From assembly GCF_014642835.1 (NCBI RefSeq), contig NZ_BMJA01000003.1, forward strand, positions 15,682 through 79,681: a stretch of DNA of 64,000 nt, given 5' to 3'. Position numbers and translations under genes: made by a program. Under the pieces are notes generated by a model. The model searched no databases and was not told the DNA's origin. It saw only the letters and a list, made by a program, of their open reading frames with translations. Positions within the stretch are counted from its first letter, which is position 1, and each line of letters begins with the position of its first letter. This DNA is from Dyella nitratireducens. Lineage in GTDB: Bacteria; Pseudomonadota; Gammaproteobacteria; Xanthomonadales; Rhodanobacteraceae. This document shows positions 1 to 64,000 of this stretch, piece by piece.

Positions 1-30
1 CATGGTGGAACCTCTCGCGAGGTTGCTTCA

Positions 31-69
31 CCCCACCCCAACCCTCCCCTACTACACGTAGGGGAGGGG
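31..69. repeat. REP-like GC-rich hairpin element
   Basis: A 20-nt core (31-50) runs into a perfect 11-bp stem: CCCTCCCCTAC (42-52) pairs with GTAGGGGAGGG (58-68) around a 5-nt loop. The same 20-nt core and stem occur inside the giant PKS gene at 41965-42006, and a diverged copy sits at 42101-42129, so this is a dispersed family and not a lone terminator. Elements of this type are common in extragenic DNA of Xanthomonadales. Confidence 0.75.
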
Positions 70-173
70 ACTGATCTGGCAAGCTGGAAGTTTCCCGGGA
101 CAGCAGTGGGCCTTCGCCGGAATGACGCCGAGGTAAAGACGATGACAGGCTAAGCAATCCCCACGGCGCCATC

Positions 174-187
174 TTGATCGCGATCAA
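174..187. promoter_or_regulatory. FNR/ANR-type palindrome upstream of universal stress gene
   Basis: TTGATCGCGATCAA is a perfect match to the FNR/ANR consensus TTGAT-N4-ATCAA and lies about 130 bases upstream of the universal stress gene start. Universal stress genes are known targets of ANR/FNR in several proteobacteria. The -10 and -35 elements are not clear, so control by oxygen is an inference. Confidence 0.55.
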
Positions 188-317
188 CTCCACATGACGT
201 ATTCGGCGCGATCCATCTACTTGACGATCATCAATATGCGTGCGCCCACGCATTGCATCATGGCCTTCAGCGCACTCGATCCGGTGCGACACGTAAAACC
301 CGCAGGAGGCTACGCCC

Positions 318-812
318 ATGTCCACCATCGCAGCCGAAACCATTTCGGGATCATGCAGCATCTCATCGAAGGCATTGTTCCGTCGCATCCTGCTGCCCAT
401 CGATGGGTCGGAACTGTCATATCGGGCCTTCACCATGGGGCTCGAACTGGCCAGCAACTTCGGCGCCGAAGCGGTCGTTATGCACGTCGTGCCGCCATTC
501 AATGCCATTGCCTACATGACTGAATTCCTGGCCGCTACGGAACTGCGATACAGCCAGCACGCCGTGCAGAGCGCTTCGCGCTACCTGGACAAGGCCAAGG
601 CGCTAGCCAAGGATGTGCAGGTGCAGTGTGAATACCATTTCATGTTTGGCGAGCACCCCCACGAAGCCATCTTGGGTGCTGCCGACGAACACCACTGCGA
701 TCTGATCGTGATGGCCACCCATGGCTGGCATGGCCTGAATCGCCTCGTGTTGGGCAGTGAAACGCAGAAAGTACTGGCACGCAGCCACGTGCCCGTGCTG
801 GTGTGTCGATAG
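318..812 (+). CDS. UspA-family universal stress protein
   Basis: The 164-residue product has a single Usp domain (about residues 22-163), a cytoplasmic nucleotide-binding alpha/beta fold linked to survival under starvation, low oxygen and redox stress. The opening strand RILLPIDGS and the C-terminal ATP-binding signature GWHG...LGS followed by HVPVLV are clear, which favours the ATP-binding subclass. The ATG start is supported by AGGAGG eight bases upstream. The first about 20 residues precede the usual domain start, a short extension. The gene stands alone, with a perfect FNR/ANR-type box 130 bases upstream that suggests induction at low oxygen. Confidence 0.9.
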   Translation: MSTIAAETISGSCSISSKALFRRILLPIDGSELSYRAFTMGLELASNFGAEAVVMHVVPPFNAIAYMTEFLAATELRYSQHAVQSASRYLDKAKALAKDVQVQCEYHFMFGEHPHEAILGAADEHHCDLIVMATHGWHGLNRLVLGSETQKVLARSHVPVLVCR

Positions 813-1087
813 ACAGTGATGCCATGCGTGAACCAGCTCGCGATCGACCTGTTCTTCGAAACATCGACTGCTTGCGGATGTGCCGCACTCACGCCATCGC
901 GCACACATCAAGCCAGCAATCACCTACGTGACACACGCGCTGTATTTGTTACGCTCGGCCCGTCATCGGCGCCGTCTGTTTGCGGGTTACGCCGTTGACC
1001 CTTGCAGCAATGCAGTGAGAAAGCGCGGGCCGCATGGGGCGCAACCCATACGACCCGCTACCACAACCAACTAAGTGAGAGTTGATC

Positions 1088-1408
1088 ATGGGTGTCATGG
1101 ATCATACGGCACGCGCGTGCCCATCAAAACCCTTCTGGCTCATCAACGAGTCCCAGCTGCCACCAGACCCTGAACAGGCCAGGCGGTACATTCAGCTCAT
1201 GAGTATCGCCGGCACGTCGCTGGCGATGTGCGTGATTCGAAATCTCTTGAGATGCGACCGGATCGCCCGCCGAACGAAGCTGGCCCATCGGCCCGCTGAC
1301 GTCGACGCACGGCCACTCAGCCCAACGCAAGTGGAGGGCTTACGCGCCGCGCTGTACTTCCTGCGCTGTTATGGCGATGGGTTGCTGCAAGCGGAGCGGG
1401 ATGGATAA
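1088..1408 (+). CDS. Hypothetical protein, 106 aa
   Basis: No family is recognised. The ATG at 1088 is preceded by GTGAGAG at a workable distance; an in-frame TTG six bases earlier is an alternative. The product has no signal peptide, a short hydrophobic stretch near residues 38-52 (IAGTSLAMCVIRNLL), and is otherwise basic and soluble-looking. It lies between two stress genes on the same strand without an obvious operon link. It could be a small lineage-specific protein; coding is supported mainly by the plausible start and the lack of a competing frame. Confidence 0.45.
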   Translation: MGVMDHTARACPSKPFWLINESQLPPDPEQARRYIQLMSIAGTSLAMCVIRNLLRCDRIARRTKLAHRPADVDARPLSPTQVEGLRAALYFLRCYGDGLLQAERDG

Positions 1409-1580
1409 CTCGCTCGCGTACGCATGATCCCCTTCCGCGGCACACCCACTGGAGATCGGTGTGCCGCATCTGGAGCGAGAGCCGCGGAATCTGGTGCTCG
1501 GGCGGAAAGTAAGATCAATTGAATTAGAGCCACCCTGCCATCACATTGACGGTCATCCCACTGAGCCTGTGAGGTGCCTC

Positions 1581-2006
1581 ATGAAAGCGCATCAATCGTC
1601 TGATCAAGGGACGAAACAGTACGCCGTGACGCACACGGACAGCGAATGGCGAAAACTTCTAACGCCCGAACAATACGCAGTATTACGAGGCCACGGGACC
1701 GAACGTCCCGGCAGCTGTGCCTTACTGTATGAAAAGCGCCCTGGCGCTTTCGTCTGCGCGGGCTGCGGCCAGCCGTTGTTTACATCGCACACGAAATTCG
1801 AAAGCGGTACGGGTTGGCCAAGTTTCGACACTCCGGTGGAAGGTGCCATCGAAACATCTGACGACGACAGCTTCAGCATGCATCGCACAGAGGTCCACTG
1901 CAGTCGCTGTGGCGGGCATTTGGGGCACGTCTTCCCCGATGGACCACCTCCGTCGGGCTTGCGCTACTGCATGAATGGCGTGGCGATGAACTTCGTATCA
2001 GATTGA
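1581..2006 (+). CDS. msrB: Peptide-methionine (R)-S-oxide reductase MsrB
   Basis: MsrB reduces methionine-R-sulfoxide in proteins back to methionine and acts in the cytoplasm with thioredoxin. The 141-residue product covers the whole SelR domain. Two zinc-binding CxxC pairs are visible (C59/C62 and C107/C110), and the catalytic cysteine is C130 in RYCMN. The motif GTGWPSF (about 76-82) and GGHLGHVFPDG (111-121) are family signatures. The ATG at 1581 is chosen because it has GTGAGGTG upstream and gives the family's normal length; the frame is open back to 1461 but that region looks non-coding. MetNGVAM in place of the more usual NSxSL after the catalytic cysteine is a minor variation. Confidence 0.92.
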   Translation: MKAHQSSDQGTKQYAVTHTDSEWRKLLTPEQYAVLRGHGTERPGSCALLYEKRPGAFVCAGCGQPLFTSHTKFESGTGWPSFDTPVEGAIETSDDDSFSMHRTEVHCSRCGGHLGHVFPDGPPPSGLRYCMNGVAMNFVSD

Positions 2007-2106
2007 AGCAAGGCCTGGTGTTTGTCCTCGATAACACGCTCTAATCACGCCACCTGGCGCGCAGAGAGCGACGACCCGATCTGCCACGGACCCAGAACAC
2101 TTGCGA

Positions 2107-2802
2107 CTAGGCTGCTGTCACTAGCAGTCCGCGCTGCACCGCCGGCCGTGCGAGTCCACGGTCGAGCCAAGTACGTACATGAAGAAAACGGTCGAAACCG
2201 ACGAGTTCGCGAGCTTCGTAAAAGCCGATCAGGTTGCGCACCCAGCCGATCAATGAAATATCAGCAATGCTGTAATCCGTTCCCATCACCCAATCCCGGC
2301 CTGCAAGGCGGCCATCGAGAACACCGAGTAGGCGTGCTGATTCGATCGCATAGCGTTCCAGCGGTCGCTTGTCTTCATAAGCCTTGCCGGCAAATTTATT
2401 GAAGAAGCCAACCTGGCCGAACATCGGCCCGACGCCGCCCATCTGCCACATCACCCACTGGATCGTTTCATACCGTGTGTTGGGATCGGTGGAGAGGAAT
2501 TGCCCCGTCTTGTCTGCCAGATAGATCAGGATCGCTCCCGATTCAAACAACGCCAGAGGCCGGCCGCTCGGGCCATCGGGATCGTAGATCGCCGGAATCT
2601 TGCCATTCGGGTTGAGCGCGACGTAAGCAGGATCACGGTTCTCGTTCGCCATGATGTCGATGCGGTGCGGCTCGTACGCTAGGCCAGTTTCCTCAAGCAT
2701 GATGCCGATCTTCACCCCGTTGGGCGTAGGCAGTGAAAAGAGCTGAAGCCGGTCGGGGTACTGCGCCGGCCAGCGCGTAAAAATGGGGTGAGTGATAGTC
2801 AC
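2107..2802 (-). CDS. Glutathione S-transferase, Nu-class-like (YghU/YfcG type)
   Basis: A cytosolic GST of 231 residues with an N-terminal thioredoxin fold (about 15-100) and an all-alpha C-terminal domain (about 105-225). The segment SLPTPNGVKIGIMLEE matches the TPNGxK motif of YghU/YfcG-type enzymes, whose Thr and Asn contact glutathione thiols and which act as disulfide-bond reductases or peroxidases. LNPNGKIPAI and ESGAILIYLA are the usual glutathione-site motifs. The start is the GTG at 2802, since a perfect AGGAGG lies six bases upstream; the frame extends 15 codons further without a ribosome site. It reads toward msrB, tail to tail. Confidence 0.88.
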   Translation of the reverse strand: MTITHPIFTRWPAQYPDRLQLFSLPTPNGVKIGIMLEETGLAYEPHRIDIMANENRDPAYVALNPNGKIPAIYDPDGPSGRPLALFESGAILIYLADKTGQFLSTDPNTRYETIQWVMWQMGGVGPMFGQVGFFNKFAGKAYEDKRPLERYAIESARLLGVLDGRLAGRDWVMGTDYSIADISLIGWVRNLIGFYEARELVGFDRFLHVRTWLDRGLARPAVQRGLLVTAA

Positions 2803-2949
2803 TTTATTCCTCCTGGGTTCGTCGGCTTGTACACAAGACCAGGTCATATTCGCAAGAATTCTTTCTGGTTAGCCCATGGCTTTGGCACTACGGTCGCGTC
2901 GACCTTATCTTCAGTATCCTCGGATGAGGTCGACGCGGCCGCATGCGGT

Positions 2950-3495
2950 TCAGATCGTCCCCGCCGGCGCAACGGCGGGGAAGTCTTTCTCCGGATCGAA
3001 CACGTTGTTGAAGAAGTTCGTCAGGGAGTACATGGCCACCAGTGCGACGATCTCGATGACGTTCGCTTCCGAGTAGCCGGCATCGCGCACGGCCTTCAGA
3101 TCGGCGTCGCTGACCTGGCCGCGGGTCTCGATGACCTTTCGCGCAAATTTGACGGCGGCGTCCCGCTTCGGATCAGTAGCCTGACCCTTCCGCGCAAGAA
3201 TGATTTCATTGGCGGGCAGCTTCGCCATATGCTCGGCCGTAAAGCTGTGAACCGTCAGACAGTAGTTACAGCCATTCACTTCAGACACGGCGAGCCCGAT
3301 GCTGTCACGCGTCTTGACGTCGAGCGATTTGCTCAGCGCTCCGAGTAGAGCGGCCCATGCGTTGAACGCAATCGGGCTTTGCGCGAAGGTCGCCATCATG
3401 TTGGGAGTGAACCCGATATTCTTCGTGAACGCCTGGAGCGTCGGCTTCGAATCGGCCGGCACCTGGTCCGGCTGTACAGAGATAGTTCTTGTCAT
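2950..3495 (-). CDS. AhpD-like / carboxymuconolactone decarboxylase family protein
   Basis: The 181-residue product belongs to the peroxidase-related AhpD/CMD alpha-helical family. The active-site signature is EVNGCNYCLTVH, with C76 and C79 as the redox pair and H83 as proton relay, as in AhpD. Such proteins recycle peroxiredoxins or reduce peroxides directly. The ATG at 3495 has AAGGAAC upstream; the 47 in-frame codons before it look non-coding. It follows the nitroreductase gene on the same strand with 180 bases between, so the two probably form an operon. The same order recurs at 9673-10422, where this gene is reduced to a remnant. Confidence 0.85.
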   Translation of the reverse strand: MTRTISVQPDQVPADSKPTLQAFTKNIGFTPNMMATFAQSPIAFNAWAALLGALSKSLDVKTRDSIGLAVSEVNGCNYCLTVHSFTAEHMAKLPANEIILARKGQATDPKRDAAVKFARKVIETRGQVSDADLKAVRDAGYSEANVIEIVALVAMYSLTNFFNNVFDPEKDFPAVAPAGTI

Positions 3496-3564
3496 CACAG
3501 TGTTCCTTAAGTTGGTTGTTTCATTGAGAGGAAAACGCCTGCGCGGGCGCAGCTCTTCGGATGA

Positions 3565-3590
3565 CTTCGCACCCAAGCGTTGGGGCGAAG
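3565..3590. other. Hairpin between nitroreductase and ahpD-like genes
   Basis: CTTCG at 3565-3569 pairs with CGAAG at 3586-3590, and CCCAA with TTGGG above it, with one small asymmetric bulge. There is no U-tract on either strand, so this looks like a processing or stability hairpin inside the operon, not a simple terminator. Confidence 0.35.
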
Positions 3591-3675
3591 CGGTTCTTGC
3601 TTTCGAGTAGTACGTGCCTTGCGGCTTCGCCGACATTAACGGCCGGTGTGGCGAGGTCGCTTCGTGACGGCGTGC

Positions 3676-4290
3676 TTAGACGAAATCCAGCACATCGGTA
3701 ACGGGGCGGCGTGGCTTCTGCGCCCAATTGCCCTGGCGCTCTGCTCCGATCGACAACAGCATGACCGGCACTTCGTCCGCGGCGAGCTCGAATTCACGGT
3801 GCACGGCGTCTGCATCGAATCCGATCATCGGCGTCGAACCAAGGCCAAGCGAGCGAGCCGCATAGATCATGGCCGCAGCGCCAAAAGTGCCGGTACGTAC
3901 CGCTTCGTCACGCTGACGCTGCGGGTATGCCATGTACAAATCACGCGCAGGGATTTCCCATTCCGGCACCATCGTTGCCGGCATGACGCCCGCCGCCACC
4001 AACGGCGCCAGGCGATCCGGTATGACGCTGGAATCGGCCAATTGGCCGCAGACAATGAAAGTGACCGCCGCTTCGGTGATCGCCGGCTGGTTCCAGGCGA
4101 TCGGGCTTAGCCGCGCCTTGGCCTCCGGCGTGCGCACGGCGATGAAGCGCCAGTTTTGCAAGTGAAAAGATGTTGGCGCGCTGGTGCCGATTCGCACCAG
4201 ATCGCGGATCTGCTCGTCACTCAATGTAGCGGCAGGATCGTAGTACTTCGCAGCGCTGCGGCTGAGGATGCATTCGATGACGGCGTTGGT
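3676..4290 (-). repeat. Inverted-duplicate nitroreductase segment, copy 1
   Basis: This segment is nearly identical in nucleotides to 9676-10290 but on the opposite strand, about 5.4 kb away. Similarity breaks at the 5' end of the gene (position 4290), where upstream sequences differ completely. The pair could recombine and invert the intervening DNA. Confidence 0.8.
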
Positions 4291-4311
4291 CTTGCTTGTT
4301 TCGTTGCTCAT
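3676..4311 (-). CDS. NADPH-dependent nitroreductase, copy 1
   Basis: An FMN-dependent nitroreductase-fold enzyme of 211 residues that would reduce nitro compounds or quinones in the cytoplasm. Family features are the opening SRSAAKYYDP, the flavin-contacting TSAPTSFHLQNWRFIAV (about residues 40-56) and GAAAMIYAARSLGLGSTPM near the C-terminus, close to NfsA/NfsB-like YdjA/YodC relatives. It is about 96% identical to the protein at 9673-10290 (eight differences over 204 residues by eye). The ATG at 4311 is chosen from the alignment with that copy; its ribosome site is weak. The frame is open to 4527 and carries a fragment of an unrelated family, so a longer fusion could also be made. Confidence 0.85.
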   Translation of the reverse strand: MSNETSKTNAVIECILSRSAAKYYDPAATLSDEQIRDLVRIGTSAPTSFHLQNWRFIAVRTPEAKARLSPIAWNQPAITEAAVTFIVCGQLADSSVIPDRLAPLVAAGVMPATMVPEWEIPARDLYMAYPQRQRDEAVRTGTFGAAAMIYAARSLGLGSTPMIGFDADAVHREFELAADEVPVMLLSIGAERQGNWAQKPRRPVTDVLDFV

Positions 4312-4527
4312 GATTAATCCCAGGATTGGAAGATAGATGTGTGTACCCGCGTGGTTTCGTCCCATGCAGACGTCGCAACCAACCTTTGCGTTGACCAACA
4401 GCTCGAGGTAGCCGAGAGCGGCGTATATGTTCGGGACACGGCCACCAGCGAGCTTTTTGGCTCGCGCATAGACATTGGCAGTAGCGCCAGTGGCTGACTC
4501 GATGGTGGAAATGTCGATACGGCTCAT
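4312..4527 (-). pseudogene. Truncated carboxymuconolactone decarboxylase-family N-terminus
   Basis: In frame with and directly upstream of nitroreductase copy 1 lies a coding-like segment starting at an ATG (4527) with AAAGGG in front. Its first about 41 residues (MSRIDIST...GRVPNIYAALGYLE) match the N-terminus of CMD/AhpD-type proteins, which would normally run on for another 130-150 residues. After that the sequence no longer resembles the family, and it runs into the nitroreductase start. The simplest reading is a deletion or rearrangement that removed most of a CMD gene and left its promoter and start feeding the nitroreductase. A translated fusion of 283 residues is possible. Confidence 0.5.
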
Positions 4528-4625
4528 GCTGTGGCCCTTTCATCAGGTGGTTTTGATAGGTCGCCACGTTAGGCCTGGCCGATACCGCTTTCGAGACTGC
4601 CCTTGCTCAATAAAATGCTCGAAAG

Positions 4626-4646
4626 GATCATGAGAACGAGATGATC
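4626..4646. promoter_or_regulatory. Operator-like inverted repeat upstream of nitroreductase operon
   Basis: GATCAT (4626-4631) and ATGATC (4641-4646) form a 6-bp inverted repeat with nine bases between. It lies about 100 bases upstream of the first ATG of the nitroreductase-ahpD unit and downstream of the AraC regulator gene. No regulator can be assigned. Confidence 0.3.
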
Positions 4647-4677
4647 TATTCCTTACACATCACGGTATGACGCATGT

Positions 4678-4692
4678 GATCTCGTCGAGATC
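4678..4692. promoter_or_regulatory. Perfect 15-bp palindrome in nitroreductase promoter region
   Basis: GATCTCG-T-CGAGATC is a perfect inverted repeat, close to a second inverted repeat at 4626-4646. Both lie in the non-coding gap between the AraC gene stop and the nitroreductase unit. It is a plausible operator, but its binding protein is unknown. Confidence 0.35.
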
Positions 4693-4785
4693 AAGGCTTG
4701 TGCATTCACGGGAATAGACTGGCGGGCCGCGGATCACCAGCACGAACGAAAGGTCGCCTCGTCGGCGCGTCCCGCGTTGCTTTAC

Positions 4786-5757
4786 TCAGGCCGTCACGCC
4801 GAGTGGCTCGCTGCCGCGAGCCAAGCGACGCCATTGCCCCGGGGTCATTCCCATGTTGTCGGTGAACGCACGCCGAAAGGCTGCCACGGATCGATACCCA
4901 ACTGTGTCGGCCACGACTTCGGTAGTCATCGCTGGCTTTTTCAGTTCGTTGGCTGCCAAGCTCATCCGAATATCGGTCAATAGTTCCACGGCCGAGCGTC
5001 CGAGCTTGTCTTGAAAATGCCGCACGAAGGTGGCACGCGACATGCTGCACAAATCTGCCAGATCAGGCAGGGTCCAGGCTCTAGCCGGGTCGGCGAACAT
5101 GGCTGAAACGGCGGGCGCCAACCGCGGATGACCGGCAAGTGATAACAAGCTCGTCGGTACTTGTTCCGATTCGCTCGCCGCACGAAGCGCTAGTGCGAAC
5201 AATGCCGAGCTAAGTGAGTTGAAGATCGCCTGCCCTCCGGGCTTGTCACCTGCAGATTCCAGGCGCATCAGCGCCACAAGGCTGGCCAGATGGATGGAAG
5301 CAGACCCTACGCGTTCTTCGCCACTGTCTGTGGCTCGTACCATTAGAGTCTTGGGTAGATAGTTACGAATCAGCCGATCATGAGGTGGTTCGATGAAAAA
5401 CCGCCCACACAACATGTCCAGGCTCTCACCCCGCCCATCATTTTCGCTCAACCTCCAGCCGGAAGAACCCTGGTGGTTGTAGGTGCGGCTCGGCGTATGT
5501 CCGCTGCCATCGTGCAGCATGTGCGCGGCTCCATGCGGCAGCAAAACGATATCCCCTCCCAGCAGTTCCGTGGTCATCCCCGTCACCGGATCTTCAATGA
5601 TGGCCCGGCCCTGGAGAATGACGTGATAGGGAATCTCGTGCGCGGCGGATTCGGGCCAGACCACACGCCATGGCGCGCCATAGACGCAGCGAACCTCCAG
5701 CTGACCCGTGACGGTGATCATTCGCAAAAGCTGGCTCAGCCAATCGACTTGGTGCAT
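4786..5757 (-). CDS. AraC-family transcriptional regulator with cupin_6 sensor domain
   Basis: The 323-residue protein has an N-terminal cupin-type sensor (about residues 8-195, including LLGGDIVLLPHGAAHML) and a C-terminal pair of helix-turn-helix motifs (about 215-313) ending in the AraC signature VAFRRAFTDNMGMTPGQWRRLARG. This architecture is usual in regulators of small detoxification operons, in which a phenolic or aldehyde signal is sensed. It is on the same strand as the downstream nitroreductase-ahpD unit (258 bases away), whose promoter region carries two palindromes, so that operon is its most likely target. The ribosome site in front of the ATG is weak. Confidence 0.87.
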   Translation of the reverse strand: MHQVDWLSQLLRMITVTGQLEVRCVYGAPWRVVWPESAAHEIPYHVILQGRAIIEDPVTGMTTELLGGDIVLLPHGAAHMLHDGSGHTPSRTYNHQGSSGWRLSENDGRGESLDMLCGRFFIEPPHDRLIRNYLPKTLMVRATDSGEERVGSASIHLASLVALMRLESAGDKPGGQAIFNSLSSALFALALRAASESEQVPTSLLSLAGHPRLAPAVSAMFADPARAWTLPDLADLCSMSRATFVRHFQDKLGRSAVELLTDIRMSLAANELKKPAMTTEVVADTVGYRSVAAFRRAFTDNMGMTPGQWRRLARGSEPLGVTA

Positions 5758-5811
5758 AAGAAATGAACCCGCACTTCACAAGCGAGCGAAAAATCAGGAG
5801 CTCCGCGACAT

Positions 5812-6267
5812 TCAATGGCGTGAGCTTGGCGGACGCTTCATGCTCAAAAGCTCGGTCACATCACGTCGATCAACGGCGGATGAAACCGCCATGGTCAGCC
5901 ACTTCCCGTCAGGGTAGGTCGGCGCGTCGTCGTAGCGCTTGACCAACTGTGGACGCCAGACATGGCGCCGCTCTTCAAACTTCTCTCGTTCTGCGCCCCC
6001 CAGAACCACCAGGACCGAGAGCTGCCTGTATTCCGGCAAAAGCGTGCAGAACGCCCTGGTCTTCTTGTAGCGCAAAGACCAGCCGCGCTTCTTGCCGCCA
6101 TAGAGCCAATCTGGCGAGAAAACGCCGGGGTAGAACGCCTCTATCCAGTTTTGCAGCGCTATCCAATGCGCGAACGCCTTCGCCCCGATCCAGCCGCGGA
6201 CGGCGCTGTCATCGGGTGGTGCTGATTTGTCAGTGATTCTGTCGCCGATCTGGAGGGATTGTTCCAT
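5812..6267 (-). CDS. DUF3788-like protein
   Basis: This 151-residue protein fits the DUF3788 pattern: FSPDWLYGGKKRGWSLRYKKTRAFCTLLPEYRQLSVLVVLG in its centre is the family core (tryptophan-rich strand, basic turn, then a hydrophobic strand). No enzymatic motif is known for the family and no catalytic residues can be named. It has no signal peptide or membrane segment. It lies 54 bases upstream of the AraC gene on the same strand, so the two may be co-transcribed. The function is unknown. Confidence 0.7.
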   Translation of the reverse strand: MEQSLQIGDRITDKSAPPDDSAVRGWIGAKAFAHWIALQNWIEAFYPGVFSPDWLYGGKKRGWSLRYKKTRAFCTLLPEYRQLSVLVVLGGAEREKFEERRHVWRPQLVKRYDDAPTYPDGKWLTMAVSSAVDRRDVTELLSMKRPPSSRH

Positions 6268-6404
6268 GTCGCTTTCTTTACACCTCGACCTTTACGCGTG
6301 AGCTTTGGAAGGCGTCGCTGGCCATACCTTGTTCCCACACAAATGATGTATTGATCCCTGCGGCGGATGCCTTTGTGTCATCGATGCGCTGAGGCATGGA
6401 GAAC

Positions 6405-6821
6405 TTATTTTTCCGGGGTGGTCAGCGCCGCGTCATGGCTGTCGACAACGAACACGGCGAGCAATTTTGCCGGTTCACTCTTGCTTGCATTACGGCTGAT
6501 GCGATGAACGGCACCAGGCTCCTCGTGGAACGATTGCCCGGCCGTATAGATGTGCGCGGGCTCGCCGTCCACTTGGCTTTCGATCGCGCCCGAAACGACA
6601 TAGGCATAGATGAAAGCCGACTTCGCGTGTCTGTGCGGCGACGAGGCGCCTCCTGGCGGGTACAGCACTTCGACGGCGACGAGAGACTTGCCGGGGATAT
6701 TGGTGATGGTATGTGAAAAGTTCGGGACGACCGATTCGGTGGGCGCTTGCGCCAGAGTCGCCGTGGCCAGGAGCAAAATCGCGATACCCAGCAAGCCCGA
6801 ACAAAATGTCTTGTTGCTCAT
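6405..6821 (-). CDS. Secreted cupin-domain protein
   Basis: The 138-residue product begins with a clear Sec signal peptide (hydrophobic residues 9-22, likely cleavage after AQA at 26), so the mature domain is periplasmic. The rest is a single cupin barrel: PHRHAKSAFIYAYVVSGAI holds the first metal-binding histidines and GQSFHEEPGAVHRISRN the second motif. Such proteins often bind metal and a small ligand or act as simple dioxygenase or isomerase-like enzymes; the substrate cannot be read. The ATG at 6821 has AGGAG seven bases upstream. It stands between DUF3788 and a MocR regulator, all on the minus strand, but gaps of 137 and 250 bases suggest separate transcription. Confidence 0.82.
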   Translation of the reverse strand: MSNKTFCSGLLGIAILLLATATLAQAPTESVVPNFSHTITNIPGKSLVAVEVLYPPGGASSPHRHAKSAFIYAYVVSGAIESQVDGEPAHIYTAGQSFHEEPGAVHRISRNASKSEPAKLLAVFVVDSHDAALTTPEK

Positions 6822-7071
6822 GGAGGGCTCCTAATTTCAGCAGCCATGTTCCGCTGGCAGGGGCGCGGAAAAAAGAACCAAGAATGACAATCTTGGATGT
6901 ACCAGGATTGGCGGCTTCCGCGCTCCGCATCACGACCGGCCGGTCAGCGCGCAATTTCTTCGCCCGCGCCGGCAACCAGTCATCGAATGGAGATTCAGCA
7001 CGCAAGGAAATCAACCAGACGCATGGGCTCGTTCCATGCGGGGCCACTCTTCTAGGCCACGCTGCGAAACG

Positions 7072-8478
7072 TCATGTGGATGCGCGGATCAGACCATCCA
7101 GCTGTTCACACGCCCTTGGAATCTGGTCCTCGGTGACCGTGGCGACGCCAAGCAGCAATCCCGATTCGGGGTTTGTGCCTGGAACAAACCAGGTCGACAG
7201 TGACGACGGCGCCATGCCCAGTTCAAGCGCCTTTCGACACACCACCGTGTCGGACACACCGCTCGGCAGGCGCATGACGACAGCTAGGCCACCGATGTGC
7301 ACGCGATATCCCATCTTTCCCAAGATGCTCCTCAGCATCTCGCCTCTCGCGGCATAGATCCGCTTCAACTTGCCCAAGTGCCTCATGTAGTGCCCGTCCT
7401 GCATAAACCGTGCAGTCGCCTGTTGTACGGCGGGGCCTGGTGCTGATCCAAAATACAAAGTTGCCTCGACAAACCGGGAGACCAGTGCGGGCGGAGCCAC
7501 GATGAAGCCGAGCCTGAGCGCGGGGCTTATGGTCTTGCTGAAAGATCCGATATGGATCACCCGTCCGGCGCGATCCAATGATGCCAACGCCGGCGCGGCC
7601 CTCCGCGTGAGCTGGAGCTCGCCGAGGTAGTCATCCTCAATGATCCATGCGCCCGTACGAGCGGCCCATGCGATCAACTCTTGCCGCCGATTAAGCGATA
7701 GCGTCGCACCGAGGGGAGCCTGTTGACCCGCCGTCACCAGTGCCAGTGCTGCGTCAGGTGATAGCTCCTTGCCACGGAAAACATCCATCCCCTCCTCGTC
7801 TACCGGAACGCCAACAGGCAAGAGGCCTTCGAACTCGAGGGCCATGCGACTCTGGAAGAAACCTGGGTCTTCAACCCACGCCTGGCGGCCTTTTGCGTCG
7901 AGCACGCGTAATGTCAAACCGAGGGCGCCTGCAAAACCTGCAGTGATGAAGATCTGAGATGGACTGCACTCAAGACCACGCGCAAGCGCAACGTGCGCAG
8001 CGATAGCGCGCCGGAGTACGGCCTCACCGCGCGGATCCGGATAAACCGCAGGAGCATCCACCTCCATGCGCGCGGCCTGCGCGCGCAAGCGCGCCAGGAC
8101 ATTGGCGGGAAGCCCGCCAGGGGGCGGTACACCCATTCGAAAAATGCCGGGACCGGCGAGCAGGTGGCGGTACAGAGCGGGCGGCGTGTCTATTTCCTGC
8201 AAGGAAATCGCCTGAGCATCGACGGCGGTGCGTCTGGCGATTCGGGTGCCACCCGAGCGCGACGAGACCACGATCTGCTCGTCAACCAAGCGCTCGTAGG
8301 CGGTCTTGACCGTACCCCTGGCCACTCCCAGCTGCCCCGCCAGAGTTATCCACGAAGGCAGCCTCGCCCCCGGTGCAAGCACGCCACTCCTGATCGACGC
8401 GATGACGCCTCGGTAGATCTGCTCCGCCAAAGTGGATTTGGCCGAACGATCGATCCTGATATGCAGCTCATATCCCAT
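7072..8478 (-). CDS. MocR/PdxR-family transcriptional regulator (GntR-HTH + aminotransferase-like)
   Basis: The 468-residue protein joins an N-terminal winged helix of the GntR type (about residues 10-80, RLPSWITLAGQLGVARGTVKTAYERL) to a fold-type I aminotransferase-like domain (about 110-465). The PLP-binding lysine is K315 in GSFSKTISPALRLG, with EDDYLGE (281-287) as the cofactor-contacting acid motif, so PLP binding is probably kept. Members respond to PLP or amino-compound adducts and usually control a divergent gene. Here the divergent neighbour is the oxidoreductase at 8647, and the gap between them carries a spaced inverted repeat (8486-8527). Confidence 0.88.
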   Translation of the reverse strand: MGYELHIRIDRSAKSTLAEQIYRGVIASIRSGVLAPGARLPSWITLAGQLGVARGTVKTAYERLVDEQIVVSSRSGGTRIARRTAVDAQAISLQEIDTPPALYRHLLAGPGIFRMGVPPPGGLPANVLARLRAQAARMEVDAPAVYPDPRGEAVLRRAIAAHVALARGLECSPSQIFITAGFAGALGLTLRVLDAKGRQAWVEDPGFFQSRMALEFEGLLPVGVPVDEEGMDVFRGKELSPDAALALVTAGQQAPLGATLSLNRRQELIAWAARTGAWIIEDDYLGELQLTRRAAPALASLDRAGRVIHIGSFSKTISPALRLGFIVAPPALVSRFVEATLYFGSAPGPAVQQATARFMQDGHYMRHLGKLKRIYAARGEMLRSILGKMGYRVHIGGLAVVMRLPSGVSDTVVCRKALELGMAPSSLSTWFVPGTNPESGLLLGVATVTEDQIPRACEQLDGLIRAST

Positions 8479-8485
8479 GCTTCAT

Positions 8486-8527
8486 GGTACATCCGGAAAT
8501 CATCTTTTTGGTTCTACTCAATGTACC
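8486..8527. promoter_or_regulatory. Spaced inverted repeat, candidate MocR operator
   Basis: GGTACAT (8486-8492) and ATGTACC (8521-8527) are perfect 7-bp inverted arms with 28 bases between, centre to centre 35 bp. MocR-type regulators such as GabR bind paired short boxes about three helical turns apart, which fits the spacing. A further palindrome CCCTTT-T-AAAGGG is at 8568-8580. The site lies between the divergent regulator and oxidoreductase genes. Confidence 0.4.
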
Positions 8528-8646
8528 TACGGTGGCGCAGCATGTTCCCAACTTGAACGGCCCACCTCCCTTTTAAAGGGATTTTTCAGCACTGCGCGGC
8601 GTCCGCCGTGTCGGCACCTGGGCCAACCCGACGGGAGATAGTTCCT

Positions 8647-9564
8647 ATGAAAGCAATCGTCGTAACCGACCAGGCTGCAGGAACGGCCGGGATGAAGTTG
8701 GTGGAGCGGCCTCAGCCGCAGGCGGCGATAAACGATGTCGTCGTGCAGGTTCATGCATCAGGATTTACCGCAGATGAGCTGACGTGGCCCCCGACTTGGA
8801 CCGACCGCCTCGACCGCGACCGAACACCGTCAGTCCCCGGCCACGAACTGGCCGGCGTAGTGACCGCCCTCGGCTACGGGACGACGGGGCTGTCGGTAGG
8901 ACAGCGGGTATTCGGCCTCACGGATTGGACTCGCGACGGAACGCTGGCGGAGTTCGTCGCTGTTGAAGCACGTAATCTTGCACCGCTGCCCGGGGACGTT
9001 GATTTCACGGTGGGCGCCGCGCTCGTGATGCCAGGCCTGACCGCATGGCAGGGACTATTCGAGCACGGCCGCGTTGGTGCGGGGCAGACCGTTCTTGTGC
9101 ACGGAGCGGCCGGTGTCGTCGGTTCGATGGCAACCCAGCTCGCCCGCGAGGCGGGTGCGTATGTCATCGGCACGGGGCGCGCTGCAGGCCGTCAGGCAGC
9201 GCTCGAATTCGGCGCGCAGGAGTTCGTCGACCTCGATAGCGACGCACTGGAAGATATCGGTCGAGTCGATCTGGTTTTCGATGTTCTCGGCGGCGACATC
9301 GCGAAGCGCTCCGTGGGCGTGATTCGAGCCGGAGGAACGCTGGTGACGATCACCGGTCCGATCGATGCGCGGCCCGTTGATGGCCGGACGATTGACTTCG
9401 TCGTCGAAGCCGATCGCGCACAGCTGAGTCAGATCGTCCAGCGAGTACGCGAAGGACGACTGCGCACGTACATCGGCAACATCGCGAGCCTCGACGACGC
9501 AGTCGCCGCCTTCAACCTGCCCGAACGTCCGAAGGGAAAGACGATCATCCGCGTTCGTCAATGA
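8647..9564 (+). CDS. NAD(P)-dependent zinc-less quinone oxidoreductase-like (MDR superfamily)
   Basis: A 305-residue medium-chain reductase with a GroES-like N-terminal part (about 1-120, with VPGHELAGVV) and a Rossmann domain (about 125-260) whose dinucleotide motif is VLVHGAAGVVGSMATQLA. The catalytic zinc ligands of alcohol dehydrogenases are not all present, so a quinone- or enone-reductase role is more likely. The ATG at 8647 is preferred over the 13 codons upstream because GGGAGAT lies at a good distance before it. It is transcribed away from the MocR regulator and is that regulator's likely target. Substrate is not known. Confidence 0.85.
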   Translation: MKAIVVTDQAAGTAGMKLVERPQPQAAINDVVVQVHASGFTADELTWPPTWTDRLDRDRTPSVPGHELAGVVTALGYGTTGLSVGQRVFGLTDWTRDGTLAEFVAVEARNLAPLPGDVDFTVGAALVMPGLTAWQGLFEHGRVGAGQTVLVHGAAGVVGSMATQLAREAGAYVIGTGRAAGRQAALEFGAQEFVDLDSDALEDIGRVDLVFDVLGGDIAKRSVGVIRAGGTLVTITGPIDARPVDGRTIDFVVEADRAQLSQIVQRVREGRLRTYIGNIASLDDAVAAFNLPERPKGKTIIRVRQ

Positions 9565-9672
9565 GGGCTTGGGGGGTGAGCGGACCTGCCCTCCCCTCCT
9601 CGTCGATCATCAGAAGCACAGACAAGCGCAACGTTTGTTCCACAACCCGTTCTTTTACGCATAGGCACCACC

Positions 9673-10290
9673 ATGACCAACGCCGTCATCGAATGCATTC
9701 TGAGCCGCAGCGCTGCGAAGTACTACGATCCTGCCGCTACATTGAGTGACGAGCAGATCCGCGATCTGGTGCGAATCGGCACCAGCGCGCCAACATCTTT
9801 TCACCTGCAAAACTGGCGCTTCATCGCCGTGCGCACGCCGGAGGCCAAGGCGCGGCTAAGCCCGATTGCCTGGAACCAGCCGGCGATCACCGAAGCTGCG
9901 GTCACTTTCATTGTCTGCGGCCAATTGGCCGATTCCAGCGTCATACCGAATCGCCTGGCACCGTTGGTGGCTGCGGGTGTCATGCCGGAAAAGATGGTGC
10001 CGGAATGGGAAATCCCTGCGCGTGATTTGTACATGGCATACCCGCAGCGTCAGCGTGACGAAGCCGTGCGTACCGGTACCTTCGGCGCTGCGGCAATGAT
10101 CTATGCAGCACGCTCGCTTGGTCTGGGTTCGACGCCGATGATCGGGTTCGATGCGGACGCCGTGCACCGCGAATTCGAGCTCGCCGCAGATGAAGTGCCG
10201 GTCATGCTGTTGTCCGTTGGATCGGAACGTCCAGGCAACTGGGCGCAGAAACCGCGCCGCCCAGTGGACGATGTGCTGGATCTCGTTTGA
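9673..10290 (+). CDS. NADPH-dependent nitroreductase, copy 2
   Basis: This 205-residue FMN nitroreductase is almost the same protein as copy 1 on the opposite strand at 3676-4311: eight residue differences were counted (for example D/N, AT/EK, Q/P near the C-terminus). All flavin-contact motifs are kept. The ATG at 9673 coincides with the point where similarity to copy 1 begins; the ribosome site is weak. It is followed by a broken ahpD remnant (10324-10422) in the same order as the intact pair on the other strand, and then by an AzoR-like gene, so it may now be co-expressed with a flavin reductase of related role. Confidence 0.85.
   Translation: MTNAVIECILSRSAAKYYDPAATLSDEQIRDLVRIGTSAPTSFHLQNWRFIAVRTPEAKARLSPIAWNQPAITEAAVTFIVCGQLADSSVIPNRLAPLVAAGVMPEKMVPEWEIPARDLYMAYPQRQRDEAVRTGTFGAAAMIYAARSLGLGSTPMIGFDADAVHREFELAADEVPVMLLSVGSERPGNWAQKPRRPVDDVLDLV
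9676..10290 (+). repeat. Inverted-duplicate nitroreductase segment, copy 2
   Basis: Partner of 3676-4290 in inverted orientation. Upstream flanks of the two copies are unrelated. Downstream, this copy keeps a short stretch related to the start of the ahpD-like gene. Confidence 0.8.
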
Positions 10291-10323
10291 GATGGCTTGG
10301 ATCAGAACCTTACGGGGATTGTG

Positions 10324-10422
10324 ATGACCAGAACTGCATTGCCAACACCAGAACAAGTGCCGGCCGATTCGAAGCCGACGCGCGTCTGGGTGTTTCGCAT
10401 GCGCCGATATCTTTTTGGGTAG
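10324..10422 (+). pseudogene. Truncated ahpD-like gene remnant
   Basis: Reading from the ATG at 10324, the first 19 codons give MTRTALPTPEQVPADSKPT, which aligns with MTRTISVQPDQVPADSKPT at the start of the intact AhpD-like gene at 2950-3495. After this the similarity stops abruptly, and 13 unrelated codons follow to a TAG at 10420-10422, four bases before the AzoR-like gene. The CxxC active site is missing. It is therefore the stump of a second nitroreductase-ahpD pair, cut by a deletion that joined it to the following gene. Confidence 0.8.
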
Positions 10423-10425
10423 AGC

Positions 10426-11043
10426 ATGAACATCCTCCATATTGATTGCAGCCCGCGTCCGGAATCGCACAGCCGCCAACTTTCAGCGGCGATCGTCAGA
10501 AAGATCCTTGAGGTTGCACCCGGCGCGAGCATCAGTCGGCGAGACTTTGCTGCTGCTCCCTTGCCGCATGCTTCGCCCGACTACGCGACGACCTTATCGT
10601 CACCGGCTACCTTGGCTGCCCCGCTGAAGGGCGCGCTTGAGCTTTCCGAGGCGCTTATTCACGAAGTCGAGGCAGCCGATGTGATTGTCATCGGAACACC
10701 CATGAACAACTTGACCGTCCCGTCGGTTCTCAAGGCGTGGATCGACCAAGTCCTTCGCGCTGGTCGCACCTTCATGTCGACGCCGGCCGGAAAGGTTGGA
10801 ATGCTCCGGGATCGTCCCGTGTTTATCGGCATCGCTTCCGGTGGCGTTTTTACCGGCGATCGAGCTAACCAGCCCGACTTTCTCACGCCGTATCTGTCGG
10901 TCGTGCTGGGGAGCATAGGGCTGAAAACCCTGCAATTCCTATCCGTGCAGGCCACTGCGTTTCTCGACAGGGACCAGGCGACCCACGCGAGGGAAAAAGC
11001 GCTCGCGGCGATTGACCTTAGCATCATGGAGGAGCTTGCATGA
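10426..11043 (+). CDS. FMN-dependent NADH-azoreductase family protein
   Basis: The 205-residue product is a flavodoxin-fold enzyme of the AzoR type, which moves two electrons from NAD(P)H to quinones, azo dyes or nitro compounds. The opening strand MNILHIDCSPRPESHSRQLS holds the phosphate-binding Ser cluster for FMN, and the segment IVIGTPMNNLTVPSVLKAWIDQVLRAGRTF (about 86-115) matches the second flavin loop. The length is normal for the family. It starts four bases after the truncated ahpD stump and may use that leader for translation. The stop TGA overlaps an ATG of a 31-codon frame. Confidence 0.9.
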   Translation: MNILHIDCSPRPESHSRQLSAAIVRKILEVAPGASISRRDFAAAPLPHASPDYATTLSSPATLAAPLKGALELSEALIHEVEAADVIVIGTPMNNLTVPSVLKAWIDQVLRAGRTFMSTPAGKVGMLRDRPVFIGIASGGVFTGDRANQPDFLTPYLSVVLGSIGLKTLQFLSVQATAFLDRDQATHAREKALAAIDLSIMEELA

Positions 11044-11135
11044 CTCTCAACGACGACATATCGAAGTCCGCGAAACAAGACGATCTCGATCGCGGAGCCG
11101 GTACGCGCGCCGTCTCGGAGAGGCAAAGTCTATGA
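11040..11135 (+). CDS. Possible 31-aa peptide coupled to azoreductase gene
   Basis: A short frame begins in an ATGA overlap with the stop of the AzoR-like gene, an arrangement typical of translational coupling. The product (MTLNDDISKSAKQDDLDRGA...) is hydrophilic and unlike any family I recognise. It may be the truncated start of a lost downstream gene, a pattern seen twice more in this area, or chance. Confidence 0.25.
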   Translation: MTLNDDISKSAKQDDLDRGAGTRAVSERQSL

Positions 11136-11263
11136 AGACTCGCCCTGGATCATCGAGCAGCGTCAGATAGTCGGCACGATTACCCGTTTCAGATGTACGT
11201 CCATGTCCCTGCGCCTGTCCACATACGGAGGCGAAGCGGCCATCCGAACTTCAGGAGCGAGCT

Positions 11264-11713
11264 ATGAAATCCGTCGAGATCAGAACCATTGATAGCAGCG
11301 ATTTTGATATTTGGCTTCCGCTTTGGAAAGGGTATCAACGATTTTACGAAGTGGACATCCACGAGTCCGTGACGCGCGAAACCTGGGCACGCTTCTTGGA
11401 TCCGACTGAACCGATGTACGCAGCGCTCGCCATAGTGAATGAGCGGGCATTGGGGCTGGTGCATTCGATCTACCATCGATCGGCCTGGACGTCGGGCGAC
11501 GACTGCTATCTTCAAGATTTGTTTGTCGCTGAGGATGCTCGTGGTAGCGGTATCGGTCGCACACTTATCGAGTATGTCTATGCGGAAGCAAAACGCCGCA
11601 GAGCACCCCGCGTGTACTGGCAGACGCACGAATCCAATCATAACGCGATGCAGCTTTATGACCGCATCGCCGATCGCTCGCCTTTCATCCAGTACCGAAA
11701 ACTATTTGACTGA
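11264..11713 (+). CDS. GNAT-family N-acetyltransferase
   Basis: A single GNAT domain spans the 149 residues. The acetyl-CoA binding motif A is DLFVAEDARGSGIGRTLIEYVYAEAKRRRA (about 84-113, with the R/Q-x-x-G-x-G/A pattern as RGSGIG), and the C-terminal strand RVYWQTHESNHNAMQLYDRIA is the usual motif B with the Asn-Tyr helix. The ATG at 11264 has AGGAG six bases upstream. Substrate cannot be read from sequence; small-molecule amines are common for this size class. It ends 57 bases from the convergent MATE gene, so it marks the border of the biosynthetic cluster. Confidence 0.88.
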   Translation: MKSVEIRTIDSSDFDIWLPLWKGYQRFYEVDIHESVTRETWARFLDPTEPMYAALAIVNERALGLVHSIYHRSAWTSGDDCYLQDLFVAEDARGSGIGRTLIEYVYAEAKRRRAPRVYWQTHESNHNAMQLYDRIADRSPFIQYRKLFD

Positions 11714-11769
11714 CGCGGCCGCCTCCCGGCCTGACGTCACGCAGCCATGACATCATCGGGCCGCCCGCA

Positions 11770-13194
11770 TCAACTCCGGCTCTCCGCGTACGTCAGCACG
11801 ATGCCGTTCTGGCGTTTCCGGATGGCGGAGAAAATGCGCAGGAAATACGACACGCCAATGACGGCTTCGAACATCGAGCCCACCACCCAGCAGGTTGGAA
11901 GAATGCCGGGGTTGCCTACGTGCGTGGTGGTTATGGCGTAGATGGTGGGAATGCTGATGAACCACATCATCACCAAACGCGTGACGAACAGGAAGCGCGT
12001 CAGGCCGAAGCTTTCCAGCACGGCGGCGCCGGTCATGGAGAACGCGAAGGCCAGCGAGTAGGTCCACAGCACGCGCGCGGTGGCGATGGATGCTTTTTGA
12101 ATTTCCTGCGGCTTGTCTGCCAGTCCGAAGGGGCTTAGCAGCGCGCCCGGCGTTGCGATCTGGAAGAACGAGATGACCACGATGTACGCCAGCTCGATCA
12201 CCAGGGTTACCAACAGGATTCTTGGTATCAATGAATAATTGTTCTCGCCGATGGCATTGCCGCAGAGCACGCTGCAGCCTATTCCCAAGCCCAGCACCGG
12301 AATGATGCCCATGTAGTTCACGGTGAGGTTGATGTTGTTGGCCGCCAGCGCGATCGAGCCCAGCACGGCAATCACCCATACGAACACCGCATTGCCGAAA
12401 TTGTCGATACCGGCGGTAGTGCCCAGCACCAGGCCTTTCTTCAGGCGCGGCAGTACGTCCGTGTGGATAAAACCCTTGCGCCGGGCGATGAGGTTGCGCA
12501 GGTTGAGCCAGACCTCGCCCGGCATGAACGACACATAGCACACCGAAATCGACAGCGCGCCGATCAGCGTGCCGATGGCAGCGCCGCGCATACCCAGTTC
12601 CGGCAGGCCGAATTTGCCGAATACCAGCCCGACGTTCATGCCCGCGTCCACCGCCTGCCCGATCAATCCGGCGACGAGCGTAATGCGCGTTTTACCGATG
12701 CCGTTGAAATACGACGACAGCGCAATGTTGAACGTCATCACGCTGCCGAAAAACGCCGACCAATACAGGAACTGCGACTCCAGTTGCGTGATGGCCATCG
12801 GCCGGTGGCTGAGAAACGGAATGCGTTCGATGAGCGGCGCCAACAGCGCCAATACCAGGGCAAGCACCACGCCCACGAAAATACCCACGGCGCCCTGGTA
12901 AGCGGCCTCGCCCTGCCCTGCCCGCCCGAATGCCTGCGCCACGCACGATCGTGAAAAGCCGACCACGGCAAGAAAGAAACCGGTGATCGCCGAAGCGGTA
13001 TAGATCGCCGGCCCCGAAGCAATGAGCGTGTCGTTCGAATAGCGCGCCAGGCAGACGCGATCGATGAACAGCATCAGCAGGCTGCCAACCATCGAACCCA
13101 TCAGCGGCAGCGAAACATTCAAGACGCGTTTGGCGATGCCGAGATCAAGGTTTGCATGACCGGCACGTTGTTTGACGGGCGATGTGCTGTTCAT
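11770..13194 (-). CDS. MATE-family multidrug/toxin efflux transporter
   Basis: A 474-residue inner-membrane protein with about twelve hydrophobic segments arranged as two related six-helix bundles, as in MATE Na+/H+-coupled exporters. Typical MATE features are the opening helix SLPLMGSMVGSLLMLFIDRVCLARYS and the AFGRAGQGE-like loop after helix 2. Its ATG overlaps the last base of the P450 stop codon (TGATG), so it is translationally coupled to the biosynthetic operon. The probable job is export of, or self-protection against, the PKS-NRPS product. Confidence 0.9.
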   Translation of the reverse strand: MNSTSPVKQRAGHANLDLGIAKRVLNVSLPLMGSMVGSLLMLFIDRVCLARYSNDTLIASGPAIYTASAITGFFLAVVGFSRSCVAQAFGRAGQGEAAYQGAVGIFVGVVLALVLALLAPLIERIPFLSHRPMAITQLESQFLYWSAFFGSVMTFNIALSSYFNGIGKTRITLVAGLIGQAVDAGMNVGLVFGKFGLPELGMRGAAIGTLIGALSISVCYVSFMPGEVWLNLRNLIARRKGFIHTDVLPRLKKGLVLGTTAGIDNFGNAVFVWVIAVLGSIALAANNINLTVNYMGIIPVLGLGIGCSVLCGNAIGENNYSLIPRILLVTLVIELAYIVVISFFQIATPGALLSPFGLADKPQEIQKASIATARVLWTYSLAFAFSMTGAAVLESFGLTRFLFVTRLVMMWFISIPTIYAITTTHVGNPGILPTCWVVGSMFEAVIGVSYFLRIFSAIRKRQNGIVLTYAESRS

Positions 13195-14669
13195 CAGCGT
13201 TGATCCGGAACGCTGCGCAGCTTGAGCCGCACCGGCACCGCGCTCGGACCCATGAAGAAATTCATCACCTGCTGGATCGGCGGCGCGTGCGTATCGAACT
13301 CCAGTTCGAAGTTGTGCATCAGCATCGAGAGCACCAGCTTGATCTCCGTCATGGCGAGGAAGCGGCCCGGACAGACGCGCGGGCCGTCGCCGAACGGCAT
13401 CAGCTTGCGCACGGGATTTTCTTCCTTCTGCGGCCGGTGATCGAAAATCCAGCGTTCCGGCTGGAACACGTCGTTGTCAGGAAACTGCGTTTCGTCCAAT
13501 CCTTCCGCCGTGGTCGAGACGACGAAGGCGGTGTTTTTCGGAAAGAACGTGTCGGCGACCACACAGTCGGCATTGGCAACGATGCCGATGAAGGGCGCCA
13601 CCGTTCTCAGCCGCTGCGTTTCGCTGTGTGCCGCCTCGATGTAGTTGAACTGCTTCATCAGCTCCCAATCGCGCACCAGCGGCTCCTCGCCCAGCACGGT
13701 GTCGGCTTCGTAGGTGAGCGCCGCCGCGGCGGCGGGATGCTGCGCCAGCAGGTTGATCATCCAGGCCATCGAATTGGCAGTCGTGTCTTCGCCGCCAATC
13801 ACGCTGAGAATGGCGTTGCTGATGAGATCCTGGTCGGTGAAATCCGAATCCGGATCGTCGCTCGCGGCGATCATCGCCTCCAGCATGTTGGTCGGCTTTT
13901 CGCGCAACTCCGGTTGCAGCGCCATGCGTTCGCGCGTGTTGCGGATAAACCCGATCACGGCCTGCTCGATGTTCTCTGCGGATTGGTCGGCTTCCCGATC
14001 TGCCGGCAGCTTGAAGTGACGCCAGTACGGGAACAGCGCAAAGCTGCGCGCGCCCAGGCGCCGAAACATGTTGTCGACGTCGTGCTGCAGCTGGCTGCCA
14101 TCGTGATTGACCACGTCGATGTCGTGCCCCATCGCCAGGCCCACGGTGACATCCAGTGCAAATGCCTTGAGGTCGCGGCGCAGATCGACGTGCCTGCCTT
14201 CCGCCAGTGCGGTTTTCCAGCGCCGCAGCATACGCTCGGCCATGGCCGACATCTTGGGAAAGAAGTTGCGGATCACTTCCGCATTGAGGCCGCCCATCAC
14301 CAGCTTGCGCTGCCGGCGCCAGTCATCGCCCTCGGCGGTGAACACGCCACTGATGTTCAGTTCGTTCATCACGGTCTTGAGGCCGCCGGTGCGGCGGAAT
14401 TGCTCGGGGCGTTCGCGCAGCAGCGCCCCGGCGGTAGTGCGATCGGCAATGACGACCATCGCACCGCCAGGTACGCGCACCTGGAATACCGGCCCGAACT
14501 CGCGAATCCACTTCGCCAGCGTCAGGTGCCATTGGCGCCCGGTCATGTCCAGCGCACTGCCCAAAACCGGCAAGCCCTTGGGACCGGGAAGGTCCGCCAT
14601 CGTGCGCGAGTATTTCAGCTCACTGGTGGTAGGCGCGTTCAATGCCGAAGCTTCGATGGTTGAATTCAT
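13194..14669 (-). CDS. Cytochrome P450
   Basis: A 491-residue heme monooxygenase. The I-helix oxygen-activation motif is GGEDTT (292-297), the ExxR pair is E350/R353, and the heme loop FGDGPRVCPG (426-435) supplies the axial thiolate C433. The N-terminus has the proline-rich LPGPKGLPVLG hinge but no membrane anchor, so the enzyme is probably soluble and depends on separate redox partners, none of which is encoded nearby. AAGGAAGG precedes the ATG at 14669. It starts 64 bases after the PKS-NRPS stop and is coupled to the MATE gene, so it is a tailoring enzyme of the product (hydroxylation or epoxidation). Confidence 0.92.
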   Translation of the reverse strand: MNSTIEASALNAPTTSELKYSRTMADLPGPKGLPVLGSALDMTGRQWHLTLAKWIREFGPVFQVRVPGGAMVVIADRTTAGALLRERPEQFRRTGGLKTVMNELNISGVFTAEGDDWRRQRKLVMGGLNAEVIRNFFPKMSAMAERMLRRWKTALAEGRHVDLRRDLKAFALDVTVGLAMGHDIDVVNHDGSQLQHDVDNMFRRLGARSFALFPYWRHFKLPADREADQSAENIEQAVIGFIRNTRERMALQPELREKPTNMLEAMIAASDDPDSDFTDQDLISNAILSVIGGEDTTANSMAWMINLLAQHPAAAAALTYEADTVLGEEPLVRDWELMKQFNYIEAAHSETQRLRTVAPFIGIVANADCVVADTFFPKNTAFVVSTTAEGLDETQFPDNDVFQPERWIFDHRPQKEENPVRKLMPFGDGPRVCPGRFLAMTEIKLVLSMLMHNFELEFDTHAPPIQQVMNFFMGPSAVPVRLKLRSVPDQR

Positions 14670-14733
14670 GATGGCCTTCCTTCAAGGCAAGTGTGAAACA
14701 GCCAACTTCTTTTCATGTTCGCGATGCGCCACG

Positions 14734-17700
14734 TCATGCAAGCGACAGTTCGCCGCTGGGCGAGTGGCTTCTGATCCTGCGTGAAATTTCGCGCGCCAAT
14801 TTTTCGATATGCGGCGGTTTCACGATCGAGTGATGGCTGCCGCCGATTCTCGCCACGTCCAGGCGGGTGCCGAGCAGGTCGCGCCAACCCGCCGCGAGAT
14901 CCTCGCCCTCGTCCCGGTCCGCGGAGAAGTACGTCACCAGCACGTCGACCGGCGGCGCGTCGTACGCTTCAACGGCATTGGCACCGGCCTGGTAGACCGC
15001 CAGCATTCGTCGCACCAGCGCCATGTCCATGTGCGCCGGCAACAGCGATTCGCGCTGGCACGCCTCGATCATGGCATCGACATCCTTGCGCTCCAGCAGC
15101 GCCATCAACTCGTCGTAAGCGGCATGCTGCCGCGCGTCGACGATGTCCGGATGCAGATCGACAACCCATTGCAGCAATGCGCTGCACGCGTCCAATTCAA
15201 AGATGCGCTCTTCAAAGCTATGTTCTACGCGCCGTTGCGCACGCAGCGAGCGGCTGTTGCCCGTATCGATCATGCCCACGAAGCGCGCGTTTTCGCCGCC
15301 GGCACGCAATTGGTGGGCCATGTCATAGGCGATCATGCCGCCCAGCGACCAACCCGCCAGCTTGTACGGGCCACATGCCTGCACCTGCCGTATCTGCTTG
15401 AGATAACAGGTTGCCATCTCGCGAATGCTCGCATGCGGTGTTTCGCCTGCGGCGATGCCGCTTGCCGCAAGGGCATAGACGGGTTGATTCGCATCCAGAT
15501 GCCGGGCCAGGTCCAACGCGTACTGCACCTCGCCGCCGATGGGATGAATGAGGAACAGCGGCGTCAAATCGCCCTCTTTCCGGATCGGCACCAGGTTCGG
15601 CGAAGAACGATGGCTTGCTGGCACGGCAGGCTCGGCAACGGTGCCGATATCGACATCGGCGATCTTCGACATCAATGCCGCGATGGTCGGCGCTTCGAAC
15701 ACGGTGCGTAGCGGCAGCTCGACGTGCAAGGCGCGCTTTATGCGCGACATCATCTGTGTGGCCAGCAACGACTGTCCGCCCAGTTCGAAAAAGTCATCGA
15801 AGACGCCGACTTTGCCGACACCCAGCACATCCGCCCAGATGTCCGCCATGATCTGTTCGGTCGGCGTGCGCGGCGCGACATAGGTGGCGTCGCTCTGCAT
15901 CTGCATCGGGTCCGGCGCCGGCAGTGCCTTGCGGTCCACTTTGCCGTTCACGGTCAGCGGCAATGCCTTCAGCACGACGAAGGCGGTAGGCAGCATGTAT
16001 TCCGGCAATCGCTGCGACAGGCCCGTGCGACAGGTCGCCGCGATGGTGGAGGCGTCCTGCTCACGCTCCTGCGCGGGCACCACGTAGGCAACCAGCCGTT
16101 TTTCACCCGGCGTGTCTTCGCGCAACATCACCGCGGCCGCTTGCACGTCTGCCAACTCCGACAGTTGCTGTTCGATCTCGCCCAGCTCGATGCGGAAGCC
16201 GCGCAGTTTCACCTGATCGTCGCGGCGGCCCAGGAATTCCAGCTCGCCGTCCGCGCGGTAGCGCACCAGGTCACCGGTTCGGTAGAGGCGTGCACCGGGC
16301 TGGCCGAACGGATCGGCTACGAAGCGTTCTTCGGTGAGTTCCGCGCGCCGCAGATAACCCAACGCCACACCCGCGCCGCCGATGTAGAGTTCGCCCACGC
16401 TGCCAAGCGGCTGCACCTGCATGCATTCGCCCAGCACGTACAACTGAGTGTTGCCGATGGCGCGGCCGATCGGCGCCGCGGTGCCATCGAGCGTGTCCAG
16501 CACTGCCGCATCCGACAGCCGCCACACGCAGCAGCCCACCGTTGTTTCGGTCGGGCCGTATTCGTTGACGAACGTTGCCGCGGGAAGCAGCTTGCCTTTC
16601 CAGCGGCGCAGCGTGGACAGCGTGAGCTGTTCTCCACCCACCACGATGCAATGCGCGGCCGCGCCCGGCACGCCCGCTTCATCCACCGCTACCGCTTCGC
16701 CCAGATAGGACAGCGCTTCCAAATGCGCCGGCGTGATCTTGAACAGCCATGCCGCGCCCGGCGCGAACAATCGCGCCGACAGTTGCGGCAGCGTGCGCTC
16801 GTCATCCGGCAGCAACACGACCGGCTTGCCCACCAGCAACGGCGGCAGCAGCGTGGTCACGGTTGCGTCGAAGCCCAGCGGTGAACTCACCACGGCACCG
16901 GCGATGTCATCGCGCACGTATTCGCGTACGCAGTGCCACACGTAATGAAGCAGCGAACGGTGCGGCACCATCACGCCCTTCGGTTTGCCGGTGGAACCGG
17001 AGGTGTAGATCACGTAAGCCGTGTGGTCCGGCAGCGTGTGGTTCGGCAGATTGTCCTCCGCGTAGCTGTGCAGCAGGTCAGCTTCACCATCGATGCAGAA
17101 TACCGGCACACCCGGCAACACCGGCACGCGATCGCGCACGTGTTGTTGCGTGAGCATTGCGGCGGGCCCGGCATCGTCCAGGATCATCGCCAGCCGTTCC
17201 GGCGGATACGCCGGATCCAGCGGCACGTAGGCGCCGCCCGCTTTAAGGATGCCGTACAGCGCAATCATCATGTCGACGCCGCGTTCCATGCATAGGCCGA
17301 CCCGTGCACCGGGGCCGACGCCAAGCTGGCGTAAATGGTGCGCGAGGCGATTGGCACGCGCGTTGAGCTGTGCATAGCTCAGCGATATGTCCGCGTGAAT
17401 CACGGCCACGTCATGCGGCGTACGCACCACTTGCGCCTCGAAGCACTGGTGCAAGGTCTGCGGCTGCCCGGGATAGGCAGTGGCCGTATCGTTGAGCGTG
17501 CGCAGTTGATGATCGCGTTCGGCCGCGCTCAGCATCGCCAGCTTGCCGACCGCACAGCGCGGATCGGCGACGACCGCTTGCAACAGGCGCGTGAAATGAT
17601 CGGCCATGCGCTCCATCGTGCGCCGCTCGAACAGGTCGGTGCTGTATTCGAGATGGCCTCTGAGGCCGTCCCTGCCCTCCATCAGGCTCAGCGTCAGGTC

Positions 17701-20700
17701 GAACTTGGTGGTGGCGCTTTCATGGTCCAGCAGCTGCATGGACAGGCCCGGCAGCGCCAATTCGCCCATCGGTGCGTTTTGCAGTACCAGCATCACCTGG
17801 AACAAGGGCGTATAGCTCGCATGCCGTTCCGGCTGAAGCACGTCCACCAGTTGTTCGAACGGGACGTCCTGATGCGCATAGGCATCCAGCGTGTGCTGGC
17901 GCACCTGCTGCAACAGCGTGTTGAAGTCCTGCGTCAGGTCGACCTGCGTGCGCAGCACCAGCGTATTGACGAAGAAGCCGATCAGGTCTTCGATGTCGCC
18001 GTGGTTGCGGTTGGCGATGGGCGTACCGATGCAGATATCCGTTTGCCCCGTATAACGCGCGAGCAGAACGTTGAAGGCCGCGCACAAGGTCATGAACAGG
18101 CTGCCATGGGATTTCCTGCTCAACGCCTTCAGCTTGTCGCTCAGTTCCGCCGGCACCGCCAACGTCAGCGAAGCGCCGCTGCGGCCTTGTACGGACGGAC
18201 GCGGTCGGTCGGTCGGCAACGCCAGCAATGCCGGGCTGCCCGCCAGTTGCCGCTTCCAGTAATCCAGTTGCTGCGCCAGCACCTCCCCGCCCAGCCACTG
18301 CCGCTGCCAGCTGGCGAAATCGACGTAGCGCATGGGTAGCTGCGGCAATGCCAGCGGCAAGCCACGCGCATGATGCGCATAGAACGCGGCGACTTCCCGC
18401 ATCAGGATGCCCATCGACCAGCCATCCGACACGATGTGATGCATGGTCAGCAGCAACAGGTGTTCTTGCGCATCACATTGCACGAGCGCGCCGCGTACCA
18501 ACGGCGGGGTCTGCAGATCGAACGGCGTGCGTGTTTCGTCGACGATCAGCGCCTTCGCCGCGGCGTCGCGTGCAGGCTTCGCCATGTGGCGCAAGTCGTG
18601 ATGCGCCAGCGGCCATGCCATGCGCGGCAGGATGCGCTGCATCGGCGCGCCATCCACGCTTTCGAAGCAGGCACGCAGCACGTCGTGTCGCTGCACGACG
18701 TCGTTGAGTGCACGCTCCAGGGCGTCACGATGCAGTTCGCCTTTCAGTCGTAGGGTCACCGGCATGTTGTACGCGGCGTTCTGGCCTTCGAACTGATCCA
18801 GCAGCCACAGCCGCTGTTGCGCGAGCGACAGCGGAAAGGTTTCGCCCGCCGGCACTGGCGTTTGCGGCGGGGTTTCGTCTTCCGTGCTTGCCGGCACGAC
18901 ATGGTGGACCATCTCGATCAAGCTTGGCGCATCGAAAATCGCATGCAGCGATACGCGCACCTGGAACACCGTGGCGATCCGCGATACCAGTTGCGTCGCC
19001 AGCAGCGAATGGCCGCCGAGTTCGAAGAAATCGTCGTGGATGCCGATGCGGTCCAGCTTGAGCACGTCTGCCCAGATCGCCGCCATCCGCTGCTCGTCCG
19101 GTGTACGCGGGGCAATGAATGCCCTGCTGCTTTGCGTGAGGTCGGGTGCCGGCAACGCCTTGCGGTCGATCTTGCCGTTCGGCGTCAATGGCATGGCATC
19201 CAGCGTCATGAAGTGGCTGGGCAGCATGTAGTCAGGCAGTTTCCGCGACAGCAGCGTTCGCAGCTCCGCCTCATCCGGCAACGTCTGCGCGTCGTGCGCC
19301 ACGAGATAGGCAACCAGGCGCGCGATGTTCCGCTCGTCCGTTCGCGCCAGCACGACCACGTCGCGCACGCCTTCCATCGCCGCGAGGGACGCTTCGATTT
19401 CCCCCAATTCGATGCGCAGGCCGCGAATCTTTACCTGATGATCGCTGCGGCCCAGATACTCGATGCTGCCGTCCGGCAAATAACGCGCCAGATCGCCGGA
19501 GCGGTACATGCGCGCACCGGGCACGGCGCTGAACGGATTCGGGATGAAACTCTGCGCGGTCAGCGCGGGGCGATGGACGTAACCACGCGCCAAACCCACG
19601 CCCGCGATGTACAGATGACCGACCACACCCACCGGCACCGGATGGAGCGCGTCATCCAGGATATGGATCTGGATGTTCGCAATCGGCCGTCCGATCGGCA
19701 CGCATGCCAGTGCGCGGTCGTTGCGGCATTCCCACGCGGTGACATCGACCGACGCCTCGGTCGGGCCATACAGGTTATGCAAGGCGAGGTGCGGCCAACG
19801 TGCGAAGAAGCGCTGCTGCAACTCCAGCGGCAAGGCTTGCCCGCTGCACATCACCTGGCGCAAGGAGCGGCCACATTCGCCGGCCTCGTTGAGAAACACG
19901 TCCAGCATCGGCGGCACGAAATGCAGCGTCGTGATCGATTGCGCATCGATCAGCTCGGCCAGGTACGTCACATCCTGGTGGCCACCCGGACGCGCCACCA
20001 CCAAGGTGGCGCCTTCGAGCAGCGGCCAGAAAAACTCCCACACCGACACGTCGAAACTGAAAGGCGTTTTCTGCAGCACACGGTCCGACGCCGTTAGCGG
20101 ATAGGCGTCCTGCATCCATTGCAGGCGATTGACGATGCCTTGGTGATCGATGCCTACGCCTTTGGGCCTGCCGGTGGAACCGGAGGTATAGATCACATAC
20201 GCCAGGTGATCGGGCTGCACGTGATGGTCGAGATCGTCTGTGTCGTAGCGCGCCAAGGTGGATGCGTCGCCGTCCAGCGCGACGACGCACACGCCCGGCA
20301 TGCTCGGCACCCGTTCTCGCAGGTGTTGTTGGGTCAGTACTACGCTGAGCTCGGCGTCCTCCACGATGGCGGCAAGGCGGTCCGTTGGATAGCCCGGCTC
20401 CAGCGGCACATAGGCGCCGCCCGCCTTCAGGATGCCGTACAGCCCTACGATCATCTCCAGCGAACGCTCTACGCACAGGCCGACCGGACTGTCCGGGCCC
20501 ACGCCCAGCGTGCGCAGATGCCGCGCGAGGCGGTTGGCTTGCGCATTGAGCTCGGCGTAGCTCAACGACATGTCTTCGTAGATCAGCGCGACGCGCTCCG
20601 GTGTCCGCGCAACCTGCGCTTCAAACAACTGCTGCAAGGTATGCGCGCCAGGACGCACTCCCGGATAGGCCTTGGCGGTGTCGTTGAAGCCGTAGAGCAG

Positions 20701-23700
20701 TTGTTGACGCTCGGCATCGCCCAGCATGTTCAGCTCGCCGACCGCGCAAGCCGGATCAGCGACGATCGCCTGCAGCAGGCGCGTGAAGTGATCCGCCATG
20801 CGTTCGATGGTGTGCCGCTCGAACAGGTCGGTGCTGTATTCGAAGTAGCCGTGCAGGCCGTCCTCATGTTCGGTCAGGCACAGCGTCAGGTCGAACTTGG
20901 CGGTGGCGATGTCGTTGTCCAGCAATGCCATCGACAAACCCGGCAACGCCAGCGCATCCATCGGCGTGTTCTGCAGCACCAGCATCACCTGGAACAGCGG
21001 CGTGTAGCTGGTGTGGCGTTCCGGCTGCAGGGCTTCGACCAGTTGCTCGAATGGCACGTCCTGGTGCGCATACGCTTCCAGCGTGTGTTGGTGCACCTGC
21101 TGCAACAGTGTGTGGAAATCCTGCGTCAGGTCGACCTGCGTGCGCAGCACCAGCGTGTTCACGAAAAAGCCGATCAGTCCTTCGATGTCCTTGCGGTTGC
21201 GATTGGCGATCGGGGTGCCGATACAGATGTCGTGCTGCCCGGCATAGCGCGCCAGCAGCACATTGAACGCGGCCGCCAGGGTCATGAACAGCGTGCTTTG
21301 CGTCGCCCTGCCCAGCGCTTGCAGTGGCGCTACCAATGTGGATGGCAACATCCATGGCAGCGTGGCGCCGGCATGGCTCATGCATGCCGGCCGCGGATGA
21401 TCGGTCGGCAGGGTAAGCAGCGTCGGGCTATCGGCCAGTTGCTGCTTCCAGTAGCGCAGCTGCTGCTCGAGCACCTCGCCGCTCAGCCAGTGCCGCTGCC
21501 AGTGGGCGAAGTCCGCGTACTGGATCGGCAGGCTGGCCAACGGCGAAGGCTCACCTTGCAGGAAGGCGTTGTACAGCGCGGCTACTTCCCGCACCACCAC
21601 GCCCATCGACCAGCCGTCCGACACGATGTGATGCATGGTCAGCAGCAGGATGTGTTCCCGTTCGGCCAGGCGGACCAGGCTGAAGCGGACCAGCGGGCCG
21701 GTGGTGAGATCGAAGGGCCGGTTCGCCTCGTCCTGCATGCGCAGGCGCGCCCGCGCTTCGCGCTCCTCGCCAGGCAGCTCGCTGAGGTCGACGATCGCCA
21801 TCGACAGCCATGCATGCGGCGCAATCACCTGTACCGGTTCACCGTCATGTAGCGCAAAGGTGGTGCGCAATGCCTCATGGCGCTGCACGATCTCATTGAG
21901 TGCGCGCGACAGCGCGTCGGCATCCAGATCGCCCGCCAGGCGAATCGCCGCCGGGATGTTGTAGATCGTGCGCCGTACTTCGAACTGGTCGAGGAACCAC
22001 AAGCGTTGTTGCGCGAATGACAACGGCAACGGTCGATCCCGTTCGATGCACGGAATGGGCGCGATGGCCGGCACGCCTTCACCTTGGCCGGCGCGCACCG
22101 CCAGCTCGGCCAAGGTGGGCGTCTCGAAGATCGCGCGCAACGGCAGATCGGTCTCGAACGACGCGCAGATGCGCGACAGCAACTGCGTCGCCAGCAGCGA
22201 ATGGCCGCCAAGTTCGAAGAAGTTGTCGTGAATACCGATGTGCTCGCGTTTCAGCACCTCGCTCCAGATACCGGCCATTTTCTGTTCGTCGTCATTGCGC
22301 GGCGCTACGTAAGCGGCATCGGCGCGCGTCGTGTCCGGCACAGGCAACGCCTTGCGGTTGATCTTGCCGTTCGGTGTCAGCGGCATGCGGTCGAGCGTGA
22401 CGAAATGGGCGGGCACCATGTAGTCGGGCAGTTCGCGCGACAGCAGCGCACGCAATGTGGGCACATCAGGCACGCCCTGCCCTTCATGCGGCACCAGATA
22501 GGCGACCAGTTGCTTGTCGCCGGCATCGTCCTGCCGCACCAGCACGGTGGTTTCGCGAATCGCCGGCAAGACTTGCAGCTTGGCCTCGATCTCGCCGAGT
22601 TCGATGCGAAAGCCGCGAATCTTCACCTGGAAATCGCTGCGCCCCAGGAACTCGATGGTGCCGTCGGGCAGATAGCGTCCCAGGTCGCCGGTTTTGTACA
22701 GGCGGGCGTGCGCATGGCCGGGCGGCGCGAACGGATCGGCAATGAATCGCTCGTGCGTCAACGCGGGCAGATGGATGTATCCGAGCGCGACGCCGGCACC
22801 GCCGATATAAAGTTCGCCCGCAACACCGATCGGCACCGGCTGCAGGTTGCGGTCCAGCAGGTAGATGCAGGTTCTGCCGATTGGACGTCCAATTGGAATG
22901 CTTCGGCCCGGCAACACCTGCGTGATGTCGTAGGTGGCCGCGAAAGTCGTCGTTTCGGTGGGGCCGTAGCCATTGATCAGACGCTGCGGCGGATGGTTCT
23001 GCAACACCTGGCCGATGATGTGCGGATCGAGCACGTCGCCACCCACCAGCAGCGCACGCAAATGGGTCAGCGCATCGCCAAGCGCTTGCGCGTACTGATT
23101 GAACAAGCCCACCGTCATCCACATGCACGTGATGCCCCGTGCGCGGATCAGCGCGGCCAACCGGCCTGGCTGCATCAGGTCGTCCTGACCGACGATCACG
23201 ATGGCGGCGCCATTCTGCAGCGGCCCCCAGATTTCCAGTGTGCTGGCGTCGAACGCCGGATTCGCCGCACAGGCGAAGCGGTCGTCGGTTTGCAGATCGA
23301 GATAGCCGTTGGCGATGGCAAGGCGCTCGATCGCGCGATGCGGAATCTGCACACCCTTGGCGCGTCCGGTCGAACCGGAGGTGTACATGATGTACGCGCA
23401 AGCCTCGCCATCGATGGTGGCGGCGGGATTGTGCGCCGGCTGCCGCGCCAATGCTTCGCGTGTCGTGGGCTGATCGAGCGTCACGCTTTCGTAGCCATCG
23501 GGCACGGCGACATCACTGTGCGTAATGATGCAACGCGCGCCACAATCCTCAAGCATGTGCATTTGCCGCTCGATGGGCAGCACCGCATCCAGCGGCACGT
23601 AGGCCGCGCCGGCCTTGACCACCGCCAGCTCCGCGACGACCAGGTCCACGCTGCGTGGCAACGCCACCGCAATGGCATCACCGTCTTGCACGCCGCGTGC

Positions 23701-26700
23701 GCGAAGCAGATGTGCCAGCTGATTGGCGCGGCGATTGAGTTGCTCGTAACTGCAAGCCTGCTCGCCATCGAGCACGGCTGGCGCTGCGGGCGTTTGCGCA
23801 GCCCATTGCTCGAAGCGGCGGTGAATGCATAGCGATGCCGGTGTCTGCACGGGATAAACGGACGCGGCGTCGTTGAAGCCGTAGAGCAGTTGTTGACGCT
23901 CGGCGTCGCCCAGCATGTTCAGCTCGCCGATCGCGCAAGCCGGATCAGCGACGATTGCCAGCAGCAGACGCGTGAAGTGATCCGCCATCCGTTCGATGGT
24001 GTGCCGCTCGAACAGGTCGGTGCTGTATTCGAAGTAACCGTGCAGGCCGTCCTCATGCTCGGTGAGGCACAACGTCAGGTCGAACTTGGCGGTGGCGATG
24101 TCGTTGTCCAGCAAGGCCATCGACAAACCCGGCAACGCCAGCGCATCCATCGGCGTGTTCTGCAACACCAGCATCACCTGGAATAGCGGCGTGTAGCTGG
24201 TGTGGCGTTCCGGCTGCAGTGCTTCGACCAGTTGCTCGAATGGCACGTCCTGGTGCGCATACGCTTCCAGCGTATGTTGGTGCACCTGCTGCAACAGTGT
24301 GTGGAAATCCTGCGTCAGGTCGACCTGCGTACGCAGCACCAGCGTGTTCACGAAAAAGCCGATCAGTCCTTCGATGTCCTTGCGGTTGCGATTGGCGATC
24401 GGGGTGCCGATACAGATGTCGTGTTGCCCGGCATAGCGGGCCAGCAGCACATTGAACGCGGCCGTCAGGGTCATGAACAACGTGCTTTGCGTCGTCCTGC
24501 CCAGCGCCTGCAGCGGTACCACCAAGCTGGCGGGCAAGCTCCATGGCAGCGTGGCGCCGGCGTGGCTCAAGCGTGCCGGCCGCGGGTGATCGGTGGGCAG
24601 GGTGAGCAGCGTCGGGCTATCGGCCAGTTGCTGCTTCCAGTAGCGCAACTGCTGCGCGAGCACCTCGCCGCTCAGCCAGTGCCGCTGCCAGTGGGCGAAG
24701 TCCGCGTACTGGATCGGCAGGCTGGCCAACGGCGACGGTTCACCCTGCAGGAAGGCGCCGTACAGCGCAGCCACTTCGCGTACCACCACGCTCATCGACC
24801 AGCCGTCCGACACGATGTGATGCATGGTCAGCAGCAGGATGTGTTCCCGTTCGGCCAGGCGGACCAGGCTGAAGCGGACCAGCGGGCCGGTGGTTAGATC
24901 GAAGGGCCGGTTCGCCTCGTCCTGCATGCGCAGGCGCGCCCGCGCTTCGCGCTCCTCGCCAGGCAGCTCGCTGAGGTCGACGATCGCCATCGACAGCCAT
25001 GCGTGCGGCGCAATCACCTGCACCGGTTCGCCGTCATGCAGCGCGAAGGTGGTGCGCAATGCTTCATGCCGGCGCACGATGTCGTTGAGCGTTTTCGCCA
25101 ATGCATCGACGTCGAGCCGGCCGCTCAGGCAGACTGCCGCCGGGATGTTGTAGATGGCGCGCTGCGCTTCGAACTGGTCGAGGAACCACAAGCGTTGCTG
25201 CGCGAACGACAGCGGCAACGGCTGGTCGCGCGGCGCCAGTGGTATCGCCTCCAGGTTCGGCGTCACCGATGCCGTACCGAGCGCTTCGATGCGTGCCAGC
25301 AGCGCCTTCACGGTGGGCGCTTCGAAGATGCTTTGCACTGGCAGGTCGATGCCGAATTCGGCGCGGATTCGCGAAACCAGTTGCGTAGCGAGCAGGGAAT
25401 CGCCACCGAGTTCAAAGAAATGGTCGTGGCTTTCCACGGATGGACGGCCAAACAATTCCCGCCACATCGCCGTGAGCGCGTCGATACGGCTGACGACCTG
25501 CGTCGCGCCCTGTTCCGCCGATGCCGCGGCAGGCAGTTCGTGCCGGGCGAATGCGTGAGCGACGGCAAACTCCGGGGCATCCGGATAAGGCACGTCGGTC
25601 CAGTAGCGTTCCCGCGCAAACGGATAGGTGGGCAGGCTGATGCGGCGCGGACGCGCGTTCGCATACAGCGCATTCCAATCGATGCCCAGGCCCTTCACCC
25701 ACAGGTCCAGCAGCTTGCCGAACTTGCCCTTGGCGACCCACGCCTGGACCATCGCGGCCAGATCCTCGTCGCCCGACAGCATCGACAAGGCGCCACGCTT
25801 GCCATGACCGCGATGGATGCCTTCCATGTCTTCATCGCCCGCGACGAACGCCGTCAACTTCCGTTGCAGATCGTCCAGCGAATCGGCCAGCAGGGCCAGT
25901 CGCTCCTCCATCGCTTCACGGCCAACCTGCAGGGTGTACGCGATATTCGCCAGCGTCAGGTCAGCGCCGGCATGTGGCGAAGCGATCGCCGCCAGCAGCC
26001 GTCGTGCCTGCTCTTGCAAGCGCTCCGCATTGCGTGCGGACAGTACGATCATCGCCGGGTTTTGCGCGGGCTCATCCAGACTCGGAGGCGCCACGTATTC
26101 CTCGATCACCACATGCGCGTTCGCGCCACCCGCGCCGAACGAAGAAACGCCCGCGATGCGCGGCACTTCGCGTTGTTCGCCATCCGCACCTACCATCGGG
26201 CGCGGCCAGTGCGCCAGGCTCTGCTGCAACACGAATGGCGTGTCGGCGAATTTGATATGCGGATTGGGCGTGCCCGCATGCAGCGTAGGCGCCAGCGTTT
26301 GATGCTTCATCTGCATCAGCACCTTGCTGATGGCGACGAAGCCGCTTGCGCTTTCGCTGTGGCCCACGTTCGACTTGTGCGAACCAATGGCGCAGAACTG
26401 CCGGTCCTGCGTCCAGTGGCGGAACGCCTTGGTCAGGCCTGCGATTTCGATCGGATCACCCAGGCTGCTGCCGGTGCCTTGCGCTTCCACGTAACTCACG
26501 CAGCGCGCATCGATGCCGGCGCGCTGTAGCGCATCGCTCACCACCTGCGCCTGCAAGTTGGGGTTGGGCGTCATGTAGCTGGTGGTCTTTCCACCTGCGT
26601 TGATCGCGCTGCCCTTGATCACGCCATAGATATGGTCACCATCAGCCACCGCGCGATGCAGCGGTTTGAGCACGAGCGCACCCACCGCTTCGCTGTCCAC

Positions 26701-29700
26701 GAAACCGTCGCCGTCCGCGCCGAACGAGCGGCATTGGTCGCCACTCGACAACAGCATCAGCGAAGACAGGTCGATCAGGTGTGCGGGCGCGCTGATCAGG
26801 TTCACGCCACCGGCGATGGCGACCTCGCTGTCGCCGCTGCGCAGGCTTTCGATCGCCAGGTGCACGGCCGTCAGCGAGGACGAGCACGCGGTGTCGACCG
26901 CCATGCTCGGGCCCTGGAAGTTGAACAGGTAGGACACGCGGTTGGCGAACGACCAGAAGCGCACGCCGGTGGCGTAGTGCTCGTTCAACACACCGACGAA
27001 GGTGCCGATCTTTCTGCTCCTGCACAGGCTTTCCGGCGTGTAACCCGCGTCCTCGATGCAGGCGTACACCTCTTGCAGGAACAGCCGCTCCTGCGGACTC
27101 ATCAGCTGCGCTTCGCGCGGATGGATGTTGAAGAACAGCCGGTCGAAGCTATCGATATCGTCCAGCCAGCCCGCCCATTGCGTGTTGGTCTTGCCGGGTT
27201 GGTTCTTGCGTTCGTCGAAGTAGCGGCTGTGGTCCCAGCGCTCCGCCGGCACCGGCGAAATGCAGTTGCGTCCGGCGGCGAGGTTGTCCCAGAACTGGTT
27301 GACGTCGTTGGCCCCGGGGTAACGGCCGGAGAGGCCGATGATGGCGATGTCCCGGCTTTGTGTGGCAGGTGTCTGGATGGATGTTTCGGCTCGGAAAACC
27401 GGCCATTCCTCGCCCCGGTCCGCGCTGGAAGCCAATGGCCTTGCCGGCGCAACGGGTTGTGGGGACGCCTCCGCCTGGGTGACGGCATCCAGCCCCGTCC
27501 ACCGCATCAAGGCTTCCGGCTGGCTCTGCATGAAATACCCAGCCAGACTTTCGATCGTCTGATATTCGAACAACAGCGTGGTGCTGATGCTGTCCGCGCC
27601 GAACACCTCGGCCAGCGCATTGGTCAACTCCATCACCAGGAACGAATCGATGCCGTACTCGTCGAAACCGATGGTTTCGTCGATCGCGTCCGGCGCAAGG
27701 CCGATGCTCTTGCCGATCAGCTGCTTGAACTGCCGGATGCTTTTTTCGCGCAGCGCATGGCTTGCCGTTGCACCGGCATGCTCGGCAGCGACACGTTCCC
27801 TCTCGATCATGGTGGCGCCATTCCGGTGTGTGTTCATGCCGCGCGTCGCATCGGGATCCAAGGCGCGGAAGCTGAATTGCCGGAAGCGGACGCAGACCAG
27901 GCCATCCGCATCGCACAGATCAATATCGAGCTTGCGTACCGCGTCCGTGGCGGACGTACCATCGCTGTAGCGCACGATCGCCCACATCTGGCGGGCGCAA
28001 GGCGCGCGCACTTCCAGCGCTTCGAGTGCGAACGGCAGCATCAGCATCAGCGTTTCGGGCGATGCCAATTGCAGGCCGAGCGGCGCCTGCAGGGCTGCAT
28101 CGAGCAGGCTTGGATGCAGCACGTAGTCATCGAGCGAGCCGGCGACCGAAGCCGGCAAGGTGATACGCGCCAACACCTGATCCTTGCCGATGAACAGTTC
28201 GTCCAGGGTGCGGAAGGCCGGCCCGTAACGCAGGCCGTTCTTTTCGAAGATGGCATAGCATTGTGCGGCATCGGCATGCGCCGCACTGCATTGCTCGCGC
28301 CATGCAGCCACATCGTGGCGGATGGCGTCGGCCTGCGCATCGTTCGGTGCTGTCAACACGCTGCCCTGCCCATACGGCGATAGTTCATCGCCGATGTCGC
28401 TGTAGATGTCGTAGCGGATCGCGCCACCCGTTTCAGTGCGCAACGCCACATGCACGTCCAAACCCGCTTCGGTCACCACGACCGGCCTCGCCCAGGTCAC
28501 CTTGCGCAAGGACAGTCCGTGATGCGCATGCGTCGACAACCGCGCGGCCGCGAGCGCCATTTCCAACTGCGCTACGCCCGGCAATATGCGCATGCCTGCC
28601 ACGTTGTGATCGGCCAGGAAGAACTCGCTGCCATGGAAGTGGCTGCTGAAGCGTTGCGTGGACAGGTCGGACGTATTGCGATGAAGCAAAGGATGCAGGC
28701 ACGGCGAAGACACCGCCGCCACAGGCGCCTCGGGTTGTGCGATGGAAAGTCCATGACGCTCGCGTGCGAAAGGATAGGTCGGCAAGCTGATGCGACGCGG
28801 CGGGAAGGTGCCGTGGAGCGCACGCCAATCGATGCCATCACCCTTTACCCACGCATCCAGCCACGCGTGCAGGTCGCCCTGCTCTGCTCCCTTGCCGAAA
28901 GCACCCTTCGCAACGGACATGGCCGGCACATCCTTCTGGCGGCGAACTTGTCCGCGATGAAGACCGCGGCTGTCACCCGCAAGGAAACGCTTCAACGACT
29001 CGCGCGTTTCGGCCAGCGAGCCGGCCACGAAGCCGAGCCGCTCTTCCATCGCTTCGCGTCCGACCTGCAACGTATACGCCAGTTCGTCCAATGCGACGTC
29101 AGGCTGCGCATCAAGGAATGCGAGCAGCGCCTGTACCTGTTCCCGCAGGCGCGCTTCATGCCGTGCCGACAGCACGACCGCGGAAGGCCCGTTCGTGCGC
29201 GGCGCGGTCCGTGCCGGCGGAACGTATTCCTCCAGCACGACATGTGCGTTCACGCCGCCGAAGCCGAACGAACTCACGCCCGCGCGGCGCGGCAGCGCGT
29301 GGCCTTGCGCATCGCGCATGGCCGTCCACTCGCGCGCTTGCTGCACCACGTAGAACGGACTGCCATCCAGTTCGATGTACGGATTGAGCTTTTCGCTGTG
29401 CAGGCTCTTCACCAAGGTCCGGTGCTTCATCTGCAGCAGTACCTTGACCACACCCGCGATGCCGGCGGCCAATTCGAGATGGCCGACATTGGTTTTCACC
29501 GAGCCCAGGCCGCAATGCGGCAGCGCCGCGGCCGTTTCGCCCGCATCCGCGTATAACGCGTCGAATGCCGCCTTCAGTCCGTTGATTTCGATCGGATCAC
29601 CCAGCGGCGTGCCGGTGCCGTGCGTTTCGATGTACGTGACGGTGTGCGGATCGATGCGGGCTTCGCGGTGCGCTTTCATCACCACGGCGGCCTGCGCCTT

Positions 29701-32700
29701 GGGATTGGGCGCGGTCAGCGAATTGGCGCGGCCGCCGTGGTTCTCGGCAACTCCGCGAACAAGGCCATGGATGGGATCGCCATCGCGCTCGGCCTCCGAC
29801 AGCTTCTTCAGCACCAGCATCGCGACGCCTTCGCCGCGCACGTAGCCGTTGGCCTCGCTGGAGAACGTCTTGCAGCGGCCGTCCTCGCACAACATGCCGG
29901 ATTTATCCAGGCTGATATGCGCCTCGGGCGTCAGGATGGTATTCACGCCACCGACGATGGCGATCTTGGCGTCGCCGTTCTGGATAGCCATCACGCCACG
30001 CCGCAATGCCACCAGTGAACTGGAACATGCCGTTTCCACCGGCTCGCTCGGGCCGTGCCAGTCGAGCAGATAGCTGATGCGGTTGGGGCCGACCGAAGGT
30101 ACGCCACCGGTCGAGGAATAGGCCTGCCCCCATAAGTTCGCGCGATGAAGCAGCGTGCCGTAGCCGGGCGCACCGGTGCCGACATAGATGGCCGTGTCGC
30201 TGCCAGCCAGCGTCGAGGCGGCATAGCCGGCATCTTCCAGCGCCTTCCATACGTGGATCATCATCAGGCGCTGCTGCGGATCCATCATCTGCGCTTCCTT
30301 GGGCGAGATGCTGAAGAACATCGGGTCGAACTCGTCGACGCCATCGATGAAGCCGCCCCATTTGATGCGGGTCTTGTTCTCCTCCCGCGACGGATCGCCG
30401 TACAGCGCATGCCAATCCCAGCGTTCGGGCAGAACCTCGCTGATGCAGTCCCGGCCGTCGCGCAGGTTGCGCCAGAACGCATCCAGATCGCGCGCCTGCG
30501 GAAACTGCCCGCTCATGCCGATGATGGCGATCGGCTCGGGCTCATCGAGCTTCGGAGAAACGCTCACGCTCGCCGCGGCGGCGGACGCCGGGACCCAGCG
30601 TTTTGGCGATGCCGCCACATCGCCGTTCGTTGCCGCCATGTGCGGTGTCACCGCGTCCTGGTGTTCCCTCTCCAGATAGCCGGCCAGGCCGGCTACGGTC
30701 GGGTATTCGAAGAAGATCGTCGGCTTCAGCTCGAGCCGATAGCGATCATTGATGGCATTGCAGAATTCGGTGAGCGTGACGGAATCGAAACCGTATTCGC
30801 TGAGCACGGTGCCGCCGTCGATGTCTTCGGGCTTGACCTTGATCAGCGTGGAGACAAGTTCGATCAGTGTCTGCTTTACCGAGCCCACCAAGTTGGGTGC
30901 TGCCTCACCGTCATCCCGGCCTGCGCCGTGGTGAAGACGCGGCACGGATGCAACGGCGGCACCACTCAGCAACACGTCGCGAATCCGCACCGCATTCCCC
31001 GCCACCACCAGGGCCTGATTCACTCCGCTCGCCAGTACCTGCCGCAGCGCAAGCACCCCGCTGTCCGTGGCCAGCGCATGCACACCCCATTGCTGCGCCA
31101 CCATCGCACGCGTGGACGCATCCACCTGCATGCCGCCTTCGTCCCACAACGGCCAGTTGATCGACAGCGTGCGGCCATGCCGCTGCCCGCATGCAACCAG
31201 CTCGGCGCGATGATGCGCAAAGGCATCCATGAAACCATTCGCCGCCGCGTAGTCGGCCTGCCCGATGTTTCCCACCGCACCCGCCATCGACGAAAAACAG
31301 ATGAAGACATCGAGCGCGATGTCGCGGCTGGCCCGATCGAGATTCAACGTGCCGGCCACCTTGGCGGCCAGCACGTCATGCAACTGCTGCCGGGTCTTGC
31401 GGATGATGAAGCTGTCGCGCAACACGCCCGCACTGTGGATGATGCCGTCCAGGCTTTCGAATTCCTCTGGAATGCTCTGCACCAGCGACGTCAACGCGGC
31501 GGAATCGGTGACGTCCACCGCGTGATAGCGCACCACGGCGCCGAGCGTTTCCAATTGCCGCAGGTTCGCCTGGATCGCCTCGTTCAACGGCGAGCGGCCC
31601 GTCAGTACCAACACCGGATTGCGTGCTTGCCGTGCAATGTCGCGCGCAAAAATCAAACCCAGTCCGCCCGCGCCGCCGGTGATCAGGTACACGCCGTGCG
31701 CCTTCCAGGGTGATGGCACGTCGGACGACGCTTGCCATTCGGCCCACGCGCCAACCTGGCGTTCGCCATTGACGTAACGCACGAGCGGCGCATCGCTGCC
31801 GTGCTGCTCCAACAAGGCCTGCGCGATGTCTTGCCCAGGCTCCACACAGATGACCTGCCCGACCAGGCGCGGGTTTTCCTGTTGCGCCGTGCGCAGCATG
31901 CCGCTCAATCCGGCGAGCGTGCGCGCCATGCCCTCGCCCGGCACCACCACTTGCAACCGTTGCTTGCCGCGCTGGCTCGCTAGCGCTTGCAGGTGCTCAA
32001 GCAAGGTGGCCGCCGCCGCTACGTAGCACTGGGCGGGATCATCGTCCGCAGCGAGCGCAACGCAAGTGACGCCTGGCATGCGCGCTTGCACGCGTTCGAC
32101 CTCGGCGGCATCGCCACTGCACAACAGCACGCGATGATCGGCGAACGAGCTGCCCGCGTCGCCGCGGCTTAGCGCCGGTTGCGCTGTCCAGGAAGGCAGA
32201 AACAGCAGGGTTTCGATGGGTGGGCTGGCGGGCTTCACAGCTGCGCTTTCGCGCACGGCGGGTGCCGGTTCGCTGCGCGCAAACTGCATCGGCGCAGTGC
32301 TCAACGTGATCCAATGACGCTCGCGGGCAAAGGGATACGTGGGCAGGCTGATGCGGCGCGGGTGCTCGGCGCCATACAGGCGCCGCCAATCGAAGGTGAG
32401 CCCTTTCACCCACAAGCTCAGCAATTTTTCGAACTTGCCCTTGGCGATCCAGGCGGAAACCGCCGCGTCGATATCGTCGTCGCCGGCCAATGCCGACAAT
32501 GCATCCTTGTTCTGCTTCACCTGGCCGCGATACACGCCTTCGATGGCGGCATCACCCGCCGCATACGCGCCCAGCTTTTCGCGCAGTTCGTCCAGCGAGG
32601 TCACTAGCAACGCCAGCCGCTCGTCCATTGCCTCGCGGCCGACCTGCAGCGTGTACGCCAGATCGTGCAGCACGATGGCGTCATCGTCCGTGATGGCTGC

Positions 32701-35700
32701 AAGCAACTGCTGCACCTGTTCGTGCAGGCGGTCGGCGTGACGCGCGGACAGCAGCACGATCGCCGGCCCGTTCCATGCGGGCACCGCGCGCAAATCGCGA
32801 TATTCTCCGATCACGACGTGCGCGTTGGCGCCGCCCGCGCCGAACGACGAAATACCCGCAAGGCGCGGGTATTCGCGGTTGACGCCATCGATATTCAGCA
32901 CCGGTCGCGGCCATGGCGACAACGTCTGCTGCACCACGAACGGTGTCTGCGCGAAATCGATGTTCGGATTGAGCACGCGCGAGTGCAGGCTCGGCGCGAG
33001 CTGCCCGTGCCTGAGTTGCAGCAACACTTTCGTGACGCCGGCAATGCCGGCCGCGCTTTCGCAATGACCGATGTTCGACTTGGCCGAACCGATCGCGCAG
33101 AACTGCGTGTCTTGCGTCCAGTGACGGAAGGCTTTGGACAAGCCGGCGATCTCGATCGGATCGCCCAGGCTGGTGCCGGTGCCGTGCGCTTCCACGTAGC
33201 TCAACGCACGCGCATCCACGTGCGCTTCGCGCAGCGCGCGCTCGATCACCTTCGCCTGCGCGTTCGGATTCGGCACGGTGTAGCCGTTGGTGCGGCCACC
33301 GTGATTGATCGAGGTGCCTTTGATCACGCCATAGATGTGATCGCCATCGGCCTGCGCCTGCGCGAGCGGTTTTAGCAACACCGCGCCGACGCCCTCGCCC
33401 GGCACGTAGCCTTCGCCGCCTTCGCCGAAACTCTCGCAACGTCCCTTGCCGGAAATGAACTTGCCCTGTGCCAGCATCAGGTATTTGTTCGGATGCACCG
33501 ACACGTTCACGCCGCCGGCAAGCGCCGCCGAACAATCGCCGCGCTGCAGGGCGCGGCATGCAAGATGGATCGCCGTCAGCGATGAGGAGCACATCGTGTC
33601 CAGCGCCAGGCTGGGGCCGTTGAAATTGCAGAAGTAAGAGATGCGGTTGGCGATCGACGCGGGACTGCCCTGCAACGCCACGTCGCGCCCGCGCTCCTGT
33701 TCTTGCGCACCGTAGAGCTGGTATTCCTCGTACATCACGCCAACGAACACGCCCACCTCGCCATCCTCGGCAACGTTCTCGCGCGTGTAGCCGGCGTCTT
33801 CCAGCGTGGCGTGCACGCACTCCAGGAACAGCCGCTCCTGCGGGTCCATGAGTTCCGCTTCGCGCGGCGAAATGTTGAAGAACAACGGATCGAACCAATC
33901 CACGCCGTCGATGAAGCCGCCCCATTTGCCATACGTCTTGCCGGGCTTGTTGCGGTCTTCGTCGAAGTAGCGCGCATGATCCCAGCGCTCCACCGGAATC
34001 TCGGTGATGCTGTCCTTCCCTTGGCTGAGATTGCGCCAGAACTGCTTGAGATCGTTGGCTTGTGGGTATCGCCCAGCCAGACCGACGATTGCGATGTCGC
34101 CCATCGCTTGTTCGCTGCGTGACGCAAAACGCGAGCGAAGCGGACTGATGGCCGCCACTCGCGCCGACGCCGCGGGTGCCGCCGCAACGGGCGGCACAAC
34201 CGGTGCGTCGCCCAGCAATGCAATCAATGCGTCCCGATGCCGCTCCACGAAATAGCCGCTGAGCGAAGCGATGGTTTGGTGTTCGAAGAACAAGGTCTTC
34301 GGCAGCGCGCCGAACACTTTCTCCAGTTGCGTGGTGAGGTCCATCACCATCACCGAGTCGATGCCATATGCCTCCAGCCGCGCGTTCGCATCGATATCTT
34401 GCGGCGGCAGCTTGAGCGTGGAAGACAGCAAGCGCCGCAGATAGCGCAGCGTGCGCTCATGCCCGTCATCCACCACGGGCTCCGTTGTGGGCTGCGAAGA
34501 GGGCGCATCCACCATGGCGGCAACCTCGCCAAGCAGGGCGGCTTGCAACCGCTCACGCTCGCCTTCGGCAACCAGCACCTGCGGCCGTCCAAACGCCAGT
34601 GCGTTGGCCAGCGCCATGCAACCGTTGGTCGCGCGCAGCGGCGTCATGCCCCACTGCTGTAACAAATAACGCCGCGTGGCGTCGTCCACTTGCATGCCGC
34701 CCGCTTCCCACAGCGGCCAGTTGATCGACAGCGTGCGTCCGTGCCGCGCGCCTTGCCCGACAAGTTCGTGGCGATGCTGGGCGAACGCATCCATGAACGC
34801 GTTGGCCGCCGCATAGTCGGCCTGGCCGACGTTGCCGACCGCGCCGGCGATGGACGAGAACATCACGAAGACATCCAGCGGCAGGTCGCGGCTTGCTTCA
34901 TCCAGATGCAGCGTGCCGTCGACTTTCGCGCGCAGCACGGCGGCCAGTTCGTCCGGCGTCTTCTTCATGAGGAAGCTGTCGCGCAGCACGCCCGCACTGT
35001 GCAGGATGCCGTGCAGCGCGCCGAATTCCGTCACGATGTCGCGCAGCGCCGCATGCACGGCGTCGCGCTCGCCCACGTCCAGTACCCAATAGCGCACGGT
35101 TGCGCCGAGTGTTTCCAGCTCGGCGAATGCCGCGCGCATCGATTCGTCCGGCTGCGAGCGCCCGGTGAGAATCAGCGTTGTGCCGTGCGCCTGGCTGAGG
35201 ATGTCGTGCGCGAAGATCAAGCCAAGACCACCGGCACCGCCAGTAATCAGATACACGCCGCCGTCCCGCCATGGCTTCGGCGCGCCGTGTGATGCGGGCA
35301 GTGCTTCCCACCCCGCGACTTGCCGCTCGCCTTGTGCGTAGCGAATGTGCGAGGCCGGCGCATGCAGGTTGTCCAACACGGCTTGCGCTACGTCCTGGTT
35401 CGGCGCTACGCCGATCACTTGCCAGACGATGTGCGGATATTCCAACTGCGCCGTGCGCAGCATGCCGGCCAGTCCTGCGTAAACCTGACCAGCGCCGCCG
35501 TTTGGCACGGCCACCTGCACGAGATGACGGCCGGCTTCGCGCCCCAGGACGGGCAACTTCTGCAACAGATGGCGTGCTGCGTCGGCGTAGCCGTCCGCGA
35601 GATCGGCGCCGGCGAAGCTTGCGCAATCCGCCTTCGGCAATCGCGCCTGCACGTTTTCTGCACTGGCCGCAGTCTGGTCGCACAACAGCACCAGATGCTG

Positions 35701-38700
35701 CGTGATGTCATGCGCTTGCGCCGCGTTCGCAGGCAACGCTTTCCATACCGGCGCAGCCAATAACATCCGGTCGAGCGATGCGGTCAGGTGGCGCGCGGTC
35801 GATGCGTGCAAGACCAGCCGCTCGATGCGCGCGCAAAGCTTGCCGGCGCCGTCGCATACATCGATATCGAATTGCCGCGCCGCACTGTCAGGCGATTCAA
35901 GCTGGCGCACCCACGCCCACGCCGTGGCGGGACACGTGGCCAGCACGTCCAGCACACCCAGGCTAGCGGGCACCCACAACGTGTCTGCACGCGAGGCGTC
36001 GCCTTGCACGATGCCGAGCGCCGCTTGCAGCGCCGCATCGAGCAAAACGGGATGCAAGGCGTAGTCGTGCTGTGCATCCTGTAGCGCAGCAGGTATGGCG
36101 ATGTGGGCGAGCACTTCGCCGTGGCCGACCAGCAATGCCTGCACGCCCTGGAATGTCGCGCCATAGTGCAGCCCCATGCGCTCGAACAAGGCATAGCATT
36201 GCCGCGCATCCAGTCGTTCCACATCGCATTGCGCCCGCAGCCGGCTGAGGTCGTGAACGCCTGGTGTCGCAGCGTGTGCGACAAGCGTCGCGCTGCCACG
36301 GCTGTAGACGGTGTCTTCATCTGCGCCATGCAGTTCGAATGCGACCACCTCATCGTCCTGCGGCGTCAGGCGGAGATGCACGTCGATACCGCCGTCGCCT
36401 GCCATCGCCGGGCGCAGCCACGCCACGTCATGCAGGCGCAGGGCAACCGCTTCGCCGATGGACACCTCGACGGCGCGGCGCGCCATTTCCAGTTGCACGG
36501 CGGCGGGCAGCACGAGTGCACCGTGCACGCGATGGTCAGCGAGGAAATAGTCCTCGCCCGTGAAGTGCGAACTGAAACGCTGCGCGGCAAAGGTGGAGGT
36601 ATTGCGATGCAGGAGCGGATGCATGACGCCCGCGCCCACCGTCACCGCCGGGCCGATGGGCATCCAGTAGCGCTCGCGTGCAAACGGATAAGTCGGCAGG
36701 CTGATCCGGCGCGGGTGGCGTCCTGTTGCATACAGGCGGCGCCAATCCAACGACAGCCCGTTGACCCACAGCTCCAGCAGCCTGCCGAACTGCCGTTTCG
36801 CGATCCAGGTATCGATCATCGCATCGAGGCCGTCGTCGCCGGCGAGATTCAGCAGCGTGTCCTGCTCTAGTCTGACCTGCCCGTGATACAAACCGTCGAT
36901 TGCCGTGTGGCCGGCCACATAGGCGGCCAGTTTTTCGCGCAGTTCATCCAGCGAGTGCACCAACAAACCGAGGCGCTCGTCCATCGCTTCGCGGCCGACC
37001 TGCAGCGTATAGGCGAGATCGTGCAGCACAGGCTCCACATCCGTGTCGAGCGCGGTCAAAAGCCGCTTCGCATGTTCCAGCAGGCGATCGGCCGTGCGCG
37101 CGGAAAGCACCACCAGCGCAGGCCCGTGCCACGCATGCGCGGCTTCGATCGGCGCGCGATATTCCTCAATCACCACGTGCGCATTGGCGCCACCCGCGCC
37201 GAATGAGGAAACGCCGGCAAGCCGTGGGCATTCGCGCCTGACGCCATCTTGCTCCAGCACTGGCCGCTGCCATGGCGAAAGCGTCTGCTGCACCACGAAC
37301 GGCGTCTGCGCAAAATCGATGTTCGGATTGAGCACCTCCGAATGCAGGCTGGGTGCAAGCTGTCCGTGCTTGAGTTGCAGCAGCACCTTGGTGACGCCAG
37401 CAATGCCGGCGGCACTTTCGCAATGACCGATGTTCGACTTGGCCGAACCGATGGCGCAGAACTGCGTGTCTTGCGTCCAGTGGCGGAAGGCTTTGGACAA
37501 GCCGGCGATCTCGATCGGATCGCCCAGGCTGGTACCGGTGCCGTGCGCCTCGATGTAGCTCACCGCGCGTGCGTCGATGCGCGCGTCACGCAGCGCGCGC
37601 TCGATCACCTTCGCTTGCGCATGCGGATTGGGTACGGTGAAACCGTTGGTCTTGCCACCGTGATTGATGGCCGTCGCCTTGACCACGCCATAGATGTGAT
37701 CGCCATCGGCCTGCGCCTGCACGAGTGGTTTTAGCAACACCGCGCCGACACCCTCGCCCGGCACATAGCCTTCGCCGCCTTCGCCGAAACTTTCGCAGCG
37801 CCCTTTGCCGGAAATGAACCGGCCCTGCGCCAGCATCAGGTATTTGTTGGGATGCACCGACACGTTCACGCCACCGGCGATCGCCACCAAACAGCCGCCT
37901 TGGCGCAGCGCCTGGCAGGCCAGGTGAATGGCCGTCAGCGACGAGGAGCACATCGTGTCCAGCATCAGGCTGGGGCCGTGGAAGTTGTAGAAATACGAAA
38001 CGCGGTTGGCGATGGACGCGGGACTTCCCGGCACGGCGATAGGCCGGCCGAGCGCCTGCTCTTGCGCGGCGAACATTCGGTATTCCTCGTACATCACGCC
38101 GACGAACACGCCGACGTCGCCATGCTCGGCGACGTTCTCGCGCGTATAGCCGGCATCCTCCAGCGTGGCATGCACGCACTCCAGGAACAGACGCTCCTGC
38201 GGGTCCATCAATTCCGCTTCGCGCGGCGAGATGTTGAAGAACAACGGATCGAACCGGTCCACGCCGTCGATGAAACCGCCCCACTTGCCGTAGCACTTGC
38301 CCGGCTTGCCGTGTTCCTCGTCGAAATAACGGGCGTGGTTCCAGCGCTCCGGCGGAATCTCCGTGATGCTGTCGCGCCCCTGGCTCAGGTTGTTCCAGAA
38401 CTGCTCAAGGTCCATCGCCTGCGGGTAGCGGCCGGCCAGGCCGATGATCGCGATATCGCCCAGATCATCGTTCGCATCGTGGCGACGAACCGGTGTTGCG
38501 TAACGCGCCTGCATGGCAAGCGCGGATGGCGCGTGTGCCGTTTTTTGCGCAGATGGCGTCGCGGCGGCTTCGGCGATGGCACGCGGTTCGCCCAGCAGGG
38601 CCCTCATCGTTTCGCGATGGTGCTGCACGAAATAGCCGCTCAGCGCGGCTAGGGTCTGATATTCGAAGAACAGCGTCTTCGGCAACGGGCCGAATTGCCG

Positions 38701-41700
38701 TTCGAGAGCGCGCGTCAGTTCCAGCACCATGATGGAATCGATGCCGTAGGCTTCCAGTTGCGCCTGCGGTTGGATCTTGTGCGCCGGGGTTTTCAAGGTG
38801 GCGGACAGGAAGCGCACGAAATGGCGGATGGCGCGTTCGTGCATGTCGTCTGCAACGTCGGTTTCCGCTGCAAGTGGCGCGTCGAGCACGGGTACATCAT
38901 CGGCCATGCGAACGCGATCGCCGGCTGGCGCATGATCCAATACGCGCATGCCAAGCTGCCGGAAGCGCAGGCACACCCTGCCCTGCTCGTTGCACACGTC
39001 GATGTCCACGATGCGCACCGCGTCGCTGTGCGTGCCGTTGCTGCGCACCACCACCCATGCCTGATCCGTGCAGGGCGCCAGCACGTCCAGGCGTTGCAGC
39101 GCGAACGGCAGCATCAATGCAGGCTCGCGTCCCGCGCCGATGTCCAGGCCGATCGCTGCCTGCCACGCGGCATCGAGCAAACTGGGATGCAGTACGTAGC
39201 GATCGCTGTCCGCTCGTTGCGACGCCGGCAACGCGATCTGCGCGAGCGCCATGCCGTCACCCGCGAACAGGGCCAGCAGACCCTGGAAGCCCGCGCCATA
39301 GTGCAGCCCCAGACGATCGAACGTGTCGTAGCACGCGGCGGCGTTCCAATGAGCTCGCGTGCATTGTTCGCGCAGCGCAAGCAAGTCGTGCATCGCAGGT
39401 TCGGACGATGCGAGCGTTTCCGTCACCACGCCACGGCTGTAGACAGCGATCTCGCCGTCCACAGGGTCCGCATGCAGTTCGTAGGCAATGTCGCCGCGTC
39501 CGTCCACGCGCAGCGATACGTGCAGTTGCACGCCTTGCTCGCTGGTCAGCACCGGGCGTTCCCACACGATGTCTTGCAGATGCAGCGGCGAGGTCGCATC
39601 CAGCACGGCGCTTGCCGCGGCGCGCGCCATTTCCAGCTGTGCCACGCCCGGCAGCACGCGCTTATCGCGTACGACGTGGTCGGCGAACACGAATTCGCGG
39701 CCGTCGAAACGGCTGCTGAAACGTGGGCCAAGCAGGTTCGACGTATTCCGATGCAGCAAGGGATGCAGCGTGGCGACGTTGGATGCCGCCGGCAGATTGG
39801 CACCGCCGGCCTCGATCCAATAGCGCTCCTGCGCAAACGGATAGGTCGGCAGGCTGACACGGCGCGGCCTGCGTTCGCCGTGCAGCGCCGCCCAATCCAC
39901 GCGGCGGCCATCCACCCACTGCGCAAGGATGCGCGTCCATTGTCCTTGTGCGGCCTCGTCGCGCAATGTGGCGTCCGCATCGTCGCGCACGGACGATGCG
40001 GCAAGCTTTTCGCGGCGCGCCTGTCCGCGATGCAAACCGGCGACGTCGGCATCGCCAGCCACGAAGCGCGTCAGCAGATCGCGCAGTGCTTCGTGTGTGC
40101 GCACGCTGACGCCAAGCCGCTCCTCCATGCCTTCGCGACCCACCTGCAAGGTGTAGGCGATGTCGTCCAGCGTGAGGTCGCGCGCTGCCGGCGTGTCGAG
40201 AAAGTCGATCCATTGGCGCGCCTGCTCGCGCAAGCGTTCCTCGTTGCGCGCGGAGAGTACGAACGCCACCCGCTTTTCTGATGGTGCGGCTGCGGCCGGG
40301 GCGACGTATTCCTCCAGCACGACGTGCGCATTGACGCCGCCGAAGCCGAACGAACTCACGCCCGCGCGACGCGGCAGCGCTTCGCCGTGCGCGTCGCGAA
40401 AGGGCAGCCATTCGCGTGTTTCGTTCACGACGTAGAACGGGCTGCTATCCAACTGGATATACGGATTGATCCGTTCGCCATGCAGGCTCTTCACCAGTGT
40501 GCGGTGCTTCATCTGCAACAGCACTTTCACCACGCCCGCGACGCCAGCCGCCAATTCCAGATGGCCGATGTTGGTTTTCACCGAGCCCAGGCCGCAGTGC
40601 GGCGCCGGCACGACTTGGTCGCCGGTGGCGGCGTAAAGCGCCTGGAAGGCGGTTTTCAGGCCATTGATCTCCACCGGATCGCCGAGCGGCGTGCCGGTGC
40701 CGTGTGCTTCGATATAGCTCACCGTGCGCGGATCGATGCCGGCCTGCGCGTAGGCGCGCCGCACGACGTCCGCCTGCGCATTTGGATTGGGTGCGGTCAG
40801 CGAGTTCGCGCGGCCGCCATGGTTTTCCGATACGCCGCGCACCACGCCGTAAATGTGGTCGCCGTCGCGCTCGGCGTCGGCGAGTTTCTTCAGCACCAGC
40901 ATCGCCACGCCTTCGCCGCGCACGTAGCCGTTCGCGTCGGCGGAGAAGGTTTTGCAGCGGCCGTCTTCGCTCAGCATGCCGGCCTTGGTGAAACTGATGT
41001 GCAGATCGGGCGTGATCAAGGTGTTTACGCCGCCAACGATCGCCATCGACGATTCGCCGCCCTGGATCGCCGCAACGCCACGGCGCAATGCCACCAGCGA
41101 ACTGGAGCAGGCGGTTTCCACCGGCTCGCTCGGCCCGTGCAGATCAAGGAAATAACTCATGCGGTTCGGCCCCACCGAGGCCACCGCGCCGGTTGACGAA
41201 TAGCCCTCGATCGCCGTCATCGCACGTGCGATCAAGCTGCTGTAGCCGGTACCCATGGTACCGACGAAAATCGCCGTATCGCTGCCGGCCAGCGCCGGAC
41301 CCGCATAGCCCGCATCTTCCAGCGCTTTCCAGATGTAGATCATCATCAGGCGCTGTTGCGGATCCATCAGTTCCGCTTCTTTCGGCGAGATGCCGAAGAA
41401 CAGTGGATCGAATTCATCCACGCCGTCGATAAAGCCGCCCCATTTGATGTGCGTGCGATTGGCCTCGCGCGCGGGATCGCCATGCCATGCGCGCCAGTCC
41501 CAGCGCGACGCTGGAATTTCGCTGATGCAATCGCGGCCTTCCAGCAGATTGCGCCAGAACGCATCCAGGTCAGGTGCCTGTGGGAACTGACCGCTCATGC
41601 CAATGATGGCGATGGGTTCGCTCGTGGCCGTGATGTCCGGCGCTGGCTTGCTGCTGCGGCTCCATCCACGTGCGCGTGCGCGTTCCTGCGTGTGCGCGGC

Positions 41701-44700
41701 AGGCTGCACGGGCGTGGTCGCCTCGAACGCGACACTGTGCTCGCGCACCAGGTAAGCAGCCAGGCCGTCGATCGTCGGGTATTCGAAGAACAATGTCGGC
41801 TGCAGTTCCAGTTTGTAGCGCTGGTTGATGGCGTTGCCGAATTCCGTCAGCGAGACCGAATCGAAACCGTATTCGCTGAATGCGGTTTCGCCGTCGATGT
41901 CTGCGGGTTTGACTTTGATCAGGGAGGACACGAGTTCGATCAGTGTCTGCTTAACCTGATCCAAGACTCCCTCCCCTGCATGCAGGGGAGGGTTGGGGTG
42001 GGGTTGTGTGGGCTTGCCGTTCGATCTGAACTCATCGCGAGGTTGCTGTTGCTTCAGCCCATCCCGCGCCCTCCTGCTTGCAGGAGCAGAAGGCAAAATA
42101 TGTTCCCCTAATACACGCAAGGGAGGAAGCAAGAGCGCCTCACGAATCCGCTCAGCATCCCCCGCCACCACCATCGCCTGCGTTTCGCCACTGGCCCAGA
42201 TCTCGTACAGCGCCGCCAGACCATCGGCCGTGCGCAACGGCTGCATGCCCCACTGCCGCGCCAGCATCGTGCGCGTTGGCGCATCCACCTGCATGCCGCC
42301 TTCCTCCCACAGGGGCCAGTTCACCGACAACGTGCGGCCATGCCGGCGTCCTTGCGCCGCCAGCGCGTTGCGCCGATGCACGAACGCATCCATGAATGCG
42401 TTGGCTGCCGCGTAATCCGCCTGGCCGGCGTTGCCGATGGCGCCGGCGATGGACGAGAACACGATGAAAGCATCCAGCGCGATGCCGCGGCTGGCTTCGT
42501 CCAGGTGCAGCGTGCCGTGCACCTTGGCGCTGAACACCTCGTGCAATTGCGCGGGGGTCTTTCTGGCGAGATAACTGTCGCGCAGCACACCGGCGCTGTG
42601 GATGATGCCGTCCAGGCTTTCGAATTCTTCGGGAATGCCCTGCACCAATGCCGTTACCGCCTGTGCGTCGCTGACGTCCACGGCGCGATAGCGAACCACC
42701 GCGCCCAGTGTTTCCAGTTCGCGGACGTGCGCTTGAATGCCGGCATGCATCGGAGTGCGTCCGGTCAGAATCAGCACCGGGTTGCGTACCTGTGTGGCGA
42801 TGTCGCGCGCAAAGACCAGACCCAGGCCACCGGCCCCGCCGGTGATCAGGTAGACGCCGTGCGCTTTCCACGGACTTGCGGCTGCAGCCGGCGCCGCAAA
42901 GGTTTCCCAGCCTGCTACGTAGCGCGAGCCCATGACGTAGCGCACGCGGACGGCTTCGTCATCGCGGTTGTCGAGCAATAACTGCGCCACATCCTGGCCG
43001 TGCTCAATGTCGATCACTTGCCCGCGCAACCGCGGATGCTCGCGTTGCGCCGTACGCAACATGCCGTGCAGGCCGGCGAAAAGTTGCGCCTCGCCCTCGG
43101 CCGGCACCGCGATCTGCATGAAAGCCTGCCCCGTTTCACAACTGAGCGATTGGAGCTGCTCCAACAAGGCGCCAGCAACAGCTTCGTAGCTGCCGGCAAG
43201 ATCGGGCGTGACGTCAATCGTGGAGACGATCGCGCCGGGCACGCGCACGCCGACGTCGGCAGCATGAATATTCGGCAAGCCACACAGCAGCACGCGATGC
43301 GCAGCCGGCGCAGCATTCGCGGCGGCTGAAGGCGCAACAGCCGTCCACATGGGGCGCATCAGCAAGGTCTCGCCGTCCGGCACGATGGCGGGAAGCGTTT
43401 CGTGCGCCGGGATGCCCACCGCGCGCAGCTCCAATTGCCGCAGCTGCACGCATACCGCACCGCTTTCGTCGCACAGGTCGATATCCAGGCGCTGCTCGCC
43501 AGCGTCGCTGCTGCGTATGAAAGCCCACATGCTCGCGGTGCACGGCGCGAGCACGTCCATGCCGCCGAGGGCAAACGGCAACCTCAGCGATGCTTGCGAG
43601 TTCAACAGCAACGTCGCCTGCAACGCTGCATCCATCACGCTCGGATGCAGCGCGTAGTCGTCGCGCGTGACTTGCGCTGACGCCGGCAGGGCGATGCGCG
43701 CCAGCAATGCACCATCGCCGATGAACGCCTCGGCCAGGCCACGGAAGGATGGACCGTAGTGCAGCCCCAGGGATTCGAAACGCGCGTAGCATTCCGCCGC
43801 TTCGACGTGCGCCACCGAACACTGCTTCCGCAGTGCGGCCAGATCGTACGTCGTCGCGACAGCTGCCGCCTGGACAGCCACCACGCCACGGCTGTGGACG
43901 ATGACCGCGCCATCGTCATCCTGGCGATAGATCTCGGCATCGAGATCGCCATCATCACGCGGCTTCAACGCCAGGTGCAGGTTCACGCCGCCGGCATCGA
44001 CGCGGATCGCACGAAGCCAGGCCATGTGTTTCCACCGCAGCGGTTCGCCAGCATCGAACGCCTGCTCTGCGGCATGGCGCAGCATCTCCAGTTGCGCCAC
44101 GCCGGGCAGCACCCGATGGCCCTGCACAACATGGTCGGCGAGAAAAAATTCTTCGCCGCTGAAGTGCGAACTGAAACGCAACCCGTCGACGTTGGAGCTG
44201 TTCCGGTGCACCAGCGGATGCGGCACGGTCGTCGCTATCCCCACATCACGCGCCGTTTCGCTGACCGCAATCCAATAACGATCGCGCGAAAACGGATAGG
44301 TGGGAAGGCTGATGCGCCGCGGCCGCGGCCCCGCCGCATACAGGCGCTGCCAATCGAACGACACACCCTTCGTCCACAGATCGAGCAGCTTGCCGTGCTT
44401 GCCCTTGGCCAGCCACGCTTCGACGATGGCCGGCAGGTCGTCATCGCCGCTGAGCGCGGTGAGCGCTTCCTTGTTGCGCTTCACCTGCCCCCTGTAAAGC
44501 CCGTCGATGACTGCTTCGCCAGCGAGATAATCGCGAAGCTTTTCGCGCAGTGGGTCGAGCGAATGCGCGATGATGCCCAGCCGCTCTTCCATCGCCTCGC
44601 GTCCGAACTGCAGCGTGTAGGCGAGATCGGCCAACACGATCCGTTCCCCTTCGGCATCGAGCAAGGCCAGCAGGCGCTGTACCTGCTCGCGCAGGCGGTC

Positions 44701-47700
44701 TTCCTGCCGCGCGGACAACACGATCAGCGCGGGACCGTCCAGCGCGGCCGTGCCGGATGCAGACTCGCGATATTCCTCGATCACCACGTGCGCATTGGCG
44801 CCACCGGCGCCGAACGAGGAGATGCCGGCGATGCGCGGGTACTCGCGTTTTACACCGTCGACGTCAAGCACCGGCCGCGGCCATGGCGATAATGTCTGCT
44901 GCACCACGAACGGTGTCTGCGCAAAATCGATGTTCGGATTGAGTACGTGCGAATGCAGGCTCGGCGCAAGCTGCCCGTGCTTGAGTTGCAGCAGCACCTT
45001 GGTGACCCCAGCAATGCCGGCGGCGCTTTCACAATGGCCGATATTCGACTTGGCCGAACCGATCGCGCAGAACTGTGTGTCTTGCGTCCAGTGGCGGAAG
45101 GCTTTGGACAAACCGGCAATCTCGATCGGATCGCCCAGGCTGGTGCCGGTGCCGTGCGCTTCCACGTAGCTGATGGCACGCGCGTCGATGCCGGCCTCGC
45201 GCAGCGAGCGTTCGATCACCTTCGCCTGCGCATGCGGGCTGGGCACGGTGTAACCGTTGGTCTTGCCGCCATGATTGATGGCCGTCGCCTTGACCACGCC
45301 ATAGATGTGATCGCCGTCGGCCTGCGCCTGGGCAAGCGGTTTTAGCAATACGGCGCCGACGCCCTCGCCCGGTACGTAGCCTTCGCCGCCTTCGCCGAAA
45401 CTTTCGCAGCGCCCTTTGCCGGATATGAACCGGCCCTGCGCCAGCATCAGGTATTTGTTCGGGTGGATCGACACGTTCACGCCACCGGCCACCGCCACCG
45501 CGCAACCGCCGTGCTGCAGGCTTTGGCAGGCCAGATGAATCGCCGTCAGCGACGAGGAGCACATCGTGTCCAGCGCCAGGCTGGGACCGTGGAAATTGCA
45601 GAAATAGGAAATGCGATTGGCAACCGAAGCCGCGCTGTTGAGCATGGAAAGGTTGTTGCCCCGGGCTTGCTCCTGCGCGCCATAGAGCTGATATTCCTCG
45701 TACATCACGCCGACGAAGACACCCACGTCGCCACCCTCGGCGACGTTCTCGCGCGTGTAGCCGGCGTCTTCCAGCGTGGCGTGCACGCACTCCAGGAACA
45801 ACCGCTCTTGCGGGTCCATCAATTCCGCTTCGCGCGGCGAGATGTTGAAGAACAGCGGATCGAACTGATCCACACCGTCGATAAAGCCGCCCCATTTGCC
45901 ATACGTCTTGCCGGGCTTGCTACGGTCTTCGTCGAAGTAGCGCCGGTAATCCCAGCGTTCGGCGGGAATTTCGGTGATGCTGTCGCGCCCCTGGCTCAGG
46001 TTGACCCAGAACTGTTCGAGATCGTTGGCCTGCGGATAACGCCCGGCGACGCCGATGATGGCGATGTCGCCAACGTCCTGGCGATGGTTCGCCACGCCCT
46101 GCAGGCCGGTTTCCATGCGTGTCCCGAAGCGCGGACGTCGATGCAGGCCTGCCGTGGCGGGTGGTGCAGTGTCGTCGTTGCGTGGCGACATGCTCGATGA
46201 GTCGTGCACGGCTTCGCCAAGTGCTGCAACGAGGCGCTCACGATGGTTTTCCACGAAGTACGCCGCCAGTGCGGCAATGGTCTGGTATTCGAACAGCAGC
46301 GTCTTGGAGAGCGTGCCGAAGACCTGTTCCAGTGTGCGCGTCAGATCCATCACGAGGATGGAATCGATGCCATAAGCTTCCATCGGCGCACGCGCATCAA
46401 TGCTGTTCGGCGAACGCTTGAGCGTGCCGGACAACAGCCGGACGAAATAGCGTGTGGCCTTCTCCTGCAGCTCGCTGGATGGCGCGCTTGCCGCCGGTTC
46501 GGGCCTGGCTGGCGCGGCGTCGATTTTTTTGGTGTTGAGCAGGCTGGATGTGAAACGTTCGATGGCCCCCTCGGCCACCATCACCTGCGGCAGGCCGCTG
46601 GCCAGCGCGCTCGCCAGCGCCGCGCAACCGCTGGCCGTGCGCAGCGGCAGCAAACCGGTACGCCGTGCGATATCTTCGCGCGTGGCGGCATCCACCTGCA
46701 TGCCGCCCTCCTCCCACAGCGGCCAGTCCACCGACAGCGTGCGCCCGTGGCGCAGGCCTTGCGCCACCTGTTCGGCGCGATGATGCGCAAACGCATCCAT
46801 GAACGCATTCGCCGCCGCGTAATCGGCCTGGCCAATATTGCCGAGCGCACCGGACGTGGACGCGAAACATACGAAGCAATCGAGTGCCATGTCGCGCGTG
46901 GCTTCATCCAGATGCAAGGTGCCAGCCACCTTGGCGTGCAGCACGTCGTGCAATTGCTGGCGGGTCTTGTTGATGATCAGGCTGTCACGCAGCACGCCCG
47001 CCGCATGGATCACACCGTGCAGGCTGCCGAACGCATCGGCCATGCCACGCACGAGCTGCAACACTGCATCGCGATCGCCCACGTCGAGCTGCCGGTAGTG
47101 CGGTCTTGTGCCGAGCGCTTCGAGTTCGTCGAGCTTGCCGCGTGTGGCTTCGGTGAGTGCCGAGCGTCCGGTGAGAATGAGCGTTGCGCCGCTGGCCTGG
47201 CGCGCGATCTCACGGGCAAAGATCAGACCCAGTCCGCCTGCGCCACCAGTAATGAGATACGTGCCGTGCGCCTTCCACAGCGGTGCGGCATCGAAAGATG
47301 ACGGGAGTTCCTTCCAGCGACCCATCTGGCGCATGCCACCGGCGTAACGGATCTGCGCGGCGGGATTGGCGCGATTCTCCAGCAATGCCTGCACCACGTT
47401 TTGACCGGCCTCGACGCCGATCACCTGGCCGACGATGCGCGGATTTTCCTGTTGCGCCGTGCGCAGCATGCCGCCAAGGCCGGCCATGGTCTGGTCGATG
47501 CCATGGCTGGGCACGACGACCTGGATCAGATGGCGGCCCGCCTGCGCGCTCAAGGATTGAATCTGCTCCAGCAACACGCCAGCAGCCGATTCGTAGCGCT
47601 GCGCCAGCGCGTCGCCCGTGCTGATCTCGATGCACGCCGCATGCGGTAAACCCGCCTGCACGTCGGCGGATATCGCACGAAGATTGTCCTGCCCACCGCA

Positions 47701-50538: not shown

Positions 50539-50636
50539 ACATGTCCTGTAGCGTGTTCTTTCGGATTCCGCGTCAAACGACTTCGCCCGCATCCTGCGAT
50601 GTAATTTTTAAAAACAGCCGACCTCCGCGGCCGCGA

Positions 50637-53600
50637 TCAAGCGACCAGCGAATGGGATGCGGCTGTGATCGGATCGTTGCGTTCGGAACGGTGTTCCCGC
50701 GGTTCCAGGAAGCGCGTATAGGAACGCGCCAAGTGTTCCGCCGTGGCGTCCATGAGCTTGATCGCGATGCGATCCACGTGACGCTTGCTCCAGTGTTCCA
50801 GCTCCGTACCTTTCACCCATTGGTTGAACGAGCCCAGGGCCGGGCCGGTATGAATCTGGTAATTCACGCGGTCGTTGCCGTCGCCTTCCATCGCAATGCG
50901 TGAGCTGTAGGCGAAATACCAGCGGAACACCAAGGCCATCTTGTGCTTGGCATTGGCCTCGGCCTTGGCGATTTCGTGTTCGCGGTTCACCGACTTGAAA
51001 TAGGCGGCCGTCTCACGCCAGATCTCGTCGAACGTTTTCTTGAAGAACGTGCCTTCCAACTGCCGGCGCGTGCGCTCGGGAATGTCTTCCAGACTGTCGT
51101 AGTGGCGATAGAGCGAAAACAACTTATTCGCGCGCGCGGGGAAGAACACCGATTTCTTCATCACCTGGATTTGCGCGCCGAGTTCGAACATGTCGCCCGC
51201 GGGCGCGTAGTCGGTGTCGTGGATGTCCATCTCCTGCAGCATCGACTTGCCATCGGCGCTCATGCCGGCTTCCGCCGTGCACTGGTTGATCGAGCCGGTG
51301 AGGATGAAATCCGCGCCCAGCAGGAATGCAGCGGCCGCCGCTTCCGGCCCGCCGATGCCACCAGCCAGCCCCATGCAAAGCGGTTCCGCATAACCATGCA
51401 TGCGCTGCATGTCATCGCGCATGCGCAGCAACGGTGGCAGCATCACCGTGGGAATGCCGCCATCGGTATGTCCGCCGGAGTCGGCTTCCACGCAAATGTC
51501 GTGACTCATGGGCACGCGTTGCGATAGCTCGGCCTGCTGCGGCGTGACGAGGCCGCGCTGGAGCAGCCGCTCCACGATCATCGCCGGCGGCGGACTCATG
51601 AACGCCCGCGCAACCTCCGGACGCGACACCTTGGCGATGACGCGATGGTCGCAGACGATCCGGTTGCGCACATCCATGCGCAAGCCTTGCAGGCGGAAGC
51701 GGACCAGTGCCGGCGTCATCTGCATGAACGCGGCAGCCTCCACGTTGCGGATGCCGTATTTCAGATAGAGATCGACAACCGCTTCTTCTTCGGCGGGATA
51801 GTCGTAGTTGGCAAGCAGGTTCATGCCGTAGGGCTGGCCGGCGTTCAATTCGCCCTGGATGCGAACGATGTTCGCCTCGATCTTCGCCGTCGACAGTCCG
51901 CCCGCACCGAAGAAACTCAGGAAGCCGGCCTTGCCCATCGCTATGACCAGGTCGGCGGAGGCGACGCCGCGATACATGCCGCCGGCCATATAGGCGTATT
52001 TCAGGCCAAGCCGCCGCCGGAATACCTCGCTGCCAAGTGATGTCGCCGCCACGCGCGGCTCCTCATCGCGGCGGTTTGCCATCGGGCTTATTTCGCTGGC
52101 CACACTCACTGAGGACCATTCGTCATCCGCTCTCTTGATCGACAGCGCCGCCTGTGCCTCCTCGACAATGGGTGTCGTCTTAGCCTTGATCTCCTGCACC
52201 ATCTTCGTAAGAACGCTGGCGCCGATCTCCTGGAACTCGACGTCGCCTTTGCCGAGCACGTAGCGGATCGAATCCACCCATTGCACCGGCGAGGCAATTT
52301 GCGCGGCCAGCGTTTCGGCGATGCGCGTGCTGTCGTAGGGACGGGCCGTGGCGTTGGCGATCACCGGCACGTCGGGCGACGCGAAGGTGAATGACTGCAG
52401 GAACTCGGCAAACTCGGCTTGCGCGGCGCGCATGTGGCGCGAGTGGAATGCCGCGCTGACGTTCAAGGTCACACAGCGCACATTTTTCTTGGCAAATAGA
52501 TCGGCCGCTTCGGCGAGCCCGTCCTTGCGGCCGGCGATTACCGTTTGCGTGGGTGAATTGACGTTGGCAATGTCAATCTCATCAAGCCCGCACTCATCCA
52601 GCGCCGCCCTTACCTCCTGCGCAGCGATGCCAAGCACCGCCGCCATGCCGCCGCCGCTGGCGGCACCCATCAGCTCGCCGCGTTTCTTGACCAGGCGCAA
52701 CCCCGTTTCAAAAGAGAATACGCCCGCGGCGAGCAAGGCGTTGTACTCGCCAAGGCTGTGCCCCGCGAAGAAATCCGCCTGCTCCTGCCGATGCAGATAG
52801 TGCAGCGCATTGACAACGAACAAGGCGGGCTGCGTGTACTGCGTCTGCGACAGCCATCCTTGCCGGTCATGCAGGCACAGCTCATCCAGCGAATAACCCA
52901 GGATGTCGGATGCGCATTCGACCTGTTCCCGAAACAACGGAAAAAGGTCTTTGCCCATGCCCTTGAATTGCGAACCTTGGCCCGGAAAAACGATGGCTTT
53001 CATAGTGCGTGACTCCATGTTGCGCCCGCTGCGTGTGTGCTTGCCTTGATCTGCCGGTATGACCGGATGGAATGCCTGCTTTATTCCGCGCGCGGCCGAT
53101 TGAAGGTTCATCTTCAAGCCGGATAGCCGCTGCATGTCGCTGCCCAACGGCGACATCACGTGATGAATGGAAGAAGCCGAACCTGCCGGCAGCGCGTACT
53201 TCAGGAAAGTCGCCAACGTTCCGCCAGGACCGGCGTCGATGTAGCAGTGCTCGCCTTGCGAGGCGAGCATGCCGATGGTGTGCTGGAAACGGATCGGCTC
53301 ACGCACGACCGACCACAAATGGCTCGCAGAAAATTCGTGCAATGCCTTGCCTTGCGCACAACAGACCAGCGGCATGCTGCCTTGACGCAACGGCAGCGTG
53401 CGGAGAAATGCCTGATAAGGAGATTCGGCTGCATCGATCCAGCGCGAATGAAATGCGTAACCGACGGGAAGCCTCTGAAACGCGACGCCGCTTCGACGCA
53501 GCCGGCTTTCGATTTCTTCCGCATGTGTTGCCGGCAGCGATATCACCGCATGCGTAGCGAAGTTGGTGCCGGCCAGCTCACACGAGGCGAGCAGCTCGGG

Positions 53601-54041
53601 CGGCAGGCAGCGCTCCCAGTCACCCATCACCGCGATCATGCAGCCACGCTGGCAATGCGTTTCCACGGCGATGGCCTGCTCGATCACGGCAAGCAGCGCG
53701 TCGCACGGATCGAGATGGCCCGCTACGGCGGCCGCGGCAAACGTGCCGAGGCTGGCGCCAAGCACCAGGTCCGGCCGGACGCCCGCATCGGTCAACGACG
53801 TCGCTAGCGCATGCTCCACCATGAAGATGGCGGCATGACTGTGCAGCAGTCGATCGAATGGCGCATTGCGCGCATGGCGCACGGCAAACAGCACGTCCAC
53901 GACCGATTCGCCGCAACGCTCGCGGAACACTTCATCGGCATGCAGCATGGCGGCGCGAAAATGCGCGTCGCGCTCAAACAGCTCCCGTCCCATCTGGAAG
54001 TGATGCGAACCCTGCCCCGAAAATAGCAATACGGTTTTCAC
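50637..54041 (-). CDS. Tandem acyltransferase / PfaD-type enoyl reductase fusion (trans-AT protein)
   Basis: The 1,134-residue protein supplies in trans what the PKS lacks. AT1 (about 1-310) has nucleophile S97 in GASLG and H198 in AFHS, but where malonyl-specific ATs carry the carboxylate-binding Arg it has Q122, so it is more likely an acyl hydrolase or a starter acyltransferase. AT2 (about 347-625) is a canonical malonyl transferase: S429 in GHSLG, R454 in KKRGELM, and AFHSRH. The C-terminal PfaD-like domain (about 672-1130, MAGGMYRGVASADLVIAMGKAG and LAGGIGGPEAA) is an FMN enoyl reductase acting on carrier-bound chains. The start is uncertain: GTG at 54041 fits the AT1 beginning but its ribosome site is weak, and the frame is open to a TTG at 54161. 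An internal ATG before AT2 (53003) has GGAG upstream. Confidence 0.9.
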   Translation of the reverse strand: MKTVLLFSGQGSHHFQMGRELFERDAHFRAAMLHADEVFRERCGESVVDVLFAVRHARNAPFDRLLHSHAAIFMVEHALATSLTDAGVRPDLVLGASLGTFAAAAVAGHLDPCDALLAVIEQAIAVETHCQRGCMIAVMGDWERCLPPELLASCELAGTNFATHAVISLPATHAEEIESRLRRSGVAFQRLPVGYAFHSRWIDAAESPYQAFLRTLPLRQGSMPLVCCAQGKALHEFSASHLWSVVREPIRFQHTIGMLASQGEHCYIDAGPGGTLATFLKYALPAGSASSIHHVMSPLGSDMQRLSGLKMNLQSAARGIKQAFHPVIPADQGKHTRSGRNMESRTMKAIVFPGQGSQFKGMGKDLFPLFREQVECASDILGYSLDELCLHDRQGWLSQTQYTQPALFVVNALHYLHRQEQADFFAGHSLGEYNALLAAGVFSFETGLRLVKKRGELMGAASGGGMAAVLGIAAQEVRAALDECGLDEIDIANVNSPTQTVIAGRKDGLAEAADLFAKKNVRCVTLNVSAAFHSRHMRAAQAEFAEFLQSFTFASPDVPVIANATARPYDSTRIAETLAAQIASPVQWVDSIRYVLGKGDVEFQEIGASVLTKMVQEIKAKTTPIVEEAQAALSIKRADDEWSSVSVASEISPMANRRDEEPRVAATSLGSEVFRRRLGLKYAYMAGGMYRGVASADLVIAMGKAGFLSFFGAGGLSTAKIEANIVRIQGELNAGQPYGMNLLANYDYPAEEEAVVDLYLKYGIRNVEAAAFMQMTPALVRFRLQGLRMDVRNRIVCDHRVIAKVSRPEVARAFMSPPPAMIVERLLQRGLVTPQQAELSQRVPMSHDICVEADSGGHTDGGIPTVMLPPLLRMRDDMQRMHGYAEPLCMGLAGGIGGPEAAAAAFLLGADFILTGSINQCTAEAGMSADGKSMLQEMDIHDTDYAPAGDMFELGAQIQVMKKSVFFPARANKLFSLYRHYDSLEDIPERTRRQLEGTFFKKTFDEIWRETAAYFKSVNREHEIAKAEANAKHKMALVFRWYFAYSSRIAMEGDGNDRVNYQIHTGPALGSFNQWVKGTELEHWSKRHVDRIAIKLMDATAEHLARSYTRFLEPREHRSERNDPITAASHSLVA

Positions 54042-54088
54042 GCTCGACACATGACACACGCAACACGAACCATGATTCCACGTTGAAA

Positions 54089-54250
54089 TCACGCCACTAC
54101 CGGTGCATTGATCGTCCAATGCATGCATGGCGGACAGTGGAAACATCCGCCACAGGCGCAACCAAGCCTATGCATGACCTCCATCATCAGTGCGGACAGC
54201 AAAAAACAATCGGCGATCACTGCGCACGAAAAACAAATCGCGCACAGCAT
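54089..54250 (-). CDS. Possible 53-aa cysteine-rich peptide
   Basis: A frame between mbtH and the AT gene encodes a hydrophobic N-terminal half with Leu, Met and Cys residues and a C-terminal half dense in cysteines (CACGGCFHCPPC). Nine or more of 53 residues are Cys. There is no good ribosome site in front of the ATG at 54250 and no family I recognise. It may be a chance frame in non-coding DNA; it is reported because the Cys pattern and the position inside the operon are unusual. Confidence 0.2.
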   Translation of the reverse strand: MLCAICFSCAVIADCFLLSALMMEVMHRLGCACGGCFHCPPCMHWTINAPVVA

Positions 54251-54287
54251 GGCGCCGTTTTATTTCATTTCATCGCATGCAGCGTGG

Positions 54288-54500
54288 CTAGCCAGAATGT
54301 GTACGCGCCTGTAACGAACCTGGGCGCATGTCGGTCCACACCTCTTCAATGAACGCCAGGCAGAGCTCTTTTGACCCCTGCTTTCCCGTCATGGACCAAC
54401 CCTTTGGCACGATCTTATTTATCGGCCAGATCGAATATTGCCCTTCCTGATTGATGACGACTGCATAATCGGTTTCTTGCTGACTCGATCCGCTGGACAT
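54288..54500 (-). CDS. MbtH-like NRPS accessory protein
   Basis: A 70-residue MbtH-like protein that binds adenylation domains and aids their folding and activity. The family signature is nearly complete: NQEGQYSIWP (17-26), VPKGW (31-35), and WTDMRPGSL (55-63). A strong GAGAGGG precedes the ATG at 54500. The usual N-terminal NPFDD is replaced by a short polar segment. It is the first gene of the biosynthetic unit and should serve the three adenylation domains of the giant synthetase. Confidence 0.93.
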   Translation of the reverse strand: MSSGSSQQETDYAVVINQEGQYSIWPINKIVPKGWSMTGKQGSKELCLAFIEEVWTDMRPGSLQARTHSG

Positions 54501-55032
54501 GCGTCCCTCTCAAAAAAAGAAAACAGAATCGATTTACGTTTTAAATAGGACAAATGAAGAAATTCGCTAGAAAAAATAAAAGATAGCCTTTAAATCCCCC
54601 AAGCTTCACCCAAGCAGAAACCGTCTCGCACGGATTGGTGCAAGATGTGCAATTCAGGGCGCCCCTCCCACGTCGCGTCCCGATGTTTTCGACACAAGCG
54701 CACCGCAAACATCACTGCGCGCACACTGCGAATACCGGAATGCTTATCCCAGCACACATGGGCGTGATGACAGCGTGAAAATACGTCATAACAAGATGCC
54801 GCGTGACTTTTTTATGAAAATTAAAAAATCGGTGCGTAATAAGGGTGAAATATTTTTTCAAGGAATCTAACGGATAAATCCAGTGCCGCATGGCGAGCGT
54901 CGCGTAACCAGATGGTGAGCCGCCTCGCCTACGCGCCATTGATCTGCTGGAAATATCGCATGGCGTTTATTAAGTGCCTCACGACCGTAGGCATCCAAGC
55001 GATGCTTGAATGGATTGACGAATCCATTGCAA
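54501..55032. promoter_or_regulatory. AT-rich intergenic region, probable promoter of the biosynthetic operon
   Basis: This 532-base gap separates the PhyH gene from mbtH. Two blocks, about 54512-54598 and 54780-54870, are strikingly AT-rich compared with the GC-rich surroundings, and lie upstream of mbtH on the minus strand. An inverted repeat ATGAC...GTCAT is at 54767-54789. No convincing gene is present; frames here are short or overlap PhyH. No single -35/-10 pair can be chosen with confidence. Confidence 0.55.
55009..55028 (-). terminator. Hairpin just after the PhyH gene
   Basis: AATGGATT and AATCCATT form a perfect 8-bp stem with a 4-base loop, starting five bases beyond the PhyH stop codon. 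No run of T follows on the minus strand, so it may stabilise the transcript end and not terminate by itself. Confidence 0.35.
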
Positions 55033-56010
55033 TCAAGACTTCCATTCCTCGGTGTAGGCAAAGCGCGTGGGCTGCAGCGACATGTATTGCACGACGCGTG
55101 GTCGCTGCGCACGATTCGGACTGCTGCCATGCGGCAGCAGGTGATGCCAGATGATCATGTCGCCGCGCTTTGCGGCAATCGGCTTCATCGTCAGGGTGCG
55201 CTGCGCATGGTCATGCGCATCGACGCCAGCGGGAATACTTTTCAGCCACTGCTTCAGCGTGCGATGAAAGCCTGGCACGCAGCTGAATGCGCCCTGGTCC
55301 TCATCAACGTCGGCGAGATACAGGATGCCCTGCAATGCAAGGCGATGTGGTTCGGCGAGCGTGGTGTCCCAGTGCAAATGCGGTCCAGGGAATGGCCAGT
55401 TTTCGCGCTCTGGCGGATTGAACCCGCCTTGGTCGATGGTTACCCAAAGATCCTCGCGCCCCCACAGTTGTGCATGGGCCTTATGAATGCGTGGCGCGCG
55501 ACGATTGGCCACCAGGGCTGGATGCCGCAGTAGCGGCACCCAGATCGAATGACCCAGCGATTGGCGATACCAGGACGTCGGGTCGTCGCGGTTCATCCCT
55601 AAAAAATCGTAGATGGCCATCTCTGCCAATGCCGCTGCTTCGGGGCTGATCGCGTTGCGTAGGATGACATAGCCATGCTCGTGCCAGTGTGCAAGGTCGT
55701 CCGCAGTCAGGCCTTCGACACGCTCGAGACTACCGACCTCGGCGCCGACAGTCTCGCCTGCCAGTGCACGTCGCAAGCGATCCAGCGAGGCATTTTTCAG
55801 TTCGCCGCCATTGCGCTCCCCTACCCAGGCTTCGAATTGCGCATAACTCGGCTGTTCCTGATGCAAGTAGCGCAGGGTTTCCAGCACGTTAAGGTGCAAA
55901 CCAGCCAGCAAGGTCTTGATGACATCCTGCGGCAGCGGCGCAGCAGATCCCGGCGCGCACTGGCAAGCCCAGTACGTGCGCAACTCCTCGATACCAAGAC
56001 GACTAGCCAT
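55033..56010 (-). CDS. Phytanoyl-CoA dioxygenase (PhyH)-like Fe(II)/2-oxoglutarate oxygenase
   Basis: A 325-residue protein whose C-terminal two thirds (about 100-310) form a PhyH-type double-stranded beta helix. The iron-binding facial triad is visible as H213-x-D215 in HLHWDTT and H294 in LLPHGSS, with the arginines that hold 2-oxoglutarate at RAQRPR. The first about 95 residues are helical and not part of the usual domain. Such enzymes hydroxylate small molecules, including peptide natural products. Its ATG overlaps the last eight bases of the glycosyltransferase gene, so it belongs to the secretion/glycosylation operon. The substrate might be the PKS-NRPS product, by proximity only. Confidence 0.85.
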   Translation of the reverse strand: MASRLGIEELRTYWACQCAPGSAAPLPQDVIKTLLAGLHLNVLETLRYLHQEQPSYAQFEAWVGERNGGELKNASLDRLRRALAGETVGAEVGSLERVEGLTADDLAHWHEHGYVILRNAISPEAAALAEMAIYDFLGMNRDDPTSWYRQSLGHSIWVPLLRHPALVANRRAPRIHKAHAQLWGREDLWVTIDQGGFNPPERENWPFPGPHLHWDTTLAEPHRLALQGILYLADVDEDQGAFSCVPGFHRTLKQWLKSIPAGVDAHDHAQRTLTMKPIAAKRGDMIIWHHLLPHGSSPNRAQRPRVVQYMSLQPTRFAYTEEWKS

Positions 56011-57250
56011 CCTGGATTACTGAGCAGGACTCGATCAACGCCCGCTGTTTAGGCAGACAAACAGTATTCAAATCATAGCGATCGATGATCGTCTGGCGGG
56101 CACGCTCGCGGTGAAGGTGCATTCGCGTTGGATCTTCACAGACACGTTGAACCGCTTCGGCAATATCATGAGGTGAAAAAAAATCAACCAATAATCCGTT
56201 CTCTTCATGAATGATGACCTCCTCGACCGGCGGTGTCCGAGAGCCGATCACCAGCGCACCGGCCGCCATCGCTTCCATCATTGACCACGACAGCACAAAT
56301 GGATAAGTGAGGTAAATGTGCGCCGTTGATACCTGCAAGACGTGCAAAAAGGTTTTGTACGGCAACTTTCCGACAAAGTGGACTCGACTGGCATCAAATT
56401 TTCCATTGATCTCCGCCAGATACTTTTCCCGATAAGTACCCTCGGACAAACGGCGTCCATAGGAAACATCATTGCCGCCGACGATAACCACGTGAGCATT
56501 GGGTCGTGCCTTCGTGATGGCCGGCAATGCACGCATGAAAGTGTGAAAGCCCCGATAAGGCTCCAGATTCCGGCTGACGAAGGTGATCACCTCATCTTTG
56601 CGAGTCAGCCGTAATCCTTTGTTGGGAAAGTGGATAAATGCTTCGGGGTCGGGTCTAACCATGGACGTATCTACACCATCGTGCACCACTTCGATCTTCG
56701 GGTGATACGTAGACGGAAAGAGAGTCCGCTGCCATACCGTCGGTGCAATGCCAAGGTCCGATTGCTCCAGCGCCATAAGGTGATGCAGGTTGCGTGTGCG
56801 TAGACGCAATACATCGTCTGCCGTGTTGGAAAATTCGGGGTCAAAGTCAAAATCCTGTCCCACGGTGTTGTAGTAGAACTCGCAGAAATGAAGCAGCCTC
56901 GCACGGGGAAATACGTCTTTGAGAAACAATGTCTCCCCCCATCCGGGGTGGGCGTAAACCACATCCGGATAGAAGCCCGCCTTCTTGATCCTTAGAAGTG
57001 TCTTGAGCACTACCTGTCCACGCTGCACGGCTGCCTCAGTAGTCCTCAACGTGGGTAACGTTGTCGCCCTGCTCGTGGGGGGCGTTTCATAGCCGACCAG
57101 TTTTACGCCGGGTATGGGCGCACGGATGTTGTCGCGCAAGCGACGCATCTCGCCAAGCCCGATGACCTCGCAGTCCGGCCGCTGGCCGTAATGGGTCAAG
57201 AGATGTCGATACTGGCCGGGTAAATTTTGATGGATCAGCAGTAGCCGCAC
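56003..57250 (-). CDS. GT4-type glycosyltransferase A
   Basis: A 415-residue retaining glycosyltransferase with two Rossmann-like halves. The N-terminal half (MRLLLIHQNLPGQYRHLL...) is of the Glyco_trans_4_3 type and the C-terminal half is a Glycos_transf_1 domain (SRNLEPYRGFHTFMRALP, and the donor-binding EAMAAGALVIGSRTPPVEEVI). It is a close paralogue of the enzyme at 62457-63731: RNLEPYRGFHxFMRALPAI is shared. The start is the GTG at 57250 with AGGA ten bases upstream. It follows tolC after 66 bases and overlaps phyH. Acceptor and sugar are unknown. Confidence 0.88.
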   Translation of the reverse strand: MRLLLIHQNLPGQYRHLLTHYGQRPDCEVIGLGEMRRLRDNIRAPIPGVKLVGYETPPTSRATTLPTLRTTEAAVQRGQVVLKTLLRIKKAGFYPDVVYAHPGWGETLFLKDVFPRARLLHFCEFYYNTVGQDFDFDPEFSNTADDVLRLRTRNLHHLMALEQSDLGIAPTVWQRTLFPSTYHPKIEVVHDGVDTSMVRPDPEAFIHFPNKGLRLTRKDEVITFVSRNLEPYRGFHTFMRALPAITKARPNAHVVIVGGNDVSYGRRLSEGTYREKYLAEINGKFDASRVHFVGKLPYKTFLHVLQVSTAHIYLTYPFVLSWSMMEAMAAGALVIGSRTPPVEEVIIHEENGLLVDFFSPHDIAEAVQRVCEDPTRMHLHRERARQTIIDRYDLNTVCLPKQRALIESCSVIQDG

Positions 57251-57316
57251 GGCGTTATATTCCTGGGATCGAAGAGATTTAACGGCATGACATCGTAGTT
57301 CCGGCCATCAAACGAA

Positions 57317-58786
57317 TCACCCATCTGGCGAAGCGCCGGATTTCAACGCGTCGATATCATTCCAATCAAGCTGCCCCAAGGCCGAGGCCAAAGCCAAACG
57401 ATCGTAACGCCACGTCGTCAGCGCCTGGATACGCTGTTGCCTGGCTTGGGCCAAGGCCGTCTGCGTGCTGAGTAATTCCAAGATGGTGCCAATACCTGAC
57501 CGATAACGTCTTTGCGCCGACTCCCACGCCTGCGTTGCCACCGATTGCATCTCGCTGCTGTAGATCAGGTTCTGGCGATCCGTCTGAAGGCTCTGGTAGC
57601 TCGTCCAAACCTGCAAGGCTACCTGCTGTTTTGCCTTGTCGACCGCAACAGACTGCTGATCCACCTGTGCCCGTGCTTGTCGCACCTGGTATGACGTCGC
57701 GAAGCCGGAAAAGATCGGCACACTGACTTGAATACCGACGTAGCCGTCGTGACCCGTTGCCGGATAGTGCGGCAACCCCAGGCCCAGCTGCACGGGTTCG
57801 TTATTCTGGCTGTATTGCGCCACCAGTTTGATCGTGGGTCGTCCTTGCGACTTCGCTTGCGTCACACCCGCGTTGGCAGCGTCCAGTTCCTTTTCGGCGG
57901 CAACAATCGCCGGATGCGTTCGTTCGGCCTGTGCCATGAGCTGCGACACCGAGCGCTGAAATGTTTCATCCGGTTGGGTGGTGTCGTCCAAGCCATCCAG
58001 CGTCATGGCCGTATCGGGCGATAGCGCAATGACGTTGGCCAAATTGCCCTGCGCTGTCATCGCCTGGCCTTGATCGCGCGTCTGAGCAATCTGCGCCTGC
58101 CTGTACGCTGTCTGCGCCTGATACACCTCGGTAATTGGCGCAATACCACGATTGCTCCGCTGTTGCGCCGCCACCAAACTGTTTTGTGCGTCCTGTACCA
58201 CTGCTTCATCCGCGCGCAGCTGCTCACGGGCCGCCACTGCCGCGTAATACGCCTTGGCCGCATCAGCAAAGGTTTGCTGAAGAACCGCATTCTCATTCGC
58301 CTGTGCGGCACTCAGCAGCGCTTTGGCGTTGTCCAACGTGGCACGTCGTCCACCGAAGTCGTACAGGATCCATGACAGCGACAAGTCGCCAGAATGCACC
58401 ATGGTCGAATAATTGGAGCTAAGTTCAGGATGGTCTCGAACGCGAGTAATCGAGTCTTCGTGGACTCCCTCCCCCGTTGCCGACAGAGTTGGCAAATACG
58501 CAGCCTTGCTTATTCCTACGGCGGCCGCGCGCTCCTCGATGACCGTCCATGCATCTCGCGTGTCCGGGTTGTTGCATAACGCCCGCTCTATGGCTTCCTG
58601 AAGCGTCAGAGGCGTGCCAGGCGGGCCGAACGTGCAAGCTGCATGGCCAGCAAACAGGGGGGCGGCAGCATTGCTCGGGACGTTGTTGCGAGTATGGAGC
58701 GGGTCGGTTGCCCATGCTCCACGCGTTCCCAAGCACATCAGCGTTGCTATCGCAACGACTGCCCGCAAAAGCCACCTAACGTTCAT
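57317..58786 (-). CDS. TolC-family outer membrane efflux protein
   Basis: A 489-residue outer membrane channel of type I export. It has a signal peptide (hydrophobic 6-18, likely cleavage after GAWA) and two OEP repeats of long coiled helices (about 45-260 and 265-475), as in TolC. The start at 58786 is supported by AGGAGA in front and by the signal peptide; the frame runs nine codons further. It overlaps the hlyD-like gene by 11 bases. Together with the ABC and HlyD genes it makes a complete three-part type I machine. Confidence 0.9.
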   Translation of the reverse strand: MNVRWLLRAVVAIATLMCLGTRGAWATDPLHTRNNVPSNAAAPLFAGHAACTFGPPGTPLTLQEAIERALCNNPDTRDAWTVIEERAAAVGISKAAYLPTLSATGEGVHEDSITRVRDHPELSSNYSTMVHSGDLSLSWILYDFGGRRATLDNAKALLSAAQANENAVLQQTFADAAKAYYAAVAAREQLRADEAVVQDAQNSLVAAQQRSNRGIAPITEVYQAQTAYRQAQIAQTRDQGQAMTAQGNLANVIALSPDTAMTLDGLDDTTQPDETFQRSVSQLMAQAERTHPAIVAAEKELDAANAGVTQAKSQGRPTIKLVAQYSQNNEPVQLGLGLPHYPATGHDGYVGIQVSVPIFSGFATSYQVRQARAQVDQQSVAVDKAKQQVALQVWTSYQSLQTDRQNLIYSSEMQSVATQAWESAQRRYRSGIGTILELLSTQTALAQARQQRIQALTTWRYDRLALASALGQLDWNDIDALKSGASPDG

Positions 58787-60197
58787 GCAGGCTCTCCTGC
58801 ACGTTTTGCACAAGCGGTCCGAGGAAGTAGCCGATCACGCGCCGCCTTCCAGTGGTGATTTCCGCGTTGACGGCCATGCCAGGTGTCAATGTCACCCAGC
58901 GCGAGTCTATCCACATACGATCGCTCGGCAGATGCACGTAAGCGACAAACACGGAACCGCGCTTCTTGTCCTGGGCTGCATCGTTCGACAGCTCCGCCAC
59001 GGTACCTGTCAAATAGCCATAACGCGTATAGGGAAAGGCGGCAATTTTTACGACGACCGGCTGTCCTTCGTGCACGAATCCGACGTCGTGGTTTTCGATG
59101 GTTACCTTCGCCATCAGCGTATCGTCTGGCACGATTTCCATGAGCGATTGTGCCGTGGTGACCACTCCACCCAGGGTATGGATGGCCAGTTGCTGGACCG
59201 TTCCGCTCACCGGGGCTTTCAAAGTCAGCAGTGACTGCCGGGTCGTAGTCTTCAGCTCATCGTTCCGGCTCGTGACGTACTCCTGGGTCTGCTTGTCCAG
59301 CTCGAGTTGCTGGTCGCGTAGAAAACCCGAAGTGATTTCAGCCAGGTCCGCCTTCTGTTGAGCGATGGTTGCCTGGAGCTGAGTGGCGTGGCTGCGCTGC
59401 GCATCCAATTCATGAGACTGGTTTTGTGCCGTTTGCTCCCGTTCCAGATAATCCATCTGGGCGACGTCCTTGTTCGCGACCAACGCTCGATAAGCGTCTG
59501 CTTCCTGTCGCGCCAAGGGAGCGGTTGCTTCCAGCTTGGCGATCTCTTGTTGTGTACTAGCCAAGTCGGCTTGCCGCGCAGCCAATTCAGCGCGCGCGTC
59601 CTGACGCTTGTCCACGTAGGCCTGCCACGTCTGCTCGGCCAGGTCGGACGCTTGTTGGCCGTCTAGCGCTGAGGCATCGGGTACCTTGGGCAATGGCGGT
59701 AGTTGGCCCGAAGCCACCGCCTGCAGCAGCACCTGTTCTCTCGCCATAGCCAGCGCGGCACGAATACGGTGATCCCGTGCTGTGGAAGCATCCGCAGCAG
59801 CTTGCTGTGTGTCCAGCTCGATCAAGTCCTGGCCGGCAGCGACCTGCTGACCGTCGTGCACCCGAATGGCCCGCACAACCCCCGTCACAGCGGGCTGCAC
59901 TACCTTCACACTGCTATCGGGAATCAGCTCACCGCTTGCGTTCACGACAATATCGAGCTGGCCAATGATCGCGATCAACAGAACCGTCAGGACCAGGACG
60001 GCGATGACACGCATCATCCAACGGGGCGCCGGATGCAAGGGTGTCTCCATCAGTTCCAGATGGGCGGGCAGGAACGCAGCTTCGTGCGCCTCGCGCGAAG
60101 GTAACGGGTAGGCATTCCGCTCAGCCCAAGCCGCCCGCAGCACGTCACCATAGCGCCGCAATAAGTCCCCTGCCGCTTGCCAAAACAGGCGACTCAT
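58776..60197 (-). CDS. HlyD-family type I secretion membrane fusion protein
   Basis: The 473-residue adaptor links the inner-membrane ABC transporter with TolC. It has a short cytoplasmic N-terminus, one membrane helix (about 62-82), a split biotinyl-lipoyl region (GELIPDSSVKVVQPAVTGVVRAI and LKAPVSGTVQQLAIHTLGGVV), a long periplasmic coiled coil (about 170-330), and a C-terminal beta-barrel. The ATG overlaps the ABC stop in an ATGA. Its length and order of parts match HlyD/LktD-type proteins of type I protein secretion better than those of RND adaptors. Confidence 0.92.
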   Translation of the reverse strand: MSRLFWQAAGDLLRRYGDVLRAAWAERNAYPLPSREAHEAAFLPAHLELMETPLHPAPRWMMRVIAVLVLTVLLIAIIGQLDIVVNASGELIPDSSVKVVQPAVTGVVRAIRVHDGQQVAAGQDLIELDTQQAAADASTARDHRIRAALAMAREQVLLQAVASGQLPPLPKVPDASALDGQQASDLAEQTWQAYVDKRQDARAELAARQADLASTQQEIAKLEATAPLARQEADAYRALVANKDVAQMDYLEREQTAQNQSHELDAQRSHATQLQATIAQQKADLAEITSGFLRDQQLELDKQTQEYVTSRNDELKTTTRQSLLTLKAPVSGTVQQLAIHTLGGVVTTAQSLMEIVPDDTLMAKVTIENHDVGFVHEGQPVVVKIAAFPYTRYGYLTGTVAELSNDAAQDKKRGSVFVAYVHLPSDRMWIDSRWVTLTPGMAVNAEITTGRRRVIGYFLGPLVQNVQESLHER

Positions 60198-62362
60198 GCC
60201 GATGCCATCCCTTGCAAGTTCACCAGATGCGCGTAGTAGCCGGAGCGAGCCATCAGCTCGGCGTGCGTCCCGCGTTCGATAATCTGCCCCTTGTCCAGAG
60301 CCACGATCTCGTGGGCATGACGCACGGCACTCAAGCGGTGGGCGATGATGATGACCGTGCGGCCTGCGCAGATCGCCGCCATGTTGCGTTGAATTACCTG
60401 TTCGGTTTCAACGTCCAGCGCGCTCGTAGCCTCATCGAAAATGAGAATGCGAGGACGCGTGAGCAGAGCCCTGGCTATCGCCAGGCGTTGACGCTGCCCT
60501 CCCGATAAATTGCCGCCGTTTTCTTCCACACGCGTGTCATAACCATCGCGCATGGCGGTGATGAATTCGTGAGCTCCGGCCAGGGTCGCTGCCTGGATGA
60601 CGTCGGCCATCGGCGCTGCGGGATCGGTCAGCGCAATATTTTCACGGATGGAGCGGTTGAACAGACGATTTTCCTGTTGAACCACACCAATTTGTCGACG
60701 CAACCACGCCGGATCGGCGACATTCAAATCCACGCCATCGACACGTACCGTACCGCGCTCTGGCAGGTATAAGCGCTGTAGCAGCTTGGCGACAGTGCTT
60801 TTACCCGAACCTGAGGGGCCGACGATGCCAATGATCTGACCTGGGCGAATCCGTAGATTAACGTGCTTGAGCACCTCTGGCCCATCAGGCTGGTAACGGA
60901 AAGAAACATGCTCGAAGGCAATGTCGCCGCGCACGTCGGGTAAGGACTGCTGCTGCGATGGCACTTCAGTGCGCACGTTGAGTACATCGCCCAGCCGATT
61001 CATGGAAATGCCGACTTGCTGAAAGTCCTGCCACAACTGGGCCAGACGCAAGACGGGAGCAGCGACGCGTTGCGCCATCATGTTGAAGGCAATCAATCCC
61101 CCCACCGAAAGGCGTCCGTTAATAACGAGGTGTGCCCCAAAGAACAGCACACCCACAGTCACCAACTTGCCCACCCATTGGATCAATTGCTGGCCGACGT
61201 TGCCGACCATGCTTGCCCGGAAACCCGCGGCGACATAGGCAGCCAGTTGGGTGTCCCATCGGCGAATAAACTGCGGTTCCACTGCCATGGACTTCACGGT
61301 TTCCATGCCGCCGACCGACTCCACCAGAAACGACTGGCTGTCGGCGCCGCGTGCGAATTTCTCATTCAACCGTTGGCGCAGGATCGGCACCAGGGCAAAT
61401 GAGATCAGCCCATATAGCGGCAACGATAGCGCCACCATGAGAGTGAGCCACACGCTATACACACACATGACGCCAAGAAAGATGAAGGAGAAAAAGACGT
61501 CGATGACCGCGGTCAGTCCCTGGCCGGTGAGGAAGTTGCGGATATTTTCCAGCTCGCGCACCCGCGCCACCGTGTCGCCCACTCGTCGTGCGCCGAAATA
61601 AGGCAGCGGCAAAGCCATCAAGTGACGAAAAAGGCGCGAACCCAGTTCCACGTCGATCCGATTGGTGGTGTGAGCAAACACATAGTTACGCAGACCGGTC
61701 AGCAAGGCCTCAAACAGGCCGCTGGCCAACAAGGCAACGCATATGACGATGAGTGTCGATTCCGCCCGATTAGTAAGGACCTTGTCCATCACCACCTGGA
61801 ACATCAAAGGTGTCACCAGGCCAAACAATTGCAGGATCGCCGAAACGCCTAGTACCTCCAGAAGGATATGCCGATACTTCACCATAGCCGGCAAGAACCA
61901 GGAAAAATCGAACCGCGCCAATTCGCCGGCTAGCGAGGCGCGCGAGGCAAATAGCAATACGCGTCCGTTCGAGCGCGCAACCACCGCATCCAGCGCGTGT
62001 ACCGTAGGCGCCTTGACGCTCGCTTCCTGCACCAGAACAGTTCGGTCTTTGATCGCTGCAATGACGAAGTGCTTGCCTTGCTTGTCCATCACCAGAGCGG
62101 GCAGCGGTAAACGGTCCAGGCGATCGGCGCGCAGAGGCACAGCTCGTGAGCGCAAGCCTAGCGATCGAGCTGCAAGTACGAGATCGCCTTCCTCAAAGAC
62201 GCCACCTTGCAGAGCCGCGTTATGCCGGATTTGGTTCGCTTCTGCTGGGATACCGTGAAATCCAGCGATAAGCAGTAAGAGCGCCAGACCCGGGTCGGGC
62301 TTTACATTCGACGTATCCGCCGTGGCGGGAGCTTCCATGGTCATCATGCGGTGACCAGCCAT
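60194..62362 (-). CDS. HlyB-like type I secretion ABC transporter with C39-like domain
   Basis: A 722-residue permease-ATPase. The N-terminal about 130 residues look like a C39 peptidase-like domain, but no cysteine stands at the nucleophile position (GLALLLLIAGFHGIPAEA), so it should bind substrate without cutting, as in HlyB. Six membrane helices follow (about 150-430). The ATPase shows Walker A GPSGSGKST (about 513-521), signature LSGGQRQR (about 616) and Walker B ILIFDEATSALD. The start is uncertain: ATG at 62362 is used; a TTG at 62392 and ATGs at 62347 and 62344 are alternatives, none with a strong ribosome site. It shares ATGA with hlyD. Confidence 0.9.
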   Translation of the reverse strand: MAGHRMMTMEAPATADTSNVKPDPGLALLLLIAGFHGIPAEANQIRHNAALQGGVFEEGDLVLAARSLGLRSRAVPLRADRLDRLPLPALVMDKQGKHFVIAAIKDRTVLVQEASVKAPTVHALDAVVARSNGRVLLFASRASLAGELARFDFSWFLPAMVKYRHILLEVLGVSAILQLFGLVTPLMFQVVMDKVLTNRAESTLIVICVALLASGLFEALLTGLRNYVFAHTTNRIDVELGSRLFRHLMALPLPYFGARRVGDTVARVRELENIRNFLTGQGLTAVIDVFFSFIFLGVMCVYSVWLTLMVALSLPLYGLISFALVPILRQRLNEKFARGADSQSFLVESVGGMETVKSMAVEPQFIRRWDTQLAAYVAAGFRASMVGNVGQQLIQWVGKLVTVGVLFFGAHLVINGRLSVGGLIAFNMMAQRVAAPVLRLAQLWQDFQQVGISMNRLGDVLNVRTEVPSQQQSLPDVRGDIAFEHVSFRYQPDGPEVLKHVNLRIRPGQIIGIVGPSGSGKSTVAKLLQRLYLPERGTVRVDGVDLNVADPAWLRRQIGVVQQENRLFNRSIRENIALTDPAAPMADVIQAATLAGAHEFITAMRDGYDTRVEENGGNLSGGQRQRLAIARALLTRPRILIFDEATSALDVETEQVIQRNMAAICAGRTVIIIAHRLSAVRHAHEIVALDKGQIIERGTHAELMARSGYYAHLVNLQGMASA

Positions 62363-62456
62363 GCTACGCGAGCTGCCACTGCGACTGAGCAATGCTTCTG
62401 ATGGTATTCACGCGTTTTCTCGGCGAGTTCATTCACCATGTCAATCTTCCTGGCCA

Positions 62457-63731
62457 TTATTGCGCGACACTCGAGGAAAGGATGGCTGCTTCAAAGGCGG
62501 GATGCAGCAGAGCCAATTGCTGACTCAGGCAGCTCTTTCGCAGATCGAAACGTTTCGCCACCGTTTGTTGAGCAGCTTGGCGTAACAAGTCGAGCGAGCC
62601 ACCTGCAAGACAAGCGCTAGACACCGTCTCTGCCAAATCTTGATGGGAAAAGAAATCGACGAGGTGGCCATTGATGCCATCTTCAATGACCTCCTGGACG
62701 GGAGCCGTTCTGGAAGCAACGACGACAGTTCCCATCGCCATGGCCTCCAGGATCGACCACGACAGCACGAATGGATAAGTCAGGTAGACGTGGACGCTGG
62801 AGACCTGAAGCACACGCAGATACTGGGCATAGGAAACGCGACCCAGGAAATGCACGTGTGACAGATCCAAACGCGCGCCTACTTCATTCAGCATCAGTTC
62901 GCGGTAAGTCCCGCCTTGAGCGGGCTTTTTGCTGTAAGAAACATCGTCGCCGCCCACCATCACGACGTGCGCATTCGGCACTGCTTTGAGGATAGCCGGC
63001 AACGCACGCATAAATACGTGGAACCCTCGATAGGGTTCGAGATTTCGGGCGACATAGGTGATGACCGGCGTGTGCCGATCCAGGCGCAGCAAGGATTGCG
63101 GTAACACAAGTTCGGCAGCCGGATCGGGATGTACAGCGTCGAGATCGATACCATCGTGGATCACCGAAATCGATCTGCGCAGCAGGTCCGGATAGCGTGA
63201 TCGCTGCCAAACCGTGGGACTGATGCCCGCATCCGCATCAATCAGGCTGGCCAGCTGAGTCATGTTGTCGGTGCGAACCCGATAAGTATCCGTGACGTCG
63301 GCTTGAAATTCGGGATCGAAACCAATGTCCTGCCCTTCCCGATTGAAGTAGAACTCGCAGTAATTGATGACTCGCGCTTCAGGAAATACATCTCTCACGT
63401 GCAGCATATCACCCCATCCCGGATGACCGTAAATCACGTCCGGCCGAAAACCCGTGCTGCGCAGACTCTGCAAACACAACGCGACTGCGCGCCCTCTGCG
63501 CATGGCATTCGCCGTAGTCCACAACTCCGGCGGCAATTGGTTACCGGGTATATCGGTCATTTCATAGACGTGGAATCTCACTCCTGGCACGGCGCGCGGG
63601 AAGTGAGCGAGAACGCGACGCTTCTCGCCTATGACGACAACTTCAAACTCTTGGCTCTGCGCGCAATGAGCCAGAAGATGCTTGAACTGCCCGGGTGCAT
63701 TCTGATGAATGAAGATGATTCGGCAAGGCAT
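62457..63731 (-). CDS. GT4-type glycosyltransferase B
   Basis: A 424-residue glycosyltransferase with the same two-domain plan as the enzyme at 56003-57250: MPCRIIFIHQNAPGQFKHLL at the start, ARNLEPYRGFHVFMRALPAILK and GGDDVSYSKK in the C-terminal half, and a donor-site EAMAMGTVVVASRTAPVQEVIEDG. By eye the two share about half their residues. Having paralogues at both ends of one secretion operon suggests two successive sugar transfers. The ribosome site before the ATG is weak. No signal peptide; it should act in the cytoplasm before export. Confidence 0.88.
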   Translation of the reverse strand: MPCRIIFIHQNAPGQFKHLLAHCAQSQEFEVVVIGEKRRVLAHFPRAVPGVRFHVYEMTDIPGNQLPPELWTTANAMRRGRAVALCLQSLRSTGFRPDVIYGHPGWGDMLHVRDVFPEARVINYCEFYFNREGQDIGFDPEFQADVTDTYRVRTDNMTQLASLIDADAGISPTVWQRSRYPDLLRRSISVIHDGIDLDAVHPDPAAELVLPQSLLRLDRHTPVITYVARNLEPYRGFHVFMRALPAILKAVPNAHVVMVGGDDVSYSKKPAQGGTYRELMLNEVGARLDLSHVHFLGRVSYAQYLRVLQVSSVHVYLTYPFVLSWSILEAMAMGTVVVASRTAPVQEVIEDGINGHLVDFFSHQDLAETVSSACLAGGSLDLLRQAAQQTVAKRFDLRKSCLSQQLALLHPAFEAAILSSSVAQ

Positions 63732-63751
63732 GTGTAACGAACGCCGTGAAC

Positions 63752-63877
63752 TTAATTCGCAAGATGAATATCGCCGCCGTTACGGTAGTGACGCAGAGCT
63801 TTGACGCTGACGGCCTGGCGGACTCCAAGCGCGAGGCTTGCAAAGTCCACCAAATCCCCCTTGATCGGCAAATCCAC
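63752..63877 (-). CDS. Possible 41-aa protein upstream of glycosyltransferase B
   Basis: A GTG-started frame of 41 codons has AGGGGA seven bases upstream and ends 21 bases before the glycosyltransferase gene. The product (VDLPIKGDLVDFASLALGVRQAV...HYRNGGDIHLAN) has balanced, protein-like composition and no known family. An in-frame stop just upstream rules out its being the simple end of a longer frame. It could be a real small protein, possibly a secreted peptide, or the frameshifted tail of a gene lying beyond the window edge. Confidence 0.35.
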   Translation of the reverse strand: MDLPIKGDLVDFASLALGVRQAVSVKALRHYRNGGDIHLAN

Positions 63878-64000
63878 GCGTTATTCCCCTGGGCGAGGAG
63901 TGACTCGATCGAACACTATGCCGCTACGTGTAGCATGAGTCCGTCCTCGACTTTGTGCGTGATTGATAGCGCTGCGTCTGCCGCCAAACTGGTGCCGCTG

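What the first reader, a model, noticed from the sequence alone, without database searches (positions are those of the whole stretch)
14734..50538. A single 35.8-kb reading frame for an entire trans-AT PKS-NRPS assembly line
Seven PKS modules, three NRPS modules and a thioesterase are encoded without a stop in about 11,930 codons. Trans-AT synthases are normally split over several proteins with docking domains. Here the whole line, including the PKS/NRPS junction, is one chain of about 1.3 MDa. I know of no named product with this module order, so this is the best candidate for a new natural product system in the window.
Basis: partly seen in the sequence, partly recalled or inferred. Interest (0 to 1): 0.9.

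Follow-up and report, generated by a model that had tools for sequence, protein, structure and literature searches.

The report
One-chain giant trans-AT PKS-NRPS family
A bacterium related to Dyella and Rhodanobacter encodes a complete small-molecule assembly line, probably for a lipopeptide-like compound, as one giant protein of about 1.3 megadaltons, and related bacteria carry a family of such one-piece lines whose repeated parts appear to have copied over one another.

Summary
The frame is real: window 50592-14734 (-), 11,952 codons without an internal stop, 1.30 MDa; relatives point to a start at 50529 (11,931 aa). It holds 7 KS (the last with His changed to Gln, presumably non-elongating), 3 C-A-T modules and one TE, and no AT. 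An AT-AT-ER protein and an MbtH lie just upstream; a P450 and a MATE exporter follow. It is a trans-AT PKS-NRPS, most likely making an acyl chain capped by three residues (Val/Ser/Asn-like).

It is not a one-off. Of 233 genomes of the same family, 16 (own included) carry 21 copies of the first KS at 76% identity or more: 15 complete single frames of 7,174-13,389 aa, 4 cut by contig ends, 2 with internal frame breaks. dN/dS is 0.15-0.19 in five pairs. The window's domain string was unique among the 15.

Unexpectedly, KS2/KS4/KS5 group by gene in 4 of 10 seven-KS lines and position clades are rejected (AU p<1e-60), while DH, KR and ACP of the same modules keep position. This looks like concerted evolution, which published passages describe as missing in two trans-AT clusters and less prevalent in trans-AT PKSs. 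New variant of a known kind; product unknown.

The parts
14734..50592 (-). Single-chain trans-AT PKS-NRPS, 11,952 aa as the longest ORF; probable start ATG at 50529 (11,931 aa)
46243..50469 (-). Module 1: KS-DH-KR-ACP; KS DTACSSS/EAHGTGT; the KS1 that marks the family (76-84% identity in relatives)
41737..46068 (-). Module 2: KS-DH-KR-ACP (KS DTMCSSS, ACP GFDSV)
38617..41616 (-). Module 3: KS-DH-ACP, no KR; DH motif HVVRDKRVLP (Gly to Asp, read from the translation); match over nearly its whole length to residues 10-1001 of PDB 7zma
34237..38457 (-). Module 4: KS-DH-KR-ACP
30661..34098 (-). Module 5: KS-KR-ACP, no DH (ACP GFDSV)
27526..30534 (-). Module 6: KS-DH-ACP, no KR (ACP GIDSF); same PDB match as module 3
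25300..27351 (-). Module 7: KS with EAQGTGS (His to Gln), presumed non-elongating, then a T domain
22099..25236 (-). NRPS module 1: C-A-T; A signature read as DALWLGGTFK (Val-like, assignment recalled); A at most 44.5% identical to the other A domains of the 15 proteins
   Evidence: signature by eye
18910..22053 (-). NRPS module 2: C-A-T; A signature DVWHMSLVDK (Ser-like, recalled); its C is 93.9% identical to the C of NRPS module 1
15670..18852 (-). NRPS module 3: C-A-T; A signature DATKVGEVGK (Asn-like, recalled)
14758..15525 (-). Type I thioesterase
50637..54161 (-). AT-AT-ER: residues 43-348 PksD-like, 387-666 DisD-like trans-AT, 703-1146 DfnA/PfaD-like enoyl reductase
   Evidence: near full length beside the giant in 9 of 12 other regions, 812 aa in a tenth, fragments in two
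54288..54500 (-). MbtH-like protein, 70 aa (partner of A domains)
13194..14669 (-). Cytochrome P450, 491 aa, directly downstream
11770..13194 (-). MATE-family exporter

Best explanation
A compact five-gene cluster (MbtH, AT-AT-ER, one-chain PKS-NRPS, P450, MATE; window about 54500-11770, minus strand) makes and exports an acyl-tripeptide. A starter not encoded on the chain is taken up by KS1. The separate AT loads malonyl on the six chain-extending PKS modules. Modules 1, 2 and 4 reduce and dehydrate, module 5 leaves a hydroxyl, modules 3 and 6 carry a DH without a KR, and the separate ER may saturate some double bonds. KS7, which lacks the catalytic His, passes the acyl chain on without extending it. 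Three NRPS modules add Val-, Ser- and Asn-like residues and the TE releases the product, which the P450 oxidises and the MATE pump exports. Shown here: reading frame, domain order, active-site letters, separate AT, recurring cassette, purifying selection. Inferred: substrates, order of chemistry, release, tailoring, export. Evolutionary part: the line belongs to a family of one-chain synthases in this bacterial family, which appears to change by in-frame gain, loss and homogenisation of repeated KS and C segments inside one gene.
For: Frame and mass. Domains. No AT on any of the 15 giant chains by phmmer with the cluster's AT domains; separate AT and ER. Cassette, of the 12 other regions: P450 in 12, MATE in 12, MbtH in 10, AT-AT-ER near full length in 9 and 812 aa of it in a tenth. 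Family: 16 of 233 genomes; 14 further complete single frames. Selection: dN/dS 0.151, 0.157, 0.159, 0.173, 0.189 in five pairs. Trans-AT-type KSs: RhiE-like linker in 6 stretches of residues 1-8000; KS1's best solved relatives are 7zma and PksJ. KS homogenisation: gene clades WIN 100/100, G107 100/100, G104a 100/99, G123 96/94; position clades M2, M4, M5 rejected, p-AU 2e-151, 6e-62, 4e-100. In the same modules DH splits M2 from M4 (98), KR splits M4 from M2+M5 (99), ACP likewise (100).
Against: No product, transcript or protein is known. Two of the 21 family copies have internal frame breaks (G175 C3, G087 C70). Beside G093b and G088 only fragments of the AT-AT-ER were found, and no MbtH was found beside G107 and G075, so the cassette is not complete everywhere. 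KS3 and KS6 keep the HGTGT His, so modules 3 and 6 do not fit the textbook dehydrating bimodule, and the fate of their beta-keto groups is unexplained. Homogenisation by gene covers all three KSs in 4 of 10 seven-KS lines; G149a, G089, G092 and G192 mostly group by position. By protein identity the nearest KS lies in the same protein in only 6 of 38 cases, by third codon positions in 19 of 38. KR and ACP of M2 and M5 do not separate by position either.
Confidence: 0.82

Rival explanations
1. An ordinary multi-protein trans-AT line that looks fused because of an assembly or sequencing error (lost stops, collapsed or chimeric modules).
For: KS copies are repeats, and in fragmented relatives many contigs end at or in KS domains (G116, G088, G178). 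The C domains of NRPS modules 1 and 2 are 93.4% identical over 1,360 bp.
Against: Fourteen further complete single frames in 11 other genomes, three of them single-contig assemblies (G104, G107, G118). PKS modules 1-7 are collinear with G104a apart from the module 5 DH. No exact direct repeat of 150 bp or more in the ORF. Low dN/dS along whole frames.
Confidence: 0.04
2. The chain is translated whole but works as a remnant with several dead modules (KS7, DH3, KR-less modules 3 and 6), so it makes a much shorter product or none.
For: KS7 lacks the catalytic His; DH3 has Gly to Asp in its first motif (translation); modules 3 and 6 lack a KR.
Against: EAQGTGS recurs at the KS next to the NRPS part in the 7 of 9 printed proteins that have such a KS, so it is a conserved feature. 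The DH3 Asp recurs in G104a and G093a, though not in G107. KS, ACP and TE domains are otherwise present with mostly intact motifs, and selection is purifying.
Confidence: 0.08
3. The glycosyltransferase, PhyH and type I secretion genes at 55033-63731 belong to the pathway, so the product is a glycosylated compound exported by that ABC system.
For: Same strand and close by.
Against: In the 12 other regions five of these six genes had no hit and the ABC protein one hit of 250 residues at 30%, whereas P450 and MATE occur in all 12. But only about 7-12 kb upstream of the giant was fetched in most regions, so the more distant of these genes could have been missed.
Confidence: 0.07

Closest known systems
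Bacterial trans-AT PKS-NRPS assembly lines (bacillaene, rhizoxin, difficidin kind; kind recalled)
   Same: No AT in the modules, AT and ER in trans, KS-DH-ACP and KS-KR-ACP modules, KS with RhiE-like linker, KS without the HGTGT His before the NRPS part.
   Different: The whole line is one polypeptide. In the same bacterial family G110 and G228 carry PKS lines split over several ORFs, some breaks inside modules, also without a hit for the AT domains.
KS-DH-ACP-KS protein of PDB 7zma (named only 'Putative polyketide synthase' in the listing; recalled as a bimodule core of an orphan Brevibacillus trans-AT PKS)
   Same: Modules 3 and 6 match its residues 10-1001 almost end to end (whole-sequence scores 1,415 and 1,364 bits); KS1's best stretch is its residues 1063-1580.
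   Different: One short piece of a line. The paper recalled for it was not held.
Chlorella variabilis CvaPKS1/2 (PMC4661987, passages read)
   Same: MDa-range PKS in one chain; 1.2 MDa, about 40 domains in 12 modules; algal multimodular PKSs said to rely on trans-acting AT.
   Different: Eukaryotic alga; not described there as ending in three NRPS modules; not compared by sequence here.
Concerted evolution and gene conversion in cis-AT PKSs (PMC4256081; GRINS, PMC10394414; passages read)
   Same: Domains of one cluster group with each other rather than with their positional counterparts.
   Different: [quoted passage not shown] here KSs of a trans-AT line group by gene.
Giant one-gene synthases such as mycolactone MlsA1 and kolossin (recalled, not looked up)
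   Same: Single bacterial proteins of similar or greater size.
   Different: cis-AT PKS and pure NRPS respectively (recalled).

Membership tests
trans-AT PKS | Modules lack an integrated AT | tested here: met
   No acyltransferase family in Pfam scans of residues 1-8000 or window 14737-25236; no phmmer hit for either AT domain of the cluster in the whole chain (the same search did hit the cis-AT-like frame of G167).
trans-AT PKS | Discrete AT encoded in the cluster | tested here: met
   50637-54161: two AT domains plus ER; second AT best matches DisD, then PksE and PksC; first PksD.
trans-AT PKS | KS of the trans-AT type with flanking subdomain | tested here: met
   RhiE-like linker PF22336 in 6 stretches of residues 1-8000; closest solved KSs are 7zma, PksJ and 'AT-less' PKSs (that the first two are trans-AT is recalled).
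trans-AT PKS | KS phylogeny follows substrate, not gene of origin | tested here: inconclusive
   KS1, KS3/6 and KS7 form clades by position or kind; KS2/4/5 group by gene in 4 of 10 lines and position clades are rejected. Substrates are unknown.
PKS-NRPS hybrid | KS and C-A-T modules in one line with a terminal TE | tested here: met
Dehydrating bimodule (KR in one module, non-elongating KS plus DH in the next; definition recalled) | Second-module KS lacks the catalytic His | tested here: not met
   KS3 EAHGTGT and KS6 ETHGTGT are intact; only KS7 lacks the His, and its module has no DH.
Named product family (MIBiG) | Same domain string as a cluster of known product | not testable with these tools
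   No MIBiG or antiSMASH available.

The most novel reading that the evidence does not exclude
Putting a whole trans-AT line into one gene changes how it evolves: KS cores are overwritten by one another within the gene (up to about the NAHVVIEE motif) while DH, KR and ACP keep their place, and modules are gained or lost in frame without docking partners. The Rhodanobacteraceae one-chain family would then be a natural combinatorial series (3-7 KSs, 1-4 NRPS modules) built with cis-AT-like concerted evolution in a trans-AT system.
Probability: 0.5. Interest if true: 0.75.

Novelty: new variant of a known kind. Interest (0 to 1): 0.6.

Why it matters
If the frame is translated whole, an entire trans-AT line works without inter-protein docking, a clean system for asking what docking domains are for. 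The family offers natural module gains and losses in one gene context, and KSs that overwrite each other are candidates for interchangeable parts. It would also be a testable exception to the described rule that trans-AT KSs follow substrate rather than gene, and it points to a bacterial group whose PKS/NRPS clusters the genome papers seen report as making unknown products.

Tried and rejected
Assembly artefact: rejected on conserved single frames in other genomes, three of them single-contig, and lack of long exact repeats. Docked multi-protein line: no internal stop. Upstream glycosyltransferase, PhyH and type I secretion genes as pathway members: not found beside relatives within the flanks fetched, bar one partial ABC hit. 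Homogenisation as a plain effect of shared codon usage: in the same genes the best third-position match is a paralogue in 0 of 29 for DH and 7 of 38 for KR, against 19 of 38 for KS. LPTYPF as the end of the homogenised tract: in M2 and M4 third-position identity falls about 185-200 codons before LPTYPF (2096, 4632), near NAHVVIEE (1933, 4470). Same family elsewhere: order-wide draw, 14 of 398 genomes at E<=1e-200, all of family f1; phylum-wide draw, 5 of 398 at E<=1e-150 including own, the other four at 47-52% identity with frames up to 6,672 aa; class-wide draw with KS7, 7 of 369 at E<=1e-140 including own, others with frames up to 6,672 aa. Eleftheria terrae, the best plasmid hit, has two separate genes (both named SDR family oxidoreductase) in that region with 24.6 kb between them that the plasmid table leaves without a gene. 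G167's 10,748-aa frame is a different repetitive PKS with its own AT domains, and the G228 line is split. Literature: of ten searches, four were aimed at this bacterial group (two returned nothing), the others at one-chain, giant or trans-AT themes. Passages of two genome papers mention PKS/NRPS hybrid clusters of unknown product in Dyella jiangningensis and D. terrae (PMC6082245, PMC9169046) and a Luteibacter paper lists clusters in a supplement not seen (PMC9965599); none of the passages describes a one-chain or trans-AT line. Other listed papers were seen as listings only, except those cited with passages; subscription papers and preprints are not held.

Full report
Observation. One minus-strand frame runs from 50592 to 14734: 11,952 codons, one terminal stop, 1,298,680 Da. 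The window is contig 3, 15682-79681, of a 5.68-Mb assembly in 14 contigs, 99.97% complete. N-termini of several relatives (MNVxQ and similar) suggest the ATG at 50529, giving 11,931 aa.

Anatomy. HMMs seeded with the window's own domains and built from their hits in 15 giant proteins give: M1 KS-DH-KR-ACP; M2 KS-DH-KR-ACP; M3 KS-DH-ACP; M4 KS-DH-KR-ACP; M5 KS-KR-ACP; M6 KS-DH-ACP; M7 KS-T; then C-A-T, C-A-T, C-A-T-TE (coordinates). Pfam agrees where run: residues 1-8000 and window 14737-25236 with three Condensation, three AMP-binding, three PP-binding and one Thioesterase. No AT was found, also not by phmmer with the cluster's own AT domains against all 15 giants. All seven KSs keep the Cys motif; six keep E[A/T]HGTGT, KS7 has EAQGTGS. 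M3 and M6 match residues 10-1001 of PDB 7zma almost end to end.

Cluster. Upstream lie an AT-AT-ER protein (PksD-like, DisD-like and DfnA/PfaD-like parts) and an MbtH; downstream a P450 and a MATE exporter. Of 12 other regions, P450 occurs in 12, MATE in 12, MbtH in 10; the AT-AT-ER is near full length in 9, 812 aa long in G075, and only fragments were found in G093b and G088. The two glycosyltransferases, PhyH, OEP and HlyD proteins upstream had no hit in those regions and the ABC protein one partial hit, so I leave them out of the pathway; only about 7-12 kb upstream of the giant was fetched in most regions.

The family. A search of 233 genomes of the same family with the 512 residues encoded by 49000-50535 gave matches in 30 at E<=1e-120. 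Sixteen of these, own included, carry the first KS at 76% identity or more, in 21 copies. Fifteen copies were read as complete single frames: 11,952 (window), 13,389, 8,268, 11,506, 10,986, 10,684, 8,697, 10,686, 10,751, 10,680, 10,598, 10,886, 7,982, 7,174 and 7,973 aa. Four run off contig ends (G087 C164, G178, G116, G088 C15) and two have internal frame breaks (G175 C3 in the NRPS part, G087 C70). Named relatives from a separate scan are Rhodanobacter sp. A1T4, Dyella subtropica, Dyella sp. S184 and Dyella silvatica, 69-72% in the best segment with an 864-residue N-terminal query, which places the host in or near Rhodanobacteraceae. None of the other 14 strings equals the window's. The nearest is G104a (DH in M5, four NRPS modules), whose genome carries a second giant (8,268 aa) next to it. 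Eight lines (G107, G118, G149a, G092, G192, G123, G089, G093a) have seven KSs, one or two NRPS modules and in M6 KR-[about 470-490 aa]-ACP-DH-ACP; in G093a that stretch holds a methyltransferase.

Selection. Five pairs aligned end to end (7,971-10,695 codons) give dN/dS 0.151-0.189 by a Nei-Gojobori script; dS for the window pair is 1.2, so that value is rough.

Is one chain unusual? In the same bacterial family G110 and G228 have PKS lines split over several ORFs, some breaks inside modules, with no hit for the AT domains. Wider draws found no frame above 6,672 aa outside the family among matching genomes; these are samples. One-chain MDa PKSs in green algae, with trans AT said to predominate, are in print (PMC4661987, passages read). 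I found no description of such a line in this bacterial group (searches named in Tried and rejected), though PKS/NRPS hybrid clusters of unknown product are mentioned for Dyella.

Evolution inside the gene. In a tree of 117 KSs, M1, M3/M6, M7-type and M2/M4/M5-type KSs of the giants form four clades with SH-aLRT 99-100. Within the last, a DNA tree of 30 KSs from the ten seven-KS lines puts M2, M4 and M5 of the window together at 100/100, likewise G107 (100/100), G104a (100/99) and G123 (96/94); G118 pairs M2 with M4 (86/98). Holding all M2, all M4 or all M5 together by position is rejected at p-AU below 1e-60. G149a, G089, G092 and G192 mostly group by position. In the same modules the DHs split cleanly into M2 and M4 (98), and KRs and ACPs into M4 against M2+M5 (99, 100); M2 and M5 are not told apart there. 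In the window third-position identity between these KSs is 67-69% against at most 64.4% to any KS of this type in another protein, while DH (48 against up to 52) and KR (at most 59 against up to 67) go the other way. The shared tract falls off near NAHVVIEE. By protein identity the effect is weak (6 of 38 nearest neighbours in the same protein). The C domains of NRPS modules 1 and 2 are 93.9% identical; between residues 8519 and about 8900 third positions agree at 72-98%, at 90% or more in 13 of 18 overlapping windows, with a sharp drop before the A domain. The A domain of NRPS module 1 is at most 44.5% identical to any other of the 15 proteins: as if an A-T-C piece had been inserted there. 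Passages in PMC4256081, PMC7930024 and PMC10394414 describe trans-AT KSs as correlating with substrate, two trans-AT clusters as without cluster-specific branching, and GRINS as less prevalent in trans-AT PKSs.

Function. Most likely an acyl-tripeptide. A signatures read by eye are DALWLGGTFK, DVWHMSLVDK and DATKVGEVGK; the assignments Val-, Ser- and Asn-like are recalled. The starter is unknown: no domain was found before KS1. The fate of the beta-keto groups of M3 and M6 is unresolved.

Verdict. Observation confirmed; an unusual but real and recurring architecture, a new variant of trans-AT PKS-NRPS. The evolutionary pattern is the most surprising part and needs wider sampling.

Noticed in passing
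window 3675-4299 and 9667-10291: Two copies of a nitroreductase-like gene (name from the look of the sequence, no family search) form an inverted repeat of 625 nt at 92% (BLASTN 93.0% over 612 bp), 5.4 kb apart; a duplication or inversion scar beside the cluster.
   Followed up: partly
window 55033-63731 (-): Two GT4 glycosyltransferases, a PhyH protein and an OEP/HlyD/ABC (C39-like) type I secretion set in one direction; not found beside the other giant synthases within the flanks fetched, bar one partial ABC hit.
   Followed up: partly
G104 chromosome, loci L047-L050: Two giant one-chain synthases of 13,389 and 8,268 aa in tandem with a P450 between them; their first KSs are identical in the tree alignment.
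   Followed up: partly
L104-L107, L109-L114, L116-L118: In fragmented relatives many contigs of these genes end at or in KS domains, as expected if homogenised KS repeats break assemblies; one-chain lines may be under-counted in drafts.
   Followed up: no
L096-L098 (G167): A 10,748-aa frame with seven KSs in repeated units that contain AT domains, unlike the window's family and followed by a separate C-A-T protein.
   Followed up: no
window 7072-8478 (-): GntR/aminotransferase-type (MocR-like) regulator between the two nitroreductase copies; no hit beside the other giants within the flanks fetched.
   Followed up: no
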